64,000 nt of DNA, taken from contig NZ_CP053344.1 in the NCBI RefSeq assembly GCF_013113715.1, forward strand, positions 2,170,001 to 2,234,000, read 5' to 3'. Below, piece by piece: positions 1 to 64,000 of the stretch; positions within the stretch are counted from its first letter, which is position 1, and each line of letters opens with the position of its first letter. A program made the translations under genes and the position numbers. Below the pieces are notes generated by a model. That model was given only the letters and a program-made list of their open reading frames with translations. It was not told the DNA's origin and searched no databases. This DNA is from Herbiconiux sp. SALV-R1 (GTDB taxonomy: Bacteria; Actinomycetota; Actinomycetes; Actinomycetales; Microbacteriaceae).

Positions 1-236
1 TCGCCGTCGGACATGGCGGCGATGGCGTTCATCGACGCATCAGGCCGGGCGTCGGAGAGGCCCTGCTGCACGAGATCCATCGCGGCGCGGCTCACGCTCG
101 TGCACGGCTGAGGGGGCGGGGGCGCCGCGGTCGCCGCGGTCTGCACCGACGACACCCCCACGGGCGCACAGCCCGCCAAGAGCACGACCAGGAGAGCCGT
201 GGCCACCCCCACCGGCACCGAAGAATGTCTCGCCAT
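1..236 (-). CDS. Putative lipoprotein, 5' part only (runs off left edge)
   Basis: Only the first 78 codons are inside the window. The ATG at 236-234 opens a frame starting MARHSS, followed by a hydrophobic run (residues 9-21) and the lipobox LLAGC with the acylatable Cys at residue 23. A Thr/Ala/Pro-rich stretch follows, then a more ordered segment with CTSVSRAAMDLVQQ. This is the layout of a secreted lipoprotein anchored to the outer face of the membrane. No family is recognisable from this fragment. The start is well fixed by the signal peptide. The gene is divergent from the small acidic protein at 439. Confidence 0.75.
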   Translation of the reverse strand, partial: MARHSSVPVGVATALLVVLLAGCAPVGVSSVQTAATAAPPPPQPCTSVSRAAMDLVQQGLSDARPDASMNAIAAMSDG

Positions 237-438
237 ACGCCCACCGTGCACCCGCGGAGAGGAGTTGACAAGCCCCTCCCCCTGCCCCGATTCCGGCGGT
301 GACACGATCGTTATCGAACCGTCTCCCAGGCGCTCGGCGGGCTGGGAGAATCGCACCGATCGCGAGCGGTCACCGGGCCGGCCGGGTAGGTTCGCCGGCA
401 CGGGGGGCGATCCCGTCCCCGACCCGAAGGAGCGACCC

Positions 439-585
439 ATGAGCGACGAGAAGCAGCCCGGCACCGACGACGCCCCCCTCGGCAAGGACGGCACCATCCC
501 GAACTCCGACGACGGCATCGCGGTGGGCCACGACCCCGACGGCTCGCACTTCAACCAGGAGGAAGAGGCCGGCGACGAGGAGTAG
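439..585 (+). CDS. Small acidic hydrophilic protein (48 aa)
   Basis: A strong Shine-Dalgarno (AAGGAG at 426-431) sits 7 nt before the ATG, which is why this start is preferred over an upstream in-frame ATG at 199. The product begins MSDEKQPGTDD and ends EEEAGDEE. About a third of the residues are Asp or Glu, and there is no Cys, membrane segment or signal peptide. It looks intrinsically disordered. No family is recognised. The next gene starts 60 nt downstream on the same strand, so the two may be co-transcribed. Confidence 0.6.
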   Translation: MSDEKQPGTDDAPLGKDGTIPNSDDGIAVGHDPDGSHFNQEEEAGDEE

Positions 586-645
586 CCGCCCAGGCTCTTC
601 TCGCCCGGCGATCGGCTCTCGACGAAGCACCACGAAGGGGTTTTC

Positions 646-864
646 ATGGACACCACCGCAGCAGTCATCATCGCGATCGTCGTGTACGGGTTGGGGCTCG
701 TGTTCGGCCTCCTCGTGCTGGCGGCCGTGATCAGGTACGCCGTGCGCAAGGGCATCGAAGACGTGCTCTACAAGAAGGGCAAAGACGGCCTCTGGTCGGC
801 CGAGCCCGGCGTCGTCGCCGTCGCCAAGGAGATCGCCGCCGCCTCCCGCGACCCCCGCCCCTGA
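646..864 (+). CDS. Small single-pass membrane protein (72 aa)
   Basis: The ATG is preceded by a GAAGGGG-type ribosome site. Residues 5-30 form one hydrophobic helix (AVIIAIVVYGLGLVFGLL), followed by a basic, then mixed, cytoplasmic-looking tail ending in RDPRP. No enzymatic motif is present and the function is unknown. A GC-rich hairpin follows 7 nt after the stop codon, so the transcript probably ends here. Confidence 0.6.
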   Translation: MDTTAAVIIAIVVYGLGLVFGLLVLAAVIRYAVRKGIEDVLYKKGKDGLWSAEPGVVAVAKEIAAASRDPRP

Positions 865-871
865 CCGGGAG

Positions 872-889
872 CGCCCGCCGCAGCGGGCG
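872..889 (+). terminator. Hairpin after the small membrane protein gene
   Basis: CGCCCGC (872-878) and GCGGGCG (883-889) form a perfect 7-bp stem with a 4-nt loop, 7 nt past the stop codon. There is no T-run, as is common for actinobacterial terminators. It also lies just past the 3' end of the minus-strand tRNA, so it could act in both directions. Confidence 0.5.
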
Positions 890-916
890 GAGCGGCCGCG
901 CGCCGCACGCAACGCG

Positions 917-990
917 TACCCCCACTGGGACTCGAACCCAGACTGAAACGATTTTAAGTCGTCTGCCTCTGCCGATTGGGCTATGGGGGC
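917..990 (-). tRNA. tRNA with anticodon UAA (Leu), short variable loop
   Basis: The complement folds as a full cloverleaf of 74 nt. The acceptor stem is GCCCCCA/TGGGGGT with a G1-U72 wobble. The D loop carries GG, the anticodon stem is GACGA/TCGTT, the 7-nt anticodon loop is CTTAAAA, and the T arm is CTGGG-TTCGAGT-CCCAG. The discriminator is A and CCA is not encoded. The anticodon TAA reads the leucine codon UUA, which is very rare in this GC-rich DNA. Leucine tRNAs normally have a long variable arm, whereas here the variable loop is only about five bases. The Leu assignment therefore rests on the anticodon alone. Confidence 0.85.
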
Positions 991-1040
991 GGGGTGTTCA
1001 TCGTAGCGGGAGGGGCTGAGACCGCGGCGGAGACGACGAC

Positions 1041-1084
1041 GCGCGCCGTGCATCCGTCGGCCTGGGCCGGGATGCGCGGCGCGC
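1041..1084 (-). terminator. Terminator hairpin of ndh
   Basis: GCGCGCCGTGCATCC (1041-1055) pairs with GGATGCGCGGCGCGC (1070-1084) over 15 bp with one wobble, around a 14-nt loop. It starts 13 nt past the ndh stop codon in the direction of transcription. No U-tract follows. Confidence 0.65.
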
Positions 1085-1097
1085 GTCGAGAGGTCGG

Positions 1098-2654
1098 CTA
1101 CTCGCCGGCGGTCGCTGCCGCCTTGGTGCGCGGCTTGGCGGTCTTCTTGGCCGGCGCCGGGGCGTCGCCCTTCGGGGCCTCGGGCGCGGTGTCGGTGGCG
1201 GCCACACCGTTGACCTCGGCGGTGGCCGACGGGGTCGAGCTGTGCGAGCCGGGCAGCTGAGCGTTCGGCTGGGCCGACGCGGCGGGAGCCGCAGCCGCAG
1301 GGGCCGACGAAGCCGGGGCCGCACCAGCGGGAGCGGCGACCCGCGGGCGCGCCGCGAACTCCTCGAAGGCACGGCGCGGGTGCTCGCGCGCCTGGAGCGA
1401 GACGTTGTCTCGGCCGAGGAAGAAGTTGTTCACCCAGCCCCAGATGACGCGCAGCTTGCGCTCCCACGACGGCATCGCGAGACCGTGGTAGCCGCGGTGC
1501 GCGAACCAGGCCGGGAGGCCCTTGATGGCGAGCTTGCCCGACTGGAACACACCGATGCCGATGCCGAGACCGGCGACCGCGCCCATGTTCTTGTGGTAGT
1601 AGTCCTTGACGCCCTCGCCGCGCAGCTCGGCGACGATGTTCTTCGCGAGCAGCTTGCCCTGGCGCACGGCGTGCTGGGCGTTGGGCACGCAGTAGCCGCC
1701 CACGCCGCCGCCGGTGAGGTCGGGCACGGCCGACACGTCGCCGGCACCCCAGGCGCCCTCGACGATGCCGTCGTCGCCCTCGACCCGCAAGTCGGCGCGC
1801 ACACGCAGGCGCCCGCGCTCCTCGATGGGGAGGTCGGAGTTCTTGATGTCGGGCGTGGCCATGACGCCCGCCGTCCAGATGATGAGGTCGCTCTCGAAGC
1901 TCTCGCCGGTCGACAGCTCGACGACGCCGCCGACCGCCGACTTCAGCTGGGTGTCGAGATGCACGGTGGCGCCCCGCTTGGCGAGGTTGTCGATGACCCA
2001 CAGGCTCGTCGGCAGGCTCACCTCGGGCATGATGCGGCCCATCGCCTCGATGAGGTGGAAGTGGGTCTCCTCGAAGCCGATCTCGGGGTAGCTCTCGATG
2101 AGCGCCGAGACGAACGAGCGCAGCTCGGCGAACACCTCGATGCCCGCGAAGCCGCCGCCGACCACGACGACGGTCAGCAGACGGTCGCGCTCGGGGCCGG
2201 GGGGCAGCTGGGCCGCCTTGTCGAAGTTGGTGAGGATGCGGTCGCGGATGGCGGTCGCCTCTTCGATGGTCTTGAGCCCGATCGCCTCGTCGGCGACACC
2301 CGGAATCGGGAAGGTGCGCGAGACCGCCCCGGCGGTGACGACGATCTGGTCGTACTCCTCGTCCCACTCCTCGCCGGCGTTCGCGACGATGTGCGCGGTC
2401 TTGTCGGCGTGCGTGATCTTCGTGACCTTGCCCGCGACGACACGCGTCTGCTTGAGGTGGCGGCGGAGACCGGTGACGGCGTGACGCGGCTCGATCGAAC
2501 CGGCGGCCACCTCGGGGAGGAACGGCTGGTAGGTCATGTAGGGCAGCGGGTCGACGACCGTGACCTCGGCCTCGCCGGACCTGAGCCACTTCTCCAGCTT
2601 CCACGCGGTGTAGAACCCGGCGTAGCCGCCGCCGACAATCAGGATCTTGGGCAC
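1098..2654 (-). CDS. ndh: Type II NADH dehydrogenase (NDH-2)
   Basis: This is a single-subunit, non-proton-pumping NADH:quinone oxidoreductase on the inner face of the membrane. The start is a GTG at 2654 with GAGGAG about 12 nt upstream. The 518-aa product opens with the FAD-binding glycine motif VGGGYAGFY (from residue 6). A second dinucleotide fold, VVVVGGGFAGIEVFAEL, begins near residue 165 and binds NADH. The segment GLGIGIGVFQSGK and the aromatic-rich region WGWVNNFFLG (about 365-420) match the C-terminal membrane-binding part of the family. The last 75 or so residues are an Ala/Pro/Thr-rich tail ending in a basic Lys/Ala segment, so the protein is longer than typical NDH-2. It lies 43 nt downstream of the subtilase gene and may be partly co-transcribed with it. 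Confidence 0.93.
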   Translation of the reverse strand: MPKILIVGGGYAGFYTAWKLEKWLRSGEAEVTVVDPLPYMTYQPFLPEVAAGSIEPRHAVTGLRRHLKQTRVVAGKVTKITHADKTAHIVANAGEEWDEEYDQIVVTAGAVSRTFPIPGVADEAIGLKTIEEATAIRDRILTNFDKAAQLPPGPERDRLLTVVVVGGGFAGIEVFAELRSFVSALIESYPEIGFEETHFHLIEAMGRIMPEVSLPTSLWVIDNLAKRGATVHLDTQLKSAVGGVVELSTGESFESDLIIWTAGVMATPDIKNSDLPIEERGRLRVRADLRVEGDDGIVEGAWGAGDVSAVPDLTGGGVGGYCVPNAQHAVRQGKLLAKNIVAELRGEGVKDYYHKNMGAVAGLGIGIGVFQSGKLAIKGLPAWFAHRGYHGLAMPSWERKLRVIWGWVNNFFLGRDNVSLQAREHPRRAFEEFAARPRVAAPAGAAPASSAPAAAAPAASAQPNAQLPGSHSSTPSATAEVNGVAATDTAPEAPKGDAPAPAKKTAKPRTKAAATAGE

Positions 2655-2681
2655 AGTGAAACGCTCTCCTCAGTACAGGTG

Positions 2682-2695
2682 GCCTGGGTACAGGC
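2682..2695. other. Short inverted repeat between subtilase and ndh genes
   Basis: GCCTG-GGTA-CAGGC is a perfect 5-bp dyad placed 3 nt past the subtilase stop and about 28 nt before the ndh start. The minus strand also shows CCTGTAC twice in direct orientation here. It could be a weak attenuating hairpin or an operator for ndh; the sequence alone does not decide. Confidence 0.25.
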
Positions 2696-2697
2696 TA

Positions 2698-3942
2698 CTA
2701 CTTGTGGAGCAGTCGCCTGAAATGCGCGACGGCCCCCAGCGCGAATGTCGCCATGAGGATGAGGAAGCCGAGCAGCAGCCCCAGCGGCACCGCCCAGTGA
2801 ATGAGAGTGTACACCCCGGGCCCGCCCTCCTCCAGAGCGGCGGCGGGCTGCGGCGCGGGCGTCGCGGTGGGCGCGGGGATGACGATCGAGTCGAGCGACC
2901 CCGCGTCGGAGGAGGGCCGGTAGGTCGAGATCCAGGCGTCGAGGTCGCCCATCGGGTTCGCCGTGACGGGCGCCACGTCGGCCCCGACCGCCGCTCCCGC
3001 GTCGATGAGCCCGTAGCCGTAGATGGGCCCGGGCACCGGCTCCCCCTTGGGCCGCGCGGTGGCGATGATGCGGTTGATGACGCTTGCCGCGTCGAGCTCC
3101 GGATGCGCGGCCTTCACGAGCGCCGCCAGCCCGCTCACGAGGGGGGCGGCCCCGCTCGTGCCGCTCCAGTCGACGTAGCCGCCGCCCGGCACCACGCCCA
3201 CCAGCTCCTCGCTCGGCGCGGCGACGGCGATCGTGATGCCCTGCGAGGAGGCGTCGAAGCTCGCGTCGCCCGCGACGTCGACCCCGGCCACCGCGACCAC
3301 GCCGGGGATGGTGGCGGGGGCGCCCACCTCGTTGGTGCCGTTGGCCCGGTTGCCCGCGGCGGCCACCACCACCACGTCGTGGTCGAAGGCGTAGGAGAAG
3401 GCGTCGTCCCAGCTCTCCGGCCAGTCGAGACTGTTGCGGGTGAGCGACATGTTGATGACGTCGGCCCCGTGGTCGACGGCCCAGCGCACGGCGTCGGCGA
3501 CCTGCTCGTCGGGGTCGACGACCTCGCCGTTGGCCAGGGCGATCGAGATCGACAGCAGCGACGCCTCGGGCGCCACGCCGAGCACCCCGTCGCCGTAGCC
3601 CGTTCCGCGCCCGGCGATGAGCGAGGCCACCATGGTGCCGTGCTCGGGGTTGCCGTCGCCGACGGGCATCTGCCCGTCGGGGGCGCCCAGCCCCGACACG
3701 TCGGTGCCGTCGACGACGGCGCCGCGGAGCTCCCGCACACTGCCGTCGACGCCCGTGTCGATCACCGCGACCGTCGCACCCGCACCGAGGGTGTACTGCC
3801 AGGCGTCGTCGAAGCCGTAGGCGTCGAGCCAGTACTCGGAGTCGCGCACCGAGTCGGCGTGGGCCGGCGCCGCGACCACGAGCGGGGCGACGACCGCCAA
3901 GGCGATCACCGCACCTGCAGCAGCCCGCCGCACGGCCGTCAT
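2698..3942 (-). CDS. Membrane-anchored subtilisin-like serine protease (S8, mycosin-like)
   Basis: The 414-aa product has a Sec signal peptide (MTAVRRAAAG then a hydrophobic run ending AHA near residue 29). It carries the complete S8 catalytic set: Asp in AVIDTGVDG, His in PEHGTMVASLIAG, the oxyanion Asn in AAAGNRANG and Ser in SGTSGAAPLVSG (usually GTSMA). A Pro/Thr/Ala-rich linker leads to a C-terminal membrane helix (VPLGLLLGFLILMATFALGAV) and a short basic tail, so the protease domain faces outside. This architecture resembles mycosins of type VII secretion, but no ESX genes are nearby. The start ATG shares one base with the stop of the DUF501 gene (TGATG), implying translational coupling. 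The substrate is unknown. Confidence 0.88.
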   Translation of the reverse strand: MTAVRRAAAGAVIALAVVAPLVVAAPAHADSVRDSEYWLDAYGFDDAWQYTLGAGATVAVIDTGVDGSVRELRGAVVDGTDVSGLGAPDGQMPVGDGNPEHGTMVASLIAGRGTGYGDGVLGVAPEASLLSISIALANGEVVDPDEQVADAVRWAVDHGADVINMSLTRNSLDWPESWDDAFSYAFDHDVVVVAAAGNRANGTNEVGAPATIPGVVAVAGVDVAGDASFDASSQGITIAVAAPSEELVGVVPGGGYVDWSGTSGAAPLVSGLAALVKAAHPELDAASVINRIIATARPKGEPVPGPIYGYGLIDAGAAVGADVAPVTANPMGDLDAWISTYRPSSDAGSLDSIVIPAPTATPAPQPAAALEEGGPGVYTLIHWAVPLGLLLGFLILMATFALGAVAHFRRLLHK

Positions 3943-4457
3943 CAGGGCTCGAGCACGTAGTCGACGCACTCGCAGACCGCAGGCGACCAGTCGCCGCGCT
4001 CGAGGGCGAGGTCGCCGATCGGGTTCACACCGGGCCCGGCGGCGAGGGAATGGGCGGCGAGCGCGTGCAGGCACTTCACCCGCGTCGGCATGCCTCCCGC
4101 CGAGATGCCGGCGATCTCGGCGACCTCTCCGTAGACGGCACGATCGGCGAGGTAGGCCGCGTGCGCTGCGGCGTAGGCCTCTGCCCGGTCGGCGTCGTCG
4201 GCCAGCGACTGCTGCAGCTCCGCCATCACGTGCTCGGCCTCGAGGTCGCTCATCGCCGCCGTCGCGGCGGGGTGGCTCATGTAGTAGAGGGTGGGGAACG
4301 GCGTGCCGTCGGCCAGCCGCGGCGCGGTCGCCACCACCGTCGGGTTGCCGCAGACGCAACGCGCGGCGATGCCGAGGACGTTCCGCACCGGGCGGCCGAG
4401 CTGCGCCGAGGCGACCTTGAGGTCACGCTCGGAGGCGGGCTCGAAGGGCGGTCTCAT
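3942..4457 (-). CDS. DUF501 family protein
   Basis: The 171-aa product matches the conserved actinobacterial DUF501 family: an early ARCVCGNPTVV segment, the LADGTPFPTLYYMSHP core and the late GGMPTRVKCLHALAAHSLAAGPGVNPIGD motif. Function is not established for the family. Conserved Cys residues in the CVC and VKCLHALAAH segments suggest a metal or redox site, which is inference. Its fixed position after eno and ftsB in many actinobacteria hints at a role linked to cell division or envelope. The ATG overlaps the ftsB stop by 4 nt (ATGA). Confidence 0.85.
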   Translation of the reverse strand: MRPPFEPASERDLKVASAQLGRPVRNVLGIAARCVCGNPTVVATAPRLADGTPFPTLYYMSHPAATAAMSDLEAEHVMAELQQSLADDADRAEAYAAAHAAYLADRAVYGEVAEIAGISAGGMPTRVKCLHALAAHSLAAGPGVNPIGDLALERGDWSPAVCECVDYVLEP

Positions 4458-4966
4458 TGCACGACTCCGTCGTTCTGAAGCTGGTTGGGGGTGGCGGTGG
4501 AGAGCCCGGCGGTCATGCCGGAGACGAACAGCGACGACAGCCAGTCGACCTGGGTGGTGCTGATGGTGTCGCTCGGGGCGCTGTCGCCTCCGCCCGCGAC
4601 CGCGGGCACGTCGTCGACCACCAGGAAGCTCGTCTCCCCCGGCATCACGTAGTAGAGCCGGTCGCGCGCCTCGGCCTTGATGTAGGCCGGGTCGCTCCAC
4701 CTGGCCACCTGCTCGGTGAGGCTGTCGTTCTCGGCACTGCGGTCGTCGACCGCGGCGTGGAGCGCAGCGAGCTGCTGCCGCTGCTCGATGTAGACGCGGA
4801 GGCCGGGCGCGATGATGATGACGAACATCACGATGACGACGAACATGAGCACGGTGAAGCCCGAGAAGCGGATGCTGCGCAGCCAGCTGCCCGGGCCCGC
4901 GGCGGTGGCCTGCGGCAGCGCGACCGGAATCCGCTTCGAGCGTGATTCGGGTGCGCGCTGCCGCAT
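4454..4966 (-). CDS. ftsB: Septum formation initiator family protein (FtsB/DivIC-like)
   Basis: The 170-aa product has a basic cytoplasmic N-terminus (residues 1-35), one membrane helix (FTVLMFVVIVMFVIIIAPGL, about 37-57) and a short extracytoplasmic coiled coil (YIEQRQQLAALHAAVDDRSAENDSLTEQVARW). This is followed by the family signature DPAYIKAEARDRLYYVMPGE. FtsB/DivIC proteins pair with FtsL and FtsQ/DivIB in the division complex. The C-terminus after residue 115 is a low-complexity Ser/Thr/Gly tail. It sits 33 nt downstream of eno, the usual actinobacterial arrangement. Confidence 0.88.
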   Translation of the reverse strand: MRQRAPESRSKRIPVALPQATAAGPGSWLRSIRFSGFTVLMFVVIVMFVIIIAPGLRVYIEQRQQLAALHAAVDDRSAENDSLTEQVARWSDPAYIKAEARDRLYYVMPGETSFLVVDDVPAVAGGGDSAPSDTISTTQVDWLSSLFVSGMTAGLSTATPNQLQNDGVVQ

Positions 4967-4999
4967 GACTACCTCTGCTTCTGCGCCCCTCGCGGGATG

Positions 5000-6340
<1,341 letters not shown>

Positions 6341-6943
6341 CTAGTCTAACGAGTCGCGGCAGACCGCCTGCATGGTGGTGACGGCGCCGAACAGCCACTC
6401 CGCGAACTCCTCGGCGCCACCGTCGAACGCGTCGGTCTCGAGGGGGCGGTGGAGGGCGCAGTCGACAGCCGACATCACCATCGCCACCGAGAGCTGGGCG
6501 CGCTCGGGGGTGGTGCGCCGGCTCGCCAGCAGCACGATGTCGTGCCGCAGCTCCGCGGCGAACTTGATGACGTCGGGCGCGAGCTCCGGCCTGCGGTGCA
6601 GCAGCTCACGGATGGCCTGACGGTCGGAACCGTCGCGCGCCGAGGCGTCCATGATGCCGCCGACGAGGGTGCACAGGTCGCGCACCAGCCACCTCTCCCC
6701 GTCGTTCTGCAGGAAGGCGTCGCGCTGCGCATCCGTCACCTGGAACGACGACAGCCCGACGATGGCCGACACCTTCGACGGGAAGTAGTTGAAGAAGGTG
6801 CGGGTGGAGACCCCCGCCTCGGAGCAGATCGCGTCGACCGAGGCGTGGGCGGTGCCGTTCTCGGCCACCAGGCGCAGCGCCGCCTCGTGGATGGCCTGCC
6901 GGGTCTCGACCTTCTTGCGCTCGCGCAGGGAGGGTGCCGTCAT
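6341..6943 (-). CDS. TetR family transcriptional regulator
   Basis: The 200-aa product has an N-terminal TetR helix-turn-helix (residues 9-60): RQAIHEAALRLVAENG, then ICSEAGVSTRTFFNYFPSK. The C-terminal ligand domain is unassigned. Its ATG overlaps the marR stop by 4 nt (ATGA), and marR overlaps the exporter gene in the same way. Exporter, MarR and TetR are therefore one operon. A TetR last in an exporter operon most often represses that operon and is released by an exporter substrate, which is inference here. The stop lies about 60 nt before the eno start codon, so this frame's end overlaps the eno promoter region. Confidence 0.88.
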   Translation of the reverse strand: MTAPSLRERKKVETRQAIHEAALRLVAENGTAHASVDAICSEAGVSTRTFFNYFPSKVSAIVGLSSFQVTDAQRDAFLQNDGERWLVRDLCTLVGGIMDASARDGSDRQAIRELLHRRPELAPDVIKFAAELRHDIVLLASRRTTPERAQLSVAMVMSAVDCALHRPLETDAFDGGAEEFAEWLFGAVTTMQAVCRDSLD

Positions 6944-7413
6944 CGCCGTTCGATCCTGTCGTTGAACTCGCCGAGCAGCCGCACGAACTGGGCGACGTCG
7001 GCGTCGCTCCAGTCTTCGAAGACGTCGGCGTAGAGGCTCTGGGTCTCGCGGCGGATGCTCGTCATGCGTTCCACGGTCGCCTCGGTCGGTGCGTAGAGAC
7101 TCGCCCGCCCGTCGGCCGGGTCGGGCTCGCTGGTGACGAAGCCCAGGTCTTTCAGCACCCGTAGCTGCCGGCTGAGCGCGCTCTTGTCGATGCCGAGCTG
7201 GGCGATGATCTCGCCCGGTGGGGTGGGGTGGTGCTTCACGATGAAGCCGAGCACGAGATACCCCGAAGGCTGGAGCTCGGGCGAGAACAGCTGCGCGTGG
7301 TGCTGCACGACCATCCTCACCCGCCGGAGGATCCGCGCCATCTCGCCTTCGACGGCGAGGATGGCATCGGTTCTGTCGGAGCTGCTCACAGCCTCCAGGG
7401 TATCGGGAGTCAT
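6940..7413 (-). CDS. MarR family transcriptional regulator
   Basis: The 157-aa product is a winged helix-turn-helix protein. A helical N-terminal dimerisation part (EGEMARILRRVRMVVQHH) is followed by the DNA-binding core PGEIIAQLGIDKSALSRQLRVLKDLGFVTSEPDPADGR, in which DPADGR is the typical wing. The start is ATG 7413, which overlaps the exporter stop by 4 nt. MarR proteins bind 16-20 bp palindromes near their own promoters, and two such palindromes lie upstream of the operon at 9112-9155. Having both a MarR and a TetR in one exporter operon is unusual; which of them uses those sites cannot be told from sequence. Confidence 0.88.
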   Translation of the reverse strand: MTPDTLEAVSSSDRTDAILAVEGEMARILRRVRMVVQHHAQLFSPELQPSGYLVLGFIVKHHPTPPGEIIAQLGIDKSALSRQLRVLKDLGFVTSEPDPADGRASLYAPTEATVERMTSIRRETQSLYADVFEDWSDADVAQFVRLLGEFNDRIERR

Positions 7414-9092
7414 CGGGAGCCCGGCCGCCCCGTGTCGGCCCCGTCGGTCTCCCCCTCGAGCGTGAGGCTCACGCCCTCGGTGTCGGCGGCCACCTCGGCA
7501 CCCGAGACGGCGACCACGGTGGCGGCCTCCCGCTCGGCGAGCTGCTCGACCGAGGTCTTGGTGCCCAGGGCCCGGTTCGGCAGCAGGGAGATGGCGATGA
7601 TGGAGATGACGGCGAGCGGCACCGCGATGAGGAACACGTCGGCGACGGCCTCGCCGTAGGCCGACTCCACGAGGATGCGGATGGGCTCGGGCAGCGTCGA
7701 CAGGTCGGGGATGCCCCCGCCCTCGAGACCCGCGGCCTGCGAGGGGTCGACGCCGAGCTTCGTGAGCCCGTCGGTGACGAGCGTCGTGATGCGACTGCCG
7801 AGCACGGCGCCCATCACGCTCACGCCGATGGTGCCGCCGAGGCTGCGGAAGAACGCCACCGAGGCACTCGCCGTGCCGATCTGGCGCGGGTCGACAGCGT
7901 TCTGCACGATGAGCACGAGGTTCTGCATCACCATGCCGACGCCGGCGCCCATCACGAACATGTAGAGGAAGACGAGGTAGAAGCTCGTGTCGTAGCGGAT
8001 GGTGCCCATGAGCGCGAGGCCGATGGTGAGCAGCACCGAGCCGACCACCATGTACCGCTTCCACTTTCCCGTGCGGCTGATGACCTGGCCGATCACCATG
8101 CTCGACAGCAGCACGCCGGCGATCATCGGGATCGTGTAGAGGCCCGACTCGGTGGGGGTCTTGCCGCGCGCCAGCTGCATGTACTGGCTGAGGAAGACGC
8201 TCGTGCCGAACATCGCGACGCCCACCGAGATGGAGGCGACGACCGCCAACCAGAACGTGCGGTTGCGGAAGAGCGTCATCGGGATGATGGGCTCCTTCAC
8301 CTTGAGCTCGGTGAGAACCGCGAGCCCGAGCAGCACCACGGCGCCCACCACCATGAGGATGCTCGTCACCGAACCCCAGTCGAACTGGTTGCCCGCCATG
8401 GTGACCCAGATGAGCAGCAGCGAGACGCCGGCGGCGATGAGCACCGCGCCCAGGTAGTCGATGGTGACCTTGCGGCGGTGCGACGGGATGTGCAGGGTGC
8501 GCTGCAGCACGATGAGCGCGGCGACGGCGAACGGCACGGCGATGTAGAAGTTCCAGCGCCACCCGATCGAGTCGGTGATGACGCCGCCGAGCAGCGGGCC
8601 GCCGACCGTGGCGACGGCCATCACGGCGCCGAGCAGGCCCATGTACCGGCCGCGCTCGCGGGGCGGGATGATGTCGGCCATCGCGACCTGCACGAGGGCG
8701 GTGAGACCGCCGGCGCCGAGGCCCTGCAGCACGCGGAAGAGGATGAGCATCTCGGTCGACTGGCTGAGACCGGCTAGCGCGGAGCCGACGACGAAGACGA
8801 CGAGGGAGAGCTGGATGAGGAGCTTGCGATTGGTGAGGTCGGCGAGCTTGCCCCAGATGGGCGTCGAGACGGTGGTGGCCAGCAGGGTCGAAGTGACGAC
8901 CCAGGTGTAGCCGGCCTGGGTGCCGCCCAGGTCGCCGATGATCTTCGGCAGCGAGCTCGACACCACGGTCGAGGCGAGCATCGCCACGAACATGCCGAGC
9001 AGAAGGCCCGAGAGGGGCACCAGCACGTCGCGGCGCGACGACGATGGCTGGTCGACGCCCTGAGCGGGCGCTTCGGAGGTTTTCAGGGACAC
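7410..9092 (-). CDS. MFS multidrug exporter, DHA2 family (14 TM)
   Basis: The 560-aa product starts at GTG 9092 with GGAGAA just upstream. It has the DHA2 features: motif A in TM2-3 (GKLADLTNRKLL), motif C-like LGAVMAVATVGGPLLGGVI in TM5 with IGWRWNFYIAVP after it, and about 14 hydrophobic helices. A soluble C-terminal tail of about 60 residues follows (LPNRALGTKTSVEQL to the end). DHA2 proteins export lipophilic or cationic toxic compounds using the proton gradient. The gene leads an operon with marR and tetR and has a well-formed promoter flanked by two palindromes. The substrate cannot be predicted. Confidence 0.9.
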   Translation of the reverse strand: MSLKTSEAPAQGVDQPSSSRRDVLVPLSGLLLGMFVAMLASTVVSSSLPKIIGDLGGTQAGYTWVVTSTLLATTVSTPIWGKLADLTNRKLLIQLSLVVFVVGSALAGLSQSTEMLILFRVLQGLGAGGLTALVQVAMADIIPPRERGRYMGLLGAVMAVATVGGPLLGGVITDSIGWRWNFYIAVPFAVAALIVLQRTLHIPSHRRKVTIDYLGAVLIAAGVSLLLIWVTMAGNQFDWGSVTSILMVVGAVVLLGLAVLTELKVKEPIIPMTLFRNRTFWLAVVASISVGVAMFGTSVFLSQYMQLARGKTPTESGLYTIPMIAGVLLSSMVIGQVISRTGKWKRYMVVGSVLLTIGLALMGTIRYDTSFYLVFLYMFVMGAGVGMVMQNLVLIVQNAVDPRQIGTASASVAFFRSLGGTIGVSVMGAVLGSRITTLVTDGLTKLGVDPSQAAGLEGGGIPDLSTLPEPIRILVESAYGEAVADVFLIAVPLAVISIIAISLLPNRALGTKTSVEQLAEREAATVVAVSGAEVAADTEGVSLTLEGETDGADTGRPGSR

Positions 9093-9111
9093 GGTTCTCC
9101 AGAACTAGAAA

Positions 9112-9155
9112 GTTGATCTGGGTCAACAGTACGCCGACTGTTGATCCAGATCAAC
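9112..9155 (-). promoter_or_regulatory. Promoter with twin palindromic operators for the MFS-marR-tetR operon
   Basis: Two 16-bp palindromes lie 28 bp apart, centre to centre: GTTGATCTGGGTCAAC (9112-9127, one mismatch) and GTTGATCCAGATCAAC (9140-9155, perfect). On the minus strand TTGATC (9154-9149) and TACTGT (9131-9126) form a sigma70-type -35/-10 pair with a 17-nt spacer. The -35 lies inside one operator and the -10 touches the other. Transcription would start near 9119, about 27 nt before the GTG. Binding of a dimer at either site would block RNA polymerase. The likely binder is the MarR or TetR encoded in the same operon. Confidence 0.65.
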
Positions 9156-9159
9156 TAAT

Positions 9160-9178
9160 TTCTGCAGAACGTGCAGAA
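9160..9178. other. Inverted repeat downstream of the second MFS gene
   Basis: TTCTGCA-GAACG-TGCAGAA is a perfect 7-bp dyad flanked by AATT-like bases. It lies about 40 nt past the stop of the upstream minus-strand MFS gene and just ahead of the operator pair. A transcription terminator for that gene or a third operator are both possible. Confidence 0.3.
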
Positions 9179-9216
9179 TTGCAGTTCCTGCAGGGCCCGT
9201 GCGCGCATCCGTGGTT

Positions 9217-10443
9217 CTAGAGCTGCTCCCCCGCGGTGATGGCCTCGGCCTCGACGAGATCGGTCTCCTCCTCCTCGTGGTCGACGTGGGCGATGGCGCG
9301 GTGGCCGACGATGACGATGAGCGAGGCGACGACCACCGAGCCGGCGGCGACGTAGAAGGGAACCGCATCCGTCGTCGCGGCGGCGATGAGGGAGGCGACG
9401 GGCGGGGCGACGGCGCCGCCGAGGAAGCGCACCGCCGAGTAGGCCGACGAGGCGACCGGGCGGGGCAGGTCGGTGGCCGCCATCACCGACTCGGTGAGCA
9501 CGGTGTTCATGACGCCGAGCAGCGCCCCGCCGACGATGACGCAGACGATGAGACCTGCGGCCGACTGCACGAACAGGCCCGCCGCCACGAGGTCGGCGCC
9601 GAGCAGCAGCAGCACCGTCCAGAGCACGCGGGTGCGCGGCAGCCGCCGGGTGAGCCAGGGGGCGGCCCACACCGAGGTGATCGCCACGGCGATGCCCCAG
9701 CCGAAGAAGGTGAGACCGAGGCCCATGGCGTCGAGCCCGAGCGGGAACGGCGTGTAGGCGAGCAGGATGAAGAAGCCGATGTTGTAGAACAGGGCGGCCA
9801 CCGCGAGCACCGCGAGGGCGGGTCGCGTCAGGGCCTTGAAGGGCGCGGAGAGCGGGCTCGGGGTGGGGCGCTGCGGCTCCTTCTTCATCAACACGAGGAT
9901 GGCGATGAAACCCACCGCCATGAGGGCCGAGGTTCCGAAGAACGGGCCGCGCCAGCTGATCGAGCCGAGCAGACCTCCGAGCAGCGGGCCGATGGCGATG
10001 CCGAGACCGAGCGCGGCCTCGTACAGCACGATGGCCGAGCTCGCTCCTCCGCTCGCCGCGCCCACGATGGTGGCGAGCGCCGTCGAGATGAACAGCGCGT
10101 TGCCGAGGCCCCAGCCGGCGCGGAAGCCGATGACCTCCTCCACGCTCTGCGAGAGGCCCGCGGCGAGGGCGAACAGCACGATGAGGCCGAGGCCGATGAG
10201 CAGCGTGCGGCGCGCCCCGATGCGGGTGGAGAGCCAGCTGGTGAACAGCATCGCGAAGCCCGTGATGAGCAGGTAGCTGGTGAACAGCAGGCTGGTCTGG
10301 GTCTGGCGGGCGTGCAGGCTCTCGGCGATGGCGGGGAGGATGGGGTCGACCAGGCCGATGCCCATGAAGGCGATGACGCAGGCGAAGGCGACGGCCCAGA
10401 CGGCCTTCGGCTGCTTGAGGATGGAGGCGCCTGCGGCGGCCAT
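9217..10443 (-). CDS. MFS transporter, DHA1-type (12 TM)
   Basis: The 408-aa product has about 12 hydrophobic helices and standard MFS signatures: LVDPILPAIAESL in TM1, the loop motif STRIGARRTLLIGLG between TM2 and TM3, and ALGLGIAIGPLLGGLLGSISWRGPFF (motif C of proton-driven exporters) in TM5. A short acidic C-terminus (HVDHEEEETDLVEAEA) is cytoplasmic. Its start (MAAAGAS, ATG 10443) lies 2 nt after the stop of the marR gene, so the two are co-transcribed. A drug or metabolite exporter under MarR control is the best reading; the substrate is unknown. Confidence 0.87.
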   Translation of the reverse strand: MAAAGASILKQPKAVWAVAFACVIAFMGIGLVDPILPAIAESLHARQTQTSLLFTSYLLITGFAMLFTSWLSTRIGARRTLLIGLGLIVLFALAAGLSQSVEEVIGFRAGWGLGNALFISTALATIVGAASGGASSAIVLYEAALGLGIAIGPLLGGLLGSISWRGPFFGTSALMAVGFIAILVLMKKEPQRPTPSPLSAPFKALTRPALAVLAVAALFYNIGFFILLAYTPFPLGLDAMGLGLTFFGWGIAVAITSVWAAPWLTRRLPRTRVLWTVLLLLGADLVAAGLFVQSAAGLIVCVIVGGALLGVMNTVLTESVMAATDLPRPVASSAYSAVRFLGGAVAPPVASLIAAATTDAVPFYVAAGSVVVASLIVIVGHRAIAHVDHEEEETDLVEAEAITAGEQL

Positions 10444-10445
10444 CG

Positions 10446-10940
10446 TCAGGCCGCCTTCACGGCGGAGGCGGCGCGGGCGTCGGAGCGGGCATCCGCGGCG
10501 CGGAGCTCGGTCGCCTCGCTGATGAGGTCGACCGCGCGGCTGATGACGTCGAGCTCGGAGGCGTCGAGGTCGTCGAACAGCGGCGAGAGCGCCGATCCGA
10601 GGCGGGCACGCCAGTCGGCGAGCGCCGCGATGCCCTTCGGGGCGAGGGCGATCTGCCAGCCGCGGGCGTCGTCGACCACCGCGATGCGGCGGATCCACTC
10701 CACCTCGTTGAGGTTCGCGACGATCTTGGTCATGGTGGGCTGGCTCACCCGGCTCTGCTTGGCGAGCTCGCCGAGGCGCATCGGCCCGAAGGTGCTGAGC
10801 ACGCTGAGGGTGCGCCAGGTGGCGGGCGAGGTGGAGTCGCCCGTGGCCTGGGCGGCGATGCGGGTGAGGCGGTGCGTGACCGAGACGAGGTCGGAGAGCA
10901 GGGCGGAGAGTTCGGGGGTTGAAGGGTTGTCGTTGATCAC
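10446..10940 (-). CDS. MarR family transcriptional regulator
   Basis: The product is about 164 aa from GTG 10940; a TTG two codons upstream (10946) is an alternative, and neither has a clear ribosome site. The winged-helix core reads LGELAKQSRVSQPTMTKIVANLNEVEWIRRI, followed by a wing (AVVDDARGWQIALAPKG) with the DDAR motif of MarR proteins. The C-terminus is Ala/Asp/Arg-rich and poorly ordered. The gene directly precedes the MFS gene (2-nt gap) and follows hisS by about 35 nt. It carries an operator-like palindrome over its start region, consistent with autorepression of the marR-MFS pair. Confidence 0.87.
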   Translation of the reverse strand: MINDNPSTPELSALLSDLVSVTHRLTRIAAQATGDSTSPATWRTLSVLSTFGPMRLGELAKQSRVSQPTMTKIVANLNEVEWIRRIAVVDDARGWQIALAPKGIAALADWRARLGSALSPLFDDLDASELDVISRAVDLISEATELRAADARSDARAASAVKAA

Positions 10941-10944
10941 GAAC

Positions 10945-10971
10945 AACTATTTTACATAGGTAAACTATGTT
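10945..10971 (-). promoter_or_regulatory. Operator-like palindrome at the marR-MFS promoter
   Basis: The core TTTAC-ATAG-GTAAA (10951-10964) is a perfect dyad. Imperfect flanks (AACTAT on one side, CTATGTT on the other) extend it to about 27 bp. It fills the gap between the hisS stop and the marR start, overlapping TATGTA/TAAAAT sequences that could serve as a -10 on the minus strand. A/T-rich palindromes of this form are typical MarR targets. Confidence 0.55.
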
Positions 10972-10975
10972 GTTG

Positions 10976-12277
10976 TCATTCCGGGGCGGAAAGTTCTTTG
11001 AGCTCGAGGTCGTCAGCCCGCGTGGCGTCGCGCCCGACCAGGGCGAAGTGGGTGAAACCGGATGCTGCGGCCCGGTCGAGAAGCGGGGCGAGGTTCTTCG
11101 TGCGGCGCTCCAGACGCACGCGCTCGCCTCGGTCGACGAACTGCGTCTTGAGCGCCAGCAGGCGCTCGGGCTCGGCTGCCTTGTCGTGCACCAGCACGAT
11201 CGACCTGGTGCCGGCGCCCGCCGGGTCGTCGATGAGGTCGATGATGCGCTCAAAGCCGATGGAGAAGCCGCAGGCCGGCACCTGCTCGCCGAGGAAGCGG
11301 CCGATCATGCCGTCGTAGCGACCGCCACCGCCCAGTGAGAAGCTGAAGTCGGGGTGCTCGATCTCGAAGATCGTGCCCGTGTAGTAGCCCATACCGCGCA
11401 CCAGGAAGGGGTCGAAGACGAGCTCGCCGCGCACGCCGGCCGTCTCGAGGGCCGTGCCGATGGAGGCGAGGGCTGTTACCGCATCCGGAGCGACACCCTC
11501 GGGGAGAGCCGCCGCCACGGTGGTGGCGGTGAGGGGCGTGGCCTCCGCTGTCACGGAAGTCTGCTCGAAGTAGGCGGCGAGCGCGTCGACCGCGGCGGGG
11601 GTGGTTCCCTTCGAGCGCAGCTCGTCGATCACTCCCCCCGTGCCGACCTTGTCGAGCTTGTCGACGGTGATGAGCACCGAGGAGTGCTCGTCGGCGGCGA
11701 AGCCGAAGGCGTCGAGCACGCCGAACAGGATGCGGCGGTCGTTGATGCGGATGCGGCACCCGGCGAGACCCAGGGTGTCGAGAGTCGCGAGGGTCGCCGT
11801 GAGCAGCTCGATCTCGGCGAGGATTCCCGCCTCGCCGATGATGTCGATGTCGCACTGCACGAACTGGCGGTAGCGGCCCTTCTGGGGGCGTTCGGCCCGC
11901 CACACCGGGGCGATCTGCACGGCGCGGAACACCTGCGGGAGAGCCGCGCGGTGGGTGGCGTAGAAGCGGGCCAGCGGAACGGTGAGGTCGAAACGGAGGC
12001 CGAGGTCGGCGAGGGCGTCGGGGTCGTCGGTGGCGGCGGCCTCCGCGAGGTCGGAGGCGGCGAGGCCGCGCTTCATCACGTTGAACGCGAGCTTCTCGTT
12101 GTCGCCGCCGAGTCCGGCGTGGAGGCGGTCGAAGTCCTCCACCACGGGCGTCTCGATCTCGTCGAACCCGTGGGCGGCGTAGGTGGAGCGGATGACGCCC
12201 AGCACCCTCTCGCGCTTGGCCTTGTCGGCGGGAAGGAAGTCGCGCATGCCGCGCGGTGCGGAGACGGGAGTTGCCAT
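10976..12277 (-). CDS. hisS: Histidyl-tRNA synthetase
   Basis: A class II aminoacyl-tRNA synthetase that charges tRNA-His. The 433-aa product opens with the family start PRGMRDFLPADK (motif 1 region). It has LGLRFDLTVPLARFYATH, motif 2 FRAVQIAPVWRAERPQKGRYRQFVQCDIDIIG, the HisA-type loop RGMGYYTGTIFEIEH and motif 3 GGGGRYDGMIGRFLG with ACGFSIGFERI. The anticodon-binding domain follows (about residue 345 on) and ends LELKELSAPE. Length is normal. The gene is divergent from the ABC exporter pair and is followed closely by the marR-MFS genes. Confidence 0.96.
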   Translation of the reverse strand: MATPVSAPRGMRDFLPADKAKRERVLGVIRSTYAAHGFDEIETPVVEDFDRLHAGLGGDNEKLAFNVMKRGLAASDLAEAAATDDPDALADLGLRFDLTVPLARFYATHRAALPQVFRAVQIAPVWRAERPQKGRYRQFVQCDIDIIGEAGILAEIELLTATLATLDTLGLAGCRIRINDRRILFGVLDAFGFAADEHSSVLITVDKLDKVGTGGVIDELRSKGTTPAAVDALAAYFEQTSVTAEATPLTATTVAAALPEGVAPDAVTALASIGTALETAGVRGELVFDPFLVRGMGYYTGTIFEIEHPDFSFSLGGGGRYDGMIGRFLGEQVPACGFSIGFERIIDLIDDPAGAGTRSIVLVHDKAAEPERLLALKTQFVDRGERVRLERRTKNLAPLLDRAAASGFTHFALVGRDATRADDLELKELSAPE

Positions 12278-12345
12278 GGGAAGAGTTTATTTGGCGGCGG
12301 TACCCCTCCCGAACCCGATGGAGTTCTGGCCCGGTGGCGGAACTT

Positions 12346-12383
12346 GATGGAGGATTTGTCCCGTTCCCTCCGAATCCTCCATC
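12346..12383. promoter_or_regulatory. 11-bp inverted repeat in the hisS / ABC divergent gap
   Basis: GATGGAGGATT (12346-12356) and AATCCTCCATC (12373-12383) are perfect inverted copies separated by 16 bp. They lie about 60 nt before the ABC ATPase start and 70 nt before the hisS start. The spacing between half-site centres is 27 bp. It could be a bipartite operator serving one or both genes, or a transcript hairpin in the ABC leader. No good -35/-10 was found. Confidence 0.4.
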
Positions 12384-12441
12384 GACTTCGTCGCTCGTCG
12401 GGGTCGGCTGTTACGTTCGGAGGCGACGAGGTGGGGGAAGC

Positions 12442-13400
<959 letters not shown>

Positions 13401-13404
<4 letters not shown>

Positions 13405-14576
13405 GCGCGCAGGACGGTGTGGGCGGGTCGGTCGTGCCGGGCGGAACGGGCGGCGCGGGCGGGCCGGGCGTTCCCGGCGCGGGCGGGCCGGGTGTTCCCG
13501 GCGCTCCCGGGTTCGGCGGGATCGGGGGCTTCTGGCGCGGGGTCGGTCTCATCCTCGCGCTCGAGCTGAAGCAGCGGGTGCGCGGGGTGGCCTGGTACGT
13601 CATCCTCGGCGTCTGCTTCGCCCTCGTCGCGATCGTCACCCTCGGTGTGGCGGTCATCGCGGGCGGCTTCGGCACGACGGGCGGCGCGCTGTACTCCTCG
13701 GTCGTCTACTTCGTGCTGCTGCTGGCGAGCCTCATCACCCCGGCACTGTCGGGCACCGCCGTGAACGGTGAGCGCGAAGGCGGAACCCTGGCGACCATCC
13801 AGGTCACCTCGGTCACCACGGGTCAGATCGTCATCGGCAAGTGGCTCGCCGCCTGGGTGGCGTCGCTGGCGCTGCTTGCCATCACCTCACCGTTCCTGCT
13901 GCTGGCGTCGGCGTTCGGCGAGGTGTCGGGAGCGACGGCGCTGTCGTCACTGCTCATCCTCACCGCGCAGCTCGGCGTGCTGTCGGCGATCGGCGTGGGG
14001 CTCTCGGGTGTCATCCGCAAGCCGCTGTTCTCGGTGGTGGTGAGCTACCTAGCGATCGCGGCGCTCAGTCTCGGCACCCTCATCGCCTTCGCCATCGCCG
14101 GATCGGTCACCCAGGTCACCGTCACGAACACCACGGTCGAGCCCGCCTACCGGGCCGACGGCACGACCTTCGAGTGCAAGCCGGGCACGACCGTCTCGAC
14201 CTACACGGTGCCGCGCTTCGACCCCTACTGGGGACTGCTCGCGGTCAACCCCTACGTCGTGGTGGCCGATGCGTCGTACGGCGACTTCGACGACAACGGC
14301 AACCCGCAAGACCTCTTCGGCTACATCGCGCTCGGCGTCCGCCAGGCCCAGATCGCGCCCGAGACCGAGACCTTCACCGACTACTGCGCCCTCGCCGTCT
14401 CGGGCTTCGAAGACGACGACCAGCCGACCGCCGAAGAGCTCCTGCGCACCGGCGTTCCGAGCTGGTTCATCGGCCTCGCCCTGCAGTCGGGACTCGCCGC
14501 GCTCGCCCTCTGGGGCGCCTGGGCCTCCACCCGCACCCCCGCCGGCCGCCTCGCCAAGGGCAGCCGCATCGCGTAG
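13401..14576 (+). CDS. ABC-2 type permease with collagen-like N-terminus
   Basis: The 391-aa product starts at GTG 13401 (GTGA overlap with the ATPase). Residues 10-42 are Gly/Pro-rich with repeated GGPGVPGA units; then come FWRGVGLILALELKQRVRG and about six hydrophobic helices. The early helices carry LYSSVVYFVLLLASLITPALSG and GEREGGTLATIQVTSVTTGQIVIGKWLAAW, the ABC-2 signature region. A soluble loop of about 110 residues (TVTNTTVEPAYR to FEDDDQPTAEEL) with two or three Cys separates the penultimate and last helices and probably faces outside. The low-complexity N-terminus would be cytoplasmic and is encoded by a DNA minisatellite. Confidence 0.83.
13452..13499 (+). repeat. 24-bp tandem repeat within the permease gene
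   Basis: Two 24-bp units (13452-13475 and 13476-13499) differ at one base and are followed by a partial third. Each encodes GAGGPGVP in frame. Unit-number variation would change the N-terminal linker length without a frameshift. Confidence 0.7.
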
Positions 14577-14661
14577 GCCCGGGCGCCGGAGGCTGGGCCG
14601 CGCCTCGGCACAACGACGGAGTTTCAGCCTCATCTGTCCAAACGACGGATGCTGGTTCGAC

Positions 14662-15426
14662 TCAGCCGCCGATGTTCCGTCGTTCGGTCGCCGGCTCGGC
14701 CGCAGCATCCGTCGTCATCCCCGCCGCCGCATCCGTCTCGACTGCCGTCACCTCGGCCGCCGTCACCTCGGCGCGCAGCGCGCGGAGGGCGGTGCGGAGC
14801 GCCCGCTCGGGGTCGAGGCCGCGGGCGCGGGCGGCGCCGACGACGGAGAGCAGCTGCGCCCCGAGCTCGGCTTCGTCGGCGGCTGGGGCGTCGAGCGGCA
14901 CCTCGGGCGCGCTGACGCCCAGCTTCGCCGCCTTGCCGAGGAGCTTGTCGGCGAGAGCGAGGGCGGGCATGCCGAGCGGCACGCCGTCGAGCACGCTGGT
15001 GCGGGTGGGCTTCTCGGCGGCCTTGAACGAGTCCCAGGCGTTCTCGACCTCGCCCGCGGTGCTGAGGTCGAGGTCGCCGAAGACGTGCGGATGCCGCCCC
15101 ACCATCTTCGCGGTCATGTGCGCGGCGACATCGTCGATGGTGAACTCCTCGCCGGGCGTGTGCGCGGCGATGTCGGCGTGGAACACCACCTGGTAGAGCA
15201 CGTCGCCGAGCTCCTCGAGCAACTCGTCGCGCGACCCCGCCTCGATGGCGTCGATGAGCTCGTGGGTCTCCTCGGTGAGGTAGCGCACGAGCGACTCGTG
15301 AGTCTGCTCCGCATCCCACGGGCACCCGCCCGGCGCCCGCAGCAACGCGGTCACCGCCACCAGCCTCTCGAGCTCGCTCGACGCATCCGGAAACGGCATC
15401 GGCAGGGGCGTCGGCTTCTCGCTCAT
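14662..15426 (-). CDS. mazG: MazG-family nucleoside triphosphate pyrophosphohydrolase
   Basis: MazG hydrolyses NTPs and dNTPs to NMPs and pyrophosphate, clearing non-canonical nucleotides. The 254-aa product has the all-alpha MazG core: LRAPGGCPWDAEQTHESLVRYLTEETHELIDAIE followed by ELLEELGDVLYQVVFHADIA. This supplies the paired ExxE and ExxD metal ligands. A second helical region around GKAAKLGVSAPEVPLDAPAADE is weaker, and the C-terminus after about residue 225 is Thr/Ala/Glu-rich and probably disordered. The gene is convergent with the ABC permease (85-nt gap) and divergent from the 37-aa frame at 15549. Confidence 0.9.
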   Translation of the reverse strand: MSEKPTPLPMPFPDASSELERLVAVTALLRAPGGCPWDAEQTHESLVRYLTEETHELIDAIEAGSRDELLEELGDVLYQVVFHADIAAHTPGEEFTIDDVAAHMTAKMVGRHPHVFGDLDLSTAGEVENAWDSFKAAEKPTRTSVLDGVPLGMPALALADKLLGKAAKLGVSAPEVPLDAPAADEAELGAQLLSVVGAARARGLDPERALRTALRALRAEVTAAEVTAVETDAAAGMTTDAAAEPATERRNIGG

Positions 15427-15461
15427 GCCCCGAGCCTACGTCGCACGATCCGACACCTCGA

Positions 15462-15520
15462 ATATCGCCTCAATCTTTGGTGAGGCAATATCATGTTTAC
15501 GGGTGTCCCGGATCGGGACA
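15462..15520. promoter_or_regulatory. Two dyads upstream of the 37-aa frame
   Basis: The first is ATATCGCCTCA (15462-15472) against TGAGGCAATAT (15481-15491): an inverted repeat with one mismatch and an 8-nt loop. The second is the perfect palindrome TGTCCCG-GAT-CGGGACA (15504-15520). Both lie between the mazG start and the small frame, whose ribosome site follows about 15 nt later. The first could be an operator or a leader hairpin; the second has the form of a dimeric regulator site. Confidence 0.5.
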
Positions 15521-15548
15521 TGGATCATCGCACAAGGAAGGTTGACAC

Positions 15549-15662
15549 ATGTTCACCGGCATACTGCCCCGCGGTGTGGCTACGATCGCTGCACTAGTCC
15601 TCTCCACCGGCATTCTGAATGTCACGATCGGGCAGGAGCCGCAGACGTACCATCCAGACTGA
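15549..15662 (+). CDS. Predicted 37-aa peptide with hydrophobic core
   Basis: An AAGGAAGG ribosome site precedes the ATG by about 8 nt, much better than chance. The translation starts MFTGILPRGVATIAALVLS and ends GQEPQTYHPD. A hydrophobic middle (GVATIAALVLSTGILNVTIG) could span or sit in the membrane, or be an uncleaved signal-like segment. The base composition is visibly less GC-rich than its neighbours. No homologue is recognised. The stop (15662) is 43 nt from the end of the convergent mfd gene. It could be a small membrane peptide, a secreted signal peptide or a leader peptide. Confidence 0.45.
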   Translation: MFTGILPRGVATIAALVLSTGILNVTIGQEPQTYHPD

Positions 15663-15705
15663 TTTCTGCGCCCCCGACCGACAAACCTACGCGGTTGCGT
15701 CGACG

Positions 15706-18700
15706 TCAGGCCGACGCCGCCGTGCCCGCCGGCTCCGCCTTCGCCGCGGGGAAGAGGGCGTCGAGGAGCTGGGAGGCCCAGGCGATGAGGTCGGCGTCGG
15801 CGAGCGGGGCGCCGTCGACGACCGGCATGGGCAGCGAGATCGAGCTGGTCTGCGCGAAGTACTTCGAGCCCGGGTACATGCGCTTCAGGCGCACCTGCAA
15901 CGAGTCGGGCAGGTCGGCGGGGGCGATGCGCAGGTTCGAGCCCATCGTCACCACCTCGCTGAGCGACGCCTTCTGAGCCTGGCGGCGGAGGCGCGACACG
16001 GCGAGCAGGTTCTGCACCGGCTGCGGCGGCTCGCCGTAGCGGTCGGTGAGCTCCTCGACGACGTGGTCGATCGAGTCGTCGGAGGCGGTGGGCGCCGAGG
16101 CGGTCGAGAGCTTCTGATAGGCCTCGAGGCGCAGCCGCTCGCTGTCGACGTAGTCGTCGGGAATGTGAGCCTCGACAGGGAGCTCGAGCCGCAGCTCGGT
16201 CTGGCCCTCGGCGACGTCGCCGCGGAAGGTCGAGACTGCCTCGCCGATCATGCGCAGGTAGAGGTCGAACCCGACACCCGCGATGTGCCCGGCCTGCTCG
16301 CCGCCGAGCAGGTTGCCCGCCCCGCGGATCTCGAGGTCTTTCAACGCCACCTGCATGCCCGAGCCGAGCTCGTTGTTGGCGGCGAGGGTGGAGAGCCGGT
16401 CGTTCGCGGTCTCCGACAGCGGCTTGTGCTCGTCGAACAGCAGATAGGCGTAGGCGCGCTCGCGCCCGCGTCCCACACGCCCGCGCAGTTGGTGCAGCTG
16501 CGACAGCCCGTACTTGTCGGCCCGGTCGACGATGAGCGTGTTCGCGTTGGCGATGTCGATGCCGGTCTCGATGATCGTGGTCGACACGAGCACGTCGAAC
16601 TTGCGCTCCCAGAAGTCGACGATCACCTGCTCGAGCACGTGCTCGTTCATCTGCCCGTGCGCCACCGCGATGCGCGCCTCGGGCACCAGCTCGGCGAGCT
16701 GCGCGGCGACCCGGTTGATCGACGACACCCGGTTGTGCACGAAGAACACCTGCCCCTCGCGCAGCAACTCACGACGGATGGCGGCCGCGACCTGCTTGTC
16801 GGAGTACGGCCCCACGAAGGTGAGGATGGGGTGGCGATCCTCCGGGGGCGTCGCGAGCGTCGACATCTCGCGGATGCCGGTCACCGCCATCTCGAGCGTG
16901 CGCGGAATGGGCGTCGCACTCATCGCGAGGATGTCGACGTTCGTCTTCAGCTTCTTCAGCGCATCCTTGTGCTCTACACCGAACCGCTGCTCCTCGTCGA
17001 TGATGAGGAGGCCGAGGTCTTTGAACACGATGGTGTCGCTCAGGATGCGGTGGGTCGCGATGACGACGTCGACGGTGCCGTCGGCGAGCCCCGCGATGGT
17101 CTCGCGCGACTCCTTCTCGGTCTGGAAGCGGCTGAGCGCCTTGAGGTGCACGGGGAACCCGGCGAAGCGCTCCTGGAAGGTCTCGAGGTGCTGCCGCACG
17201 AGCAGAGTGGTGGGCACGAGCATGGCGACCTGCTTGCCGTCTTGCACCGCCTTGAACGCGGCGCGGATGGCGATCTCGGTCTTGCCGAAGCCGACGTCGC
17301 CGGAGAGCAGCCTGTCCATGGGGATGGGCCGCTCCATGTCGGCCTTCACCTCGTCGATGACGGTCAGCTGGTCGGGCGTCTCCTGGAACGGGAAGGCCTC
17401 TTCGAGCTCGTGCTGCCACGGCGTGTCGGGGCCGAAGGCGTGACCCTTCGAGGCCATGCGCGCCGAGTAGAGCTTCACGAGCTCGACGGCGATGTCGCGC
17501 ACGGCCTTGCGCGCCTTGCCCTTGGCGGCCGCCCAGTCGCTGCCGCCCATCTTGCTGAGGCCGGGGGCCTCGCCGCCGACATAGCGGGAGAGCAGGTCGA
17601 GCTGGTCGGTGGGTACGTAGAGCTTGTCGCCCGGGTAGCCGCGCTTGCTCGGCGCATACTCGATCACCAGGTACTCGCGCGTGGTCTTCACCGCGTTGCG
17701 GCCGCCGCTGGACACCTCGCGCTGGGTGAGCTCGAGGAACTTGCCGATGCCGTGGGTCTGGTGCACCACGAAGTCGCCGGCCTTGAGCTGCAACGGGTCG
17801 ACGACGTTCTTGCGCCGGCTCGCGAGCTTCTTCACCTGGCGGTTGTCGTAGCCGACGGTGCGCCCGTAGAACTCGGTCTCGCCGATGAGGGCGATCTTGA
17901 GCTCGGGCAGCTCGAAGCCGTGCTCGACGCCGGCCTGCACGAGGTAGGCGGCCCCGGGCTCGGGATCGGCGGGGAGGTCGTCGACGATACGGGCGGCGAC
18001 CTCGCGCTCCCCGAGCACGTCGGCGGCGCGCTCGACGAGCCCCTGGCCTTTGGCAGCCACGGCGACGACCCACCCGTCGGCGAGCCGCGACGCCACGTGG
18101 GCGATGGCCCCGTCGGCGTTGCCCGAGAAGCTCGGCACGGCGTCGGCCTGGATGCGGATGGTGAGGTGCTCCTCGAGCTCGCGGTGCTCGGGCAGCACCT
18201 CGCTCTCGTCGGGGCCGAGCTGGAACTCGCTGAGCGTCCACCAGGGCCGGCCGGTGCCGGCGGCGTGCCGCAGGTCGGTGAGGGTGATGAACTCGCCCGA
18301 GGCGAGGTCGATGGGGGCCTCGGCGCCCGCGGTGGCGGCTGTCCAGGCCGCGGCGAGGAACTCGCGGTTCGTCTCGGAGAGGTTCACGGCGCGCGTCGCC
18401 ACCCGCTCGGGCGACACGACGGCGACGGCTGCGCCCTCGGGCAGGTAGTGGGCGATGGTGACGAGCTGGTCGAGCAGGGCGGGGGCGAGCGACTCCATGC
18501 CCTCGACCGGGATGCCCGCCGAGATCTTCTCGAGCATGCCGGCGAGGCTCGGGAACTCGTGCTGCATCTCGCGGGCCCGCTGCCGCACCGGCTCGCTGAG
18601 CAGCAGCTCGCGGCTCGGCGGGAGCACGACCTGCTCCACCGGGTCGGGCAGCGACCGCTGGTCGGCCACCGAGAACGCGCGGATCTCGTCGACCTCGTCG

Positions 18701-19329
18701 CCGAAGAAGTCGACGCGGTAGGGGTGATCGGCGATCGGCGGGAAGACGTCGAGAATGCCGCCGCGCACCGCGTACTCCCCGCGCCGCGTGACCATGTCGA
18801 CGCGCGAGTAGGCGAGTTCGACGAGCTGCAGCGACAGCGCCGAGAGATCGAAGCCGCGGGCGCCCTTCTCGAGCACGATCGGGTCGAGGTCGGCGAGGTT
18901 CGCCGCGATCGGTTGCAGGGCGGCCCGCACCGAGGCGACCACGACGATCGGTTCGGGGTTCTGACCGGCATCGGATGCGCGCTGCCAGTCGACGAGACGC
19001 CGCAGGGCGTCGATGCGGCGGCCCACGATCTCCGCACTCGGGCTGAGGCGCTCGTGCGGGAGCGTCTCCCAGGCCGGGAACTCGACGATGCACGCGGCGG
19101 GCAGGTAGCTCGCGAGCGACTCGCGGAGTTTCTCCGACTCGCGGCCGGTGGCGGTGACGACGAGCATCGCCGCCGGGAGACCGCGTTCGACACGCCGGTT
19201 CAGCATGGCCGCGAGGAACGGCCCGCGGATGCCTTCGGGCATCGAGAAATCGCTGTCACGGCCGGCGTTCGCCAGCCCTCGTTCCACCGTCGAGGCGCGC
19301 GAGAGCGCAGAGATCAGGCCCTGAAGCAT
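15706..19329 (-). CDS. mfd: Transcription-repair coupling factor Mfd
   Basis: Mfd removes RNA polymerase stalled at DNA lesions and recruits UvrA. The product is about 1207 aa from ATG 19329 (MLQGLISALSRAS); a GTG ten codons upstream is an alternative. Order of parts: UvrB-like N-terminal module (FPAWETLPHERLSPSAEIVGRR), the RNA-polymerase-interacting region near YAPSKRGYPGDKLYVPTDQ, then the RecG-type translocase. The translocase shows motif I LLSGDVGFGKTEIA, motif II LLIIDEEQRFG, motif III SATPIPRTLEMA, STTIIETGIDIANANTLIV and motif VI QLRGRVGRGRERAYAYLL. The C-terminal TRCF autoinhibitory domain follows. All motifs are intact. Confidence 0.96.
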   Translation of the reverse strand: MLQGLISALSRASTVERGLANAGRDSDFSMPEGIRGPFLAAMLNRRVERGLPAAMLVVTATGRESEKLRESLASYLPAACIVEFPAWETLPHERLSPSAEIVGRRIDALRRLVDWQRASDAGQNPEPIVVVASVRAALQPIAANLADLDPIVLEKGARGFDLSALSLQLVELAYSRVDMVTRRGEYAVRGGILDVFPPIADHPYRVDFFGDEVDEIRAFSVADQRSLPDPVEQVVLPPSRELLLSEPVRQRAREMQHEFPSLAGMLEKISAGIPVEGMESLAPALLDQLVTIAHYLPEGAAVAVVSPERVATRAVNLSETNREFLAAAWTAATAGAEAPIDLASGEFITLTDLRHAAGTGRPWWTLSEFQLGPDESEVLPEHRELEEHLTIRIQADAVPSFSGNADGAIAHVASRLADGWVVAVAAKGQGLVERAADVLGEREVAARIVDDLPADPEPGAAYLVQAGVEHGFELPELKIALIGETEFYGRTVGYDNRQVKKLASRRKNVVDPLQLKAGDFVVHQTHGIGKFLELTQREVSSGGRNAVKTTREYLVIEYAPSKRGYPGDKLYVPTDQLDLLSRYVGGEAPGLSKMGGSDWAAAKGKARKAVRDIAVELVKLYSARMASKGHAFGPDTPWQHELEEAFPFQETPDQLTVIDEVKADMERPIPMDRLLSGDVGFGKTEIAIRAAFKAVQDGKQVAMLVPTTLLVRQHLETFQERFAGFPVHLKALSRFQTEKESRETIAGLADGTVDVVIATHRILSDTIVFKDLGLLIIDEEQRFGVEHKDALKKLKTNVDILAMSATPIPRTLEMAVTGIREMSTLATPPEDRHPILTFVGPYSDKQVAAAIRRELLREGQVFFVHNRVSSINRVAAQLAELVPEARIAVAHGQMNEHVLEQVIVDFWERKFDVLVSTTIIETGIDIANANTLIVDRADKYGLSQLHQLRGRVGRGRERAYAYLLFDEHKPLSETANDRLSTLAANNELGSGMQVALKDLEIRGAGNLLGGEQAGHIAGVGFDLYLRMIGEAVSTFRGDVAEGQTELRLELPVEAHIPDDYVDSERLRLEAYQKLSTASAPTASDDSIDHVVEELTDRYGEPPQPVQNLLAVSRLRRQAQKASLSEVVTMGSNLRIAPADLPDSLQVRLKRMYPGSKYFAQTSSISLPMPVVDGAPLADADLIAWASQLLDALFPAAKAEPAGTAASA

Positions 19330-19375
19330 GCTCCCGAGTTTACGCGCCCCCACCGACACCCGGCCGCGCAGGGGC

Positions 19376-19960
19376 TCAGCCCGTATGCACCTTGAGCTGG
19401 GCAGCGGTGAGGCCCGATCCTGCGATCAGTTCGACCGCATCCGCTGCGTCGACGATGAGGTTGGGGAGGGTGTCGCGTTCGGTGCTGGAGAAGTTCTGCA
19501 GCACGAAGTCGGCGGCCTGCTGCCGGCCGGGGGGCCGTCCGATGCCGACGCGCACGCGCACGAAGTCGGCGCTGCCGGTGGCGGCGATGATGTCGCGCAG
19601 GCCGTTGTGGCCGCCGTGGCCGCCGCCCTGCTTGAGCTTCAGGGTGTCGTAGGGGATGTCGAGTTCGTCGTGCACCACGATGAGCTGCTCGGGCGCCAGA
19701 CCGTAATACTTCAGCAGCCCGTTGGTCGGCCCGCCCGACACGTTCATGTAGGTGTTCGGCTTCGCCAGCACGAAGCGCGGGCCCCCGGGGACAGTTCGTC
19801 CTTCGGCGACCCGCGCGTTCGCTTTGTGCGGCTTGAACGATGCGCGCATCCGTTCGGCGAGTTCGTCGACCACCATCTGGCCGACGTTGTGCCGGTTGGC
19901 CGCGTAGCCGGGCCCGGGGTTGCCGAGCCCGACCACGAGCCACAGATCGGATGCGCTCAT
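19376..19960 (-). CDS. pth: Peptidyl-tRNA hydrolase
   Basis: Pth releases peptides from prematurely dissociated peptidyl-tRNA. The 194-aa product starts MSASDLWLVVGLGNPGPGYAANRHNVG and so contains both the GLGNPG fold motif and the catalytic His of NRHNVG. FVLAKPNTYMNVSG, IVVHDELDIPYDTLKLKQGGGHGGHNGLRDI and the VRVGIGRPPGR segment are all conserved. The ATG at 19960 is 10 nt past the rplY stop, the usual rplY-pth pairing in actinobacteria. An upstream start inside rplY was rejected. Confidence 0.96.
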   Translation of the reverse strand: MSASDLWLVVGLGNPGPGYAANRHNVGQMVVDELAERMRASFKPHKANARVAEGRTVPGGPRFVLAKPNTYMNVSGGPTNGLLKYYGLAPEQLIVVHDELDIPYDTLKLKQGGGHGGHNGLRDIIAATGSADFVRVRVGIGRPPGRQQAADFVLQNFSSTERDTLPNLIVDAADAVELIAGSGLTAAQLKVHTG

Positions 19961-19970
19961 GCGAGAGGTG

Positions 19971-20585
19971 CTACTCGGCCTCGGGCTCGGGGGTGACGGA
20001 CTCCTCTTCACCCTCGCCCTCGGCGGGTGCCTCGTCGTCGGTGTCGGCGACCGGCACGGTGATGCCGACGACGACCATGTCCTCTTCGCTCAGGAGGGTC
20101 GCGCCCTTGGGCAGCTCGAGCTCCTTCGCGTGCACCAGGGTGCCCTCCTCGAGGCCCTCGATCGAGAGCACGATGCGCTCGGGGATGTTCGTGGCCTCGA
20201 CCTCGAGCAGCACGGTCGCGGCATCCTGCGTGGCGATGGTGCCCGAGAACGACTCGCCCTCGAGGTGCACGGGCACCTCGACCTGGACCTTCTCGCCCTT
20301 GCGCACGACGATGAGGTCGATGTGCTCGATGATCTGCAGCACGGGGTCTTTCTGCACGTCCTTGACCAGGGCGAGCTGCTCGGTGCCGTCGATGTCGAGC
20401 TCGAGCACCTGGTTCGCCTTGCGCAGGATGAGCGCGGTCTGGTGGCCGGGCAGGGTCACGTGCTGCGGGTCGGTGCCGTGGCCGTAGATGACGGCGGGGA
20501 TCTTGTGGGCGGCACGGATGCGGCGGGCCGCCCCCTTGCCGAACTGGGTGCGGACCTCCGCAGAGACCTTGTTCTCGTCAGCCAT
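19971..20585 (-). CDS. rplY: Ribosomal protein bL25 (Ctc family)
   Basis: The 204-aa product belongs to the long CTC branch of bL25, which binds 5S rRNA. The N-terminal L25 fold (residues 1-90) reads TQFGKGAARRIRAAHKIPAVIYGHGTDPQHVTLPGHQ and contacts the RNA. The C-terminal TL5-like beta domain includes VPVHLEGESFSG and EGLEEGTLVHAKELELPKGA. The protein ends in a very acidic tail (EGEGEEESVTPEPEAE). AAGGAG lies 7 nt before the ATG. It is co-oriented and coupled with pth. Confidence 0.95.
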   Translation of the reverse strand: MADENKVSAEVRTQFGKGAARRIRAAHKIPAVIYGHGTDPQHVTLPGHQTALILRKANQVLELDIDGTEQLALVKDVQKDPVLQIIEHIDLIVVRKGEKVQVEVPVHLEGESFSGTIATQDAATVLLEVEATNIPERIVLSIEGLEEGTLVHAKELELPKGATLLSEEDMVVVGITVPVADTDDEAPAEGEGEEESVTPEPEAE

Positions 20586-20820
20586 GATGTTCTCCTTCTG
20601 CGGCGAGCATCGTGGCCCGCCTGATTCGTATGATTTTCAACTCGACCGCGTGAAGCGAGAGGAAAGACGGTTCAAGGTCCAGCCCACCGCGTCGATAACG
20701 GATGCTCGTGCCGGCCCTCGCAGAGCCGCCGCGGCATCCCTCGCCGAAGTTCAGTCGCCCAGCCTACCGCATGCGCTCTACTACGCTGGAGCCATCCACC
20801 TCTTCCAAGGAGCAACACGC

Positions 20821-22278
20821 ATGTCTGAAGCGTCGGGAACCGCCAACATCGGAGTCGTCGGGATGGCGGTGATGGGCTCGAACCTCGCCCGCAACCTCGC
20901 CAGCCGCGAGGGCAACACGGTGGCCGTCTACAACCGCTCCCCCGAGCGCACCCGCAAGCTCGTCTCGGAGCACCCCGAGGCCGGTTTCGTCGCCTCGGAG
21001 TCGATCGACGACTTCGTCGCCTCGCTGGCGAAGCCGCGCACCGCGATCATCATGGTGCAGGCGGGGGCCGGCACCGACGCCGTCATCTCCGAGCTGGCCG
21101 AGCGGTTCGAGCCGGGCGACATCATCGTCGACGGCGGCAACGCGAACTTCCACGACACCATCCGCCGCGAGAAAGACGTCTCGGCAACCGGCATCCACTT
21201 CGTCGGCACCGGCATCTCGGGCGGCGAGGAGGGCGCGCTGAACGGCCCGTCGATCATGCCCGGCGGCACCGCCGAGGCCTACAAGACGCTCGGCCCCATC
21301 CTCGCGTCGATCGCCGCGGTCGCCGAGGGCGAGCCCTGCGTCACCCACATCGGCACCGACGGGGCCGGTCACTTCGTGAAGATGGTGCACAACGGCATCG
21401 AGTACGCCGACATGCAGCTCATCGCCGAGGCCTACGACCTGCTCCGCACCGTGACCGGCCGCGAGCCGGCCGAGATCGCCGAGGTGTTCGACGCCTGGAA
21501 CTCGGGCGACCTCGAGTCGTACCTCATCGAGATCACCGCCGAGGTGCTGCGCCAGGTCGACGCCGACACGGGCAAGCCCTTCGTCGACATCGTGCTCGAC
21601 CAGGCCGGCGCCAAGGGCACCGGCTCGTGGACCGTGCAGAACGCCCTCGATCTGGGTGTGCCGGTCGGCGGTATCGCCGAGGCCGTGTTCGCGCGCTCGG
21701 TGTCGTCGAAGCCCGAGCAGCGCGCTGCGGTGCAAGGTGTCGTGACCTCGCGACCCGACGTCGTGTCGGTGGATGTGGACTCGTTCGCCGACGACATCCG
21801 TGCCGCCCTCTACGCCTCGAAGGTCGTCGCCTACGCGCAGGGCTTCGACGAGATCATCGCGGGCGCCGCTCAGTACGACTGGGACATCGACAAGGGTGCG
21901 GTGGCGAAGATCTGGCGGGCGGGCTGCATCATCCGAGCGCAGTTCCTCAACCGCATCGTCGAGGCCTACGAGAACAACCCGAAGCTCGCGACGCTGCTCG
22001 AAGACCCGTACTTCGCGTCGGCTGTGGCCGACGGCGAGGCTGCGTGGCGGCGCGTGGTGTCGACGGCGGCGCTGTCGGGCGTGCCGATCCCGGGCTTCGG
22101 CGCGGCGCTGTCGTACTACGACTCGCTCGCGACGAAGCGGCTCCCCGCTGCGCTGGTGCAGGGGCAGCGCGACTTCTTCGGCGCCCACACGTACAAGCGC
22201 GTCGACCGCGAGGGCACCTTCCACACCCTCTGGTCGGGCGACCGCTCCGAGGTCGAGACCGAGCCCTCGACCCACTAG
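20821..22278 (+). CDS. gnd: 6-phosphogluconate dehydrogenase (decarboxylating)
   Basis: This enzyme converts 6-phosphogluconate to ribulose 5-phosphate and CO2, forming NADPH in the pentose phosphate pathway. The 485-aa product has the Rossmann motif GVVGMAVMGSNLARNLA and AVYNRSPERT after strand 2, then IIVDGGNANFHDT. The substrate signature GTGISGGEEGALNGPSIMPGG and the catalytic HFVKMVHNGIEYADMQLIAE are intact, and the C-terminal helical domain ends SYYDSLATKRLPAALVQGQRDFFGAHTYKR. It is the long (NADP, dimeric) type. AAGGAG lies 8 nt before the ATG. Its 235-nt upstream gap, shared with rplY, shows no clear promoter. Confidence 0.96.
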   Translation: MSEASGTANIGVVGMAVMGSNLARNLASREGNTVAVYNRSPERTRKLVSEHPEAGFVASESIDDFVASLAKPRTAIIMVQAGAGTDAVISELAERFEPGDIIVDGGNANFHDTIRREKDVSATGIHFVGTGISGGEEGALNGPSIMPGGTAEAYKTLGPILASIAAVAEGEPCVTHIGTDGAGHFVKMVHNGIEYADMQLIAEAYDLLRTVTGREPAEIAEVFDAWNSGDLESYLIEITAEVLRQVDADTGKPFVDIVLDQAGAKGTGSWTVQNALDLGVPVGGIAEAVFARSVSSKPEQRAAVQGVVTSRPDVVSVDVDSFADDIRAALYASKVVAYAQGFDEIIAGAAQYDWDIDKGAVAKIWRAGCIIRAQFLNRIVEAYENNPKLATLLEDPYFASAVADGEAAWRRVVSTAALSGVPIPGFGAALSYYDSLATKRLPAALVQGQRDFFGAHTYKRVDREGTFHTLWSGDRSEVETEPSTH

Positions 22279-22325
22279 GCGGGCGCGGCCGCCGGCCCGC
22301 CCCGCCCCGCCTCGCGGGTTCGCCT

Positions 22326-22390
22326 CGATCGACCCGTCGCAAAACGCCCCTTCCGCTGCGCGGAGGGGGCGTTTTGCGCCAGGTCGATCG
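22326..22390. terminator. Compound hairpin in the gnd-smc convergent gap
   Basis: An inner 19-bp stem (22338-22356 with 22360-22378, one G-U pair, 3-nt loop) has GCAAAACGCCCC-type arms. It is enclosed by an outer 9-bp stem, CGATCGACC (22326-22334) with GGTCGATCG (22382-22390). The 65-bp structure starts 47 nt past the gnd stop and should terminate transcription from the gnd side. It has a T-poor flank, so factor-independent release is uncertain. Confidence 0.6.
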
Positions 22391-22424
22391 TTCGTGCTGG
22401 GTGCTGGGTGCGGGGCGCGTCAAG

Positions 22425-22478
22425 TTGGTCGCGCAAACTGCTCCCCAGCGCGCGTGAAGGAGCACTTTGCGCGACCAA
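22425..22478. repeat. Near-palindromic dispersed repeat, copy 1
   Basis: TTGGTCGCGCAAACTGCTCC (22425-22444) and its inverted partner (22459-22478) pair over 20 bp with a single internal mismatch, around a 14-nt loop. The arm here reads CAAAC on the left and CACTTTG on the right, so relative to the other two copies (22563-22614 and 63251-63308) this one is inverted. The rest of the 22279-22636 gap holds no gene that I can support. Confidence 0.75.
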
Positions 22479-22562
22479 GACAGCCCACCAGGGAGGGTGC
22501 TGGCCAGAGTCCACCTGCGCGAGGGCGGCGCGGGAGCGGGATGCTTGCAGGCCTCAGCACGA

Positions 22563-22614
22563 TGGTCGCGCAAAGTGCTCTCTGGTGTAAGTGGAGGAGC
22601 AGTTTGCGCGACTA
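22563..22614. repeat. Near-palindromic dispersed repeat, copy 2
   Basis: TGGTCGCGCAAAGTGCTC (22563-22580) pairs with GAGCAGTTTGCGCGACTA (22597-22614) around 16 nt, with the same internal mismatch position as copy 1 and one extra G-U. It ends 22 nt before the smc stop codon, so it may also end smc transcription coming from the right. Confidence 0.75.
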
Positions 22615-22636
22615 ATGGGCGCGCAATGGGGTGGGG

Positions 22637-25600
22637 TCAGGAGGCCGCGCGCTCGGGGGCGGGGCGGTCGGGCGCGGCGGGCCCGGGGGCGGGGGCGGGG
22701 CGGTCGGGCGCGGCGGGCTCGGGCGCGGCGCGGTCGGGCGCGGCGGGCTCGGGCGCGGCGCGGTCGGGCGCGGCGCGCTCGGCGGCGACGCGCTGGCCGA
22801 CGACGGCGGAGACGCCGTCTTGGCGCATGGAGACGCCGTAAAGGGCGTCGGCGATCTCCATGGTGCGCTTCTGGTGCGTGATGACGATGAGCTGGCTGGT
22901 GGCGCGCAGGTCTTCGAAGATGGTGAGGAGCCTGCCGAGGTTGGCGTCGTCGAGGGCGGCCTCCACCTCGTCCATGATGTAGAACGGGCTGGGGCGGGCC
23001 TTGAAGATCGCGATGAGCAGCGCGACAGCCGCGAGCGACCGCTCGCCGCCCGAGAGCAGCGACAGGCGCTCGATCTTCTTGCCGGCGGGCTTCACGCTCA
23101 CCTCGATGCCGGTGGCGAGGAGGTTGTCGGGGTCGGTCAGCGAGATCGAGCCGGTGCCCCCCGGGAAAAGCACGGGGAAGACCTTCGTGAAGGCCTCCTG
23201 GGTGTCGGCGAACGCGCTCTCGAAGATCGACTGCATGCGCTCGTCGATCTCGTCGATGATGGTAAGCAGGTCTTTGCGGGTGTTCGTGAGGTCGGTGAGC
23301 TGCTCGCTCAAGAAGCGGTGCCGCTGCTCGAGCGCGTCGAACTCCTCGAGCGCGAGCGGGTTCACGCGCCCGAGCTCGGCGAGCTTGCGCTCGGCCTTCG
23401 CGAGCCGCTGCTGCTGCTCGGCCCGCACGAAGGGGTGCCCCTCGGGCTCGGCCGGCTCGACGTCGGCACCAGTCGAGCGCTCGTCGAGGCCCTCGCCATC
23501 GCCATCGATCGCCGCCGCCGCAACCACGTCGCTCGAGGCATCGCCGGCAACGGATGCGCGCGCCGAGCCCTCAGGCACGATCGCCCGGAACGCATCGTCG
23601 TCGTCGCTCTCCGCCGCGAGCCGATCGGCCTCCAGCTGCTCGGTCGCGGCGCGCACCGCCGCCTGACTGGTGTCGATGATGGCTACGGCGGAGTCGTCGG
23701 GGATGAGCTGATCGGGCCCGTACTCGGCGACGAGCACCTCCTCGACGAGTCCGAGCTCGCTGGCCGCCCGCTCGAGCAGGCCCGAGAGGTGCAGCTTCTT
23801 CTCGTAGATCTGCAGCTCGAGCCCGTGCACGTTCTCAGTGATGGCCTGCAGCCTCTCGCGCAGGGTCGCCTCCTCCCGCCGCAGGGCGAGGAGCTCCTCG
23901 TTCTGCTGCGCGCGCTCGGCCTCGCGCTGCGAGAGCTCGAGCCGCGCCGCAGCCACGGACCGGTCGACGGAATCGAGCACCGCGGGCAGCGCCTCGGCCA
24001 CGTCGGTCGCCGCCGCGATCTGGCGTCGACGGATGACGGCACGCCGCGCCGCCGCCTCGGCCGCCGCCCGATCGGCCTCGAGCTGCTTCTCGAGGGCCGC
24101 CGTTCTCGCCTGCTCGGCGCGCACGCGCTCCCGGGCGGTCTCGACACCGAGCCGCGCCTCGACCTCCCGCTCACGCGCGATCTCAAGCTCGGCGAGCAGC
24201 CCCTCCCGGGCGCTGGCGTCGAGGATCGGGCGGGGACGCGCCCTCACCACGTCGAGCTCGGCCCTCGCCTTCTCGGCGGCCTGCTCCGCCTGCGCGACGT
24301 TCTCCTCGGCGAGCTTCGACGACTTTCCGAGCCGCTCGAGCTCGGCACCGGCGGCATCGAGCTGCGCCTTCAGCCGGCTCACCCTCTCGCTGCGGGCGGC
24401 GAGCTTCGCGTCGAACTCGCGCAGGGCGGCGAGCGCCTTCTGCGACTGCTCCTTCGCGACCTGCACGACACCGCGTTGCTCGGCGAGCTCGAACCGTGCC
24501 CGCTCGATGATGGAGTGCTCCTCGGCGAGCAGCACCGCTGCCGAGTCGCGCTCGGCGACGAGCTCGATGCGCGACCGCGTCGCCCCCGACCCTCCCCGGA
24601 GCACATACCTCGTGAGCACCTCTCCCGCCTTCGTCACCAGCGTGAGCGAGGCGAGCTGGGCCGGGGTGGCATCGCCGACGGCCGCCCCGGCGTTATCAGG
24701 AGCTCCGGCACCGCCGCGAACGGCGTCTTCGATCGCCGCCCACGCCGCACGCGCCGCCTCGAGATCGTCGGCCACGGCCACCGCGCCGAGCACGCCGAGC
24801 ACGCCGGCAGGTGCCGTCACGACATCGACGGCGGGAACCACCCCCGACAGTGCGTCACGACCCGACGCTCCACGGGCCCGCTCGAGGAGGTCAGGAGCGA
24901 TCTGCGTGCCATCCTCGCCGGCCGCGCCGGCCCCACTGTGGCGCCCCGCACCCGGCTCCGCGATCACGAGCTCGACCCGCCCCATGTCGCCCGCAGCCGC
25001 AGCCGACGCCGCGGCGACCGCCGCCCCCTGGTCGCTCGCCAGCACCGCGTCGGCGAGGCTGCCGAGCGCCGCCGCGACAGCGGCTTCGTAGCCGGGCGAC
25101 ACCTTCATGTGCTCCGCGACGAGACCCGCGATGCCCTCGAGCCGCGCGGCGACGAGCTCGGCCGAGCCGTCTTTCTGGTCGAGTGCCATGCCGAGGGCGC
25201 TCGTGCGAGCCGCCAGAGCGTCGCGCTCGCGCTCGTGCGTGTGCAGCTCCTCCCGGAGCCGCTCGATCTCGGCCTCGGCCTCGAACACCTGTGACTGGGC
25301 GAACTCGTAGCCCTCGTCGAGACCGGTGGCGTCGAGCTCCGACTCGGCCGACTCCTCCTCGGCCTCGGCGTAGTCGGCGGCCGCCCTCTCGCGTCGGGCC
25401 TCGGCAGCCTCGAGCGCGTTGCTCTGACGCAGCACTTCGCCGCGCACCGCGGCCAGCCGGGAGTTGGCCGACTCGAGCTGGCCCGTGAGCTTCGAGAGCT
25501 CGAGGTCGTGCTTCGAGACGAGCGAGCTCTGGTAGGCGATCTGCTCGTCGAGGGCGTCGAGGGCCGACCGCGCCGAGACGGTGGCCTGCTGCGCCGCCTC

Positions 25601-26653
25601 CCATCGCTCGTGCGACGCCGCCACCTCGCCCTGCAGGCGCTCGGCCTCGTCGCGCGAGTCGGCGACCATGCCGGGGCTCACGCTCGGAGACGCCTCGGGC
25701 ATCCCCTCCTCCCCACCGAGCAGCGCGAGCCGCTGGCTGGCCAGGTTGAAGAGGTTGCGCAACCGTTCCTGCACCGACTCGAGACCGAACGCGGTGCGCC
25801 GCGCGAGGTCGACGGCGTCGCCCACCTGCGCCTGCTCGAGGCGCCCGATGCGCAGCTGGTTCTGCTCGAGCCGCTCCTGCAGCACCATGCGCTCGGTGTG
25901 CCGCTCGTTCTCGCTGCGCGCCGCGGCGTCGAGGGCAGCACGCAGCCCCACCACCTCGTCGGCCAGCAGTCGTGCCTTGGCATCACGCACGATGGCGGCG
26001 ATCGACTGCGCCTGTTTGGCCACCTCGGCCTGCCGGCCCAGCGGCTTGAGCTGGCGCCTGATCTCACCGGCCAGGTCGCTCAACCGCGTGAGGTTGCCCT
26101 GCATGGCGTCGAGCTTGCGCACCGTCTTCTCTTTGCGGCGGCGGTGCTTCAAGATGCCGGCCGCCTCTTCGATGAAGCCGCGCCGACCTTCGGGGGTGGC
26201 GTGCAGCACGGCATCGAGCTGCCCCTGCCCCACGATGACGTGCATCTCGCGCCCGAGCCCGGAGTCGGAGAGCAGCTCCTGCACGTCGAGCAGACGGCAC
26301 CCCTCGCCGTTGATGGCGTACTCGCTGCCTCCGTTGCGGAACAGCGTGCGCGAGATGGTGACCTCGCTGTAGTCGATGGGCAGCGCACCGTCGGTGTTGT
26401 CGATGGTGAGGGTGACCTCGGCCCGGCCGAGCGGCCCCTTGGTCGAGGTGCCGGCGAAGATGACGTCTTCCATCTTCCCGCCGCGGAGCGTCTTGGCCCC
26501 CTGCTCCCCCATCACCCATGCCAGCGCGTCGACGACGTTCGACTTGCCCGAGCCGTTCGGGCCGACCACGCAGGTGACGCCCGTCTCGAAGGCGAAGGTG
26601 GTGGGGTTGGCGAAGCTCTTGAAGCCCTTGAGGGTGAGGCTCTTCAGATACAT
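22637..26653 (-). CDS. smc: Chromosome segregation protein SMC
   Basis: SMC forms the condensin-like ring that organises and segregates the chromosome with ScpA/ScpB. The start ATG 26653 (MYLKSLTLKGFKSFA) has GGTGGAG upstream; longer frames were rejected. Order: Walker A GPNGSGKSN with the Q-loop MGEQGAKTLRGGKMEDVIF, a coiled coil, the hinge (about residues 500-690), the return coil, signature LSLLSGGERSLAAVALL and Walker B FYIMDEVEAALDD (near 1225). At 1338 aa it is longer than the usual 1150-1200. About 60 acidic, Ala/Gly-rich residues (around 1010-1070, beginning AESDDDDAF) interrupt the coil just before LGRVNPLALEEF. The last 55 residues are Ala/Pro repeats (APEPAAPDR). Confidence 0.95.
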   Translation of the reverse strand: MYLKSLTLKGFKSFANPTTFAFETGVTCVVGPNGSGKSNVVDALAWVMGEQGAKTLRGGKMEDVIFAGTSTKGPLGRAEVTLTIDNTDGALPIDYSEVTISRTLFRNGGSEYAINGEGCRLLDVQELLSDSGLGREMHVIVGQGQLDAVLHATPEGRRGFIEEAAGILKHRRRKEKTVRKLDAMQGNLTRLSDLAGEIRRQLKPLGRQAEVAKQAQSIAAIVRDAKARLLADEVVGLRAALDAAARSENERHTERMVLQERLEQNQLRIGRLEQAQVGDAVDLARRTAFGLESVQERLRNLFNLASQRLALLGGEEGMPEASPSVSPGMVADSRDEAERLQGEVAASHERWEAAQQATVSARSALDALDEQIAYQSSLVSKHDLELSKLTGQLESANSRLAAVRGEVLRQSNALEAAEARRERAAADYAEAEEESAESELDATGLDEGYEFAQSQVFEAEAEIERLREELHTHERERDALAARTSALGMALDQKDGSAELVAARLEGIAGLVAEHMKVSPGYEAAVAAALGSLADAVLASDQGAAVAAASAAAAGDMGRVELVIAEPGAGRHSGAGAAGEDGTQIAPDLLERARGASGRDALSGVVPAVDVVTAPAGVLGVLGAVAVADDLEAARAAWAAIEDAVRGGAGAPDNAGAAVGDATPAQLASLTLVTKAGEVLTRYVLRGGSGATRSRIELVAERDSAAVLLAEEHSIIERARFELAEQRGVVQVAKEQSQKALAALREFDAKLAARSERVSRLKAQLDAAGAELERLGKSSKLAEENVAQAEQAAEKARAELDVVRARPRPILDASAREGLLAELEIAREREVEARLGVETARERVRAEQARTAALEKQLEADRAAAEAAARRAVIRRRQIAAATDVAEALPAVLDSVDRSVAAARLELSQREAERAQQNEELLALRREEATLRERLQAITENVHGLELQIYEKKLHLSGLLERAASELGLVEEVLVAEYGPDQLIPDDSAVAIIDTSQAAVRAATEQLEADRLAAESDDDDAFRAIVPEGSARASVAGDASSDVVAAAAIDGDGEGLDERSTGADVEPAEPEGHPFVRAEQQQRLAKAERKLAELGRVNPLALEEFDALEQRHRFLSEQLTDLTNTRKDLLTIIDEIDERMQSIFESAFADTQEAFTKVFPVLFPGGTGSISLTDPDNLLATGIEVSVKPAGKKIERLSLLSGGERSLAAVALLIAIFKARPSPFYIMDEVEAALDDANLGRLLTIFEDLRATSQLIVITHQKRTMEIADALYGVSMRQDGVSAVVGQRVAAERAAPDRAAPEPAAPDRAAPEPAAPDRPAPAPGPAAPDRPAPERAAS
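22701..22780 (-). repeat. 30-bp tandem repeat at the smc 3' end
   Basis: Two identical 30-bp units (22701-22730 and 22731-22760) are followed by a partial third to about 22775. In the smc frame each unit encodes ten residues of the AAPEPAAPDR type. Such units can expand or contract in frame, changing tail length. Confidence 0.7.
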
Positions 26654-26797
26654 GCTCCACCCCTTTCGCTCCGGCCGACGGGCGGGACTGCCCGAGCGGT
26701 GAGCACTACGGTATCGAATCGCCCGCCCGATCACGGTCGGCGCGACGACACTGTTGATGGATCCGCCGCATACGCTGGTTGTGCAGAAAGGACTCCG

Positions 26798-28084
26798 ATG
26801 CCCCGCCAAGCCCTCGTCTCACCGGCAGCCGACCTCACCCGCGCCGAGCTCACCCGCTACGCGCGCCAGATCTCCCTCCCCCACATCGGGCTCGACGGGC
26901 AGCGCCGGCTGAAGAACTCCCGCGTCGTCGTGCTCGGTGCGGGTGGCCTCGGCTCACCGGTCCTCCAGTACCTCGCCGCCGCCGGCGTCGGCACGATCGG
27001 CATCGTCGACCACGACACCGTCGAGGTGTCCAACCTGCAGCGCCAGACCATCCACCCGGATGCTGCGGTCGGCTCCCGCAAGACCGCCTCCGCCGCGGCT
27101 GCGGTGCGCGCTCTCAACCCCCTCGTCGAGGTGATCGAGCACGACGTCGAGATCACCCCCGACACCGTGCTCGAGCTCGTGTCGGAGTACGACGTGGTGG
27201 TCGACGGCACCGACGCCTTCGAGGTGCAGTACGTCATCGACGCCGCCTGCGCCCTCGTCGGCAAGCCGATGGTGTGGGGCTCGGTGCTGCGCTTCGACGG
27301 CCAGGCCACCGTGTTCTGGGCGACGGCCGAGGGCGACGGCGCCCGCACCCTCGACGACCTCTACCCCGAGCAGGGCTCCGACCCCGCGGAGAGCTGCGCG
27401 GTCGCCGGTGTGCTCGGGCCGGTGTGCGCCGCGATCGGTGCGGTCATGGCGACCGAGACGCTCAAGCTGCTGGGCGGCTGGGGCGAGGTGCTGCTCGGCC
27501 GCCTGCTCGTTCACGACGCGCTCGACGCGAGCTGGCGGGAGGTGCCGTTCGGCAAGTCGGCGATCCGGCCCGGCACGAAGGGCGCGACCCGCGGCGCCGC
27601 CAACATCGGCGAGCCCTACGACGCGAAGGTGCAGGGCGTCGGGGCCTCCAGCCCCGCGACCCGCCTCTTCGAGCGGCAAGCGGGCAACACCGCCAAGCCG
27701 ACGACCACGACCACGACCACCACCGAGAGCGAATCTGCCCCGCCTGCCCCCGCATCCGTCTCCCCCTCCGAGCTCAAGGAGATGCTCGACGCCCGCGAGC
27801 GCGGCGATGCCGACTTCGTGCTCGTCGATGTGCGCGAGAGCTACGAGCACGAACTCGTCGCCATCGACGGGGCTCATCTCGTTCCGCTCGCGCACGTGCT
27901 GAGCGATGCGGCGCGCGAGGTGCTTCCGCCGCAGGAGAAGGTGGTGCTGTACTGCCACCACGACACCCGTTCGGCGCACGCCGCCCAGCTGCTGCAGCAG
28001 AACGGATGGGACGACGTCGTGTTCGTGCGCGGCGGCATCGACGCCTGGGTGCGCGAGATCGAGCCCGACAAGCCGCGCTACTGA
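26798..28084 (+). CDS. moeZ: MoeZ-type adenylyltransferase/sulfurtransferase (MoeB-rhodanese)
   Basis: The product adenylates the C-terminus of MoaD-like sulfur carriers and, through its rhodanese domain, supplies the sulfur for molybdopterin. The 428-aa protein has an E1/ThiF domain (residues 18-255): YARQISLPHIGLDGQRRL, nucleotide motif VVLGAGGLGSPVLQYL, DHDTVEVSNLQRQTIH and SCAVAGVLGPVCAAIGAVMATE. A Thr-rich linker (eight Thr in a row near 300) leads to a rhodanese domain (about 320-428) with DVRESYEHE and the catalytic Cys in VLYCHHDTRSAHA. The two CxxC zinc pairs of E. coli MoeB are absent, as in other actinobacterial MoeZ. AAAGGA lies 7 nt before the ATG. Confidence 0.9.
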   Translation: MPRQALVSPAADLTRAELTRYARQISLPHIGLDGQRRLKNSRVVVLGAGGLGSPVLQYLAAAGVGTIGIVDHDTVEVSNLQRQTIHPDAAVGSRKTASAAAAVRALNPLVEVIEHDVEITPDTVLELVSEYDVVVDGTDAFEVQYVIDAACALVGKPMVWGSVLRFDGQATVFWATAEGDGARTLDDLYPEQGSDPAESCAVAGVLGPVCAAIGAVMATETLKLLGGWGEVLLGRLLVHDALDASWREVPFGKSAIRPGTKGATRGAANIGEPYDAKVQGVGASSPATRLFERQAGNTAKPTTTTTTTTESESAPPAPASVSPSELKEMLDARERGDADFVLVDVRESYEHELVAIDGAHLVPLAHVLSDAAREVLPPQEKVVLYCHHDTRSAHAAQLLQQNGWDDVVFVRGGIDAWVREIEPDKPRY

Positions 28085-28133
28085 GGGAGCGGCGACGAAG
28101 CGATGCGTCACGATGCGACGCGAAACCCCCGGC

Positions 28134-28388
28134 TCACCCCCCGGCGAACGGCGGCAGCACGTCGACCGTGTCGCCGTCGGCCAGCACCGTCGAGAGCTCC
28201 TTCGTCGCCCGCGTGTTGTGCAGAAAACTGCATCGCCCGAGCACCGTCGCCGTCGTCGTGGCGTCGGCCGACCCGGCCGCGAGCTCGTCGAGCACCGACG
28301 CGATGGTGCGTCCGGCCGCGTCGAGCTGCTCCGACGGTCGGCCGAGGGCTGCCTTGGCCGCCGCGAAATAGGTGAAGGTGACGCTCAT
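28134..28388 (-). CDS. moaD: MoaD, molybdopterin synthase small subunit
   Basis: MoaD carries the thiocarboxylate sulfur used to build the dithiolene of molybdopterin. The 84-aa product has the ubiquitin-like fold pattern: VTFTYFAAAKAALGRPSEQLDAAG at the start, ELSTVLADGDTVDVLPPFAGG at the end. The C-terminal Gly-Gly required for adenylation by MoeZ is intact. The ATG (28388) overlaps the moaA stop by one base (TGATG). It is convergent with moeZ, its partner E1, with a 49-nt gap. Confidence 0.93.
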   Translation of the reverse strand: MSVTFTYFAAAKAALGRPSEQLDAAGRTIASVLDELAAGSADATTTATVLGRCSFLHNTRATKELSTVLADGDTVDVLPPFAGG

Positions 28389-29497
28389 CAGCCGCCGATC
28401 GCGCTCATGGGGCGCTCGGGCTGGGTGAAGCCGAGCTCGTTCATGCGGTGCCCGGCGGGCTTGGCCCACATCGCACCGCGCCAGAGGTCGGCGACCTCGG
28501 CGTCGCCCGCTCCCGCCCGCATCGGGCCGAGCAGGTCGATCTCCTCGTGCGAGAACAGGCAGCTGCGCACGGCACCCTCCGCGGTGAGCCTGGTGCGGCG
28601 GCAGTCGGAGCAGAACGGCTCGGTGACCGAGGCGATCACGCCGACGAGTCCGAGCATCCGCTCGTCTCCGTGCTCGCGCACCTCGAACAGCTCGGCGGGG
28701 GCACCGTCGCGCGGCGCGGAGTCGGGCGTGAGCGTGTAGCGCTCGGCGAGCCGCTCGCGGATGCCCTCGGCCGTGATCATCGACTCCCGACTCCAGCCGT
28801 GGTCGGCGTCGAGCGGCATCTGTTCAATGAAGCGCAGCTGGTGCCCTCCGGCGAGCGCCCAGGCGAGCAGGTCGATGGCCTGGTCGTCGTTGATGCCGGG
28901 CATGAGCACGGCGTTGATCTTCGTGCGGGTGAGACCGGATGCGCGCACCGCGTCGATGCCCGCCAGCACCCGATCGAGGAAGGGTCGCCTGGTGATCGCG
29001 GCGAAGGTGTCGGGGTGGATCGAGTCGAGCGACACGTTCACCCGGTCGAGCCCCGCCTCCGCGAGCGCCTGGGCGCGCGAGGCGAGGCCGATGGCGTTCG
29101 TGGTGAGCGAGATCTCGGGCCGCGGCTCCAGGGCGGCGACGGCGCGCACGATGTCGACGAGGTCGCGCCGCAGCAGCGGTTCACCCCCGGTGAAGCGGAT
29201 CTGCCGCACCCCGAACTCGGTGACGGCGATGCGCGCGAGCCGCGTGATCTCGTCGAGCGACAGCAGCGCCGGCGGCGGGAGGAACGGGAGCCCCTCGGCG
29301 GGCATGCAGTAGGTGCAGCGGAGGTTGCAGCGATCGGTGAGCGAGATGCGCAGATCGGTGGCCTCGCGACCGAAGCGGTCGAGCAGGGTCGGCACGGCGG
29401 GGCGCTCGGAGGGAAGCGACGCGACCCCTCCGTCGGCGCGGCCGGCGGGGCGCGGGTCGCCCGCGCGCATCCCCGGCATGCCCAGTGCGACACTCAT
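28388..29497 (-). CDS. moaA: GTP 3',8-cyclase MoaA (radical SAM)
   Basis: MoaA carries out the first committed step of molybdopterin synthesis, the radical SAM cyclisation of GTP that MoaC completes. From ATG 29497 the product is 369 aa. The radical SAM cluster motif is CNLRCTYC (near residue 55), followed by VRQIRFTGGEPLLRRDLVDIV and ISLTTNAIGLA. The second [4Fe-4S] site is formed by FCSDCRRTRLTAEGAVRSCLF, and the C-terminus ends in the conserved Gly-Gly (SAIGG). The first 30 or so residues are low-complexity, so a downstream start is possible. The gene is divergent from moeA. Confidence 0.95.
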   Translation of the reverse strand: MSVALGMPGMRAGDPRPAGRADGGVASLPSERPAVPTLLDRFGREATDLRISLTDRCNLRCTYCMPAEGLPFLPPPALLSLDEITRLARIAVTEFGVRQIRFTGGEPLLRRDLVDIVRAVAALEPRPEISLTTNAIGLASRAQALAEAGLDRVNVSLDSIHPDTFAAITRRPFLDRVLAGIDAVRASGLTRTKINAVLMPGINDDQAIDLLAWALAGGHQLRFIEQMPLDADHGWSRESMITAEGIRERLAERYTLTPDSAPRDGAPAELFEVREHGDERMLGLVGVIASVTEPFCSDCRRTRLTAEGAVRSCLFSHEEIDLLGPMRAGAGDAEVADLWRGAMWAKPAGHRMNELGFTQPERPMSAIGG

Positions 29498-29651
29498 TCC
29501 CTCAGCGTAACCCGGCATCGGGTGAGTGCTGTCAGGGAGAACGGATGCGCGGGGCGGCATGAGAGACGACGGCGTGGTCGGAATGAACGACGCGGTCTCT
29601 CGACGCAGACGCACGAGCCTCCCGCCGGGCGGCGTGGGGCAGGATGGAGAC

Positions 29652-30965
29652 GTGCGAACCATCGACGACCACCGGCGCGAGATCACGGCGTTGCTCACCC
29701 CCGTCGGAGCAGCGCTCGGGGTCGACGTGCTCGCGGTCGACGCCGCCGTCATCGCCGCCGCACCCGAGCTGTACCGCCGCCGCGTTCTCGCCGACGACCT
29801 GCGCGCGCCCTCGAGCCTTCCCGCCTTCGACAACTCGCAGATGGACGGCTACGCCGTCGTCGCCGCCGAGCTCGCCGACGCCACCGCCGACTCCCCCGTC
29901 ACCCTGCGCGTCGTGCAACGCGTCGCCGCGGGTGACGCCGGCGGCGAGCACCTCGCGGGCACGGCGACGCCGATCATGACCGGGGCACCCGTTCCGCACG
30001 GCGCCGACGCCGTGGTGCAGATCGAACGGGCCGACCCGCCGGTCTTCCCCGCCGAAGTGCGGGGTCACCTCGGCTCGGGGCCCGCCGATGCGTCTGAATC
30101 TGCCCCTCTCGTGGCATTCGGCTCACCCGTCGAACCCGGCACGTTCATCCGTGCCGCCGGCAGCGACGTCGCGGTCGGCGAGGTACTCCTGCCCGCAGCG
30201 ACCGAGCTCGGGCCCGCTCAGTTCGGCGTGATCGCCGGCACCGGAGCCACCGAGGTCGCCGTGCGGGCTCGCCCGAGGGTGCTGCTGGTGTCGACGGGGC
30301 ACGAGATCCGTGACCCGGGGGCGCAGCTCGCGCCCGGCCAGATCTACGACGCCAACAGCGCGGCGCTCACCACGGCGCTGCTCGAGATCGGCTGCGCGGT
30401 CACCCCGCTGCCCTGCCGCTCCGACGACGACGACGACCTGCTGGCACTGCTCGCGGAGCACGCCCCGCAGCACGACGTGGTCGTGACGATCGGTGGCGTG
30501 AGCGCGGGCGTGCGCGAGGTGGTGCGCGACGCGCTCGGGCCGCGCGGCGTCGCGTTCATGAAGGTGGCGATGCAGCCCGGCGGCCCGCAGGGGTTCGGGA
30601 TGCTGCGGCTGGGCGAGACGGGTTCGCTCACGATCCCCGCGGTCTGCCTCCCCGGCAATCCGGTGAGCGCGCTGGTCTCGTTCGAGGCCTTCCTGCGCCC
30701 GGCGCTCCGCGCGGCTCTCGGCCTGCCGCGGACGCTGCGCGAGACCCGGAGGGCGCCGGCCGCGCATCCGTTCACCTCCCCACCCGGGCACCATCAGCTG
30801 CGCCGCGGCGTGCTGAACGGCGACGGAGCGCTCGAACTCGTGGGCGGGCCCTCGAGCCACCTGCTCCACTCCTACGCGGCCTCGACGGTTCTCGTGCACG
30901 TGCCGGTCGGCACGGCCGAGGTCGCGGCGGGCGACGAACTCGACTACTGGAGGATCGATGGCTGA
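29652..30965 (+). CDS. moeA: Molybdopterin molybdenumtransferase MoeA
   Basis: MoeA inserts molybdate into adenylylated molybdopterin. The chosen start is GTG 29652 (encoding VRTIDDHRREI), preceded by AGGATGGAG, giving 437 aa. In-frame codons further upstream encode a non-family Arg-rich extension. Signatures present: DNSQMDGYAV, GTATPIMTGAPVPHGADAVVQIE, VSTGHEI with the DANSAAL region, TIGGVSAGVREVVRDAL and CLPGNPVSALVSFEAFLRP. The 3' end overlaps moaC by 8 nt, so moeA, moaC and mog-moaE form one operon. Confidence 0.93.
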   Translation: MRTIDDHRREITALLTPVGAALGVDVLAVDAAVIAAAPELYRRRVLADDLRAPSSLPAFDNSQMDGYAVVAAELADATADSPVTLRVVQRVAAGDAGGEHLAGTATPIMTGAPVPHGADAVVQIERADPPVFPAEVRGHLGSGPADASESAPLVAFGSPVEPGTFIRAAGSDVAVGEVLLPAATELGPAQFGVIAGTGATEVAVRARPRVLLVSTGHEIRDPGAQLAPGQIYDANSAALTTALLEIGCAVTPLPCRSDDDDDLLALLAEHAPQHDVVVTIGGVSAGVREVVRDALGPRGVAFMKVAMQPGGPQGFGMLRLGETGSLTIPAVCLPGNPVSALVSFEAFLRPALRAALGLPRTLRETRRAPAAHPFTSPPGHHQLRRGVLNGDGALELVGGPSSHLLHSYAASTVLVHVPVGTAEVAAGDELDYWRIDG

Positions 30966-31437
30966 CGGCGACGAGCTCACCCACCTCGCACCCGACGGCT
31001 CGGCCCGCATGGTCGACGTCTCGGAGAAGTCCGTCACGAAGCGGCAGGCGACGGCGCAGGCCGTGCTCACCACCACCCCCGAGGTGATGCGGCTGCTGGT
31101 GGCGGGCGAGCTGCCGAAGGGCGAGGCTCTGGCGGTGGCGCGGGTGGCCGGCATCCTGGGTGCGAAGCAGACCTCGTCGCTCGTGCCGCTGTGTCATCCG
31201 CTGCCGATCTCGTCGGCATCCGTCGACTTCGAACCCGCCGAATCGTCGGTGCGCATCGTCGCCACGGTGAAGACGACCGGCGTGACCGGGGTGGAGATGG
31301 AGGCGCTGACCGCCGCCTCGATCGCCGCGCTCACGGTCTACGACATGATCAAGGCGGTCGACCGCGCTGCGGTGATCGGCGAGGTGAAGGTGCTCGCCAA
31401 ATCGGGCGGGGCGAGCGGCGACTGGGAGCAGGCATGA
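30958..31437 (+). CDS. moaC: Cyclic pyranopterin monophosphate synthase MoaC
   Basis: MoaC rearranges the MoaA product to cyclic pyranopterin monophosphate. The 159-aa product has ARMVDVSEKSVTKRQATAQA at the N-terminus. The core AGILGAKQTSSLVPLCHPLPI contains the conserved Lys and His, and ATVKTTGVTGVEMEALTAASIAALTVYDMIKAVD is the family signature. Length is standard. The ATG lies inside the last codons of moeA, with GGAGGA upstream, and the stop overlaps the next start by 4 nt (ATGA). Confidence 0.96.
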   Translation: MADGDELTHLAPDGSARMVDVSEKSVTKRQATAQAVLTTTPEVMRLLVAGELPKGEALAVARVAGILGAKQTSSLVPLCHPLPISSASVDFEPAESSVRIVATVKTTGVTGVEMEALTAASIAALTVYDMIKAVDRAAVIGEVKVLAKSGGASGDWEQA

Positions 31438-32426
31438 GCGGCGGCAGGGTGACGGATGCGCGGGTCGTCGTGGCGTCGACACGCGCCGCGACCGGGGTGT
31501 ACTCCGACGAGACCGGCCCGCTCATCAGGGAGTGGCTCGAGACCCGCGGATGGGCCGTCGCCGTCGAGGTGGTCGCCGACGGCGAGCCGGTCGGCCGGGC
31601 ACTGCGCGCGGCGATCGACGCCGGTGCGGGTCTCGTCGTCACCACGGGTGGCACGGGAGCGAACCCCACCGACCGCACGCCCGAGCAGACGCGGCCCCTG
31701 CTCGACCTCGAGCTGCCCGGGGTGGCGGAGGAGATCAGGCGGCGGGGCACCGCCGCGACCCCGTTGTCGGTGCTGTCGCGCGGGGTGGCGGGGGTGGCGG
31801 GGCGCACGATCGTGGTGAACCTGCCCGGGTCGCGGGGTGGGGTGCGCGATGGTCTCGCGGTGCTGGGGGATGTGTTGGAGCATCTCGTGGATCAGGTGCA
31901 CGGGGGCGATCATGCGCGCGGGGGCGGGCACGCGACGGGTAGCGCTGAGATCACGGCTCCGGCTCCAAGTCCGGCTCCGGCTCCGGCTTCGGCTCCGGCT
32001 CGAGGGCGAGTCGCGCTGGCGCGGGTCTCCGAGACTCCGATCACCCTCGAGGAGTGCTCCGACGCCGTGGCTTCAGCGACAGCGGGGGCGGTCGTGACCT
32101 TCGCCGGTGTGGTTCGCGACCACGACGAGGGCCGTGGTGTCACCGCGCTGTCGTACACCGCGCATCCCGATGCCTCGGCTTTCCTGCAGGCATCGGCCGA
32201 GCGCATCGCGGCAGCTCACCCGGAGGTGGCGGTGGCGGTCACGCACCGGGTCGGCGATCTCGCCATCGGCGACCTCGCGCTCGCGGCAGCCGTCTCGTCG
32301 GTGCACCGGGCCGAGGCCTTCGCCGCGTGCGCCGCCCTGGTCGACGACGTGAAGGCGACCGTGCCGATCTGGAAGGAGCAGTCGTTCGACGACGGGACGA
32401 GCGAGTGGGTGGGCGCGCTGGGCTGA
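31434..32426 (+). CDS. Fused MogA/MoaB-type molybdopterin adenylyltransferase and MoaE
   Basis: Two cofactor enzymes are joined in a 330-aa protein. Residues 1-155 are a Mog/MoaB domain (VVTTGGTGANPTDRTPEQTRPLL, LSRGVAGVAGRTIVVNLPGSRGGV) that adenylates molybdopterin for MoeA. A linker of Pro-Ala repeats (PAPSPAPAPASAPA, about 178-191) follows. Residues 195-330 are MoaE, the large catalytic subunit of molybdopterin synthase that works with MoaD. They contain AGAVVTFAGVVRDHDEGR, HRVGDLAIGDLALAAAVSSVHRAEAFAAC and the catalytic Lys region VPIWKEQSF. No separate moaE exists in the window, so the fusion probably provides both activities. Confidence 0.92.
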   Translation: MSGGRVTDARVVVASTRAATGVYSDETGPLIREWLETRGWAVAVEVVADGEPVGRALRAAIDAGAGLVVTTGGTGANPTDRTPEQTRPLLDLELPGVAEEIRRRGTAATPLSVLSRGVAGVAGRTIVVNLPGSRGGVRDGLAVLGDVLEHLVDQVHGGDHARGGGHATGSAEITAPAPSPAPAPASAPARGRVALARVSETPITLEECSDAVASATAGAVVTFAGVVRDHDEGRGVTALSYTAHPDASAFLQASAERIAAAHPEVAVAVTHRVGDLAIGDLALAAAVSSVHRAEAFAACAALVDDVKATVPIWKEQSFDDGTSEWVGALG

Positions 32427-32566
32427 CCACCCACCACCGGGCCGTTCGACCTCCCTTCTCCACAGGTGCGCCCATGAAGTGACTTACCCCCAAAACAGGG
32501 CTTCGTTACATCTCAGACACATTCCTGCGCTTCACTGAGGGGAGCACCAAGCGAACGGAGCGCCAC

Positions 32567-33463
32567 GTGGACCTCAACACCGTCACCGCCATCCATCCCG
32601 CACGCTCCCGGTCCGACCTCGCCGCCCTTGGTGAGGGCGTGGCGCCACTGGCGGGTGGCTCGTGGTTGTTCTCGGAGCGGCAAGACCATCTCACCGCACT
32701 GGTCGACCTCATGGGGCTGCGCTGGGAGTCGCTCGTCCCCGGTGATGAGGGCCTCGAGGTCGCCGCCACCTGCACGTTCGCCGAGCTCGCGGCGATGCCG
32801 TCCCGGGGCGATTGGCCCGCGCATCCGCTCTTCTATCAGTGCTGCACCGCCCTGCTCGGCTCGTTCAAGGTGTGGAACGTGGCGACCGTCGGCGGCAACG
32901 TGTGCGCCTCGCTCCCCGCCGGCCCGATGACCTCGCTGTTCTCGTCGCTCGACGCCGAAGCCCTCGTGTGGAGGGCCGACGGATCCGACGAACGGGTGCC
33001 CGTCGCCCGTTTCGTCACGGGCAATGGCACGAACGTGCTCGGCCCGGGCGACGTGTTGCGCTCGTTCCACGTGCCCACGAGTTCGCTCGAGGCGCGCAGC
33101 GCCTACCGCAAGATCGCGCTCTCGCCGCTCGGCAGGTCGGGCGCGGTCATCGTGGGGTTGCTGCGCACCGACGACTCGTTCCTGCTCACCGTGTCGGGCG
33201 CGACCGTGCGACCGGAGCAGCTGCGCTTCGACGCGCTGCCCGGCGCCGAGGAGCTCGCGGCCCGAGTGGGCGCGATCGACAGCTGGTTCACCGACCCGCA
33301 CGGTGCCGCCGACTGGCGTCGCTCCGTCTCCACCGCGCTGGCCCTCGAGATCCTGAACGAGCTGGGGTTGCCGCCGGGTGAGTCCCCGCTCTCCGACTAC
33401 ACCACCGAGCGGTATGTTCCAGAGACTTCTGCGGCCGGCGGCGACGAAGGAGAAGCACGATGA
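32567..33463 (+). CDS. FAD-binding subunit of a molybdenum hydroxylase (xanthine dehydrogenase-type)
   Basis: The 298-aa product starts at GTG 32567 with a GGAG site 6-9 nt upstream. It matches the CoxM/XdhB-like FAD subunit: the FAD pyrophosphate motif LAGGSWLF near residue 29 and the second motif FKVWNVATVGGNVCASLPAGPMTSLF near 100. The C-terminal part (ALSPLGRSGAVIVGLL) is the CO-dehydrogenase-flavoprotein-like domain. It passes electrons from the iron-sulfur clusters to the acceptor. Its stop overlaps the next ATG by 4 nt. The 140-nt gap upstream has no strong promoter. Confidence 0.9.
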   Translation: MDLNTVTAIHPARSRSDLAALGEGVAPLAGGSWLFSERQDHLTALVDLMGLRWESLVPGDEGLEVAATCTFAELAAMPSRGDWPAHPLFYQCCTALLGSFKVWNVATVGGNVCASLPAGPMTSLFSSLDAEALVWRADGSDERVPVARFVTGNGTNVLGPGDVLRSFHVPTSSLEARSAYRKIALSPLGRSGAVIVGLLRTDDSFLLTVSGATVRPEQLRFDALPGAEELAARVGAIDSWFTDPHGAADWRRSVSTALALEILNELGLPPGESPLSDYTTERYVPETSAAGGDEGEAR

Positions 33464-36462
33464 AGTTCGTCATGAACGGCCGCCAGCTCGATGCCGATCC
33501 AGCTCCCGGGCAGTGCCTGCGCACCTTCATCCGCGAGCAGGGCGGCTACGAGGTGAAGAAGGGCTGCGACTCGGGCGACTGCGGGGCGTGCTCCGTCATC
33601 GTCGACGGCACGCCCGTGCACTCCTGCATCTACCCCGCCTACCGGGCCGAAGACCGCATCGTCACGACCGTGGCCGGCTTGGGCGACCCCGACGACCTGA
33701 GCCCCGTGCAGCAGAGCTTCGTCGACAACCTCGGCTTCCAGTGCGGCTTCTGCACCGCCGGCATGGTCGTGACGGCCACCACTCTGAAGCCCGAACAACT
33801 CGGCGACCTGCCGCGCCTGCTCAAAGGCAACCTCTGCCGCTGCACGGGCTACCGGGCGGTCGAGACCTCCATCCGCGAGGGCGTCTGCGCAGCAGCGGGC
33901 CTGCGAGGCGGCACGGATGCTGCGGGCGGTTGCGGAGGCGTGTGCGGTTCATCGTCAGGCTCGGCGAGTCACACGGCAACGGGTCTCGACGCGGGCGGCG
34001 CGGCGGCTGCGGACGCCGCGGTAGCCGATGCCGCCACTCCGAGCCACTCCGTCGCCGACGTCACCGCAACATCCGGAGACACGGCACCCGCCGGTGCTGC
34101 GGGGCTTCCCGAAGATGCGCCGGCGAGCGTTCCCACGCCGCGCACGGTGGGGACGTCGGTGCGACCGCCCGCTGCTCGCCGCATCGTGTCGGGTCGTGAG
34201 CCGTACACGCTCGACGAGCCCGTGCCCGGCGCACTGCACCTGAAACTCGTGCAGAGCCCTCACGCGCACGCGCGCATCCTCTCCATCGACACCACCGCGG
34301 CGGAGGCCCTTTCCGGGGTGCACGCCGTGCTCACCTCCGCCGACTCTCCCCCGCGGCTCTACTCGACGGGCCGCCACGAGTTCCGGGTCGACGACCCCGA
34401 CGACACGATGCTGTTCGACACCGTGGTGCGGTATCGCGGCCAGCGGATCGCCGCCGTCGTCGCCGACTCGATCGCCATCGCCGAGGCGGCCTGCCGACTC
34501 GTCCGGGTGGAGTACGAGCTGTTGCCCGCAGTCTTCGACCCCGAAGATGCCCGCCGCCCGGGAGCACCGCTGCTGCACGGCGACAAGTCGACCGAGATCT
34601 CGCGCATCGCGGAACCCGAGCGCAACGTCATCGCCTCCGTGCACAGCGAGATCGGCTCGGTCGCCGAGGCCCTCGAAGCGTCGGATGTGAGGGTCTCGGG
34701 AACGTGGCAGACCCACCGCGTCTCGCACGCCGCCCTCGAGACCCACGGCTCCGTCGGCTGGCTCGACGACGACGGTCGTCTCGTGGTGCGCACGAGCTCG
34801 CAGGTGCCCTTCCTGGTGCGCGACGAGCTCGCCCACGTGTTCGGCCTCGACCCTGCCGAGGTGCGGGTGTTCACCGCGCGGGTCGGCGGCGGGTTCGGGG
34901 GCAAGCAGGAGATCCTCACCGAAGACGTCGTCACCGCCGCCGTGCTGAAGACCGGCAGGCCGGTTCAGTTCGAATTCACGCGGAGCGACGAGTTCACCAT
35001 CGCGCCCTGCCGGCACCCCATGCGCGTGAAGGTCGAGCTGGGCGCGAACCGTGACGGCACACTCACGGCGATCGCGCTCGACGTGCTGAGCGACACCGGG
35101 GCCTACGGCAATCACGGGCCAGGGGTCATGTTCCACAGCGTCGGTGAGACGGTGAGTCTGTACACGGCAGCGAACAAGAAGATCGACGCCGAAGTCGTGT
35201 ACACGAACAACATCCCGTCGGGGGCGTTCCGCGGGTACGGGCTCGGGCAGGTCGCGTTCGGCATCGAGTCGGCGATGGACGATCTCGCCCGCGAGCTCGG
35301 CATCGACCCGTTCGAGCTGCGCCGCCTCAACGTCGTCAAGCCGGGAGACCAGCTTGTCGCCGCGCACGTCGAGGGCGACGACCTGGTCTTCGGCAGCTAC
35401 GGACTCGACCAGTGCCTCGACCTCGTCGAGGCCGCCCTGCACCGGGGCGCCGGCACGACCGACCCCGTCGTGGATTCCGCTGCAGCGGCTCTCGCGACTC
35501 CCGCGGGCGGCGCGATACCCGCCGTGGTGAGCGCACCCGAGGGCCCGGAGTGGCGAGTCGGCACGGGCATGGCCGCTGCGATGATCGCGACGATGCCGCC
35601 TAGGGGTCACTTCTCCACGGTGTCGATGTCGCTCGAGTCTGACGGTAGCTATGTCGCGGCGGTGGGCACCGCGGAGTTCGGCAACGGCACCACCACGGTG
35701 CACACGCAGATCGCCTCGAGTGTGCTGGGGACGGCGGCGGAACGCATCCGCATCCGTCAGTCCGATACCGATGCCTCGGGCCACGACACCGGCGCGTTCG
35801 GCTCGGCCGGCAGCGTCGTCGCGGGCAAGGCGCTCTACTCGGCGGCGCTGTCGCTGCGTGCCGCCATCCTGCGCACCGCGTCGGAGCTGGTGGGCGCCTG
35901 GAGCGAGGGCCACCTCGAAGCCGACGGTGTGCGCATCGGCGAGCACTTCGTGACACTGTCGGAGATCGCGGCGGCCGCGGGCGGCTCGCTCTCCGCCGAG
36001 GGCACGGAGGACGGTTCGAAGCGCTCGATCGCGTTCAACGTGCACGGGTTCACGGTGGCGGTCAACACGACGACCGGTGAGGTGCGCATCCTGCAGTCGG
36101 TGCACGCCGCCGACCCCGGTGTCATCCTCAACCCCGAGCAGTTGCGCGGGCAGATCGAGGGCGGGGTAGCGCAGGCGATCGGGTCGGCGCTGTACGAGGA
36201 GATGATCCTCAAGGACGGCTACGTCACCACCCAGGTCTTCCGCAGCTACCACCTCCCTCAACTCGCCGATGTGCCCGTCACCGAGGTCTACTTCGCCGAG
36301 ACCGAAGACTCGGTGGGCCCCTTCGGCGCCAAGTCTATGAGCGAGGCTCCGTACAACCCGGTCGCCCCCGCCCTCGCCAACGCCGTCCGCGACGCCATCG
36401 GCGTCCGCCCCCACGAACTCCCCCTCTCCCGCGACCGCGTCTGGAGGTCCCTCCAGGGCTGA
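33460..36462 (+). CDS. Fused [2Fe-2S] / Mo-binding subunit of a xanthine dehydrogenase-type hydroxylase
   Basis: One 1000-aa chain holds what are often two subunits. Residues 1-145 are the ferredoxin pair: Cys36/41/44/56 (CX4CX2C plus C) bind the first cluster and Cys95/98/126/128 the second. An Ala/Gly/Thr-rich linker of about 90 residues follows. From about 235 comes the Mo-pterin domain: GGGFGGKQEI, GAFRGYGLGQ (the purine-enzyme active-site Arg), GHDTGAFGSAGSVVAGKAL and the C-terminal GAKSMSEAPYNP, whose Glu is the expected catalytic base. The position after GGFGGK, often Glu in xanthine oxidases, is Gln here. Purine context favours hypoxanthine/xanthine or guanine-like substrates, but this is inference. 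Confidence 0.9.
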   Translation: MKFVMNGRQLDADPAPGQCLRTFIREQGGYEVKKGCDSGDCGACSVIVDGTPVHSCIYPAYRAEDRIVTTVAGLGDPDDLSPVQQSFVDNLGFQCGFCTAGMVVTATTLKPEQLGDLPRLLKGNLCRCTGYRAVETSIREGVCAAAGLRGGTDAAGGCGGVCGSSSGSASHTATGLDAGGAAAADAAVADAATPSHSVADVTATSGDTAPAGAAGLPEDAPASVPTPRTVGTSVRPPAARRIVSGREPYTLDEPVPGALHLKLVQSPHAHARILSIDTTAAEALSGVHAVLTSADSPPRLYSTGRHEFRVDDPDDTMLFDTVVRYRGQRIAAVVADSIAIAEAACRLVRVEYELLPAVFDPEDARRPGAPLLHGDKSTEISRIAEPERNVIASVHSEIGSVAEALEASDVRVSGTWQTHRVSHAALETHGSVGWLDDDGRLVVRTSSQVPFLVRDELAHVFGLDPAEVRVFTARVGGGFGGKQEILTEDVVTAAVLKTGRPVQFEFTRSDEFTIAPCRHPMRVKVELGANRDGTLTAIALDVLSDTGAYGNHGPGVMFHSVGETVSLYTAANKKIDAEVVYTNNIPSGAFRGYGLGQVAFGIESAMDDLARELGIDPFELRRLNVVKPGDQLVAAHVEGDDLVFGSYGLDQCLDLVEAALHRGAGTTDPVVDSAAAALATPAGGAIPAVVSAPEGPEWRVGTGMAAAMIATMPPRGHFSTVSMSLESDGSYVAAVGTAEFGNGTTTVHTQIASSVLGTAAERIRIRQSDTDASGHDTGAFGSAGSVVAGKALYSAALSLRAAILRTASELVGAWSEGHLEADGVRIGEHFVTLSEIAAAAGGSLSAEGTEDGSKRSIAFNVHGFTVAVNTTTGEVRILQSVHAADPGVILNPEQLRGQIEGGVAQAIGSALYEEMILKDGYVTTQVFRSYHLPQLADVPVTEVYFAETEDSVGPFGAKSMSEAPYNPVAPALANAVRDAIGVRPHELPLSRDRVWRSLQG

Positions 36463-36616
36463 CCCCGTTCCCGGCCCCTCCCGCCCCCGCACCAGCCGGA
36501 CCTCGACCGCCGACCTCCGCATCCCCGCAGGAGACGCGCGCCGGCGAGCGATGACCCGAACGCCGACGACAGAACCGCAACTCACGCGGGCCATCGCCCG
36601 GTGATCCGAGGGGTAG

Positions 36617-36677
36617 CAGCACGTCACAACGGTATGAAAATCGTCAGGCAGCACGTCAGAACGGTACGAGAATCGTC
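36617..36677 (+). repeat. Tandem 29-bp repeat, period 32
   Basis: Two 29-bp copies (36617-36645 and 36649-36677) start CAGCACGTCA and share the core AACGGTATGAAAATCGTC. They differ at three positions and are separated by 3 bp. The core recurs in inverted orientation at 36707-36721 (GAATCTCATACCGTT, two mismatches). Three copies of one core in 110 bp suggest binding sites or a decayed repeat unit. Confidence 0.65.
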
Positions 36678-36763
36678 GCACCGAGCCCGTTTGGGGGCTT
36701 GGGGAATGAATCTCATACCGTTCGCCCAAGGTGGGAGGGCCTCGATCGAGGGAAGACCATGAG

Positions 36764-36792
36764 GGGGCACCGCAGCGCAGCGGCGGCGCCCC
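36764..36792. terminator. GC-rich hairpin in the xdh-lysG gap
   Basis: GGGGCACCGC (36764-36773) pairs imperfectly with GCGGCGGCGCCCC (36780-36792) around a short loop. It lies between two convergent genes and may terminate either. There is no T-run. Confidence 0.4.
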
Positions 36793-36869
36793 GATGGCGC
36801 GAGGCGGGGCGCGGCAGTACGCCCGCGGAGGGCGCGGGGCGACGCGCAGAGCCGCGCGCGCCGCGCGGG

Positions 36870-37787
36870 TCAGGGGCGGAGGGCGCGGGCGGCGGCCGCG
36901 CGGACGGCGGTGGCGGTGCGGGCGAGGGCGGCGGTGTGGAGTTGCCACTGCTGCCAGTGCAGCACGACGTCGATGTGGTGGGTGGGGTCGAGGGCGACCA
37001 GGGGGTCGTCGTGGTGCACCTGGAGGTCGGGGACCATGCCCCAGCCGAAGCCGCGGCGCACGGCCTCGACGAAGTCGGCCGACGAGGGGACGAGGTGGCA
37101 GGGTGGCGACGACGGGTCCACGCCGCGGCCGACGAGGTAGCGGTGCTGCAGCTCGTCGGCGCGGTCGAACACGACGATCGGGGCCCGCGACAGCGCCGCG
37201 AGTGCGTCGTCGCCGCCGAACCAGCGCTCGACGAAAGCCGGCGACGCCATCGGACGGTAGCGCATCGACCCCAGGACGACCGACGAGCACCCCTGCACGG
37301 GTACGGGGTCGGTGGTGATCGCCGCCATCACGGCGCCCTCGCGCAGCAGTTCGGTGGTGCGGCTCTCGTCGGCGCGGTGCAGCTCGAAGGCGATCTCGTC
37401 GGCGAGAGGCTGCAGCGCGGGCAGCAGCCAGGTGGCGAGCGAGTCGGCGTTGACGGCGAGCGGCAGCGGCTGCAGGCGCGGCGCGTCGTCATCGTGAGAG
37501 TGGTCGGGGTCGCCGTCGACGGATGCCCCTTCCCGCCACAACGCCGCATCCGCATCGCGCCCGAGCGCGTCGACCTGGCGGGCGAGCCGCAAGAGCACCT
37601 CCCCCGACGGCGTCGGGCGCACCGGCTTGCTCCGCTGCAGCAGCACACGCCCGGTCTCCGTCTCGAGCGACCGGATGCGCTGGCTGATCGCCGAGGGCGT
37701 CACACGGAGTTCGCGGGCGGCCGCCTCGAAGGTCCCCGTGTCGACAGCCGAGCGGAGGGCGTCGAGTCGAGCCTGATCGAATCTCAT
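36870..37787 (-). CDS. lysG: LysR-family regulator LysG/ArgP type
   Basis: The 305-aa product begins MRFDQARLDALRSAVDTGTFEAAARELRVTPSAISQRIRSLETETGRVLLQR. That is the LysR helix-turn-helix in the ArgP/LysG form, which senses lysine or arginine. The effector domain contains FDRADELQHRYLVGRG and the SADFVEAVRRGFGWGMVPDLQ segment typical of this branch. It is divergent from lysE with a 69-nt gap holding a dyad, the standard arrangement in which LysG with bound lysine or arginine activates the exporter. A His/Asp-rich insertion near 94-102 (DPDHSHDDD) is unusual. Confidence 0.9.
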   Translation of the reverse strand: MRFDQARLDALRSAVDTGTFEAAARELRVTPSAISQRIRSLETETGRVLLQRSKPVRPTPSGEVLLRLARQVDALGRDADAALWREGASVDGDPDHSHDDDAPRLQPLPLAVNADSLATWLLPALQPLADEIAFELHRADESRTTELLREGAVMAAITTDPVPVQGCSSVVLGSMRYRPMASPAFVERWFGGDDALAALSRAPIVVFDRADELQHRYLVGRGVDPSSPPCHLVPSSADFVEAVRRGFGWGMVPDLQVHHDDPLVALDPTHHIDVVLHWQQWQLHTAALARTATAVRAAAARALRP

Positions 37788-37795
37788 GAAGCCAT

Positions 37796-37821
37796 GCTAA
37801 TGACTGAGAAAAAACATTAGC
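37796..37821. promoter_or_regulatory. LysG operator candidate
   Basis: GCTAATG (37796-37802) and CATTAGC (37815-37821) are perfect inverted half-sites 12 bp apart. Further matching AAGCC/GGCTT flanks are offset by one base. LysR-type proteins bind such interrupted dyads in divergent gaps. The site is centred about 48 bp upstream of the lysE GTG and 21 bp from the lysG ATG, so it could serve both activation and autoregulation. Confidence 0.6.
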
Positions 37822-37856
37822 TGGCTTGATGACAGAACGGTCCCTATCGTCGAAGG

Positions 37857-38480
37857 GTGCACACCGCCTCCCTCGACCCGCTCGCCCTCCTCGCCGGTCT
37901 CGGCTTCGGACTCTCGCTCATCGTCGCGATCGGAGCCCAGAACGCGTTCGTGCTGCGGCAGGGACTCCTCCGCCGACACGTGCTCGCGGTCGTCGCGGTG
38001 TGTGCCCTGTCGGACGTGGCCCTCATCGCCCTCGGCATCGCCGGCGCGGGCCTCGTCTTCGAGGCGGTGCCGTGGCTCACCACCGCCGTGCGCATCGCGG
38101 GTGCGGCCTTCCTCCTCGGCTACGCCGTGCTCGCCGCCCGCCGCGCGCTCCGGCCGGCCGCCCTCACCGCCGATGAGCAGCGCTCCTCGCCGGGGCTCGC
38201 CGCCACCGTTCTCACCTGCCTCGCCCTCACCTGGCTGAACCCCCACGTCTACCTCGACACCGTCGTGCTGCTCGGCACCGTGGCGAACACGCACGGCGAC
38301 TCCCGCTGGCTGTTCGGTGCCGGGGCGGCCCTCGGCAGCATCCTGTGGTTCAGCGCCCTGGGCTACGGCGCCCGGCTGCTGCAACCGGTGTTCGCGCGCC
38401 CTCTGGCCTGGCGCATTCTCGACGGTGTCATCGCGCTCGTCATGACCGCCATCGCGGTGTCGCTGATGCTCGGTCTCTGA
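37857..38480 (+). CDS. lysE: LysE-family basic amino acid exporter
   Basis: The 207-aa product has about six hydrophobic helices and the LysE signatures FGLSLIVAIGAQNAFVLRQGL in the first helix region and LTCLALTWLNPHVYLDTVVLLG in the middle. LysE exports lysine and arginine when they accumulate. The start is GTG 37857. No spaced ribosome site precedes it, but TATCGT (37845-37850) is placed as a -10 that would start the transcript at or beside the GTG, so translation may be leaderless. It is under divergent LysG control. Confidence 0.9.
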   Translation: MHTASLDPLALLAGLGFGLSLIVAIGAQNAFVLRQGLLRRHVLAVVAVCALSDVALIALGIAGAGLVFEAVPWLTTAVRIAGAAFLLGYAVLAARRALRPAALTADEQRSSPGLAATVLTCLALTWLNPHVYLDTVVLLGTVANTHGDSRWLFGAGAALGSILWFSALGYGARLLQPVFARPLAWRILDGVIALVMTAIAVSLMLGL

Positions 38481-38498
38481 CGCCGACTGCGTCACGAG

Positions 38499-38562
38499 GC
38501 ACCTCGACCGCAACGCACCTCGACCACAACGCACCTCAGCCGCAACGCACCTCAACCGCGAA
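38499..38562. repeat. 16-bp tandem repeat, four units
   Basis: Four units of 16 bp beginning GCACCTC (38499, 38515, 38531 and 38547) fill the gap between lysE and the convergent deaminase gene. They continue over its last codons and stop (38552). Units differ at one to three bases. Confidence 0.65.
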
Positions 38563-40030
38563 GAACTCCCACAGCCTCCCGCACCCCCCGCGCGATCGCA
38601 CCCTCGTCGGCATTCACCAGCGCCCCCTCCCGCACCACCGCCCGCCCGTTCACGAGCAGCAGCTCGAGCGGCGGCAGCGCCCCGAGCGTCAGCGCCGCCA
38701 CCGGATCCGCGATGCCCGCGTGCTCCACCCCGTCGACTCGCCACAGCGCCAGATCGGCGAGCTTGCCGACCTCGATCGACCCGAGCTCCGCCTCGCGGCC
38801 CAGCACACGCGCACCACCCCGGGTCGCGACGTACAGGGCGTCGCGTCCGCTCATCGCCGAAGCGCCTCCCCTCAGCCGGTTGGCGAGCACCGCCATGCGC
38901 AGCTCGGTGCCCAGCTGCCCCGACTCGTTCGACGCGGAGCCATCGACCCCGAGCCCCACCGGCACCCCGGCCGCGAGCAGCTGCGGAACCGGCGCGATGC
39001 CCGCGGACAGACGCGCGTTCGACGACGGGCAGTGCGCGACACCCGTGCCCGTGGCCGCGAAGCGGGCGATCGCCGCGTCGTCGAGGTGCACGCAGTGCGC
39101 CATCCACACGTCGTCGCCCAGCCAGCCGAGTTCGTCGAGGTACTGCGTGGGGGTGCGTCCGAAACGCTCGAGGCAGTACGCGTCTTCCTCGACGGTCTCC
39201 GAGCCGTGCGTGTGGAGTCGCACCGCCCCGTCGAGCGACCGGGCGAGCACCGCCGCCTCGCGGAGCAGATCGCCCGTCACCGAGAACGGCGAGCACGGCG
39301 CGATCGCGATCTTCACCATCGCCTCGCGGGAGGGGTCGTGGAAGCGGGCCACCGCATCCGCACTGGCCTGCAGCGCGTCGGCGGTGGTCTCGACGGCGAA
39401 GTCGGGTGGGAGGCCGCCCTGCGAGGCGCCGAGGTCCATGGAGCCGCGGGTGGCGTGCAACCGCATGCCGAGGGTCGACGCGGCGTCGACGATCGACCCG
39501 AGGATGTCGCCCGACCCGCGCGGAAAAACGTAGTGGTGATCGGCCATCGTGGTGCACCCCGAGAGCGCACCGACCGCGAGGGCCCCGAGCGCGCCGGGCC
39601 CCACCGTGTCGGCGGTGATGCGCGACCAGGTCGGGTACAGCGCCGTGAGCCAGTCGAACAGGATGGCGTCTTGCGCGACGCCCCGCGTCAGCCACTGGTA
39701 CAGGTGGTGGTGGGTGTTGATGAGCCCGGGCGTGAGCAGGTGCCCGCTGCCGTCGACCCGCTCGACCCGCTCGATGCGGGTGGGAACGGATGCGGTGGTC
39801 GCGCCCCGCAGGACCGGAGCGGGCGAAGCGGCGGATGCAGCCGACTCGGCGGCGTCGATCGCCCAGCCGGGAGCCGCGCCCGGGCCCACGGCGACGATCT
39901 CGGCGCCGTCGATGACGACGTGTCCGCGCTCGTACTCGGCGCCGCCCGGGTCGACCGTGACGACGTAGGCGTTCTCGATGACGGTGCGGATGACGGGTGC
40001 CGCGCCCGCGGCAGGGAGCACGGCGCTCAC
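38552..40030 (-). CDS. 8-oxoguanine deaminase-like amidohydrolase
   Basis: The product (492 aa, GTG start overlapping the xdhC stop by 4 nt) belongs to the ATZ/TRZ branch of amidohydrolases. Metal and catalytic residues are intact: HHHLYQWLTRG after TPGLINT, HTHGSE (His and Glu), WMAHCVHLDD (His) and GLGVDGSASNE (Asp). The HHHLYQ.LTR pattern is typical of 8-oxoguanine deaminases, which convert 8-oxoguanine to urate and ammonia. That product would feed the uricase pathway at 54.7 kb. An Ala/Ser-rich insert lies near residues 57-80. Coupling to xdhC supports a purine role. Isoguanine or triazine substrates cannot be excluded. Confidence 0.8.
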   Translation of the reverse strand: MSAVLPAAGAAPVIRTVIENAYVVTVDPGGAEYERGHVVIDGAEIVAVGPGAAPGWAIDAAESAASAASPAPVLRGATTASVPTRIERVERVDGSGHLLTPGLINTHHHLYQWLTRGVAQDAILFDWLTALYPTWSRITADTVGPGALGALAVGALSGCTTMADHHYVFPRGSGDILGSIVDAASTLGMRLHATRGSMDLGASQGGLPPDFAVETTADALQASADAVARFHDPSREAMVKIAIAPCSPFSVTGDLLREAAVLARSLDGAVRLHTHGSETVEEDAYCLERFGRTPTQYLDELGWLGDDVWMAHCVHLDDAAIARFAATGTGVAHCPSSNARLSAGIAPVPQLLAAGVPVGLGVDGSASNESGQLGTELRMAVLANRLRGGASAMSGRDALYVATRGGARVLGREAELGSIEVGKLADLALWRVDGVEHAGIADPVAALTLGALPPLELLLVNGRAVVREGALVNADEGAIARGVREAVGVLRG

Positions 40031-41193
40031 CGCCCGGCAACCCCGGCGACCCGCGACGCCACGGCGCCCGCCGGATCGGCATTCTCGAGCGGCCGGTGGA
40101 TGGCGCCCGAGGTGTCGCGCAGCGATCGGGTGCTCGCCCCGGTCTTCACCGCCAGCACCTCGGCGAGGATCGAGACCGCGGTCTCCTCAGGTGACGAGGC
40201 ACCGAGGTCGAGGCCGATCGGCGAGTGCAGGGCCGCCAGCGCCTCCTCCCTCACCCCTCGCTCGCGCAGCGCGTCGACCCGACGCGAATGCGTGCGCCGC
40301 GACCCCATCGCACCGACATAGGCGACCGGCAGCGCGAGCGCCGCCTCGATGAGGGGCACGTCGAACTTGTCGTCGTGGGTGAGGATGCACACCACGGTGC
40401 GCTCGTCGACCTCCGCCTCGGCCAGGTAGTCGGTGGGCCAGCGGTTCACGACCTCGGCCGCGGGAAAGCGCTCGGGCGTGGCGAAGACGGGTCGGGCGTC
40501 GCACACCGTGGTGCGGTAGCCGAGCAGCGCAGCGGCGTTCGACAGCGCGACCGAGAAGTCGACGGCCCCGAAGATGATGAGGTGCGGCGGCGGTGCGGAG
40601 ACGAGCAGCACGGCATCGAGCACCTCGCCCTCGCACGCGATGGCGCGCCGCGTCGACCGCCCGGCCCTCAGCGCCCCGGCGAGCTCGGCGGCGACCCGCG
40701 CATCGACACTCTCCGTCGCGACGCCGGCGGCGACGCCGGACTCGGACGACGGATGCGCGTGCGCGCCCACGAGGCGCACCGGCCCATCACCGAGCACCAC
40801 AGCGATACCCGCCGCCCGCTTGTCGCGCGCCCGCTCGAGCTCCACGCGCAGCGACGCCTCGACCGCCGACGGCTGCCCGTCGGGTGCGAGTCGCTGCACC
40901 CAGACCGTGAGCCTGCCGCCGCAGGCGAGTCCGACGGCGAAGGCGTCGTCGTCGCTGAATCCGAACTCGCACAGCTCGGGTTCACCCGACTCGAGCACGC
41001 GCCCGCAGACGTCGTAGACCGCGCCCTCGACGCATCCGCCCGAGATGCTCCCGATCACGCGCCCGGCAACGGTCACCGCCATCGAGGTGCCGAGCGCGCG
41101 CGGTGCGCTGCCGTCGACCGAGACCACGGTGGCGACCGCGAGCGACTCCCCCGCCGCGAGTGCGGCGAGGAGGGGTGCGGCGAGTTCGAGCAT
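40027..41193 (-). CDS. xdhC: XdhC/CoxI-family Mo-hydroxylase maturation factor
   Basis: XdhC proteins bind molybdopterin, assist its sulfuration and load it into xanthine dehydrogenase-type enzymes. The 388-aa product (ATG 41193, GAAGGA upstream) has the N-terminal XdhC_CoxI domain: LAVATVVSVDGSAPRALGTSMAV then ISGGCVEGAVYDVCGRVLESGEPELCEFGFSDDD. The C-terminal Rossmann-like domain reads HLIIFGAVDFSVALSNAAALLGYRTTVCDAR, VVCILTHDDKFDVPLIEAAL and YVGAMGSRRTHSRR. The probable client is the hydroxylase encoded at 32567-36462. Confidence 0.92.
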   Translation of the reverse strand: MLELAAPLLAALAAGESLAVATVVSVDGSAPRALGTSMAVTVAGRVIGSISGGCVEGAVYDVCGRVLESGEPELCEFGFSDDDAFAVGLACGGRLTVWVQRLAPDGQPSAVEASLRVELERARDKRAAGIAVVLGDGPVRLVGAHAHPSSESGVAAGVATESVDARVAAELAGALRAGRSTRRAIACEGEVLDAVLLVSAPPPHLIIFGAVDFSVALSNAAALLGYRTTVCDARPVFATPERFPAAEVVNRWPTDYLAEAEVDERTVVCILTHDDKFDVPLIEAALALPVAYVGAMGSRRTHSRRVDALRERGVREEALAALHSPIGLDLGASSPEETAVSILAEVLAVKTGASTRSLRDTSGAIHRPLENADPAGAVASRVAGVAGR

Positions 41194-41363
41194 CCGGTGT
41201 CCTTCGTCGAGGGCAGCTCGCAGGGTCGGGTGGCGACGGGAGCGGAGGTGCCGTGCCCTCACCCTAACGCCGCGAGCCGTGCGGCTCGAAGCCCGCACCG
41301 CTGCCGAAACGAACACGTCATCTCTGCAATCAGCACGACACATGAGCGTGTTAGAACGGCTGC

Positions 41364-42713
41364 ATGCTCATCGTGCACGACCCCGTCAGCCTCATGATCG
41401 ACTCCCGCACCGAGGCGTTCTCAGGCGCCGATGGCGGGAGCCCTGACGCGACGGTGGAGGGCACCGGCCTCGTCGTGACCGACATCGTGCTCGACTCCCA
41501 CGCCGTCGACCCCGCCGACCTGGCCGCTGCCGATCGTCTCGACGCCTCCGGCTGCGTCATCACTCCCGGCCTCGTCAACGCCCACCACCATCTCCTGCAG
41601 AGCGCCTTCCGCACCCTTCCGGGCACCCGCGGCGCGCCGATGCACGTGTGGTTGCCGACGATGGCCGCGGCATATGCCGCCGTGGGCATAGACCCCGAGC
41701 TCGCCCGCGCGGCCGCCCGGGTCGGCGTCGCCGAGGGCCTCCTCAACGGCGTCACCACCGTCGCTGACCACCACCTCACCTGGCCGTCGGGAGCCGACAC
41801 CGTCGGCATCGCCCGGGCCACGGCGGGTGCCGCTCGCGAGCTCGGCGGGAGACTCGCCTTCGTGCGCGGATCGGCGCGCGACGACCCCGAGGAGGCCGCC
41901 GCCTCGGCCGACGCCATCGCCGAGGCGCTGCTCCCGGATGCGGTGGCCGGCGTGAGCGACGACGGACTGCTGCAGCTGGCAGTCGGCCCCGCCGGTGTGC
42001 ACAGCGACAGCGAGGCGACCTTCAGGCTGCTCGGCGAGGTGGCGGAGCGCCGCGGACTCCGCCGGCGCACGCAGGCGAACGAGCAGGTCGACGTGGCGAT
42101 CGCCCTCGAAAAGTACGGCCGCCGCCCGATCGAGCTGCTCGAGGAGTGGGGCTGGATCGCCCCCGACGTCACCCTCGCCCACCTCTGCGCCGTCACCGAC
42201 GACGAGATCGCGCTGCTCGCCGCGAACGGGGTCACCGCGACCCACGCCCCGGGCTGCGACCTGCCCATGGGCTGGGGCATCGCCCCGGTCGCCGCGCTGC
42301 TCGACGCGGGTGTACCCGTCGGACTCGGCACGAGCGGTGGCGGCAGCAACGACGCCGGGCACCTGCTGGCCGACGCTCGCCTGGCGATGCAGGTCGCCCC
42401 GCTCGCCGGGCGCCCCCTCGACGCGCGCACCGTGCTCGGCATGGCGACCGAGGGCTCGGCACTCGGGCTCGGCAGGACGGAACTCGGGCACCTGCGCCCC
42501 GGCGCGGCCGCCGACCTCTGCGTGTGGGACGTGTCGGGAGTCGCCGACGCGGGAGTCGCCGATCCGCTGGCGGGCCTCCTCTGGGCCTCGCCCGGACGGC
42601 GCCCCAAGCACGTGGTCGTAGCGGGGGAAGTGGTCGTGCGCGACTACCGGCTGGTCGCCGACGACGACCGCGCCATCGCTGCCGAGCTGCGGGCGCTCCT
42701 CGCCGCACGCTAG
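41364..42713 (+). CDS. Divergent amidohydrolase paralogue with altered metal site
   Basis: The 449-aa product aligns by motif with the 8-oxoguanine deaminase-like protein next door: TPGLVNAHHHLLQ, then GVTTVADHHLTWPSG. However HTHGSE is replaced by RTQANE, so the expected zinc-ligand His becomes Gln. The Asp of GVDGSASN is replaced by Ser in GTSGGGSND. The third His (TLAHLCAV) is kept. In characterised family members that His and Asp bind or polarise the metal, so hydrolytic deamination is doubtful as written. The frame is full length with no stops, which suggests selection for another role. Divergent from xdhC. Confidence 0.82.
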   Translation: MLIVHDPVSLMIDSRTEAFSGADGGSPDATVEGTGLVVTDIVLDSHAVDPADLAAADRLDASGCVITPGLVNAHHHLLQSAFRTLPGTRGAPMHVWLPTMAAAYAAVGIDPELARAAARVGVAEGLLNGVTTVADHHLTWPSGADTVGIARATAGAARELGGRLAFVRGSARDDPEEAAASADAIAEALLPDAVAGVSDDGLLQLAVGPAGVHSDSEATFRLLGEVAERRGLRRRTQANEQVDVAIALEKYGRRPIELLEEWGWIAPDVTLAHLCAVTDDEIALLAANGVTATHAPGCDLPMGWGIAPVAALLDAGVPVGLGTSGGGSNDAGHLLADARLAMQVAPLAGRPLDARTVLGMATEGSALGLGRTELGHLRPGAAADLCVWDVSGVADAGVADPLAGLLWASPGRRPKHVVVAGEVVVRDYRLVADDDRAIAAELRALLAAR

Positions 42714-42761
42714 CCGGTCGATCGCCCTCGCCCGCCCCGTTCCGACGCGACCCCGCGCCCC

Positions 42762-43751
42762 CTAAATCTCCAGCACCAGCCGCGGGCACGCCGCCCGCGA
42801 CACGCAGATCATCATCACCTCGTTCGCCTCCTGCTCGTCGGGGGTGAGCACGGAGTCGCGATGATCGACCTCCCCCGACACCACGGGCGTCTCGCAGGTG
42901 CCGCAGGTGCCCTCCCGGCACGACGAGAGCACGAGCACCCCGGCCTCCTCCACGACGTCGAGGATCGACCGGTCGGGCGGCACCTCCACGGTCAGCCCCG
43001 ACAGCTCGAGCTCCACCTCGAAGGCCTCGTGCCGCACCGGCTCGGTCATCTGCTTCGCCTCGAAGCGCTCGAGGTGCAGGGTGCCCGACGGCCACGCTGC
43101 GGCCGAGGCGACCTCTTCGAGCTCGGCGAGCATCCGTGCCGGCCCGCAGGAGTACACCGCGACCGGGCGCGAGACCGAGCCGCCGTCGAGCGACGAGAGA
43201 TCGAGCCGGCGACCGTGCTCGGGCGTATACACCGACACCGAGGAGCCGTACGAGGTCACGAGTTCGTCGACGAACGGCATGCGCTCGAGCGACCGGCCCG
43301 CGTAGTGCAGTTCCCACGACACGCCCGCCGCCGCGACGGCGTGCACCATGGGCAGGATGGGCGTGATGCCGATGCCTCCCGCCACGAACACGTAGTGCGG
43401 CAGGAGGGGCGTCGACGCCGGTGGCAGCGAGAGCGCGAAGTGGTTGAGCGGCCCGCGCACGCGCAGCGTCGAGCCCTCGGCGACGTGGGCGTGCAGGTGC
43501 AGCGAGCCGCCCCGGCCGTCGGGCTCGCGCAGCACGGCGACCCGGTAGACGCTCCGGTCGGCGGGGTCGCCGCAGAGCGAGTACTGGCGCTCGACGCCGG
43601 GCTGCACCTCCACGTCGAGGTGGGCGCCCGGGGTCCAGGCCGGCAGCGGCGAGCCGTCAGCGGCACGCAGGGTGAGCAGCACCACGTCGGTCGCCACCAT
43701 CTCCGCCGCGGTGACGACGGCCTCGATCTCGGTCAGGGTGACACCGGTCAT
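42762..43751 (-). CDS. Ferredoxin-NAD(P) reductase of a Rieske oxygenase (VanB/phthalate reductase type)
   Basis: The 329-aa product has the three-domain layout of class IA oxygenase reductases. An N-terminal flavin domain has the RQYSLCGDP motif (RxYSL, flavin), a NAD domain has VFVAGGIGITPILPMVHA and YSCGPARML, and a C-terminal plant-type ferredoxin has CREGTCGTCETP (CX4CX2C) with a fourth Cys in MMICVSRAA. Such proteins pass electrons from NAD(P)H to a Rieske mono- or dioxygenase. No oxygenase subunit is present in the window. The ATG overlaps the stop of the XRE-cupin gene by 4 nt, so regulator and reductase are one transcript. Confidence 0.9.
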   Translation of the reverse strand: MTGVTLTEIEAVVTAAEMVATDVVLLTLRAADGSPLPAWTPGAHLDVEVQPGVERQYSLCGDPADRSVYRVAVLREPDGRGGSLHLHAHVAEGSTLRVRGPLNHFALSLPPASTPLLPHYVFVAGGIGITPILPMVHAVAAAGVSWELHYAGRSLERMPFVDELVTSYGSSVSVYTPEHGRRLDLSSLDGGSVSRPVAVYSCGPARMLAELEEVASAAAWPSGTLHLERFEAKQMTEPVRHEAFEVELELSGLTVEVPPDRSILDVVEEAGVLVLSSCREGTCGTCETPVVSGEVDHRDSVLTPDEQEANEVMMICVSRAACPRLVLEI

Positions 43752-44338
43752 GCGCCGGCCCTCCGCTCTTTCACGATGAACAGGTGGTACTCGCCCTCGC
43801 CGAGCGAGCACCAGCGGTGGAGGGTTCCGCCGCGGTAGTGGATCGAGTCGCCCGGCTCCAGCCGGTGCTCCCCCTCGTCGCCGAGGTCGACGAGCACGAG
43901 GCCCGCGACCACGTGCAGGAACTCGTCTTCGTCGTGGCGGTAGAACTCGCCGAGCTCCCGGTTGTGACCGCGGAACTCCATCGGGATGAACGACACGTCG
44001 CCGTGCACCAGGATGCGCGCCTCACCGCCCCCGAACGGCCCCTGCGGCCCTTCGCGCCGGTGCACCACCGACACCCGGGACGCCCCGGCGGGAGGCAGCA
44101 GGTCGTCGGTCGCGGCGGCGATCAGCTCGATCTGGCTCGACCCGAGCGCCCGGGCGATGCGTTCGAGCGACACCATGCTCGGCCTCGCCTGACCCCGCTC
44201 GAGCTGACTGAGGAACGGATGCGACAGGCCCGCGAGCTTCGCGAGCTCCACCAGGGTGAGCCCCCGGGCGAGCCGGAACGAGCGGATGCGCGCACCGAGG
44301 CGCACGGTCTGCTCATCGATGGCGACGCTGGAGGACAT
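43748..44338 (-). CDS. XRE-cupin transcriptional regulator
   Basis: The 196-aa product has an N-terminal HTH_3 domain (LGARIRSFRLARGLTLVELAKLAGLSHPFLSQLERGQARPSMVSLERIARAL, residues 11-65). A C-terminal cupin follows (FYRHDEDEFLHVVAGLVLVDLGDEGEHRLEPGDSIHYRGGTLHRW), with His and Glu residues placed to hold a metal or small ligand. Such regulators respond to small metabolites. It is divergent from the CodA-like operon (247-nt gap with a dyad at 44525-44541) and coupled to the reductase gene, so it likely controls both. Confidence 0.9.
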   Translation of the reverse strand: MSSSVAIDEQTVRLGARIRSFRLARGLTLVELAKLAGLSHPFLSQLERGQARPSMVSLERIARALGSSQIELIAAATDDLLPPAGASRVSVVHRREGPQGPFGGGEARILVHGDVSFIPMEFRGHNRELGEFYRHDEDEFLHVVAGLVLVDLGDEGEHRLEPGDSIHYRGGTLHRWCSLGEGEYHLFIVKERRAGA

Positions 44339-44524
44339 GGGTCGGTAACCGCTTTCGAAGGGGTCGCGCACGGGCCGGCGGGAACGGCCGGGGACCGGGT
44401 TCGCGAGGGAACACCACGACAGTAACCACGAAGACGCTCCCGCGCGAAATCGGCGCGGAGCGGAATTTACAGAGGGAAATGTTTGCGTTACGTGATGGAA
44501 ACGCGCTCTCCGTAGCGTGGCCGG

Positions 44525-44541
44525 TGTTGAGCCCATCAACA
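44525..44541. promoter_or_regulatory. Operator-like dyad in the divergent gap
   Basis: TGTTGA-GCCCA-TCAACA is a perfect 6-bp dyad with a 5-nt spacer, about 45 nt before the GTG of the CodA-like gene. The XRE-cupin protein encoded opposite is the natural candidate to bind it. The remainder of 44339-44585 shows no convincing promoter; TTTACA near 44466 is a possible -35 only. Confidence 0.45.
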
Positions 44542-44585
44542 TCACCGACGTCGGCCCCGCGCCGCGCAGCAAGGAGGGAAGCACC

Positions 44586-45902
44586 GTGGAGACCCTCCCC
44601 GCACAGCTCGCCACCATCACCAACGCGACCCTCGCCGACGGCTCCCTGGTCGACGTCGAGATCGCCGGCGACACGGTCGTCTCGGTCTCCCCGGCCACGC
44701 CCGCCGGTTCGGGCGATCGTCGCCACGACGCTGACGCACCCGGCCCCTCCGGCCTCACCCTCGATCTCAGCGGCTTCCTCCTGCTCACCGCACCCGCCGA
44801 GCCCCACGCCCACCTCGACAAGGCGCTCTCCTGGGATCTCATCGACCCGCCCATGGGCGACCTCGGCCTCGCCATCGAGTCGTGGAAGCGCTACTCGGCC
44901 GGCATGACCGTCGACGACATCGCCGACCGGGCACGCCGCCAGGCGCTCGCGATGCTCTCCAACGGCACCACGGCGATCCGCTGTCACGTCGACATCCTGA
45001 TGGGTGACGAGCCGATGCGCGGCGTGCGTGCCCTAGTGCAGGTGCGCGAGGAGCTGAAAGACCTCGTCGACCTCGAGCTCGCCGCGCTCGCCGGCCCTCA
45101 CGCCGCGACCGAGCACGTGTACGAGGCGCTCGACCTCGGTGTCGACCTGGTCGGCGGCGCACCCCACCTCGCCGACGACCCCGACGCCGACCTCCGGCGC
45201 CTGCTCGCCATCGCCACCCGGCGCGGCATCGGCGTCGACATGCACACCGACGAGAGCCTCGACGGCGCACTCACCCTGCGCACCCTGGCCGCGGTCGTGC
45301 GCGACTGGCCGGCCGAGCGCCCGGTGACCGCCGGGCACTGCGTGCGGCTCGGCACCCTCGAGCGCGCCGAGCTGGCCGAGGTGATCGCCGAGATCGTCGC
45401 CAGCGACATCGGCATCGTGAGCCTCCCCATCACCAACCTCTACCTGCAGGGCTGGGAGCATCCGGTCGCCACCCCGCGCGGTCTCACCGCGGTGCGCGAC
45501 CTGCTCGAGGCCGGAGCCCGGCTCGGCGCCGGCGCCGACAACGTGCGCGACCCCTTCAACCCGGTCGGCCGAAGCGACGCCCTCGAGACGGCATCGCTGC
45601 TCGTCACCGCAGGGCACCTCACGCTCGACGAGGCCTACGCCGCGGTGAGCGACGGGGCCCGCTCGGTGATGAGCCTGCCCGCCGCGGGAGTCGCGGTCGG
45701 CGCGAAGGCGGAGCTGCTCGCCGTGCGGGGCACCACGCTCTCGCAGGTGATCGGCGAGGCCTCGGGCGACCGCTACGTGGTGCACCGCGGCCGGCTCGTC
45801 GCCCACAGCGAGGTCACGCGTCGCATCGCCCTCCCCGACACCCTCACGACGACCGGTCAGCCGACCGTGCCCGCCGCCGAATCCCTTCTCGAAACGAGGT
45901 GA
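44586..45902 (+). CDS. Cytosine deaminase-like amidohydrolase
   Basis: The 438-aa product starts at GTG 44586 after a strong AAGGAGG site. It is of the CodA type: EPHAHLDKALSWDL (HxH metal ligands and the DKA motif), GTTAIRCHVDI, GVDMHTDESLD (metal His and catalytic Glu), TAGHCVRLG (His) and GAGADNVRDPFNPVG (Asp). All catalytic positions are kept. CodA relatives deaminate cytosine, isoguanine, creatinine, 5-methylcytosine or related heterocycles, so the substrate is open. It leads an operon with an ABC importer and three further enzymes (to 51667). Confidence 0.88.
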   Translation: METLPAQLATITNATLADGSLVDVEIAGDTVVSVSPATPAGSGDRRHDADAPGPSGLTLDLSGFLLLTAPAEPHAHLDKALSWDLIDPPMGDLGLAIESWKRYSAGMTVDDIADRARRQALAMLSNGTTAIRCHVDILMGDEPMRGVRALVQVREELKDLVDLELAALAGPHAATEHVYEALDLGVDLVGGAPHLADDPDADLRRLLAIATRRGIGVDMHTDESLDGALTLRTLAAVVRDWPAERPVTAGHCVRLGTLERAELAEVIAEIVASDIGIVSLPITNLYLQGWEHPVATPRGLTAVRDLLEAGARLGAGADNVRDPFNPVGRSDALETASLLVTAGHLTLDEAYAAVSDGARSVMSLPAAGVAVGAKAELLAVRGTTLSQVIGEASGDRYVVHRGRLVAHSEVTRRIALPDTLTTTGQPTVPAAESLLETR

Positions 45903-45910
45903 GAAGCACC

Positions 45911-46684
45911 ATGACCATCGCCCCACCGACAGCCGCGCCTTCCACGAAGACCGACCAGCTGCTGCACTTCGAAGACGTCGCGATGACCTTCCCGAACGGC
46001 ACCACCGCCCTCTCGGGAGTCGACCTCACCGTGAACCGCGGCGAGTTCGTGACGGTCGTCGGGCCCTCCGGATGCGGGAAGTCGACACTGCTGCGCATCG
46101 CCTCCGGTCTCACCCCGGCCACCGAAGGGGTCACCGAGGTCGACACCACCCGCATCGGGTACGTCTTCCAAGACGCCACCCTGCTGCCCTGGCGCGACGT
46201 GCAGTCGAACGTGGAGCTGCTCGCCGAACTGAACGGCATCCCGAAGGCCGCGCGCCGCAAGACCGCCGCCGAGGCGATCGAGCTGGTGGGCCTCAAGGGC
46301 TTCGAGAAGCACCTGCCGAAGACGCTCTCGGGCGGCATGAAGATGCGCACCTCGCTCGCCCGCTCGCTCACGCTCGACCCCGAGCTGTTCCTGTTCGACG
46401 AGCCGTTCGGAGCCCTCGACGAGATCACCCGCGAGCGTCTCAACGACGAGCTCATCAAGCTGTTCACCGAGCAGCAGTTCGCCGGCCTGTTCATCACCCA
46501 CTCGGTCTCCGAGGCCGTCTACCTCTCCACGAAGGTGGTCGTCATGTCGGGTCGCCCCGGCAAGATCGTCGACACCTTCCCCGTCGACTTCCCCTTCCCG
46601 CGCGACCCCGAGATCCGCTTCACCGCGGAGTTCGCCGAGCTCTGCGGCAAGGTCTCCCACGCCCTCCGAGAAGGCCACCACTAG
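45911..46684 (+). CDS. ABC transporter ATP-binding protein, NitT/TauT type
   Basis: The 257-aa product has Walker A VVGPSGCGKSTLLRIASGL, Q-loop YVFQDATLLPWRDV, signature TLSGGMKMRTSLARSLTLDPELFLFDEPFGALDE and H-loop LFITHSVSEAVYL. The GYVFQD.TLLPW and LSGGMKMR forms are typical of importers for nitrate, taurine, thiamine precursors and related small solutes. Start ATG 45911 lies 8 nt after the CodA-like stop, and the permease follows after 13 nt. It powers the importer whose binding protein is at 47671. Confidence 0.9.
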   Translation: MTIAPPTAAPSTKTDQLLHFEDVAMTFPNGTTALSGVDLTVNRGEFVTVVGPSGCGKSTLLRIASGLTPATEGVTEVDTTRIGYVFQDATLLPWRDVQSNVELLAELNGIPKAARRKTAAEAIELVGLKGFEKHLPKTLSGGMKMRTSLARSLTLDPELFLFDEPFGALDEITRERLNDELIKLFTEQQFAGLFITHSVSEAVYLSTKVVVMSGRPGKIVDTFPVDFPFPRDPEIRFTAEFAELCGKVSHALREGHH

Positions 46685-46697
46685 GAGGCATGACAGC

Positions 46698-47549
46698 ATG
46701 ACCACCACCCCTCCGGCTCCGCCGAAGAACCGCACCCTCATGCGGCCCGCCACCGTCACCTCGGGGCGCAAGAAGAGCGCCACCTGGGTGCCGCCCATCC
46801 TCGTCGCCCTGGGCATCATCGCGCTCTGGTACCTGGTGTCGTACGTCTTCCTCGACGAGAAGCGCCGCTTCCTGCTGCCGCCGCCGCACGAGATCTTCAC
46901 CGAGGCGTTCTTCCAGCCCGACGTGTTCGGCGACATCATGATCGCGCTCGGCCGCACCGCCGTCGTCGCGCTGGTCGGCCTCGCCATCGCCATCGTGATC
47001 GGCATCGCCTGGGCGGTGGCGATGTCGCAGGCGCGCTGGATCGAGCGCTCCACCTTCCCCTACGCCGTCATCCTGCAGTGCATCCCGATCCTCGCGCTGG
47101 TGCCCCTCATCGGGTTCTGGTTCGGCTTCGACTACCCGGCGCGCATCATCGTCTGCGTCATGATCGCGCTGTTCCCGATGGTGTCGAACACCCTGTTCGG
47201 GCTGCAGTCGGTCGACAAGGGCCAGCGCGAGCTGTTCCAACTGCAGAAGGCGTCGCGCTGGACGGTGCTCACCAAGCTCGAGTTCCCGGCAGCGCTTCCC
47301 GCGATCTTCGCCGGCATGCGCATCTCGGCGGGCCTCGCGGTGGTCGGCGCGATCGTCGGCGACTACTTCTTCCGTCGCGGTGAGCCGGGCCTCGGCTCGC
47401 TCATCTCGAACTACCAGTCCCGCGTGCAGTCGGCCGAGCTGTTCGCGGCGATCATCACCGCCAGCCTCTTCGGCGTCGTCATCTTCGCCTTCTTCGGCTG
47501 GCTCGGCAAGCGCGTCGTCGGCAAGTGGTACGACTTCAGCGCTAGCTGA
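46698..47549 (+). CDS. ABC transporter permease, NitT/TauT type
   Basis: The 283-aa product has a cytoplasmic N-terminus (residues 1-29) and about six membrane helices. The EAA loop region QLQKASRWTVLTKLEFPAALPAIFAGMRISAGLAVVGAIVGDYF couples to the ATPase. Residues RTAVVALVGLAIAIVIGIAWAVAM and IPILALVPLIGFWFG match the family. It should work as a homodimer with the preceding ATPase. The stop codon lies in a 24-bp tandem repeat. Confidence 0.9.
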   Translation: MTTTPPAPPKNRTLMRPATVTSGRKKSATWVPPILVALGIIALWYLVSYVFLDEKRRFLLPPPHEIFTEAFFQPDVFGDIMIALGRTAVVALVGLAIAIVIGIAWAVAMSQARWIERSTFPYAVILQCIPILALVPLIGFWFGFDYPARIIVCVMIALFPMVSNTLFGLQSVDKGQRELFQLQKASRWTVLTKLEFPAALPAIFAGMRISAGLAVVGAIVGDYFFRRGEPGLGSLISNYQSRVQSAELFAAIITASLFGVVIFAFFGWLGKRVVGKWYDFSAS

Positions 47550-47601
47550 TAATCGGCACGGAGCGCGAGCTGACAATCGGCACCGAGCGCCAGCTGACCC
47601 G
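47544..47601 (+). repeat. 24-bp tandem repeat over the permease stop
   Basis: Two 24-bp units (47544-47567 and 47568-47591) begin AGCTGA and share AATCGGCAC; a third is cut short. The first unit contains the permease stop codon. The remaining gap to 47670 holds only the AAGGAG site of the next gene. Confidence 0.55.
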
Positions 47602-47670
47602 GTCTTTCCACCCGCACCACAGCACCATCCCTTCCGCATCACCCTGCAGCACAGAACCCAAGGAGTAGCC

Positions 47671-48846
47671 ATGCGCAGCACCCGATCCAGGCTCGCCCTC
47701 ACCGTGGGCCTCACCGCGGTCACCGCGGTCGCCCTCACCGCTTGTTCGAGCGGCTCGTCGGCGACCGACTCGACCCCCTCCGCCGACCTCACCATCGGCT
47801 CCACCGACCTCGCCGCCGCCGGCTGCCCGGCGAAGGTCGTCATCCAGACCGACTGGAACCCCGAGGCCGAGCACGGCCACCTCTACCAGATGCTCGGCGA
47901 CGACTACACCGTCGACGCCGCCAACAAGCTCGTCTCGGGTCCGCTCATGTCGAGCGGCGAGTACACCGGCGTCGACGTCGAGATCCGCTCCGGCGGCCCG
48001 GCCATCGGCTTCCAGACCGTGACCAGCCAGATGTACACCGACCCCGACATCCTGCTCGGCTACGTCTCGACCGACGAGTCGATCCAGCTCTCGGCCGAGA
48101 TGCCCACCACCGCCGTGTTCGCCCCGCTCGACATCAGCCCGCTCATGATCATGTGGGACCCGGAGAGCCACCCCGACGCGAAGACCGTGCAGGACATCGT
48201 CGCCGACGGCGCCGTCATCCGCTACTTCGGCGGCTCCGCCTACATGGAGTACCTGATGGCCGCGGGCATCGTGCCCGAGGCCCAGGCCGACGGCTCCTAC
48301 GACGGCACCCCCGCGTCGTTCATCGCCTCGGCCGGCAAGGATGCGCAGCAGGGCTTCGCCTCCGCAGAGCCGTACATCTACGAGAACGAGGTCGACTCGT
48401 GGATGAAGCCGGTCGCCTACCAGCTCATCAACGACACCGGCTACCCCTTCTACATGTCGGCGATGGCGACGCGGTCCGACGACCTCGAGGCCAACAGCGA
48501 GTGCTTCAAGGCGCTCGTGCCCGTGCTGCAGCAGGCCGAGGTCGACTACTTCGCCGACCCGGCGAAGACCAACTCACTCATCCTCGACCTGGTCGACCAA
48601 TTCGACACCGGCTGGGTGTACTCGCAGGGCGTCGCCGACTACTCGGTGAAGACCATGATCGACGAGGGCATCGTCGGCAACGGCGAGAACGACACCCTCG
48701 GCGACTTCGACGAGGCGCGCGTCGCCGAGCTGCTCGAGAAGACCACCCCGGTCTTCACCGACCTCGGCACCGCGCCGGCCGACGGCCTCACCACCGCCGA
48801 CCTCTACACCAACGAGTACATCGACACCTCGATCGGCCTCAAGTAG
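47671..48846 (+). CDS. ABC transporter substrate-binding lipoprotein (NMT1/THI5-like)
   Basis: The 391-aa product has a lipoprotein signal (MRSTRSRLALTVGLTAVTAVALTAC, lipobox LTAC, Cys25) and a Ser/Thr linker. The periplasmic-binding fold starts KVVIQTDWNPEAEHGHLYQMLG. That opening is the pattern of NMT1/THI5-like proteins that bind pyrimidine-type or other small heterocycles for ABC import. GGPAIGFQTVTSQMYTDPDILLGYVSTDE resembles the hinge region. AAGGAG lies 7 nt before the ATG. With the ATPase and permease upstream it completes an importer. The ligand is unknown. Confidence 0.87.
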   Translation: MRSTRSRLALTVGLTAVTAVALTACSSGSSATDSTPSADLTIGSTDLAAAGCPAKVVIQTDWNPEAEHGHLYQMLGDDYTVDAANKLVSGPLMSSGEYTGVDVEIRSGGPAIGFQTVTSQMYTDPDILLGYVSTDESIQLSAEMPTTAVFAPLDISPLMIMWDPESHPDAKTVQDIVADGAVIRYFGGSAYMEYLMAAGIVPEAQADGSYDGTPASFIASAGKDAQQGFASAEPYIYENEVDSWMKPVAYQLINDTGYPFYMSAMATRSDDLEANSECFKALVPVLQQAEVDYFADPAKTNSLILDLVDQFDTGWVYSQGVADYSVKTMIDEGIVGNGENDTLGDFDEARVAELLEKTTPVFTDLGTAPADGLTTADLYTNEYIDTSIGLK

Positions 48847-48960
48847 CACCCGAGGGCGGTCTGCGGCGTGGGCTCTCCCTCGCCGCAGGCCGCCCTGCTC
48901 CGTCTGCACCGCATCCGCACCGCCCGCACCACCCGTTTCGCTTGCAAAGGACCGCCGACC

Positions 48961-50292
48961 ATGACCGCCACCGCCGAACAGATCATCGCCCTCGCCGACG
49001 AGCTCGTCTCCCTCCTCGGCCCGCGAGGCGTCACCACCGAACTGCGCGGGCGCGAGAAGGCCTCGCTCGACGGCGCGAAGATGTCGCCCATCCTGAGCGA
49101 GCAGCTGCCCCTCGGCCTCGCCGACCTCGTCGCCTTTCCGGCGAGCGCCGAGCAGATCGCCGAGACCGTCGCCGCCGCCGTACGCCACGGTGTCGCGGTG
49201 ACCCCGCGGGGCAAGGGCACCGGCAACTACGGGCAGGCCATCCCGATGCAGGGCGGCCTCGTGCTCGACATGTCGAAGGCACGTGCGATCGTCGAGGTGG
49301 GCGACGGCTACCTCACCGCCGAGGCGGGCACCCCCATGATCACCATCGAGCAGGCGGCGCGCGACGCCGGCCAGCAGATCCTCATGTACCCCTCCACCGC
49401 CCAGTCGAGCCTCGGCGGCTTCCTCTCCGGCGGCTCCGGAGGCACCGGCTCGATCAAGCACGGCAGCAACATGAGCGGCGACTACGTGCTCGGCCTCGAC
49501 GTGGTCTACGCCTCCCCCGTGGCCGAGCTCGTGCACGTGGAGGGCGAGGAGGCCCAGCCCTACGTGCACACCTACGGCACCGCGGGCATCATCGCCCGCG
49601 CCACGATCGCTCTCGAGCCCGTTCAGGAGTGGGTCGGGTTCTACGCGAGCTTCCCGGCCTTCGAGAACGCCACCGGCATCATCCGTGAGATCGGCTGGCT
49701 GGAGCCCACCCCGCGGCTCGTCTCGGCCGACCTGCCCACCATCGCCAACGCGCTGCCCGCCGACCCCGCCATCCCGCGCGACCGGGCGTCGCTCCGCGCC
49801 ATCCTCGACCCCTCCACCGTCGCTGCGGCCACCGCCCTCGTCGAGGGCGCGGGCGGTCGCGTCGAAGAGGTGCGCGAGGGGCCGCAGGCCACCGTCAAGA
49901 TCTCGATGCTGAGCTACAACCACCCCATCGAGTGGCTGCAGAAGTCGTCGCCGGAGACCTACTTCCACGTCGAGGTCTCGGGAGCCGCGCTCGTGGAGCG
50001 GCTCGACGAGGTGCATCAGGCCTACCCGGGAGCGATGCTGCACATCGAGGCGCAGCGCGACCACCCCATCGGCATGTTGGCCGCGCCCTACGTGAGCGCC
50101 GAGGAGGTGTACGCCGGCTTCGACCGGCTCACCGCCATCGACGTCGGCTACCACAGCCCGCACCAGTGGTTCGTCGACTGGAACGTCGAGCGCACCCGTG
50201 AACTCGCCGGCACCACCGACCCCGACGGGCTCCTCAACCCGGGGAAGCTTCCGGCACCCGGCACCCTCACCACCGCCGGCAAGAAGGCGTGA
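48961..50292 (+). CDS. FAD-linked oxidase (PCMH-type FAD domain)
   Basis: The 443-aa product has a PCMH FAD-binding domain (about residues 40-225): the pyrophosphate-binding stretch VAVTPRGKGTGNYGQAIPMQGGLVLDMS, then LMYPSTAQSSLGGFLSGGSGGTGSIKHG. A C-terminal substrate domain ends DWNVERTRELAGTTDPDGLLNPGKLPAP, the usual ending of glycolate/lactate/alcohol oxidase relatives. It probably oxidises an alcohol, hydroxy-acid or amine intermediate of the operon's substrate. No His-flavin linkage motif was seen. Its stop is followed directly by the creatininase gene. Confidence 0.87.
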   Translation: MTATAEQIIALADELVSLLGPRGVTTELRGREKASLDGAKMSPILSEQLPLGLADLVAFPASAEQIAETVAAAVRHGVAVTPRGKGTGNYGQAIPMQGGLVLDMSKARAIVEVGDGYLTAEAGTPMITIEQAARDAGQQILMYPSTAQSSLGGFLSGGSGGTGSIKHGSNMSGDYVLGLDVVYASPVAELVHVEGEEAQPYVHTYGTAGIIARATIALEPVQEWVGFYASFPAFENATGIIREIGWLEPTPRLVSADLPTIANALPADPAIPRDRASLRAILDPSTVAAATALVEGAGGRVEEVREGPQATVKISMLSYNHPIEWLQKSSPETYFHVEVSGAALVERLDEVHQAYPGAMLHIEAQRDHPIGMLAAPYVSAEEVYAGFDRLTAIDVGYHSPHQWFVDWNVERTRELAGTTDPDGLLNPGKLPAPGTLTTAGKKA

Positions 50293-50297
50293 CCACC

Positions 50298-51098
50298 ATG
50301 ACGACCACCCGCAAGCTCGCCGAGCTCTCCGGCAATGCCGCGGCCGCGGCCCTCAGCCCGATTTCCGTCATCGTGCTGCCCACCGGGGCGATCGAGTACC
50401 ACGGGCCGCACCTGCCGCTCCTGACCGACTACCTCATCGCCGACAGCGTCGCGAACGCGGCTGTCGATGCGGCTGCCGCGCAGGGCCTCGACGTGTGGAT
50501 CCTCCCCACGATCGCCTACACGAAGTCCGACGAGCACCACTGGGCCCCCGGCACGATGTGGATCAGCTGGGACACCCTCATGCAGACCGTCGTCGAGCTC
50601 GGCAACTCGATCGCCGCCACACCGGCGAAGAAGCTCGTGTTCTTCAACGGCCACGGCGGCAACCTCGCCCTGCTGCAGGTGGCCTGCCGGGAGCTGCGCC
50701 GCCGCTTCGGGCTGCAGACCTTCCTCATGGGCGCCACCGTGCCGCCCGGCGACCACGACGGCCCCGAAGAACTCGGGCTCGGCATCCACGCCGGCCACGC
50801 CGAGACCTCGCTCGTGCAGCACCTGCGCCCCGAGCTGGTCGACCTCGCGGTCGCCGAACCGAGCGTTCCCGCCCACCTCGCCGAGTACGAGCACATCGGC
50901 TTCCGCAAGCGGGTGACCTTCGGCTGGCTATCGAACGACTTCGCCACGAACGGCACGCTCGGCGACCCGACCGGCGCGAACGCCGCCTACGGCGAGCAGC
51001 TGTTCGACGCATCGGTGACGGATGCGGTGGCCGCCTTCGCCGAGATCGCCCGCTTCGACGCGGCCGGCGGGGCGACGCCTGCCGAGGCCGCCTCGTGA
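50298..51098 (+). CDS. Creatininase-family amidohydrolase
   Basis: The 266-aa product belongs to the creatininase (amidase/deformylase) fold. Metal-binding segments are visible: VIVLPTGAIEYHGPHLPLLTD (Glu, His and Asp), KKLVFFNGHGGNLALLQ (the NGHGGN signature) and GLGIHAGHAETSLVQHL (HAGHAET, metal Glu). Family members open cyclic amides such as creatinine or remove formyl groups from pyrimidine-type intermediates. ATG 50298 is preferred because GAAGG lies 10 nt upstream; the GTG at 50289 overlapping the previous stop is the alternative. The next start overlaps by 4 nt. Confidence 0.88.
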   Translation: MTTTRKLAELSGNAAAAALSPISVIVLPTGAIEYHGPHLPLLTDYLIADSVANAAVDAAAAQGLDVWILPTIAYTKSDEHHWAPGTMWISWDTLMQTVVELGNSIAATPAKKLVFFNGHGGNLALLQVACRELRRRFGLQTFLMGATVPPGDHDGPEELGLGIHAGHAETSLVQHLRPELVDLAVAEPSVPAHLAEYEHIGFRKRVTFGWLSNDFATNGTLGDPTGANAAYGEQLFDASVTDAVAAFAEIARFDAAGGATPAEAAS

Positions 51099-51667
51099 GC
51101 CGACCGGGCGCGGCCGAGGCGCTCCTCGCGGAGTGGCTTCCCGCCAACGACGACCCGGTGCGACCGCTGATGACGCTCGGCACCGTCGACTCGTCGGGCT
51201 ACCCGGATGCGCGGTCGGTGCTGCTGTCGGAGTACGACGACGAGGGCTTCTACTTTCACACCGACTCGCGCTCGCGGAAGGTCGCCGAGGTGACGGCGAA
51301 CCCGCGGGCGGTGCTGACGCTGGTATGGCCCGGCCGCCAACTGGTGGTGCAGGGCGACGTGAGCCCCGCATCCGCCGACGAGCTCGACCGGGCCTACGCC
51401 CACCGCTCGCGCTATCTGCAGCTGCTGGCCTGGCTCAACACACCCGAGCTTGCCGCGCTCGACCAGGAGGAACGCCTCGCGCGGTGGGCGGAGTTCGCGG
51501 CCGAGCACCCGGAGGGCACGCTGAGCGCGCCCGAGACGTGGGCGGGCTTCGTGGTGAAGCCCGTGCGGCTCACCTTCTGGCACGGCGACCCCGACACCGC
51601 GTCACGGCGCGTGGAGTTCGCGCTCTCCGCCTCCGGGGAGTGGACGGAGACGATCCTCCCCGGCTGA
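51095..51667 (+). CDS. Pyridoxamine 5'-phosphate oxidase-family flavoprotein
   Basis: The 190-aa product starts at GTG 51095 (GTGA overlap). It resembles PdxH: RPLMTLGTVDSSGYPDARSVLLSEYDDEGFYFHTDSRSRKVAEVTANPRAVLTLVWP contains the FMN-binding Arg and Lys positions, and the C-terminus WAGFVVKPVRLTFWHGDPDTASRRVEF matches the substrate lid region. True PdxH is about 210 aa, and this copy sits in a catabolic operon. It may therefore be an FMN enzyme acting on the operon's intermediate, not the vitamin B6 enzyme; that is inference. Last gene of the operon. Confidence 0.82.
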   Translation: MSRPGAAEALLAEWLPANDDPVRPLMTLGTVDSSGYPDARSVLLSEYDDEGFYFHTDSRSRKVAEVTANPRAVLTLVWPGRQLVVQGDVSPASADELDRAYAHRSRYLQLLAWLNTPELAALDQEERLARWAEFAAEHPEGTLSAPETWAGFVVKPVRLTFWHGDPDTASRRVEFALSASGEWTETILPG

Positions 51668-51771
51668 GGCACCGCCACCTCAGCGCGCGGCAACGTCCCC
51701 GCGCCGGGCATCCCACTCACGTCGGGGCACGCGCCCACCGCGCAGCGCCGCGCCGCCGCCCGCACCCCACC

Positions 51772-53493
51772 TCAGCGCGCCGCGGCGGCCTTCGCGGCGG
51801 CGGCGATCGCATCCGTCAGCACGGTCAGCAGGCGCGGCGAGTCAAGCTTCGGCAGCACCACTTCCACCAGCACGGCCTTGTCGTCGGCGGAGTGAGCGAG
51901 CGAGAGGGCGTCGGCCAGCTCGTCTTCGGTGCGGGCCGTCGTGGTGAGCACCCGGTCGCCTGCCCCGAGCGCGGCGGGGATGAGCGTCCAGTCCCACGGC
52001 GTGATGTCTTGGTAGACGGCCGAGGGGCTCTGGATCTTGCGCTCCACCGTGTACCCGTCGTTGTTGAGCAGGAAGATCACCGGTGTGAAGCCGCGGTGCA
52101 GGATGGTGGCGAGCTCCTGCACGGTGAGCTGCGCCGCACCGTCGCCCACGAACAGCACGGCCCGGTGGCCGGGAGCGGCGACGCAGGCGCCGAGCGTCGC
52201 CGGCACCGTGTAGCCGATGGCCGACCACACCGGCTGCCCGAGCAGCGCCGAATCGTCGGGCAGCACCAGGTCGAGCGCGCCGTAGAAGGAGGTGCCGGCG
52301 TCGGCGATGACCGTCGTGCCCGGCCGCAGCCAGTTCTGCACCGCACCCCAGAAGTACTCCTGGCTGAGCGCCTTGCCCGGCACCGGTGCGTCGGCGTCGG
52401 GAACCGGCGGGTGCCCGACCGGCACCACGGCGGGCCGCTCAGACCGGCCCAGCACCTCGTGCAGCGCCGCCAGCGAGTCGGTGAGCCGCACGCCGTAGAA
52501 GGTGGTGTCGGCGATGCGGGCCGAGGTGAGACCGAGCTCGACGGCCTGTTGCTCGTCGAAGCGCTGCGTGAAGAACCCGGTGAGGAAGTCGCTCATCACG
52601 GTGCCGGCGAGCACGAGCAGCGGGGCCTGGTCGACAGCGTCGCGTGCCTCCTCGATACGCGTGAAGGCACCCATGTAGGTGCCGAGCGAGGCGGGGTGCG
52701 ACTCGTCGAGCACCGCCTTCGACATGTTCTGCGACGCCACGTACACCCCGTCGTGGTCGGCGATGCTGCGGATGAGCGGCTCCTGCGAGGTGCGGTGCAC
52801 CTGCGGGCCGACGAGCAGCGTCACGCGCGGATGCTCGGCGACCGCCTCCTCGAGGGCTGCGGTGAAGCGGGCGAGCTCCCCCGCATCCGATGTCGCTGCC
52901 ACGAGGGGTGACCGCAGATTGGCCGAGGGCACCGGGGCGACGGCGACGTCGGCGGGGATGCCGAGGTACACCGGCTTCGACTCGCGGAGGGCCGTCATGA
53001 GCGCGGCGTCGATGTCGCGCGTGGCGGTGGCTGCCTTGACGATGGTGGCGGATGCGGTGACCTCGCGATAGGCGCGGAAGAAGTGGTCGTAGTCGCCGTC
53101 GATGAGGGTGTGGTGGAGGTGGAGGCCCGCGGCACGCGCGGTGGTGGACGGCATGCCCGTGATCTTCACGACGGGCACGTCTTCGGAGAAACTGCCGGCC
53201 ACGCCATTGATGGCCGAGAGCTCACCCACCCCGAAGGTGGTGACGAGGGCGCCGATGCCGCGGCGAAGGCGGGCGTAGCCGTCGGCGGCATACGCGGCGT
53301 TCAGCTCGTTCGTGGAGCCCACCCAGGTGAACCCGTCGACCGTCACCATCTGATCGAGGAGGCTCAGGTTGAAGTCGCCGGGCAGGCCGAACACGTGGTC
53401 GGCGCCCAGCTGCACGAGGCGGGTGGCGAGGTACTGGCCGACTGTGACGACCGCGGGGTGGGAGCTTGTTCCGGATTGTGTCTGGTCACTCAT
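51772..53493 (-). CDS. Thiamine diphosphate-dependent 2-oxoacid decarboxylase (indolepyruvate/pyruvate decarboxylase family)
   Basis: The 573-aa product has the three-domain ThDP decarboxylase layout. The N-terminal PYR domain (VGQYLATRLVQLGADHVFGLPGDFNLSLLDQ, catalytic Glu in GSTNELNAAYAADGYAR) carries the HH pair at LHLHHTLIDGD, typical of pyruvate/indolepyruvate decarboxylases. The C-terminal PP domain has the ThDP motif GDGAAQLTVQELATILHRGFTPVIFLLNNDGYTVE. Candidate products are phenyl- or indole-acetaldehyde or branched aldehydes. Its ATG overlaps the stop of the MTHFR-like gene by 4 nt (ATGA). A role in indole-3-acetate formation is possible but unproven. Confidence 0.87.
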   Translation of the reverse strand: MSDQTQSGTSSHPAVVTVGQYLATRLVQLGADHVFGLPGDFNLSLLDQMVTVDGFTWVGSTNELNAAYAADGYARLRRGIGALVTTFGVGELSAINGVAGSFSEDVPVVKITGMPSTTARAAGLHLHHTLIDGDYDHFFRAYREVTASATIVKAATATRDIDAALMTALRESKPVYLGIPADVAVAPVPSANLRSPLVAATSDAGELARFTAALEEAVAEHPRVTLLVGPQVHRTSQEPLIRSIADHDGVYVASQNMSKAVLDESHPASLGTYMGAFTRIEEARDAVDQAPLLVLAGTVMSDFLTGFFTQRFDEQQAVELGLTSARIADTTFYGVRLTDSLAALHEVLGRSERPAVVPVGHPPVPDADAPVPGKALSQEYFWGAVQNWLRPGTTVIADAGTSFYGALDLVLPDDSALLGQPVWSAIGYTVPATLGACVAAPGHRAVLFVGDGAAQLTVQELATILHRGFTPVIFLLNNDGYTVERKIQSPSAVYQDITPWDWTLIPAALGAGDRVLTTTARTEDELADALSLAHSADDKAVLVEVVLPKLDSPRLLTVLTDAIAAAAKAAAAR

Positions 53494-54572
53494 GGTGTCA
53501 GCTTAGGGCTCGCCGCCGACGCTCCGGGGGCCCCGAGCTGCAGCCGATCGGCGACCTCGGCGAGCGCTTCGGCGAACTCGCGTTCGTGCCCGTCGGCGGC
53601 CCCGCCCGAGAGGTTCACGCCCACGACGCCGTCGAGCTCGAGCAGCCGCTCGCTGAGGACGAGCGCCGCGTCGATCCCCGCGCGGCGGGGGTCGCTGGAG
53701 GCGAGGATGCCGTCGAGGAACCCCTCGGGGAGCACGAGCGTGGTGAACGAGCGGAGCAGGGCGGCGCTGCCGTGGTCGACCACCATCGGAACGCAGGCGA
53801 TGAAGCCCGGGGCGGCGCCCGCATCCCGGCTCTCGGCGATGAAGCGGCGCACGGGCTCGGCACCGCCGGCGTGGTTGACGAAGCAGATCTCTGCGCCCGC
53901 CCGCACCTTCTCGGCGAGCCGGGCGGCGCGGCGGTCGTGCGGCGGGGTCGTCGGGGACTCGCCGACCGAGACGAGGTGCCCCGCACGCCGGGCGAGCGCG
54001 GCGACCCGGGTGGAGTCGAGGTCGAAGACCGGCTTCGCGTCAGGGCGGTCGCCGGTGAGGGTGTGGTCGCCGGTCACGCAGTGCACCGCGGCGACGCCCA
54101 CCTCGGCGAGACCGGCGAGCTCGCCCTCGAGGGCGACGCGGTTGCGGTCGCGGCAGTTCAGACCCGTCCACACGGGCAGGCCGCGCTGCTGGATGAGGTG
54201 GGCCCGGTAGGCCGGGGAGAACTGCACGCGGCTGCGGCCGGAGTCGCCCGCGAGCACGGCGTCGACGCGGCCGGCGAGGGCGTCAACGCACTCCTCGAGC
54301 GACGCGCGGTCGAGGGCGCGGCCCGGGAAGTCGGCGACGACGACCTGCCGGGTGGCGAGCAGGTCGCGCATCGCCGACGCTCCGTGCCGTGGTGCTGTCG
54401 GCGAGTTCTCGTCGGGGCCTTCTCCCCCGCCCTTCCAGCGCACGGTCGGCAGGTCGAGGAACACGCAGCGGAACGCGCCCACCTCGCAGCTGCCGTCGAA
54501 GTCGACGCCCCCGCACGGGCCGTACTCCATGTGTTTGGGACAGGCCTCCCGCAGCTCGGTCGTCACGCTCAT
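53490..54572 (-). CDS. MTHFR-like protein with N-terminal Cys-rich MTHFR_C-type segment
   Basis: The 360-aa product starts with CPKHMEYGPCGGVDFDGSCEVGAFRCVF, a Cys-rich element usually found in the separate C-terminal methylenetetrahydrofolate reductase module. A TIM-barrel MTHFR-like domain follows (about residues 75-345). Inside it, VWTGLNCRDRNRVALEGELAGLAEVGVAAVHCVTGDH is the family's folate/flavin strand, and GFIACVPMVVDHGSAALL and VGVNLSGGA come later. The order of the two parts is unusual. A role in one-carbon chemistry is likely, but whether it reduces methylene-folate is uncertain. It is translationally coupled to the decarboxylase gene and divergent from allB (146-nt gap with a GTGTTYCAGCG direct repeat at 54604 and 54627). 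Confidence 0.78.
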   Translation of the reverse strand: MSVTTELREACPKHMEYGPCGGVDFDGSCEVGAFRCVFLDLPTVRWKGGGEGPDENSPTAPRHGASAMRDLLATRQVVVADFPGRALDRASLEECVDALAGRVDAVLAGDSGRSRVQFSPAYRAHLIQQRGLPVWTGLNCRDRNRVALEGELAGLAEVGVAAVHCVTGDHTLTGDRPDAKPVFDLDSTRVAALARRAGHLVSVGESPTTPPHDRRAARLAEKVRAGAEICFVNHAGGAEPVRRFIAESRDAGAAPGFIACVPMVVDHGSAALLRSFTTLVLPEGFLDGILASSDPRRAGIDAALVLSERLLELDGVVGVNLSGGAADGHEREFAEALAEVADRLQLGAPGASAASPKLTP

Positions 54573-54718
54573 CCGGTCATGGTAGCCACGCGCTGTGACG
54601 GGGGTGTTTCAGCGAGGGCTCGCGCCGTGTTCCAGCGGCACCGGGCTGTCGGAGGGTCGCCCTAAGGTGGTGGGGAGCACCGGCCACGAGGTACCGGCAC
54701 CAGAGCGAGGAGTCATCG

Positions 54719-56116
54719 ATGAGCAACCCCTACGACCTGGTCGTGCATGCCGAGACCGTCTTCGTCGACGGCGAGTGGCGGGCCGCCTCCATCGCGGTGC
54801 GCGACGGGGTGGTCGCTGCGATCGCCGAGTTCGACGAGGAGGTCCCGGCGCACCAGGTGGTCACCCTGCCCGAGGGTCAGGTGCTCGTGCCGGGCATCGT
54901 CGACACCCACGTGCACGTGAACGAGCCGGGGCGCACCGAGTGGGAGGGCTTCGACACGGGAACACGGGCGGCCGCCGCGGGCGGCGTCACGACCATCGTC
55001 GACATGCCGCTCAACAGCATCCCGCCCACCACCACCGTCGAGGCGCTCGAGCTCAAGCGCTCCGCCGCGGCGCCGCAGGCGCGGGTCGACGTGGGCTTCT
55101 GGGGCGGCGCCATCCCGTCGAGCCTCGGCGGCCTCGAGCCGCTCTGGAACGAGGGGGTGTTCGGGTTCAAGTGCTTCCTCTCCCCCTCGGGTGTCGACGA
55201 GTTCCCCCACCTCGGCACCGAGCAGCTGAACGCCGCCCTCGCCGAGATCGCCGGCTTCGGCGGGCTGCTCATCGTGCACGCCGAAGACCCCGACGTGCTC
55301 GACGCCGTCGCCTCCGCGTCTCCCGGTGGGCCGGGCTACCTCGACTTCGTGGCCTCGCGCCCCGACCTCTCGGAGGAGGATGCGATCGCCCACGTCATCG
55401 CGGGGGTGCGCGCCACGGGCGCCCGAGCGCACATCCTGCACCTCTCCAGCGCACGCGCCCTCGACGCGCTGCGGGCCGCGAAGGCGGAGGGCCTGCCCAT
55501 CACCGCCGAGACCTGCCCGCACTACCTGAGCTTCTCGGCCGAGCACATCCCCGACGGGGCGACGCATTACAAGTGCTGCCCGCCCATCCGCGACGAGGGC
55601 AACCGCGACCTGCTCTGGGAGGGGCTGCTCGACGGCGCCATCGACCTCATCGCGAGCGACCACTCCCCCTCCACCGCCGAGCTCAAGTTCGCCGGCTCCG
55701 GCGACTTCGCCGAGGCCTGGGGCGGCATCTCGGGGCTGCAGCTGTCGTTCCCCGCGGTGTGGACGGCGGCGCGCGAGCGCGGTATCCCGCTCGAGCGGGT
55801 GCTGGGGTGGATGGCCGTGAACACGGCGGCGCTCGTGGGGCTGGCCTCGAAGGGTGCGATCGCGGTCGGCGCCGACGCCGACCTCGTCGCCTTCGCACCC
55901 GAGGAGACCTTCGTGGTCGCCGCCGACGAGCTCGAGCACAAGAACAAGGTGTCGGCCTACGACGGCAGCACGCTCCACGGCGTGGTACACACCACGTGGC
56001 TCGCGGGTGAGGTCGTGCACGTCGCGGGCGACCGCCCGGGTGCGCCCGAGCGGGTGCCGAGCGGGCGACTGCTCACCCGTCCTGGCGCCGGGCTCGACGG
56101 CCGTTCCACCGAGTGA
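54719..56116 (+). CDS. allB: Allantoinase
   Basis: Allantoinase opens the hydantoin ring of allantoin to allantoate. The 465-aa product has the full binuclear metal site: DTHVHVNEPGRTEWEGFDTGT, the carboxylated Lys in FGFKCFLSPSG, VHAED, AHILHLSSA and DLIASDHSPST. ETCPHYLSFSAEHIPDGATHYKCCPPIRD and the Gly-rich AWGGISGLQLSFP are diagnostic for AllB against dihydropyrimidinases. Uricase follows on the same strand after 127 nt, so the two supply consecutive parts of urate breakdown. Confidence 0.95.
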   Translation: MSNPYDLVVHAETVFVDGEWRAASIAVRDGVVAAIAEFDEEVPAHQVVTLPEGQVLVPGIVDTHVHVNEPGRTEWEGFDTGTRAAAAGGVTTIVDMPLNSIPPTTTVEALELKRSAAAPQARVDVGFWGGAIPSSLGGLEPLWNEGVFGFKCFLSPSGVDEFPHLGTEQLNAALAEIAGFGGLLIVHAEDPDVLDAVASASPGGPGYLDFVASRPDLSEEDAIAHVIAGVRATGARAHILHLSSARALDALRAAKAEGLPITAETCPHYLSFSAEHIPDGATHYKCCPPIRDEGNRDLLWEGLLDGAIDLIASDHSPSTAELKFAGSGDFAEAWGGISGLQLSFPAVWTAARERGIPLERVLGWMAVNTAALVGLASKGAIAVGADADLVAFAPEETFVVAADELEHKNKVSAYDGSTLHGVVHTTWLAGEVVHVAGDRPGAPERVPSGRLLTRPGAGLDGRSTE

Positions 56117-56243
56117 ACCCCCTTGTAAACAGATCGTAAAATCAGGCGGCGGCCCCGCGCATCCGTTCTTCGGCGGTGAGGGCAGGCGCAAGACTTGAGG
56201 CGCGCACCACTCATGCGACCCGGTGCGCAGTGAGCAGGAGAGC

Positions 56244-57164
56244 ATGTCGATCGTCCTCGGACCGCACCAGTACGGCAAGGCGGAGAACCGCATCGTGAGG
56301 GTGTACCGCGACACCGCGCGGCATGAGATCCACGACGTGAACGTCTCGACCGCGCTGCGCGGAGCCTTCGACGCGGCGCACCTCGTGGGCGACCAGAGTG
56401 CTGTGCTGCCCACCGACACGCAGAAGCAGACCGCCTACTCCTACGCGAAGGAGAAGGGGCTCACCTCGATCGAGAGCTACGGGCTCGTGCTCGGCACCCA
56501 CTTCGTCGACGACGTCGAGCCGGTCTCGGGAGCCCGCATCGAGATCGAGGAGTACGCCTGGGAGCGCGCCGTCGTCGACGGCGTGGAGCACGACCACGCG
56601 TTCGTGCGCAAGGGCCAGGAGGTGCGCACCGCCGCCATCACGGTGGAGGGCAAGGGCGCCGAGCAGAAGACCTGGGTCATCGGCGGCTTCAAGGAGCTCG
56701 TGCTGCTGAAGACCACGGGGTCGGAGTTCAAGGACTTCCTCGAGAACTCCTACACGTTGCTGCAGCCGACGACCGACCGCATCATGGCGACCTCGCTGGT
56801 GGCCAAGTGGCGGTTCTTCGAGCCGGCCGAGGGGTGGGAGTCGATCGACTGGGAGGCCACCTACGCCGGCATCAAGCAGACGATGGTGTCGGTGTTCGCC
56901 TCGCTGCACTCGCTCGCCCTCCAGCAGACGCTGTACGAGATGGGCAAGGCCGTGCTCGAGGCCTACCCGTTCCTCGCCGAGATCAGGATGGCGGCGCCCA
57001 ACAAGCACCACTTCCTCTACGACCTCTCGCCCTTCGGCGTCGCCAACGACAACGAGGTGTTCAACGCCGACGACCGCCCCTACGGCCTCATCCAGGCCTC
57101 CGTGCTCCGCGACGACGCACCCCCCGCCGGCCCGGCCTGGGACATCGCCGGCGGCTTCGCGTAG
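56244..57164 (+). CDS. uox: Uricase (urate oxidase)
   Basis: Cofactor-free urate oxidase converts urate and oxygen to 5-hydroxyisourate and hydrogen peroxide. The 306-aa product has the twin T-fold pattern. KAENRIVRVYRDTARHEIHDVNVSTALRG and VLPTDTQKQTAYSYAKEKG supply the catalytic Lys and Thr-Asp. FKDFLENSYTLLQPTTDRIMATSL is the substrate-binding Phe/Arg region, followed by EIRMAAPNKHHFLYDL with the conserved Asn-Lys-His. The ATG (56244) has AGGAG upstream; a GTG seven codons earlier was rejected. A perfect hairpin follows the gene. Confidence 0.95.
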   Translation: MSIVLGPHQYGKAENRIVRVYRDTARHEIHDVNVSTALRGAFDAAHLVGDQSAVLPTDTQKQTAYSYAKEKGLTSIESYGLVLGTHFVDDVEPVSGARIEIEEYAWERAVVDGVEHDHAFVRKGQEVRTAAITVEGKGAEQKTWVIGGFKELVLLKTTGSEFKDFLENSYTLLQPTTDRIMATSLVAKWRFFEPAEGWESIDWEATYAGIKQTMVSVFASLHSLALQQTLYEMGKAVLEAYPFLAEIRMAAPNKHHFLYDLSPFGVANDNEVFNADDRPYGLIQASVLRDDAPPAGPAWDIAGGFA

Positions 57165-57181
57165 GCCGCGCCGTCGCTTTC

Positions 57182-57231
57182 TTGCGGACAAAGTCCGTCC
57201 GAAACCACATTCGGACGGACTTTGTCCGCAA
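57182..57231. terminator. Perfect 22-bp bidirectional terminator-like hairpin
   Basis: The arms at 57182-57203 and 57210-57231 are perfect inverted copies beginning TTGCGGACAAAGTCC, with a 6-nt loop. The hairpin lies between convergent uricase (stop at 57164) and hiuH (stop at 57254). A short A-run follows on the plus strand and T-runs flank both sides (CTTTCTT and AAAAAGG), so either strand can present a weak U-tract. Confidence 0.75.
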
Positions 57232-57253
57232 AAAGGTGGTCAGGGGCGGGGGG

Positions 57254-57604
57254 TCAGCTCCCCCGGTACGTCGAGTAGGCGAAGGGGCTCAGCAGGAGCG
57301 GCACGTGGTAGTGCGCGGCGGGGTCGGTGAGCTCGAACACGATCTGCACCTCGGGGTAGAACGCGCGGACCTCCTGCTCGTGGAAGTACACCTCGGTGTC
57401 GAAGCTGAGGCGGTAGCGCCCGGCGGGCAGCTCGGTGGGGCCGAGCGCGGTGGCGCGCCCGTCGGCGTCGGTCTCGGCCGACGCGATCATCACCCAGTTC
57501 CCGAGGTCGTCGTGCTCGAGCCGCACCGGCACCCCCGCCGCCGGCAACCCGATGCCCGAATCGAGCACGTGCGTCGTCACCTTGCTGCGGGCGTGGGCGT
57601 TCAT
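57254..57604 (-). CDS. hiuH: 5-hydroxyisourate hydrolase (transthyretin-like)
   Basis: HIUase converts the uricase product to OHCU. The 116-aa product has the three catalytic elements: THVLDSGIGLPAAGVPV (His), the Arg of VPVRLE, and the C-terminal tetrapeptide YRGS. YHVPLLLSPFAYSTYRGS is the family's closing signature. The ATG (57604) overlaps the uraD stop by 4 nt, so the next two steps after uricase are coupled on the opposite strand. Confidence 0.95.
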   Translation of the reverse strand: MNAHARSKVTTHVLDSGIGLPAAGVPVRLEHDDLGNWVMIASAETDADGRATALGPTELPAGRYRLSFDTEVYFHEQEVRAFYPEVQIVFELTDPAAHYHVPLLLSPFAYSTYRGS

Positions 57605-58152
57605 GCGTCTCCTTCGGCGAGGGGTGAGGCACCGGATGCTGCGGTCGCCCCGGTTCCGGATGCTGCGGTGGGCGGGTAGAGGGTAGCCAGCCGCAGCAGG
57701 GTGATGTCGTGAAGCTCCGACGCGACCGTAGCCGCCTCCGTGGCGTCGTCGAGCTGGAGCCGGCGGGTGAGTTCGGTGAGGATCTCGGCGCGTCCCCGCC
57801 CTGCCGCCCTGATGAGGAACACGCGGTCGAAGCGCTCCTCGTAGGCGGCGTTGCCGTCGGTGATCGCCTGGGCGAGGGTCGCATCCGAGGCCTCGGCCGA
57901 CGACTGCTCCGAGCGGCTGAAGCGCTGCGACTGCCCGTCGCCCTGCGCCCGCTCGCCGATGCGCGGGTGGTGGGCGAGCGCGGCGTCGACCTCGGCCGGG
58001 GTGAGCGTGCGGGCCACGGCGTCGGCGGTGGCGAGGAGCTCGTCGTGCGAGACGAAGGGCGCGGCCCCGGCGACCTCGTCGACGAAGCGATCGACCGCCA
58101 GGCACGACCTCAGCGCGTCGCGCAACTCCCCCGAATCCACCACGCGTGTCAT
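57601..58152 (-). CDS. uraD: OHCU decarboxylase
   Basis: The enzyme decarboxylates 2-oxo-4-hydroxy-4-carboxy-5-ureidoimidazoline to S-allantoin. The 183-aa all-alpha protein has the catalytic motif LAHHPRIGERAQG (His and Arg), then SAEASDATLAQAITDGNAAYEERFDRVFLIRAAGRG with the conserved Glu and Phe. The C-terminal 20 residues (ASGTGATAASGAS) are low-complexity. It leads a two-gene unit with hiuH and is divergent from mocA by 14 nt. Confidence 0.93.
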   Translation of the reverse strand: MTRVVDSGELRDALRSCLAVDRFVDEVAGAAPFVSHDELLATADAVARTLTPAEVDAALAHHPRIGERAQGDGQSQRFSRSEQSSAEASDATLAQAITDGNAAYEERFDRVFLIRAAGRGRAEILTELTRRLQLDDATEAATVASELHDITLLRLATLYPPTAASGTGATAASGASPLAEGDA

Positions 58153-58166
58153 GACTCGAGTTTACG

Positions 58167-58931
58167 ATGAGCACCATGCACCCCGATGCCACCGAGCCCA
58201 CCCGCGGCAGGGCGACAGGGGTGCTGCTCGCCGCCGGCGCGGGCACGCGCATGGGGCTGCCGAAAGCGCTCGTCACCGACCCCGAGACGGGTGAGCCGTG
58301 GCTGAGGCGCGGCATCCGCACGCTCGTCGAGGGCGGCTGCTCCGCGGTCGTCGTCGTGCTCGGGGCGTGCGCCGCCCAAGCGCGCGAGCTGCTCGCCGCG
58401 CGCGCGCTGCTCGCCTCCGAGGCGGGAGACCTGGCCACACGAGGCGCTCACGGGCGAACTATCCCGGGCAGCAGTTCCGAGGTGCCGATCACGGTCGTCG
58501 AAGCATCCGACTGGCACGCCGGCCTCTCCGCCTCGCTCCGAACCGGCCTCGACTCCGTCGACGCCTCCACCTCCGACGCCGCCCTCATCACCCTCGTCGA
58601 CCTCCCCCGCCTGACCGCCGCATCCGTCGCACGCCTGCTCGAGCCGCCCTCCCTGCGCACCGCCCTGCGCCAGGCGGTCTACGACGGCCGGCCCGGGCAT
58701 CCGGTGCTCGTCGGAACCGACCACCTCGCGAACCTCGCCGCCTCCCTCACCGGAGACCGCGGGGCGCGCCCGTACCTCCGCGCGCACGGCGTCGACGAGG
58801 TCGACTGCACCGACCTCGGCGGAGGCGACGACATCGACGAGCCCGTCGACGAGCCCGGCGTCGGACCCAGCGACGAGCCGGTCGACGTCCCCCTGCGAGC
58901 CGGCCGGGAATCGGGAACACCGCGCGAGTGA
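58167..58931 (+). CDS. mocA: MocA-like molybdenum cofactor cytidylyl/nucleotidyl-transferase
   Basis: The 254-aa product has the NTP-transferase motif GVLLAAGAGTRMGLPKALV (residues 18-36). A Rossmann-like body follows with DWHAGLSASLRTGLDSVD, LITLVDLPRLTAASV (metal-binding LVDLP) and YDGRPGHPVLVG. This is the MocA/MobA-like family that makes the cytosine dinucleotide (MCD) form of Moco used by some Mo hydroxylases. The last 35 residues are acidic Asp/Pro repeats, outside the fold. Presence within the purine genes fits service to the hydroxylase at 33460. ATG 58176 is an alternative start. Confidence 0.8.
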   Translation: MSTMHPDATEPTRGRATGVLLAAGAGTRMGLPKALVTDPETGEPWLRRGIRTLVEGGCSAVVVVLGACAAQARELLAARALLASEAGDLATRGAHGRTIPGSSSEVPITVVEASDWHAGLSASLRTGLDSVDASTSDAALITLVDLPRLTAASVARLLEPPSLRTALRQAVYDGRPGHPVLVGTDHLANLAASLTGDRGARPYLRAHGVDEVDCTDLGGGDDIDEPVDEPGVGPSDEPVDVPLRAGRESGTPRE

Positions 58932-58948
58932 CACGGGTTGGGCTCTGC

Positions 58949-59599
58949 ATGACCGCAACAGGACTCACCACCATCGGATTCATCGGCTCGGGCAACATCG
59001 GAGGCCAACTCGCGCGACTCGCCGTCGCCCACGGCTACTCGGTCGTGCTCAGCAACTCTCGCGGGCCCGAGACCCTCACCGACCTCGTGGCCGAACTCGG
59101 CCCCCAGGCCATCGCGGGTACGCCCGAGGAAGCGGCTGCGGCGGGCGACCTGGTCGTGGTGACTGTTCCGCTGAAGGCCTACGAGCAGGTGCCGGTCGCA
59201 CCGCTCGAGGGCAAGGTGGTCGTCGACACGAACAACTACTACTTCGAGCGCGACGGACGCATCCCGGTGCTCGACGCCGGTGAGGCGACCGTGTCGGGAC
59301 TGCTGCAGGCGCACCTGCCGGGCTCGAATGTCGTGAAGGCGTTCAACAACATCATGGCCGCCGATCTCACCACCACGGGGTCGGCCACCGGAACCCCCGA
59401 CCGCCGCGCGCTGCCCATCGCCGGCGACGACGCCACGGCGAAGCAGCTCGTGGCCACGCTGCTCGACGAGTTCGGCTTCGACGCGGTCGACGCCGGCACC
59501 CTCGACGAGAGCTGGCGCTTCGAGCGCGATCGCCCCGCCTACGTCATCCGCATGACCGCCACCGAGATCCCCGCCAAGCTCGCCGAGGCCGTGCGCTAG
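58949..59599 (+). CDS. NADPH-dependent F420 reductase-like oxidoreductase
   Basis: The 216-aa product opens with the Rossmann motif IGFIGSGNIGGQLARLAVAHGYSVVLSNSRG, in which SNSRG after strand 2 suits NADP binding. It continues VVVTVPLKAYEQVP and VVVDTNNYYFERDG, then NVVKAFNNIMAADL and LPIAGDD, as in F420:NADP oxidoreductases and related reductases. A substrate is not assigned; it starts 17 nt after mocA and is probably co-transcribed. A hairpin follows the gene. Confidence 0.82.
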   Translation: MTATGLTTIGFIGSGNIGGQLARLAVAHGYSVVLSNSRGPETLTDLVAELGPQAIAGTPEEAAAAGDLVVVTVPLKAYEQVPVAPLEGKVVVDTNNYYFERDGRIPVLDAGEATVSGLLQAHLPGSNVVKAFNNIMAADLTTTGSATGTPDRRALPIAGDDATAKQLVATLLDEFGFDAVDAGTLDESWRFERDRPAYVIRMTATEIPAKLAEAVR

Positions 59600-59610
59600 A
59601 ACCACGGATG

Positions 59611-59640
59611 CGGGTGCCCGGCGACGGGGCCAGGCACCCG
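59611..59640. terminator. Hairpin between convergent genes
   Basis: CGGGTGCC (59611-59618) and GGCACCCG (59633-59640) form a perfect 8-bp stem with a 14-nt loop. It begins 11 nt past the reductase stop and ends 13 nt before the rpiR stop, so it can serve both. Confidence 0.55.
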
Positions 59641-59653
59641 AACCCGGGAGGCG

Positions 59654-60529
59654 CTACTCCAACTCGCCGAAGGCGTCGTACAGCGTGTTGATGGCGGCGA
59701 TGCGCGTGCGGGCGTCGCGGGGCCGCGCGGCGAGCGCGCCCGAGGCGAGCACGTTGACGAGGCTCATCGCGCTCGCGTAGCTGTCGAGCGGGGTCACGCT
59801 GTCGATCGGGCACTCGAGCCACAGCTGCGCGAACTCGGCGTACCGCCTGGCCGACGCGTCTCCGATCAGCAGCACGGACACGCCGCGCGCCGCGATTCCC
59901 TGCACCAGCCGCGCGAAGCCCGCCGGCCGTCGGCGGAACCCGAAGACCACGGCGACGTCGCGCGCATCCCGGTCGGCGAACTCCTCGGCGATGGTCTGGC
60001 CGGGCTGGGGCGCGAGCAGCACGCCCGTGCGCGCCTGCGCCAGCTGCTCGCGCAGGTGCAGCGCCGGCGCGAAGCTGTTGCGCATGCCCACGACCACCAC
60101 GGAACGGCTGTTGACGAGCAGCGAGATCGCCTGCTCGAGTCGCTCCGGGCCGAGCGAGTCGAGGCAGCGCCGAAGGTTCTCCACCTCGCGCACCAGGTGG
60201 GCGCTGAGATCGGCCGACGCCCCGGGCGTCGCTCCCCCGACCGGCACCCCCGACGAGCGCAGCGACCGCGCGTGCTCCCGCACCTCCTGGGCGTTCTCGA
60301 AGCCGAGTCGCCGGAACAGCCGCGACACCGTGGCCTTCGACACCCCGCTGCGGTGGGCGAGTTCGGTGCCCGAGTAAATGGCGAGGTCGGTGAGATGGTC
60401 GAGGATGAAGTCGGCGGCGCGCTGCTCCTGCGGCGACAGCTCCCCGTAGCTCTTGTCGATGCGCTGCCCGATGGTGAGCGGGCGGTCCGCGACCTCGTCG
60501 GGCCGCGTCTGCACGCCGACGCGGGTCAC
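59654..60529 (-). CDS. RpiR-family transcriptional regulator
   Basis: The 291-aa product has the RpiR HTH_6 domain (YGELSPQEQRAADFILDHLTDLAIYSGTELAHRSGVSKATVSRLFRRLGF, residues 28-78). A SIS domain follows (about 120-270): VNSRSVVVVGMRNSFAPALHLREQL, DVAVVFGFRRRP and SVLLIGDA. SIS domains bind sugar phosphates or other small ligands. The GTG start overlaps the allC stop by 4 nt, so the regulator is the last gene of pucG-allC-rpiR and probably controls ureide use. A GAAACG palindrome at 63209-63222 upstream of pucG is a candidate target. Confidence 0.9.
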   Translation of the reverse strand: MTRVGVQTRPDEVADRPLTIGQRIDKSYGELSPQEQRAADFILDHLTDLAIYSGTELAHRSGVSKATVSRLFRRLGFENAQEVREHARSLRSSGVPVGGATPGASADLSAHLVREVENLRRCLDSLGPERLEQAISLLVNSRSVVVVGMRNSFAPALHLREQLAQARTGVLLAPQPGQTIAEEFADRDARDVAVVFGFRRRPAGFARLVQGIAARGVSVLLIGDASARRYAEFAQLWLECPIDSVTPLDSYASAMSLVNVLASGALAARPRDARTRIAAINTLYDAFGELE

Positions 60530-61875
60530 AACCCCTGCTCCGTCTTCGCGGTCTCCCGCACCGGCTCCGCCTGCTCGGTCTGCTCCGCCAGCGCCAGCAC
60601 CGCCCGCTCGAACGCGTCGATGGTCTTCGCTACGTCGTCTTCGGTCACCTTCTCCTCGGGGTTGTGACTGACGCCGCCCTCGCAGCGCACGAACAGCATC
60701 CCGATCTCGGCGATCTCGGCGACCGCCATCGCGTCGTGCCCCGCCTTCGAGAACAGCGACATCGGCCGCTTGTCGCCCGTCGACCTGATGCCCTCGGCGA
60801 TCACCCCGCGCAGCCGCGCGCTGCAGACGGCGGCCGGTGCCGAGTGGGTCTCCACGCTGTCCCAGCGCAGTCGACGCTGCCGGCAGATGTCGTCGAGCAG
60901 GCCCTGGATGACCGTCCAGATGCGATCGCGCTCCGAGTCGTACTCACCGCGCAGGTCAAGGCTGAACTCGACCTTGCCCGGGATGACGTTCACCGCATCC
61001 GGGAACACCTGCAGGTGCCCGACCGTGGCGATGAGCTGCGCCGAGCGGGCGAGGCGTTCGATGGCGATGATCGCATCCGCCGCTCCCGCGAGTGCGTCGC
61101 GGCGGCGCTCATAGGGCGTTCCCGAGTGGCCGGCCTTTCCGGTGACGGTGAGGATGAAGCGGCGGGCCCCCGCGATCGACGACACGATGCCGAGGGCCTT
61201 GTTCTCGTCTTCGAGGTACGGGCCCTGCTCGATGTGCGCCTCGAGGTACCCGATGAGCTCGTCGGGGCGGCGCGCGGCGTCGCCCACCTTCGCCGGGTCG
61301 AGACCCCAGGCGGTGAACGCATCGCGGAGCGACACCCCGTCTTCGCCGTGCAGCTCCCACCACGCCTCGTCCCAGGTGCCGGCGAGCGCGCGGCTGCCGA
61401 GCAGGGCCCGGCCGAAGCGTGTGCCCTCCTCGTCGGCGAAGGCGACGACCTCGAGGGCGAACGGCAGTTTCCGGCCGGAAGCCTTGATGCGCTCGACGAC
61501 GGCGATCGCACTCAGCACACCCAGGATGCCGTCGTACTTGCCCGCGGCCGGCACGGTGTCGAGGTGGCTGCCGAGCAGCAGTGCCGGGAGCCCGGGCACG
61601 GCGCCCTCGAGGCGCCCGCACTGGTTGCCGGCGGCGTCTTGCCAGGTGGTCATGCCGGCGGCCTGCATCCACTCGGCGGCGAGGGCGTTGACCTGGCGGT
61701 GCTCCTCCGAGAGGTAGACGCGCTCGATGAGCCCGTCGGGCATCGAGGAGTATCCGGCGAGCACCTCGCAGCGGCGGAGGAGTTCGGCCGCGGTCGTGGT
61801 CTCGGGCACCTCGCGGGTGCCGGCCGCGGTGGCGGAGGCTCCGCCGGCGGTGGCGGGGGTCTCGACCGGGGTCAT
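60526..61875 (-). CDS. allC: Allantoate amidohydrolase (M20 family)
   Basis: The enzyme converts allantoate to ureidoglycine, CO2 and ammonia. The 449-aa product shows the binuclear metal ligands of the Zn-dependent amidase branch of M20: LLLGSHLDTVPAAGKYDGILGVL (His and Asp), VVAFADEEGTRFGRALLGSRALAG (catalytic Glu pair) and YLEAHIEQGPYLEDENKALGIV (His). MSLFSKAGHDAMAVA supplies the final His. TGKAGHSGTPYERRRDAL is the dimer/lid region. The first 25 residues are Ala/Thr-rich. It is coupled to pucG (ATGA) upstream and rpiR downstream; related N-carbamoyl amidases are less likely in this context. Confidence 0.9.
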   Translation of the reverse strand: MTPVETPATAGGASATAAGTREVPETTTAAELLRRCEVLAGYSSMPDGLIERVYLSEEHRQVNALAAEWMQAAGMTTWQDAAGNQCGRLEGAVPGLPALLLGSHLDTVPAAGKYDGILGVLSAIAVVERIKASGRKLPFALEVVAFADEEGTRFGRALLGSRALAGTWDEAWWELHGEDGVSLRDAFTAWGLDPAKVGDAARRPDELIGYLEAHIEQGPYLEDENKALGIVSSIAGARRFILTVTGKAGHSGTPYERRRDALAGAADAIIAIERLARSAQLIATVGHLQVFPDAVNVIPGKVEFSLDLRGEYDSERDRIWTVIQGLLDDICRQRRLRWDSVETHSAPAAVCSARLRGVIAEGIRSTGDKRPMSLFSKAGHDAMAVAEIAEIGMLFVRCEGGVSHNPEEKVTEDDVAKTIDAFERAVLALAEQTEQAEPVRETAKTEQGL

Positions 61876-63203
61876 CGGGCGATCTCCTCGGCGGTGATGG
61901 GAGCGTCGTCGGTGAGGGTGCCTGCCGCATCCTCGCCTCCGCCACGCGCCGCATCCTCGTACACCTCGTAAGCTGCCCCCACGCCGCCCCCGCCCACGAC
62001 GTCGGCGCCCTGCCGGCGCAGCACCTGCTCGAGGGCGGCGAGGGTGGTGAGCACCGCATCCTTCCGGGCGTTGTACCCCATGGTGCCGATGCGCCACACC
62101 TTGCCGTGCAGCGGGCCGAACGAGGTGCCGATCTCGATGCCGAAGTCGTTCAGCAGCTCACCGCGCACCGCGTCGCCGTCGACACCGGCCGGGATCTTCA
62201 CCGCCACGACGTTGTTCATCTTCACCGCGAGGTCGCCGAAGGTCTCGAGCCCGAGCCCGCCCACGCCGGCGAGCATCGCCGCGCCGTGCAGCCGGTGCCG
62301 CTCGACCGCGTTCGCGAGCCCCTCCTCGACGAGAAGTCGCGCGCACTCGCGCGCCCCGTAGAGCATGGAGGTGGCCTCGGTGTGGTGGTTGAGGCGCTTC
62401 TCGCCCCAGTAGTCGAAGATCATGGCGAGATCGAAATAGTTCGATCGGATGCGCGCGGCACGCACCACGTCGCCTTCCGACGCGATCCCGGCCTCGATGC
62501 TCTTGCGGGAGTCGATGACCTCGACGGCCCGCGCCGAGAACGTGGCGGGCGCGGAGCCCGAGGGTCCGCCCAGGCATTTCTGGAGGCCGGCGGTGACGGC
62601 GTCGAGGCGGAGCGCATCCGTGTCGAAGTCGTTTCCGCCGAGGCTCGCGGTGACGTCGGTGTAGAACAGCACGCCGTGCTTCTCGCACAGCTCGCCGATG
62701 CCCTCGAGCGGCTGGGCGACGGTGGTGCTCGTGTCGCCGTGCACGACGGCGAGCAGCTTCGGCTTCGTCGAGGCGATCGCCTGCTCGATCTCGGCGAGCG
62801 TGAAGACGGTTCCCCACTCGCGCTCGATGACGTGCACCTCGGCGCCGGCACGCTCGGCGATCTCGCGCAGCAGGTGCCCGAAGCGCCCGAAGATCGGCAC
62901 CAGCACGCGATCGCCGGGCTCGACGAGCGACACGATCGCCGCCTCGATGCCCGCGCGCGAGGTGCCGTCGATGAGCAGCGTCTGCTCGTTCGCCGTGCGG
63001 AAGACCTCGCGGTACAACCCCATCGTCTCGTTCATGTACGCGGTCATGGCGGGGTCGTACTGCCCCACCAGCTGCGCCGACATGGCGCGCAGCACGCGCG
63101 GATCGGCGTTGATCGGCCCCGGCCCCATGAGGAGGCGGGTGGGCGGGTTCACGGGCTGAGCGACGATGACGACTCCTCGAAAATCCTGTTTCTCTCCCCC
63201 CAT
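61872..63203 (-). CDS. pucG: (S)-Ureidoglycine-glyoxylate aminotransferase
   Basis: A PLP enzyme that transfers the amino group of ureidoglycine to glyoxylate, giving glycine and oxalurate. The product, about 443 aa from ATG 63203, has PPTRLLMGPGPINADPRVLRAMSAQLVGQYDPAMTAYMNE at the N-terminus, diagnostic for this class V branch. LLIDGTSRAGIEA binds the cofactor phosphate, and the PLP Lys lies in VTAGLQKCLGGPSGSAP. The C-terminus after about residue 405 is Gly/Glu/Ala-rich. The start is uncertain: ATG 63203 has only AGG next to it, and a GTG 17 codons downstream (VNPPTRLLMG) is possible. It heads pucG-allC-rpiR. Confidence 0.9.
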   Translation of the reverse strand: MGGEKQDFRGVVIVAQPVNPPTRLLMGPGPINADPRVLRAMSAQLVGQYDPAMTAYMNETMGLYREVFRTANEQTLLIDGTSRAGIEAAIVSLVEPGDRVLVPIFGRFGHLLREIAERAGAEVHVIEREWGTVFTLAEIEQAIASTKPKLLAVVHGDTSTTVAQPLEGIGELCEKHGVLFYTDVTASLGGNDFDTDALRLDAVTAGLQKCLGGPSGSAPATFSARAVEVIDSRKSIEAGIASEGDVVRAARIRSNYFDLAMIFDYWGEKRLNHHTEATSMLYGARECARLLVEEGLANAVERHRLHGAAMLAGVGGLGLETFGDLAVKMNNVVAVKIPAGVDGDAVRGELLNDFGIEIGTSFGPLHGKVWRIGTMGYNARKDAVLTTLAALEQVLRRQGADVVGGGGVGAAYEVYEDAARGGGEDAAGTLTDDAPITAEEIAR

Positions 63204-63208
63204 CCTAC

Positions 63209-63222
63209 GAAACGAACGTTTC
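63209..63222 (-). promoter_or_regulatory. RpiR-type operator candidate upstream of pucG
   Basis: GAAACG-AA-CGTTTC is a perfect 6-2-6 palindrome 5 nt before the pucG ATG, with another GAAAC on the minus strand about 13 nt further upstream. RpiR-family regulators commonly bind sites built from GAAA/TTTC half-sites. Its position over the start would block transcription or argue for a start further downstream. Confidence 0.45.
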
Positions 63223-63250
63223 AGGAGTGTTTCGGATGCGCATCCGTTCT

Positions 63251-63308
63251 TTTTGGTCGCGCAAAGTGCTCTCAAAACGCTAGATGGGAGCAGTTTGCGC
63301 GACCAAAA
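63251..63308. repeat. Near-palindromic dispersed repeat, copy 3
   Basis: TTTTGGTCGCGCAAAGTGCT (63251-63270, arm continuing to 63271) pairs with its inverted partner ending GCGCGACCAAAA (63288-63308) over 21 bp, with one internal mismatch at the same place as in copies 1 and 2. The orientation equals copy 2. The 16-nt loop is unrelated to theirs. It begins 19 nt past the stop of the minus-strand amidase gene, where it could act as that gene's terminator. Confidence 0.75.
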
Positions 63309-63327
63309 GGTGGCGAAGCCTGCGGGC

Positions 63328-64000
63328 TCAGGGCGCGAGCTCGGCGGCGATGGAGGTGGCGAGGCCGATGAGGGGGAGGTCGGTGCCGCGGGGGCCGACG
63401 AGGCAGAGGCCGACGGGGGCGGTGCCGCCGGAGGCGGGCACGCGGAGGAGGGGGGCGGAGACGGCGGGGTAGCCGCCGGCGCCCGCCACCGAGGTCATGC
63501 GGAGGGTGGCGGCTCGCACCGACGCGATGACCTCGGCGGAGGCGTCGAGCGCGGGCGCCGACGACGACGCCGAGGGCAGCAGCAGCACACGCCCGGCGAG
63601 CACCTCGTCGAAGCGGCGGCGCGCGTCGGCGAGCAGAACGCGCGCGGCATCCTCCTGAGAAGCCGTCACGCGCGATCCCAGCTCGAAGCGCTCGGCGATG
63701 TCGGGGCCGAGGGCGCCGGGGTGCTCGGTGATCCAGGCGCCGTGCTGACGCCAGGCCTCGGCACCCTGCACCGCGCGGAACGCCGCGAACACCGCGTCGA
63801 GGTCGCCGAGGTCGACCTGGTCGACGAGCCCGAACACCAGCTCGTCGGTGACATGGTCGAACGCCGCCTGCACCTCGGGCGTGCACCCGGCGACGAGGTC
63901 GGCAGCCACGACGAACCGCGGCTCGAGCGTCGGGAGCGCACCCGGCTCCCCCAGCGTCGCCACCGCCGCCGCCCGCAGCACCTCCGGCGAGCGCGTCAGC
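63328..64000 (-). CDS. Amidase-signature family protein, 3' part only
   Basis: The frame is open to the right edge, so at least 223 C-terminal residues are visible and the Ser-Ser-Lys active-site region is outside. The visible part has DELVFGLVDQVDLGDLDAVFAAFRAVQGAEAW. The ending, LLLPSASSSAPALDAS...TSVAGAGGYPAVSAPL followed by PVGLCLVGPRGTDLPLIGLA, has the usual shape of amidase-signature enzymes (GatA, AtzF, indoleacetamide hydrolase). Next to pucG it might process a ureide such as oxalurate or allophanate, but this is inference from location. Confidence 0.75.
   Translation of the reverse strand, partial: LTRSPEVLRAAAVATLGEPGALPTLEPRFVVAADLVAGCTPEVQAAFDHVTDELVFGLVDQVDLGDLDAVFAAFRAVQGAEAWRQHGAWITEHPGALGPDIAERFELGSRVTASQEDAARVLLADARRRFDEVLAGRVLLLPSASSSAPALDASAEVIASVRAATLRMTSVAGAGGYPAVSAPLLRVPASGGTAPVGLCLVGPRGTDLPLIGLATSIAAELAP

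Follow-up and report, generated by a model that had tools for sequence, protein, structure and literature searches.

Family A, a dispersed 54-nt palindromic repeat with conserved inverted arms and a near-fixed spacer in Herbiconiux sp. SALV-R1

The 64,000-nucleotide stretch of the Herbiconiux sp. SALV-R1 chromosome analysed here (the window) carries three copies of a palindromic repeat, family A, which occupies 47 places in the source genome as a 54-nt TTRGTCGCGCAAANTGCTC-N16-mirror element, located with a covariance model and a spacing scan. We see about an even chance that family A is a non-autonomous REP/REPIN-like palindrome without a RAYT, copied about the genome as two half-sites held at a near-fixed spacing. 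The unit would be a pair of inverted 19-nt half-sites 16 bp apart, with a spacer whose sequence is nearly free but whose length is not. A putative DNA-binding enzyme (a recombinase or transposase, not of the Y1 type), or another host protein, would recognise the half-site pair and copy or mobilise the unit; recognition of an inverted pair would explain the near-fixed spacing, the independent variation of the arms and the lineage dialects. Insertions would survive mostly past stop codons, sparing promoters and reading frames, and the gaps at gene 3′ ends appear to trade palindrome families over time. Comparison of sequences supports dispersal, a gain inside a gene, turnover, a 3′-end preference, conserved half-sites, near-fixed spacing and dialects. 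The general problem that family A addresses is how repeats spread without a RAYT and how their arms stay alike despite drifting spacers.

Each window copy consists of two inverted 16-nt arms, GTCGCGCAAA[G/C]TGCTC. The window holds six exact arms, and a search allowing up to three mismatches returned eight matches against 2.7 expected, a number reached in 1 of 100 shuffles. The three copies and inverted arms described in the initial annotation are real, with refined boundaries, and lie among the following features.

22425 to 22478, no strand assigned: family A copy 1, 54 nt, positions 14/41 C/C and unpaired
22562 to 22615, no strand assigned: family A copy 2, 54 nt, positions 14/41 G/G and unpaired
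63253 to 63306, no strand assigned: family A copy 3, 54 nt, with pairing that reaches 63251-63308
20821 to 22278, plus strand: gnd, encoding 6-phosphogluconate dehydrogenase and flanking copies 1 and 2 on the left (convergent)
22637 to 26653, minus strand: smc, encoding a chromosome segregation ATPase and flanking copies 1 and 2 on the right (convergent)
22326 to 22390, no strand assigned: family D palindrome (GACCCGTCGCAAAACGCCCC...), in the gnd-smc gap
57179 to 57234, no strand assigned: family B palindrome (TTCTTGCGGACAAAGTCCGT...), 56 nt

Copies 1 and 2 share the single gap between the convergent gnd and smc genes, and copy 3 has two minus-strand neighbours: an amidase-like gene (63328-63999), whose 3′ end falls 21 bp short of it, and a class-V aminotransferase gene (61872-63203) with its called start 49 bp away. 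Folded as RNA, copy 1 reaches -34.1 kcal/mol (z -6.6) and copy 2 -31.8 kcal/mol (z -6.9), and hairpin z-scores across the three window copies run from -6.5 to -8.8. A known RNA family was rejected for the window palindrome, because an Rfam scan of the window at the gathering threshold matched one tRNA only.

Exact 16-nt arms occur 34 times in the genome at any spacing and not once in a reversed control, so family A is not a product of chance. All 34 fall within the 47 elements, no exact arm is solitary, and the spacer between the 16-nt arms is exactly 16 nt in 47 of 47 copies, which replaces the 14-16 nt first given for the loops. The covariance model was built from 25 copies and its search output comprised 129 rows at E values up to 1; 47 distinct 54-nt places reached E ≤8e-5 on at least one strand, while the 41-43 nt rows, at model positions 7-48 or 8-47, were classed as other palindromes, as were the remaining rows weaker than 8e-5 at new places. 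The spacing scan covered the window and 33 stretches of the source genome with spacers of 8 to 29 nt and gave 50 matches. Three of these, with 13- or 27-nt spacers, were excluded: those at 1349955 and 3860182 have one poorly matching arm each, and that at 181265 overlaps the copy at 181276. The scanned stretches had been picked from model matches, and the two counts of 47 are thus not independent. The prospect that only the three window copies exist, which would have reduced them to coincidental terminators, fails at this count. DNA-uptake sequences form inverted pairs that act as terminators at gene 3′ ends, differ as dialects between lineages and also occur singly. Family A has the inverted pairing, the 3′-end position and the dialects in common with them, but as none of its 34 exact arms is solitary, this identity was rejected.

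The 47 copies fall into 33 clusters, of which 22 are single, 8 double and 3 triple. Where two or three copies share a cluster (11 of 33), their loops are 0.75 identical, a likeness that suggests duplication in place more than a unit built as a doublet. Copies 1 and 2 had been described as standing head to head like a BIME doublet, with copy 1 inverted; as the element is otherwise symmetric, that orientation hangs on a single degenerate base, and we attach no meaning to it. Among 199 genomes searched, the source genome included, 31 have at least one match at E ≤0.001: the source genome (hereafter G000), 14 of 15 same-genus genomes (G001-G015), 15 of the same family and one of the same order. 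A viral source was rejected, as no viral contig matched the single degenerate 48-nt pattern used.

The arms and the centre of the element have different histories. Between separate clusters of G000 the arms are 0.83 identical and the loops 0.42 in the better of two orientations, against 0.32 for shuffled loops, the location of elements by an arm model or pattern biasing such figures towards conserved arms. The contrast of conserved arms and drifting loops drawn in the initial annotation is borne out, whereas its description of the loops as unrelated needs qualifying: they are slightly alike across G000 and clearly so within clusters. The nearest relative, G014, offers seven sites with one-to-one orthology; arm identity there is 0.80, compared with 0.76 for different-site arms in the same set and 0.78 for all cross-site pairs; the loops are 0.61 identical at orthologous sites versus 0.39 between different sites, and the flanking gene ends 77-96%. 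Because orthologous arms are barely more alike than arms from other sites and orthologous loops clearly are, the comparison suggests, over only seven sites, that arms fluctuate round a consensus that is maintained, and that each loop retains a history of its own.

Arm sequence also differs between species as a dialect. G013 has 16 places with arms of another consensus (CGGGTCGCGCAAASGGCCC), whose core arms are 0.917 identical and whose central 10 nt, at 0.444 versus 0.435 shuffled, are at chance level, one of the rows (L309) being a neighbouring copy caught by the pattern. Spacer length is maintained in G013 despite this chance-level centre. The arm consensus differs as well in G008 (seven places), G010 (seven places) and G012 (six stretches); G001 resembles the G013 dialect at two places, and G003 and G004 have one place each. 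The spacer is 16 nt in 23 of 29 scanned G014 elements and 14 nt (2), 15 nt (2), 17 nt (1) or 29 nt (1) in the others, so the spacing is not absolute outside G000.

Each stem had been reported to keep the same single mismatch, as a sign of selection. Position 14/41 is unpaired in all three window copies but in only 23 of the 47 family-wide, the rest forming G-C (17), C-G (2), A-U (1) or G-U (4) pairs. In arm orientation, the two arms agree at position 14 in 20 of 47 copies, where independence predicts 20.9; when each cluster is represented once, they agree in 16 of 33, with 15.9 expected. The position is degenerate, the arms vary independently there in G000, and the kept mismatch was rejected as a signal; in G013 there is a slight excess of pairing (10 of 16, against 7.1 expected). 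Over all arm pairs of G000, pairing does not exceed that of re-dealt halves, 178 of 2000 of which reach the observed value, in agreement with the absence of arm covariation beyond shuffles in 25 copies. Loop self-complementarity is weak (3.38 of 8 pairs versus 2.79; 3 of 2000), and the whole structure including loop pairs has a covariation of 0.154 versus 0.125 (1 of 500 shuffles), to which kin within clusters contribute. Taken together, the arms behave as independent half-sites and the centre as a weak hairpin extension, and the loop pairing and whole-structure covariation favour some role for a hairpin.

Location relative to genes, taken from our own codon-usage gene caller rather than the annotation, is strongly biased. 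Although only 9.5% of bases are intergenic, 45 of 47 copies lie between genes: 30 in convergent, 13 in co-directional and two in divergent gaps. The remaining two lie in frame inside genes, one mobA-like and one yjeF-like, so the expected confinement to intergenic gaps holds for all but these. By occupied gap (n=31), 19 are convergent, 10 co-directional and two divergent, a convergent excess (p 1e-5) and a divergent shortage (p 1e-3) against intergenic length. Conserved outer flanks were rejected: C- and G-rich motifs are weakly enriched there, with a skew no stronger than in 62 convergent gaps free of copies.

Such a distribution would also be expected if the copies were bidirectional transcript-end hairpins of common ancestry, either terminators without a U-tract or stabilisers of mRNA 3′ ends, in which the RNA hairpin is selected and the sequence incidental. 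The preponderance of convergent over divergent gaps and the strong folds of the three window copies speak for this rather unlikely explanation, and a strong RNA hairpin formed from either strand could end or stabilise transcripts in both directions under the RAYT-less repeat reading too. However, an intrinsic terminator is a GC-rich hairpin followed by a T-run, and no T-run (at least 5 T in the 8 nt after the element) follows any of the 47 copies on either strand. A terminator scan returned nothing at copies 1 and 2, being blind to the element because the tool takes loops of 3-8 nt; near copy 3 it found a separate small hairpin at 63233-63246, just before the element. Further evidence against hairpin selection is that covariation of the arm pairs does not exceed that of shuffles, that the mid-stem position 14 is so often unpaired and independent on the two arms, and that sequence and spacing are both conserved, though a hairpin should need neither.

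Comparison with G014 gives evidence of gain and loss. For the 33 occupied regions (31 gaps and two genes), 22 orthologues were recovered in G014, of which 15 are occupied and seven empty, the 11 regions without a recovered orthologue being left out. Six of the empty regions are gaps, five of only 12-51 nt between genes, which also tells against the transcript-end hairpin explanation, and one of 144 nt, while the mobA-like gene makes up the seven. The G014 orthologue of the copy 3 site has no element and its junction retains TTGGTC, so this empty site may reflect a deletion. In the mobA-like gene the whole 54 nt lies inside an in-frame stretch of 25 codons that is missing from G014, and the gene is also about 16-19 residues shorter in G002, G003, G004 and G008, although less cleanly alignable there. 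This copy is most simply read as an insertion in the present lineage; the yjeF-like gene copy is present in G014 too.

A recent gain would be expected to carry the spacer of the copy it came from, and the best spacer match to the mobA copy is 0.69 (null median 0.50, 95% 0.62), with no recent source visible. Tracing of recent gains to source copies by spacer was rejected for want of a close parent, which counts against copying. Target-site duplication, which together with terminal inverted repeats and a matching transposase marks a MITE, is not enriched either: perfect direct repeats of 3-9 nt immediately next to the 47 copies show no excess, and this too counts against copying.

The same data bear on an unlikely alternative, that the elements are double-stranded sites for a putative host nucleoid- or chromosome-organising factor whose dimer binds a pair of inverted half-sites set a fixed distance apart. 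The invariant 16-bp spacing in G000 and the lack of solitary exact arms would suit such a protein, as would arms that vary independently with one degenerate letter inside each, the chance-level G013 centre of maintained length, and a dialect common to a genome's copies, as with a co-evolving site and protein. However, 7 of 22 orthologous regions are empty in the nearest relative, and point mutation is not expected to yield the 54-nt copy in the mobA-like gene, so that copying would be needed anyway.

Like REPs, family A is a short palindrome in many copies that lie mostly outside genes and downstream of them, and like REPINs it has two inverted conserved segments at a set distance around a variable spacer. 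This anatomy and genomic habitat broadly favour a classical REP/REPIN moved by a RAYT (Y1 transposase), as does a Y1 gene in one of the 16 genus genomes, G001. We nevertheless hold that explanation to be very improbable. The PF01797 profile had no match in the source genome, in a search in which 5 of 14 controls gave a signal; no GTAG or CGTC tag was visible by eye in the 30-nt flanks of the 47 copies, whose ends are symmetric (TTRG...CYAA). Moreover, with 29 candidates scored per genome, the Y1-bearing G001 (20 element matches) is not richer than the Y1-less G014 (at least 29) and G013 (at least 28). A RAYT was accordingly rejected as the mobiliser. The first proposal, a REP-like mobile element or selected structure, thus survives as a dispersed and intergenic 47-copy family and loses the RAYT, the kept mismatch and the BIME arrangement.

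Several described families resemble family A in part. As far as the available text of PMC3116915 goes, the REPINs of Pseudomonas share an extragenic location and a predicted hairpin, whereas family A has no RAYT, a shorter unit (54 nt), a 16-nt spacer and no REP tag; by inspection its arms also lack the perfect inner hairpin that family B arms have. CGTC REPs are described in the accessible part of PMC3733652 as short palindromic repeats without a dedicated transposase, found predominantly downstream of genes and in some cases within them. Their stems measure 8-9 bp and their loops 4-5 nt, the CGTC tag at one end is unpaired, and Actinobacteria are not among the five phyla listed there. Family A likewise is a short palindrome without a dedicated transposase that favours gene-downstream sites, but differs in its 19-nt arm, 16-nt spacer and symmetric ends. 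Rickettsia palindromic elements, of about 150 bp and nearly half of them in genes according to the available text of PMC10969869, share the in-frame presence inside coding genes; family A differs in its 54-nt length and in having 2 of 47 copies so placed. We file it as a distinct variant of palindromic repeat outside the REPIN, CGTC REP and Rickettsia families. Among the papers returned by searches of the open-licence literature, no title or abstract opening reports such repeats for Herbiconiux or Microbacteriaceae. The spread of CGTC REPs is left unsolved in the accessible part of PMC3733652, and family A offers a compact test case. A single genome has 47 A and 44 B places, one of the A copies being a gain in frame within a gene; the spacing is nearly fixed, dialects distinguish species, and some sites stand empty in a close relative.

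Family A has company in its own genome. A de novo palindrome search over 724 kb of G000 found several families, many of them at convergent gene ends. Family B, whose arms (57179..57234) are each near-palindromic in turn, matches its pattern at 44 places, the query having set the spacer at 16, so that the B spacing rests on the copies of the de novo list. Perfect 28-nt arms occur at 27 of the 44 places; these 27 carry 23 distinct spacers, one of them common to five places, which speaks for the RAYT-less REP/REPIN-like reading. Compared with re-dealt halves, spacer self-pairing in family B is reached in 1 of 2000 for all 44 places and 0 of 2000 for the 40 with unique spacers, and is unclear for the 27 perfect-arm places (169 of 2000); this spacer covariation counts in favour of transcript-end hairpins. 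A bolder and doubtful proposal is that a hitherto undescribed system in Microbacteriaceae homogenises only the arms and fixes the spacing, spreading or rewriting half-sites round a free centre of 10-16 nt without a Y1 enzyme, that at least two unrelated G000 families share the 16-bp geometry and that families swap between species in convergent gaps.

Two convergent gaps followed through the genus highlight such gaps as sites where palindrome families replace one another between species. In the comparisons below, palindromes were assigned to families C-F by eye. The gap at 1,001,344 holds a family A copy in G000; family E, found elsewhere in G000 too, in G008 and G003; a D-like palindrome in G012; others in G015, G010 and G004; and an ordinary hairpin in G011. 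In G009 the gap is longer and contains a terminator-like hairpin. It has no palindrome in G014, G006 or G005, and its flanks are not joined by one short gap in G001, G002, G007 and G013. The gnd-smc gap holds palindrome D and two A copies in G000, a related D and a degenerate A in G014, and unrelated palindromes in G008, G010, G003 and G012; it is almost absent from H. gentiana (6 bp), G001, G009 and G013. These comparisons suggest that, with time, the palindrome family occupying a convergent gap is exchanged. The occurrence of unrelated palindromes, some of them terminator-like, across species at both gaps also agrees with transcript-end hairpins. A D-related palindrome stands beside smc in H. 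moechotypicola as well, and the nearest named relatives of the SMC protein are those of Herbiconiux species, at 79% identity.

Alongside the family A near-palindromes, the window carries these features:

22326-22390, family D palindrome (CGATCGACCCGTCGCAAAACGCCCC...)
57179-57234, family B palindrome, 56 nt, found at 43 other places in the genome
63233-63246, plus strand, small hairpin followed by TTCTTTTT, terminator-like, immediately before family A copy 3

The arms of family B are each near-palindromic in their own right (ACGGACAAAGTCCGT), and the spacer between them frequently follows the pattern NNN-AAC-NNNN-GTT-NNN. Because the arms are perfect in 27 of the 44 places in the Herbiconiux sp. 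SALV-R1 genome and one spacer is common to five of them, a burst of recent date is suggested for this family.

The family D palindrome has a computed fold of -54.9 kcal/mol, and related palindromes are present in the gnd-smc gap of the nearest relative (G014) and adjoining smc in H. moechotypicola. The C-terminal end of smc itself (window 22637-22900) is a repetitive, GC-rich extension. In the search against G014, none of the matches listed covers query positions 1653-1923, a span that includes this extension and family A copy 2.

Family A copies also occur in a cluster of three with near-identical loops (genome stretch L095:6443-6704), the third of which has C, not G, at the degenerate position 14 of both arms, a double and paired change inside one cluster. 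Elsewhere, the yjeF-like gene of G014 (L259) contains an in-frame duplication of 27 codons as well as a family A copy.

The convergent gap at L080:10027-10113 and its orthologues (L283-L296) holds, depending on the species, palindromes of unrelated families or none. Only one match to the RAYT-type Y1 transposase (PF01797) was found genus-wide (L302; G001 contig 11, 24558-24878), and it adjoins the L292 gap; in other species palindromes occupy this convergent gap.
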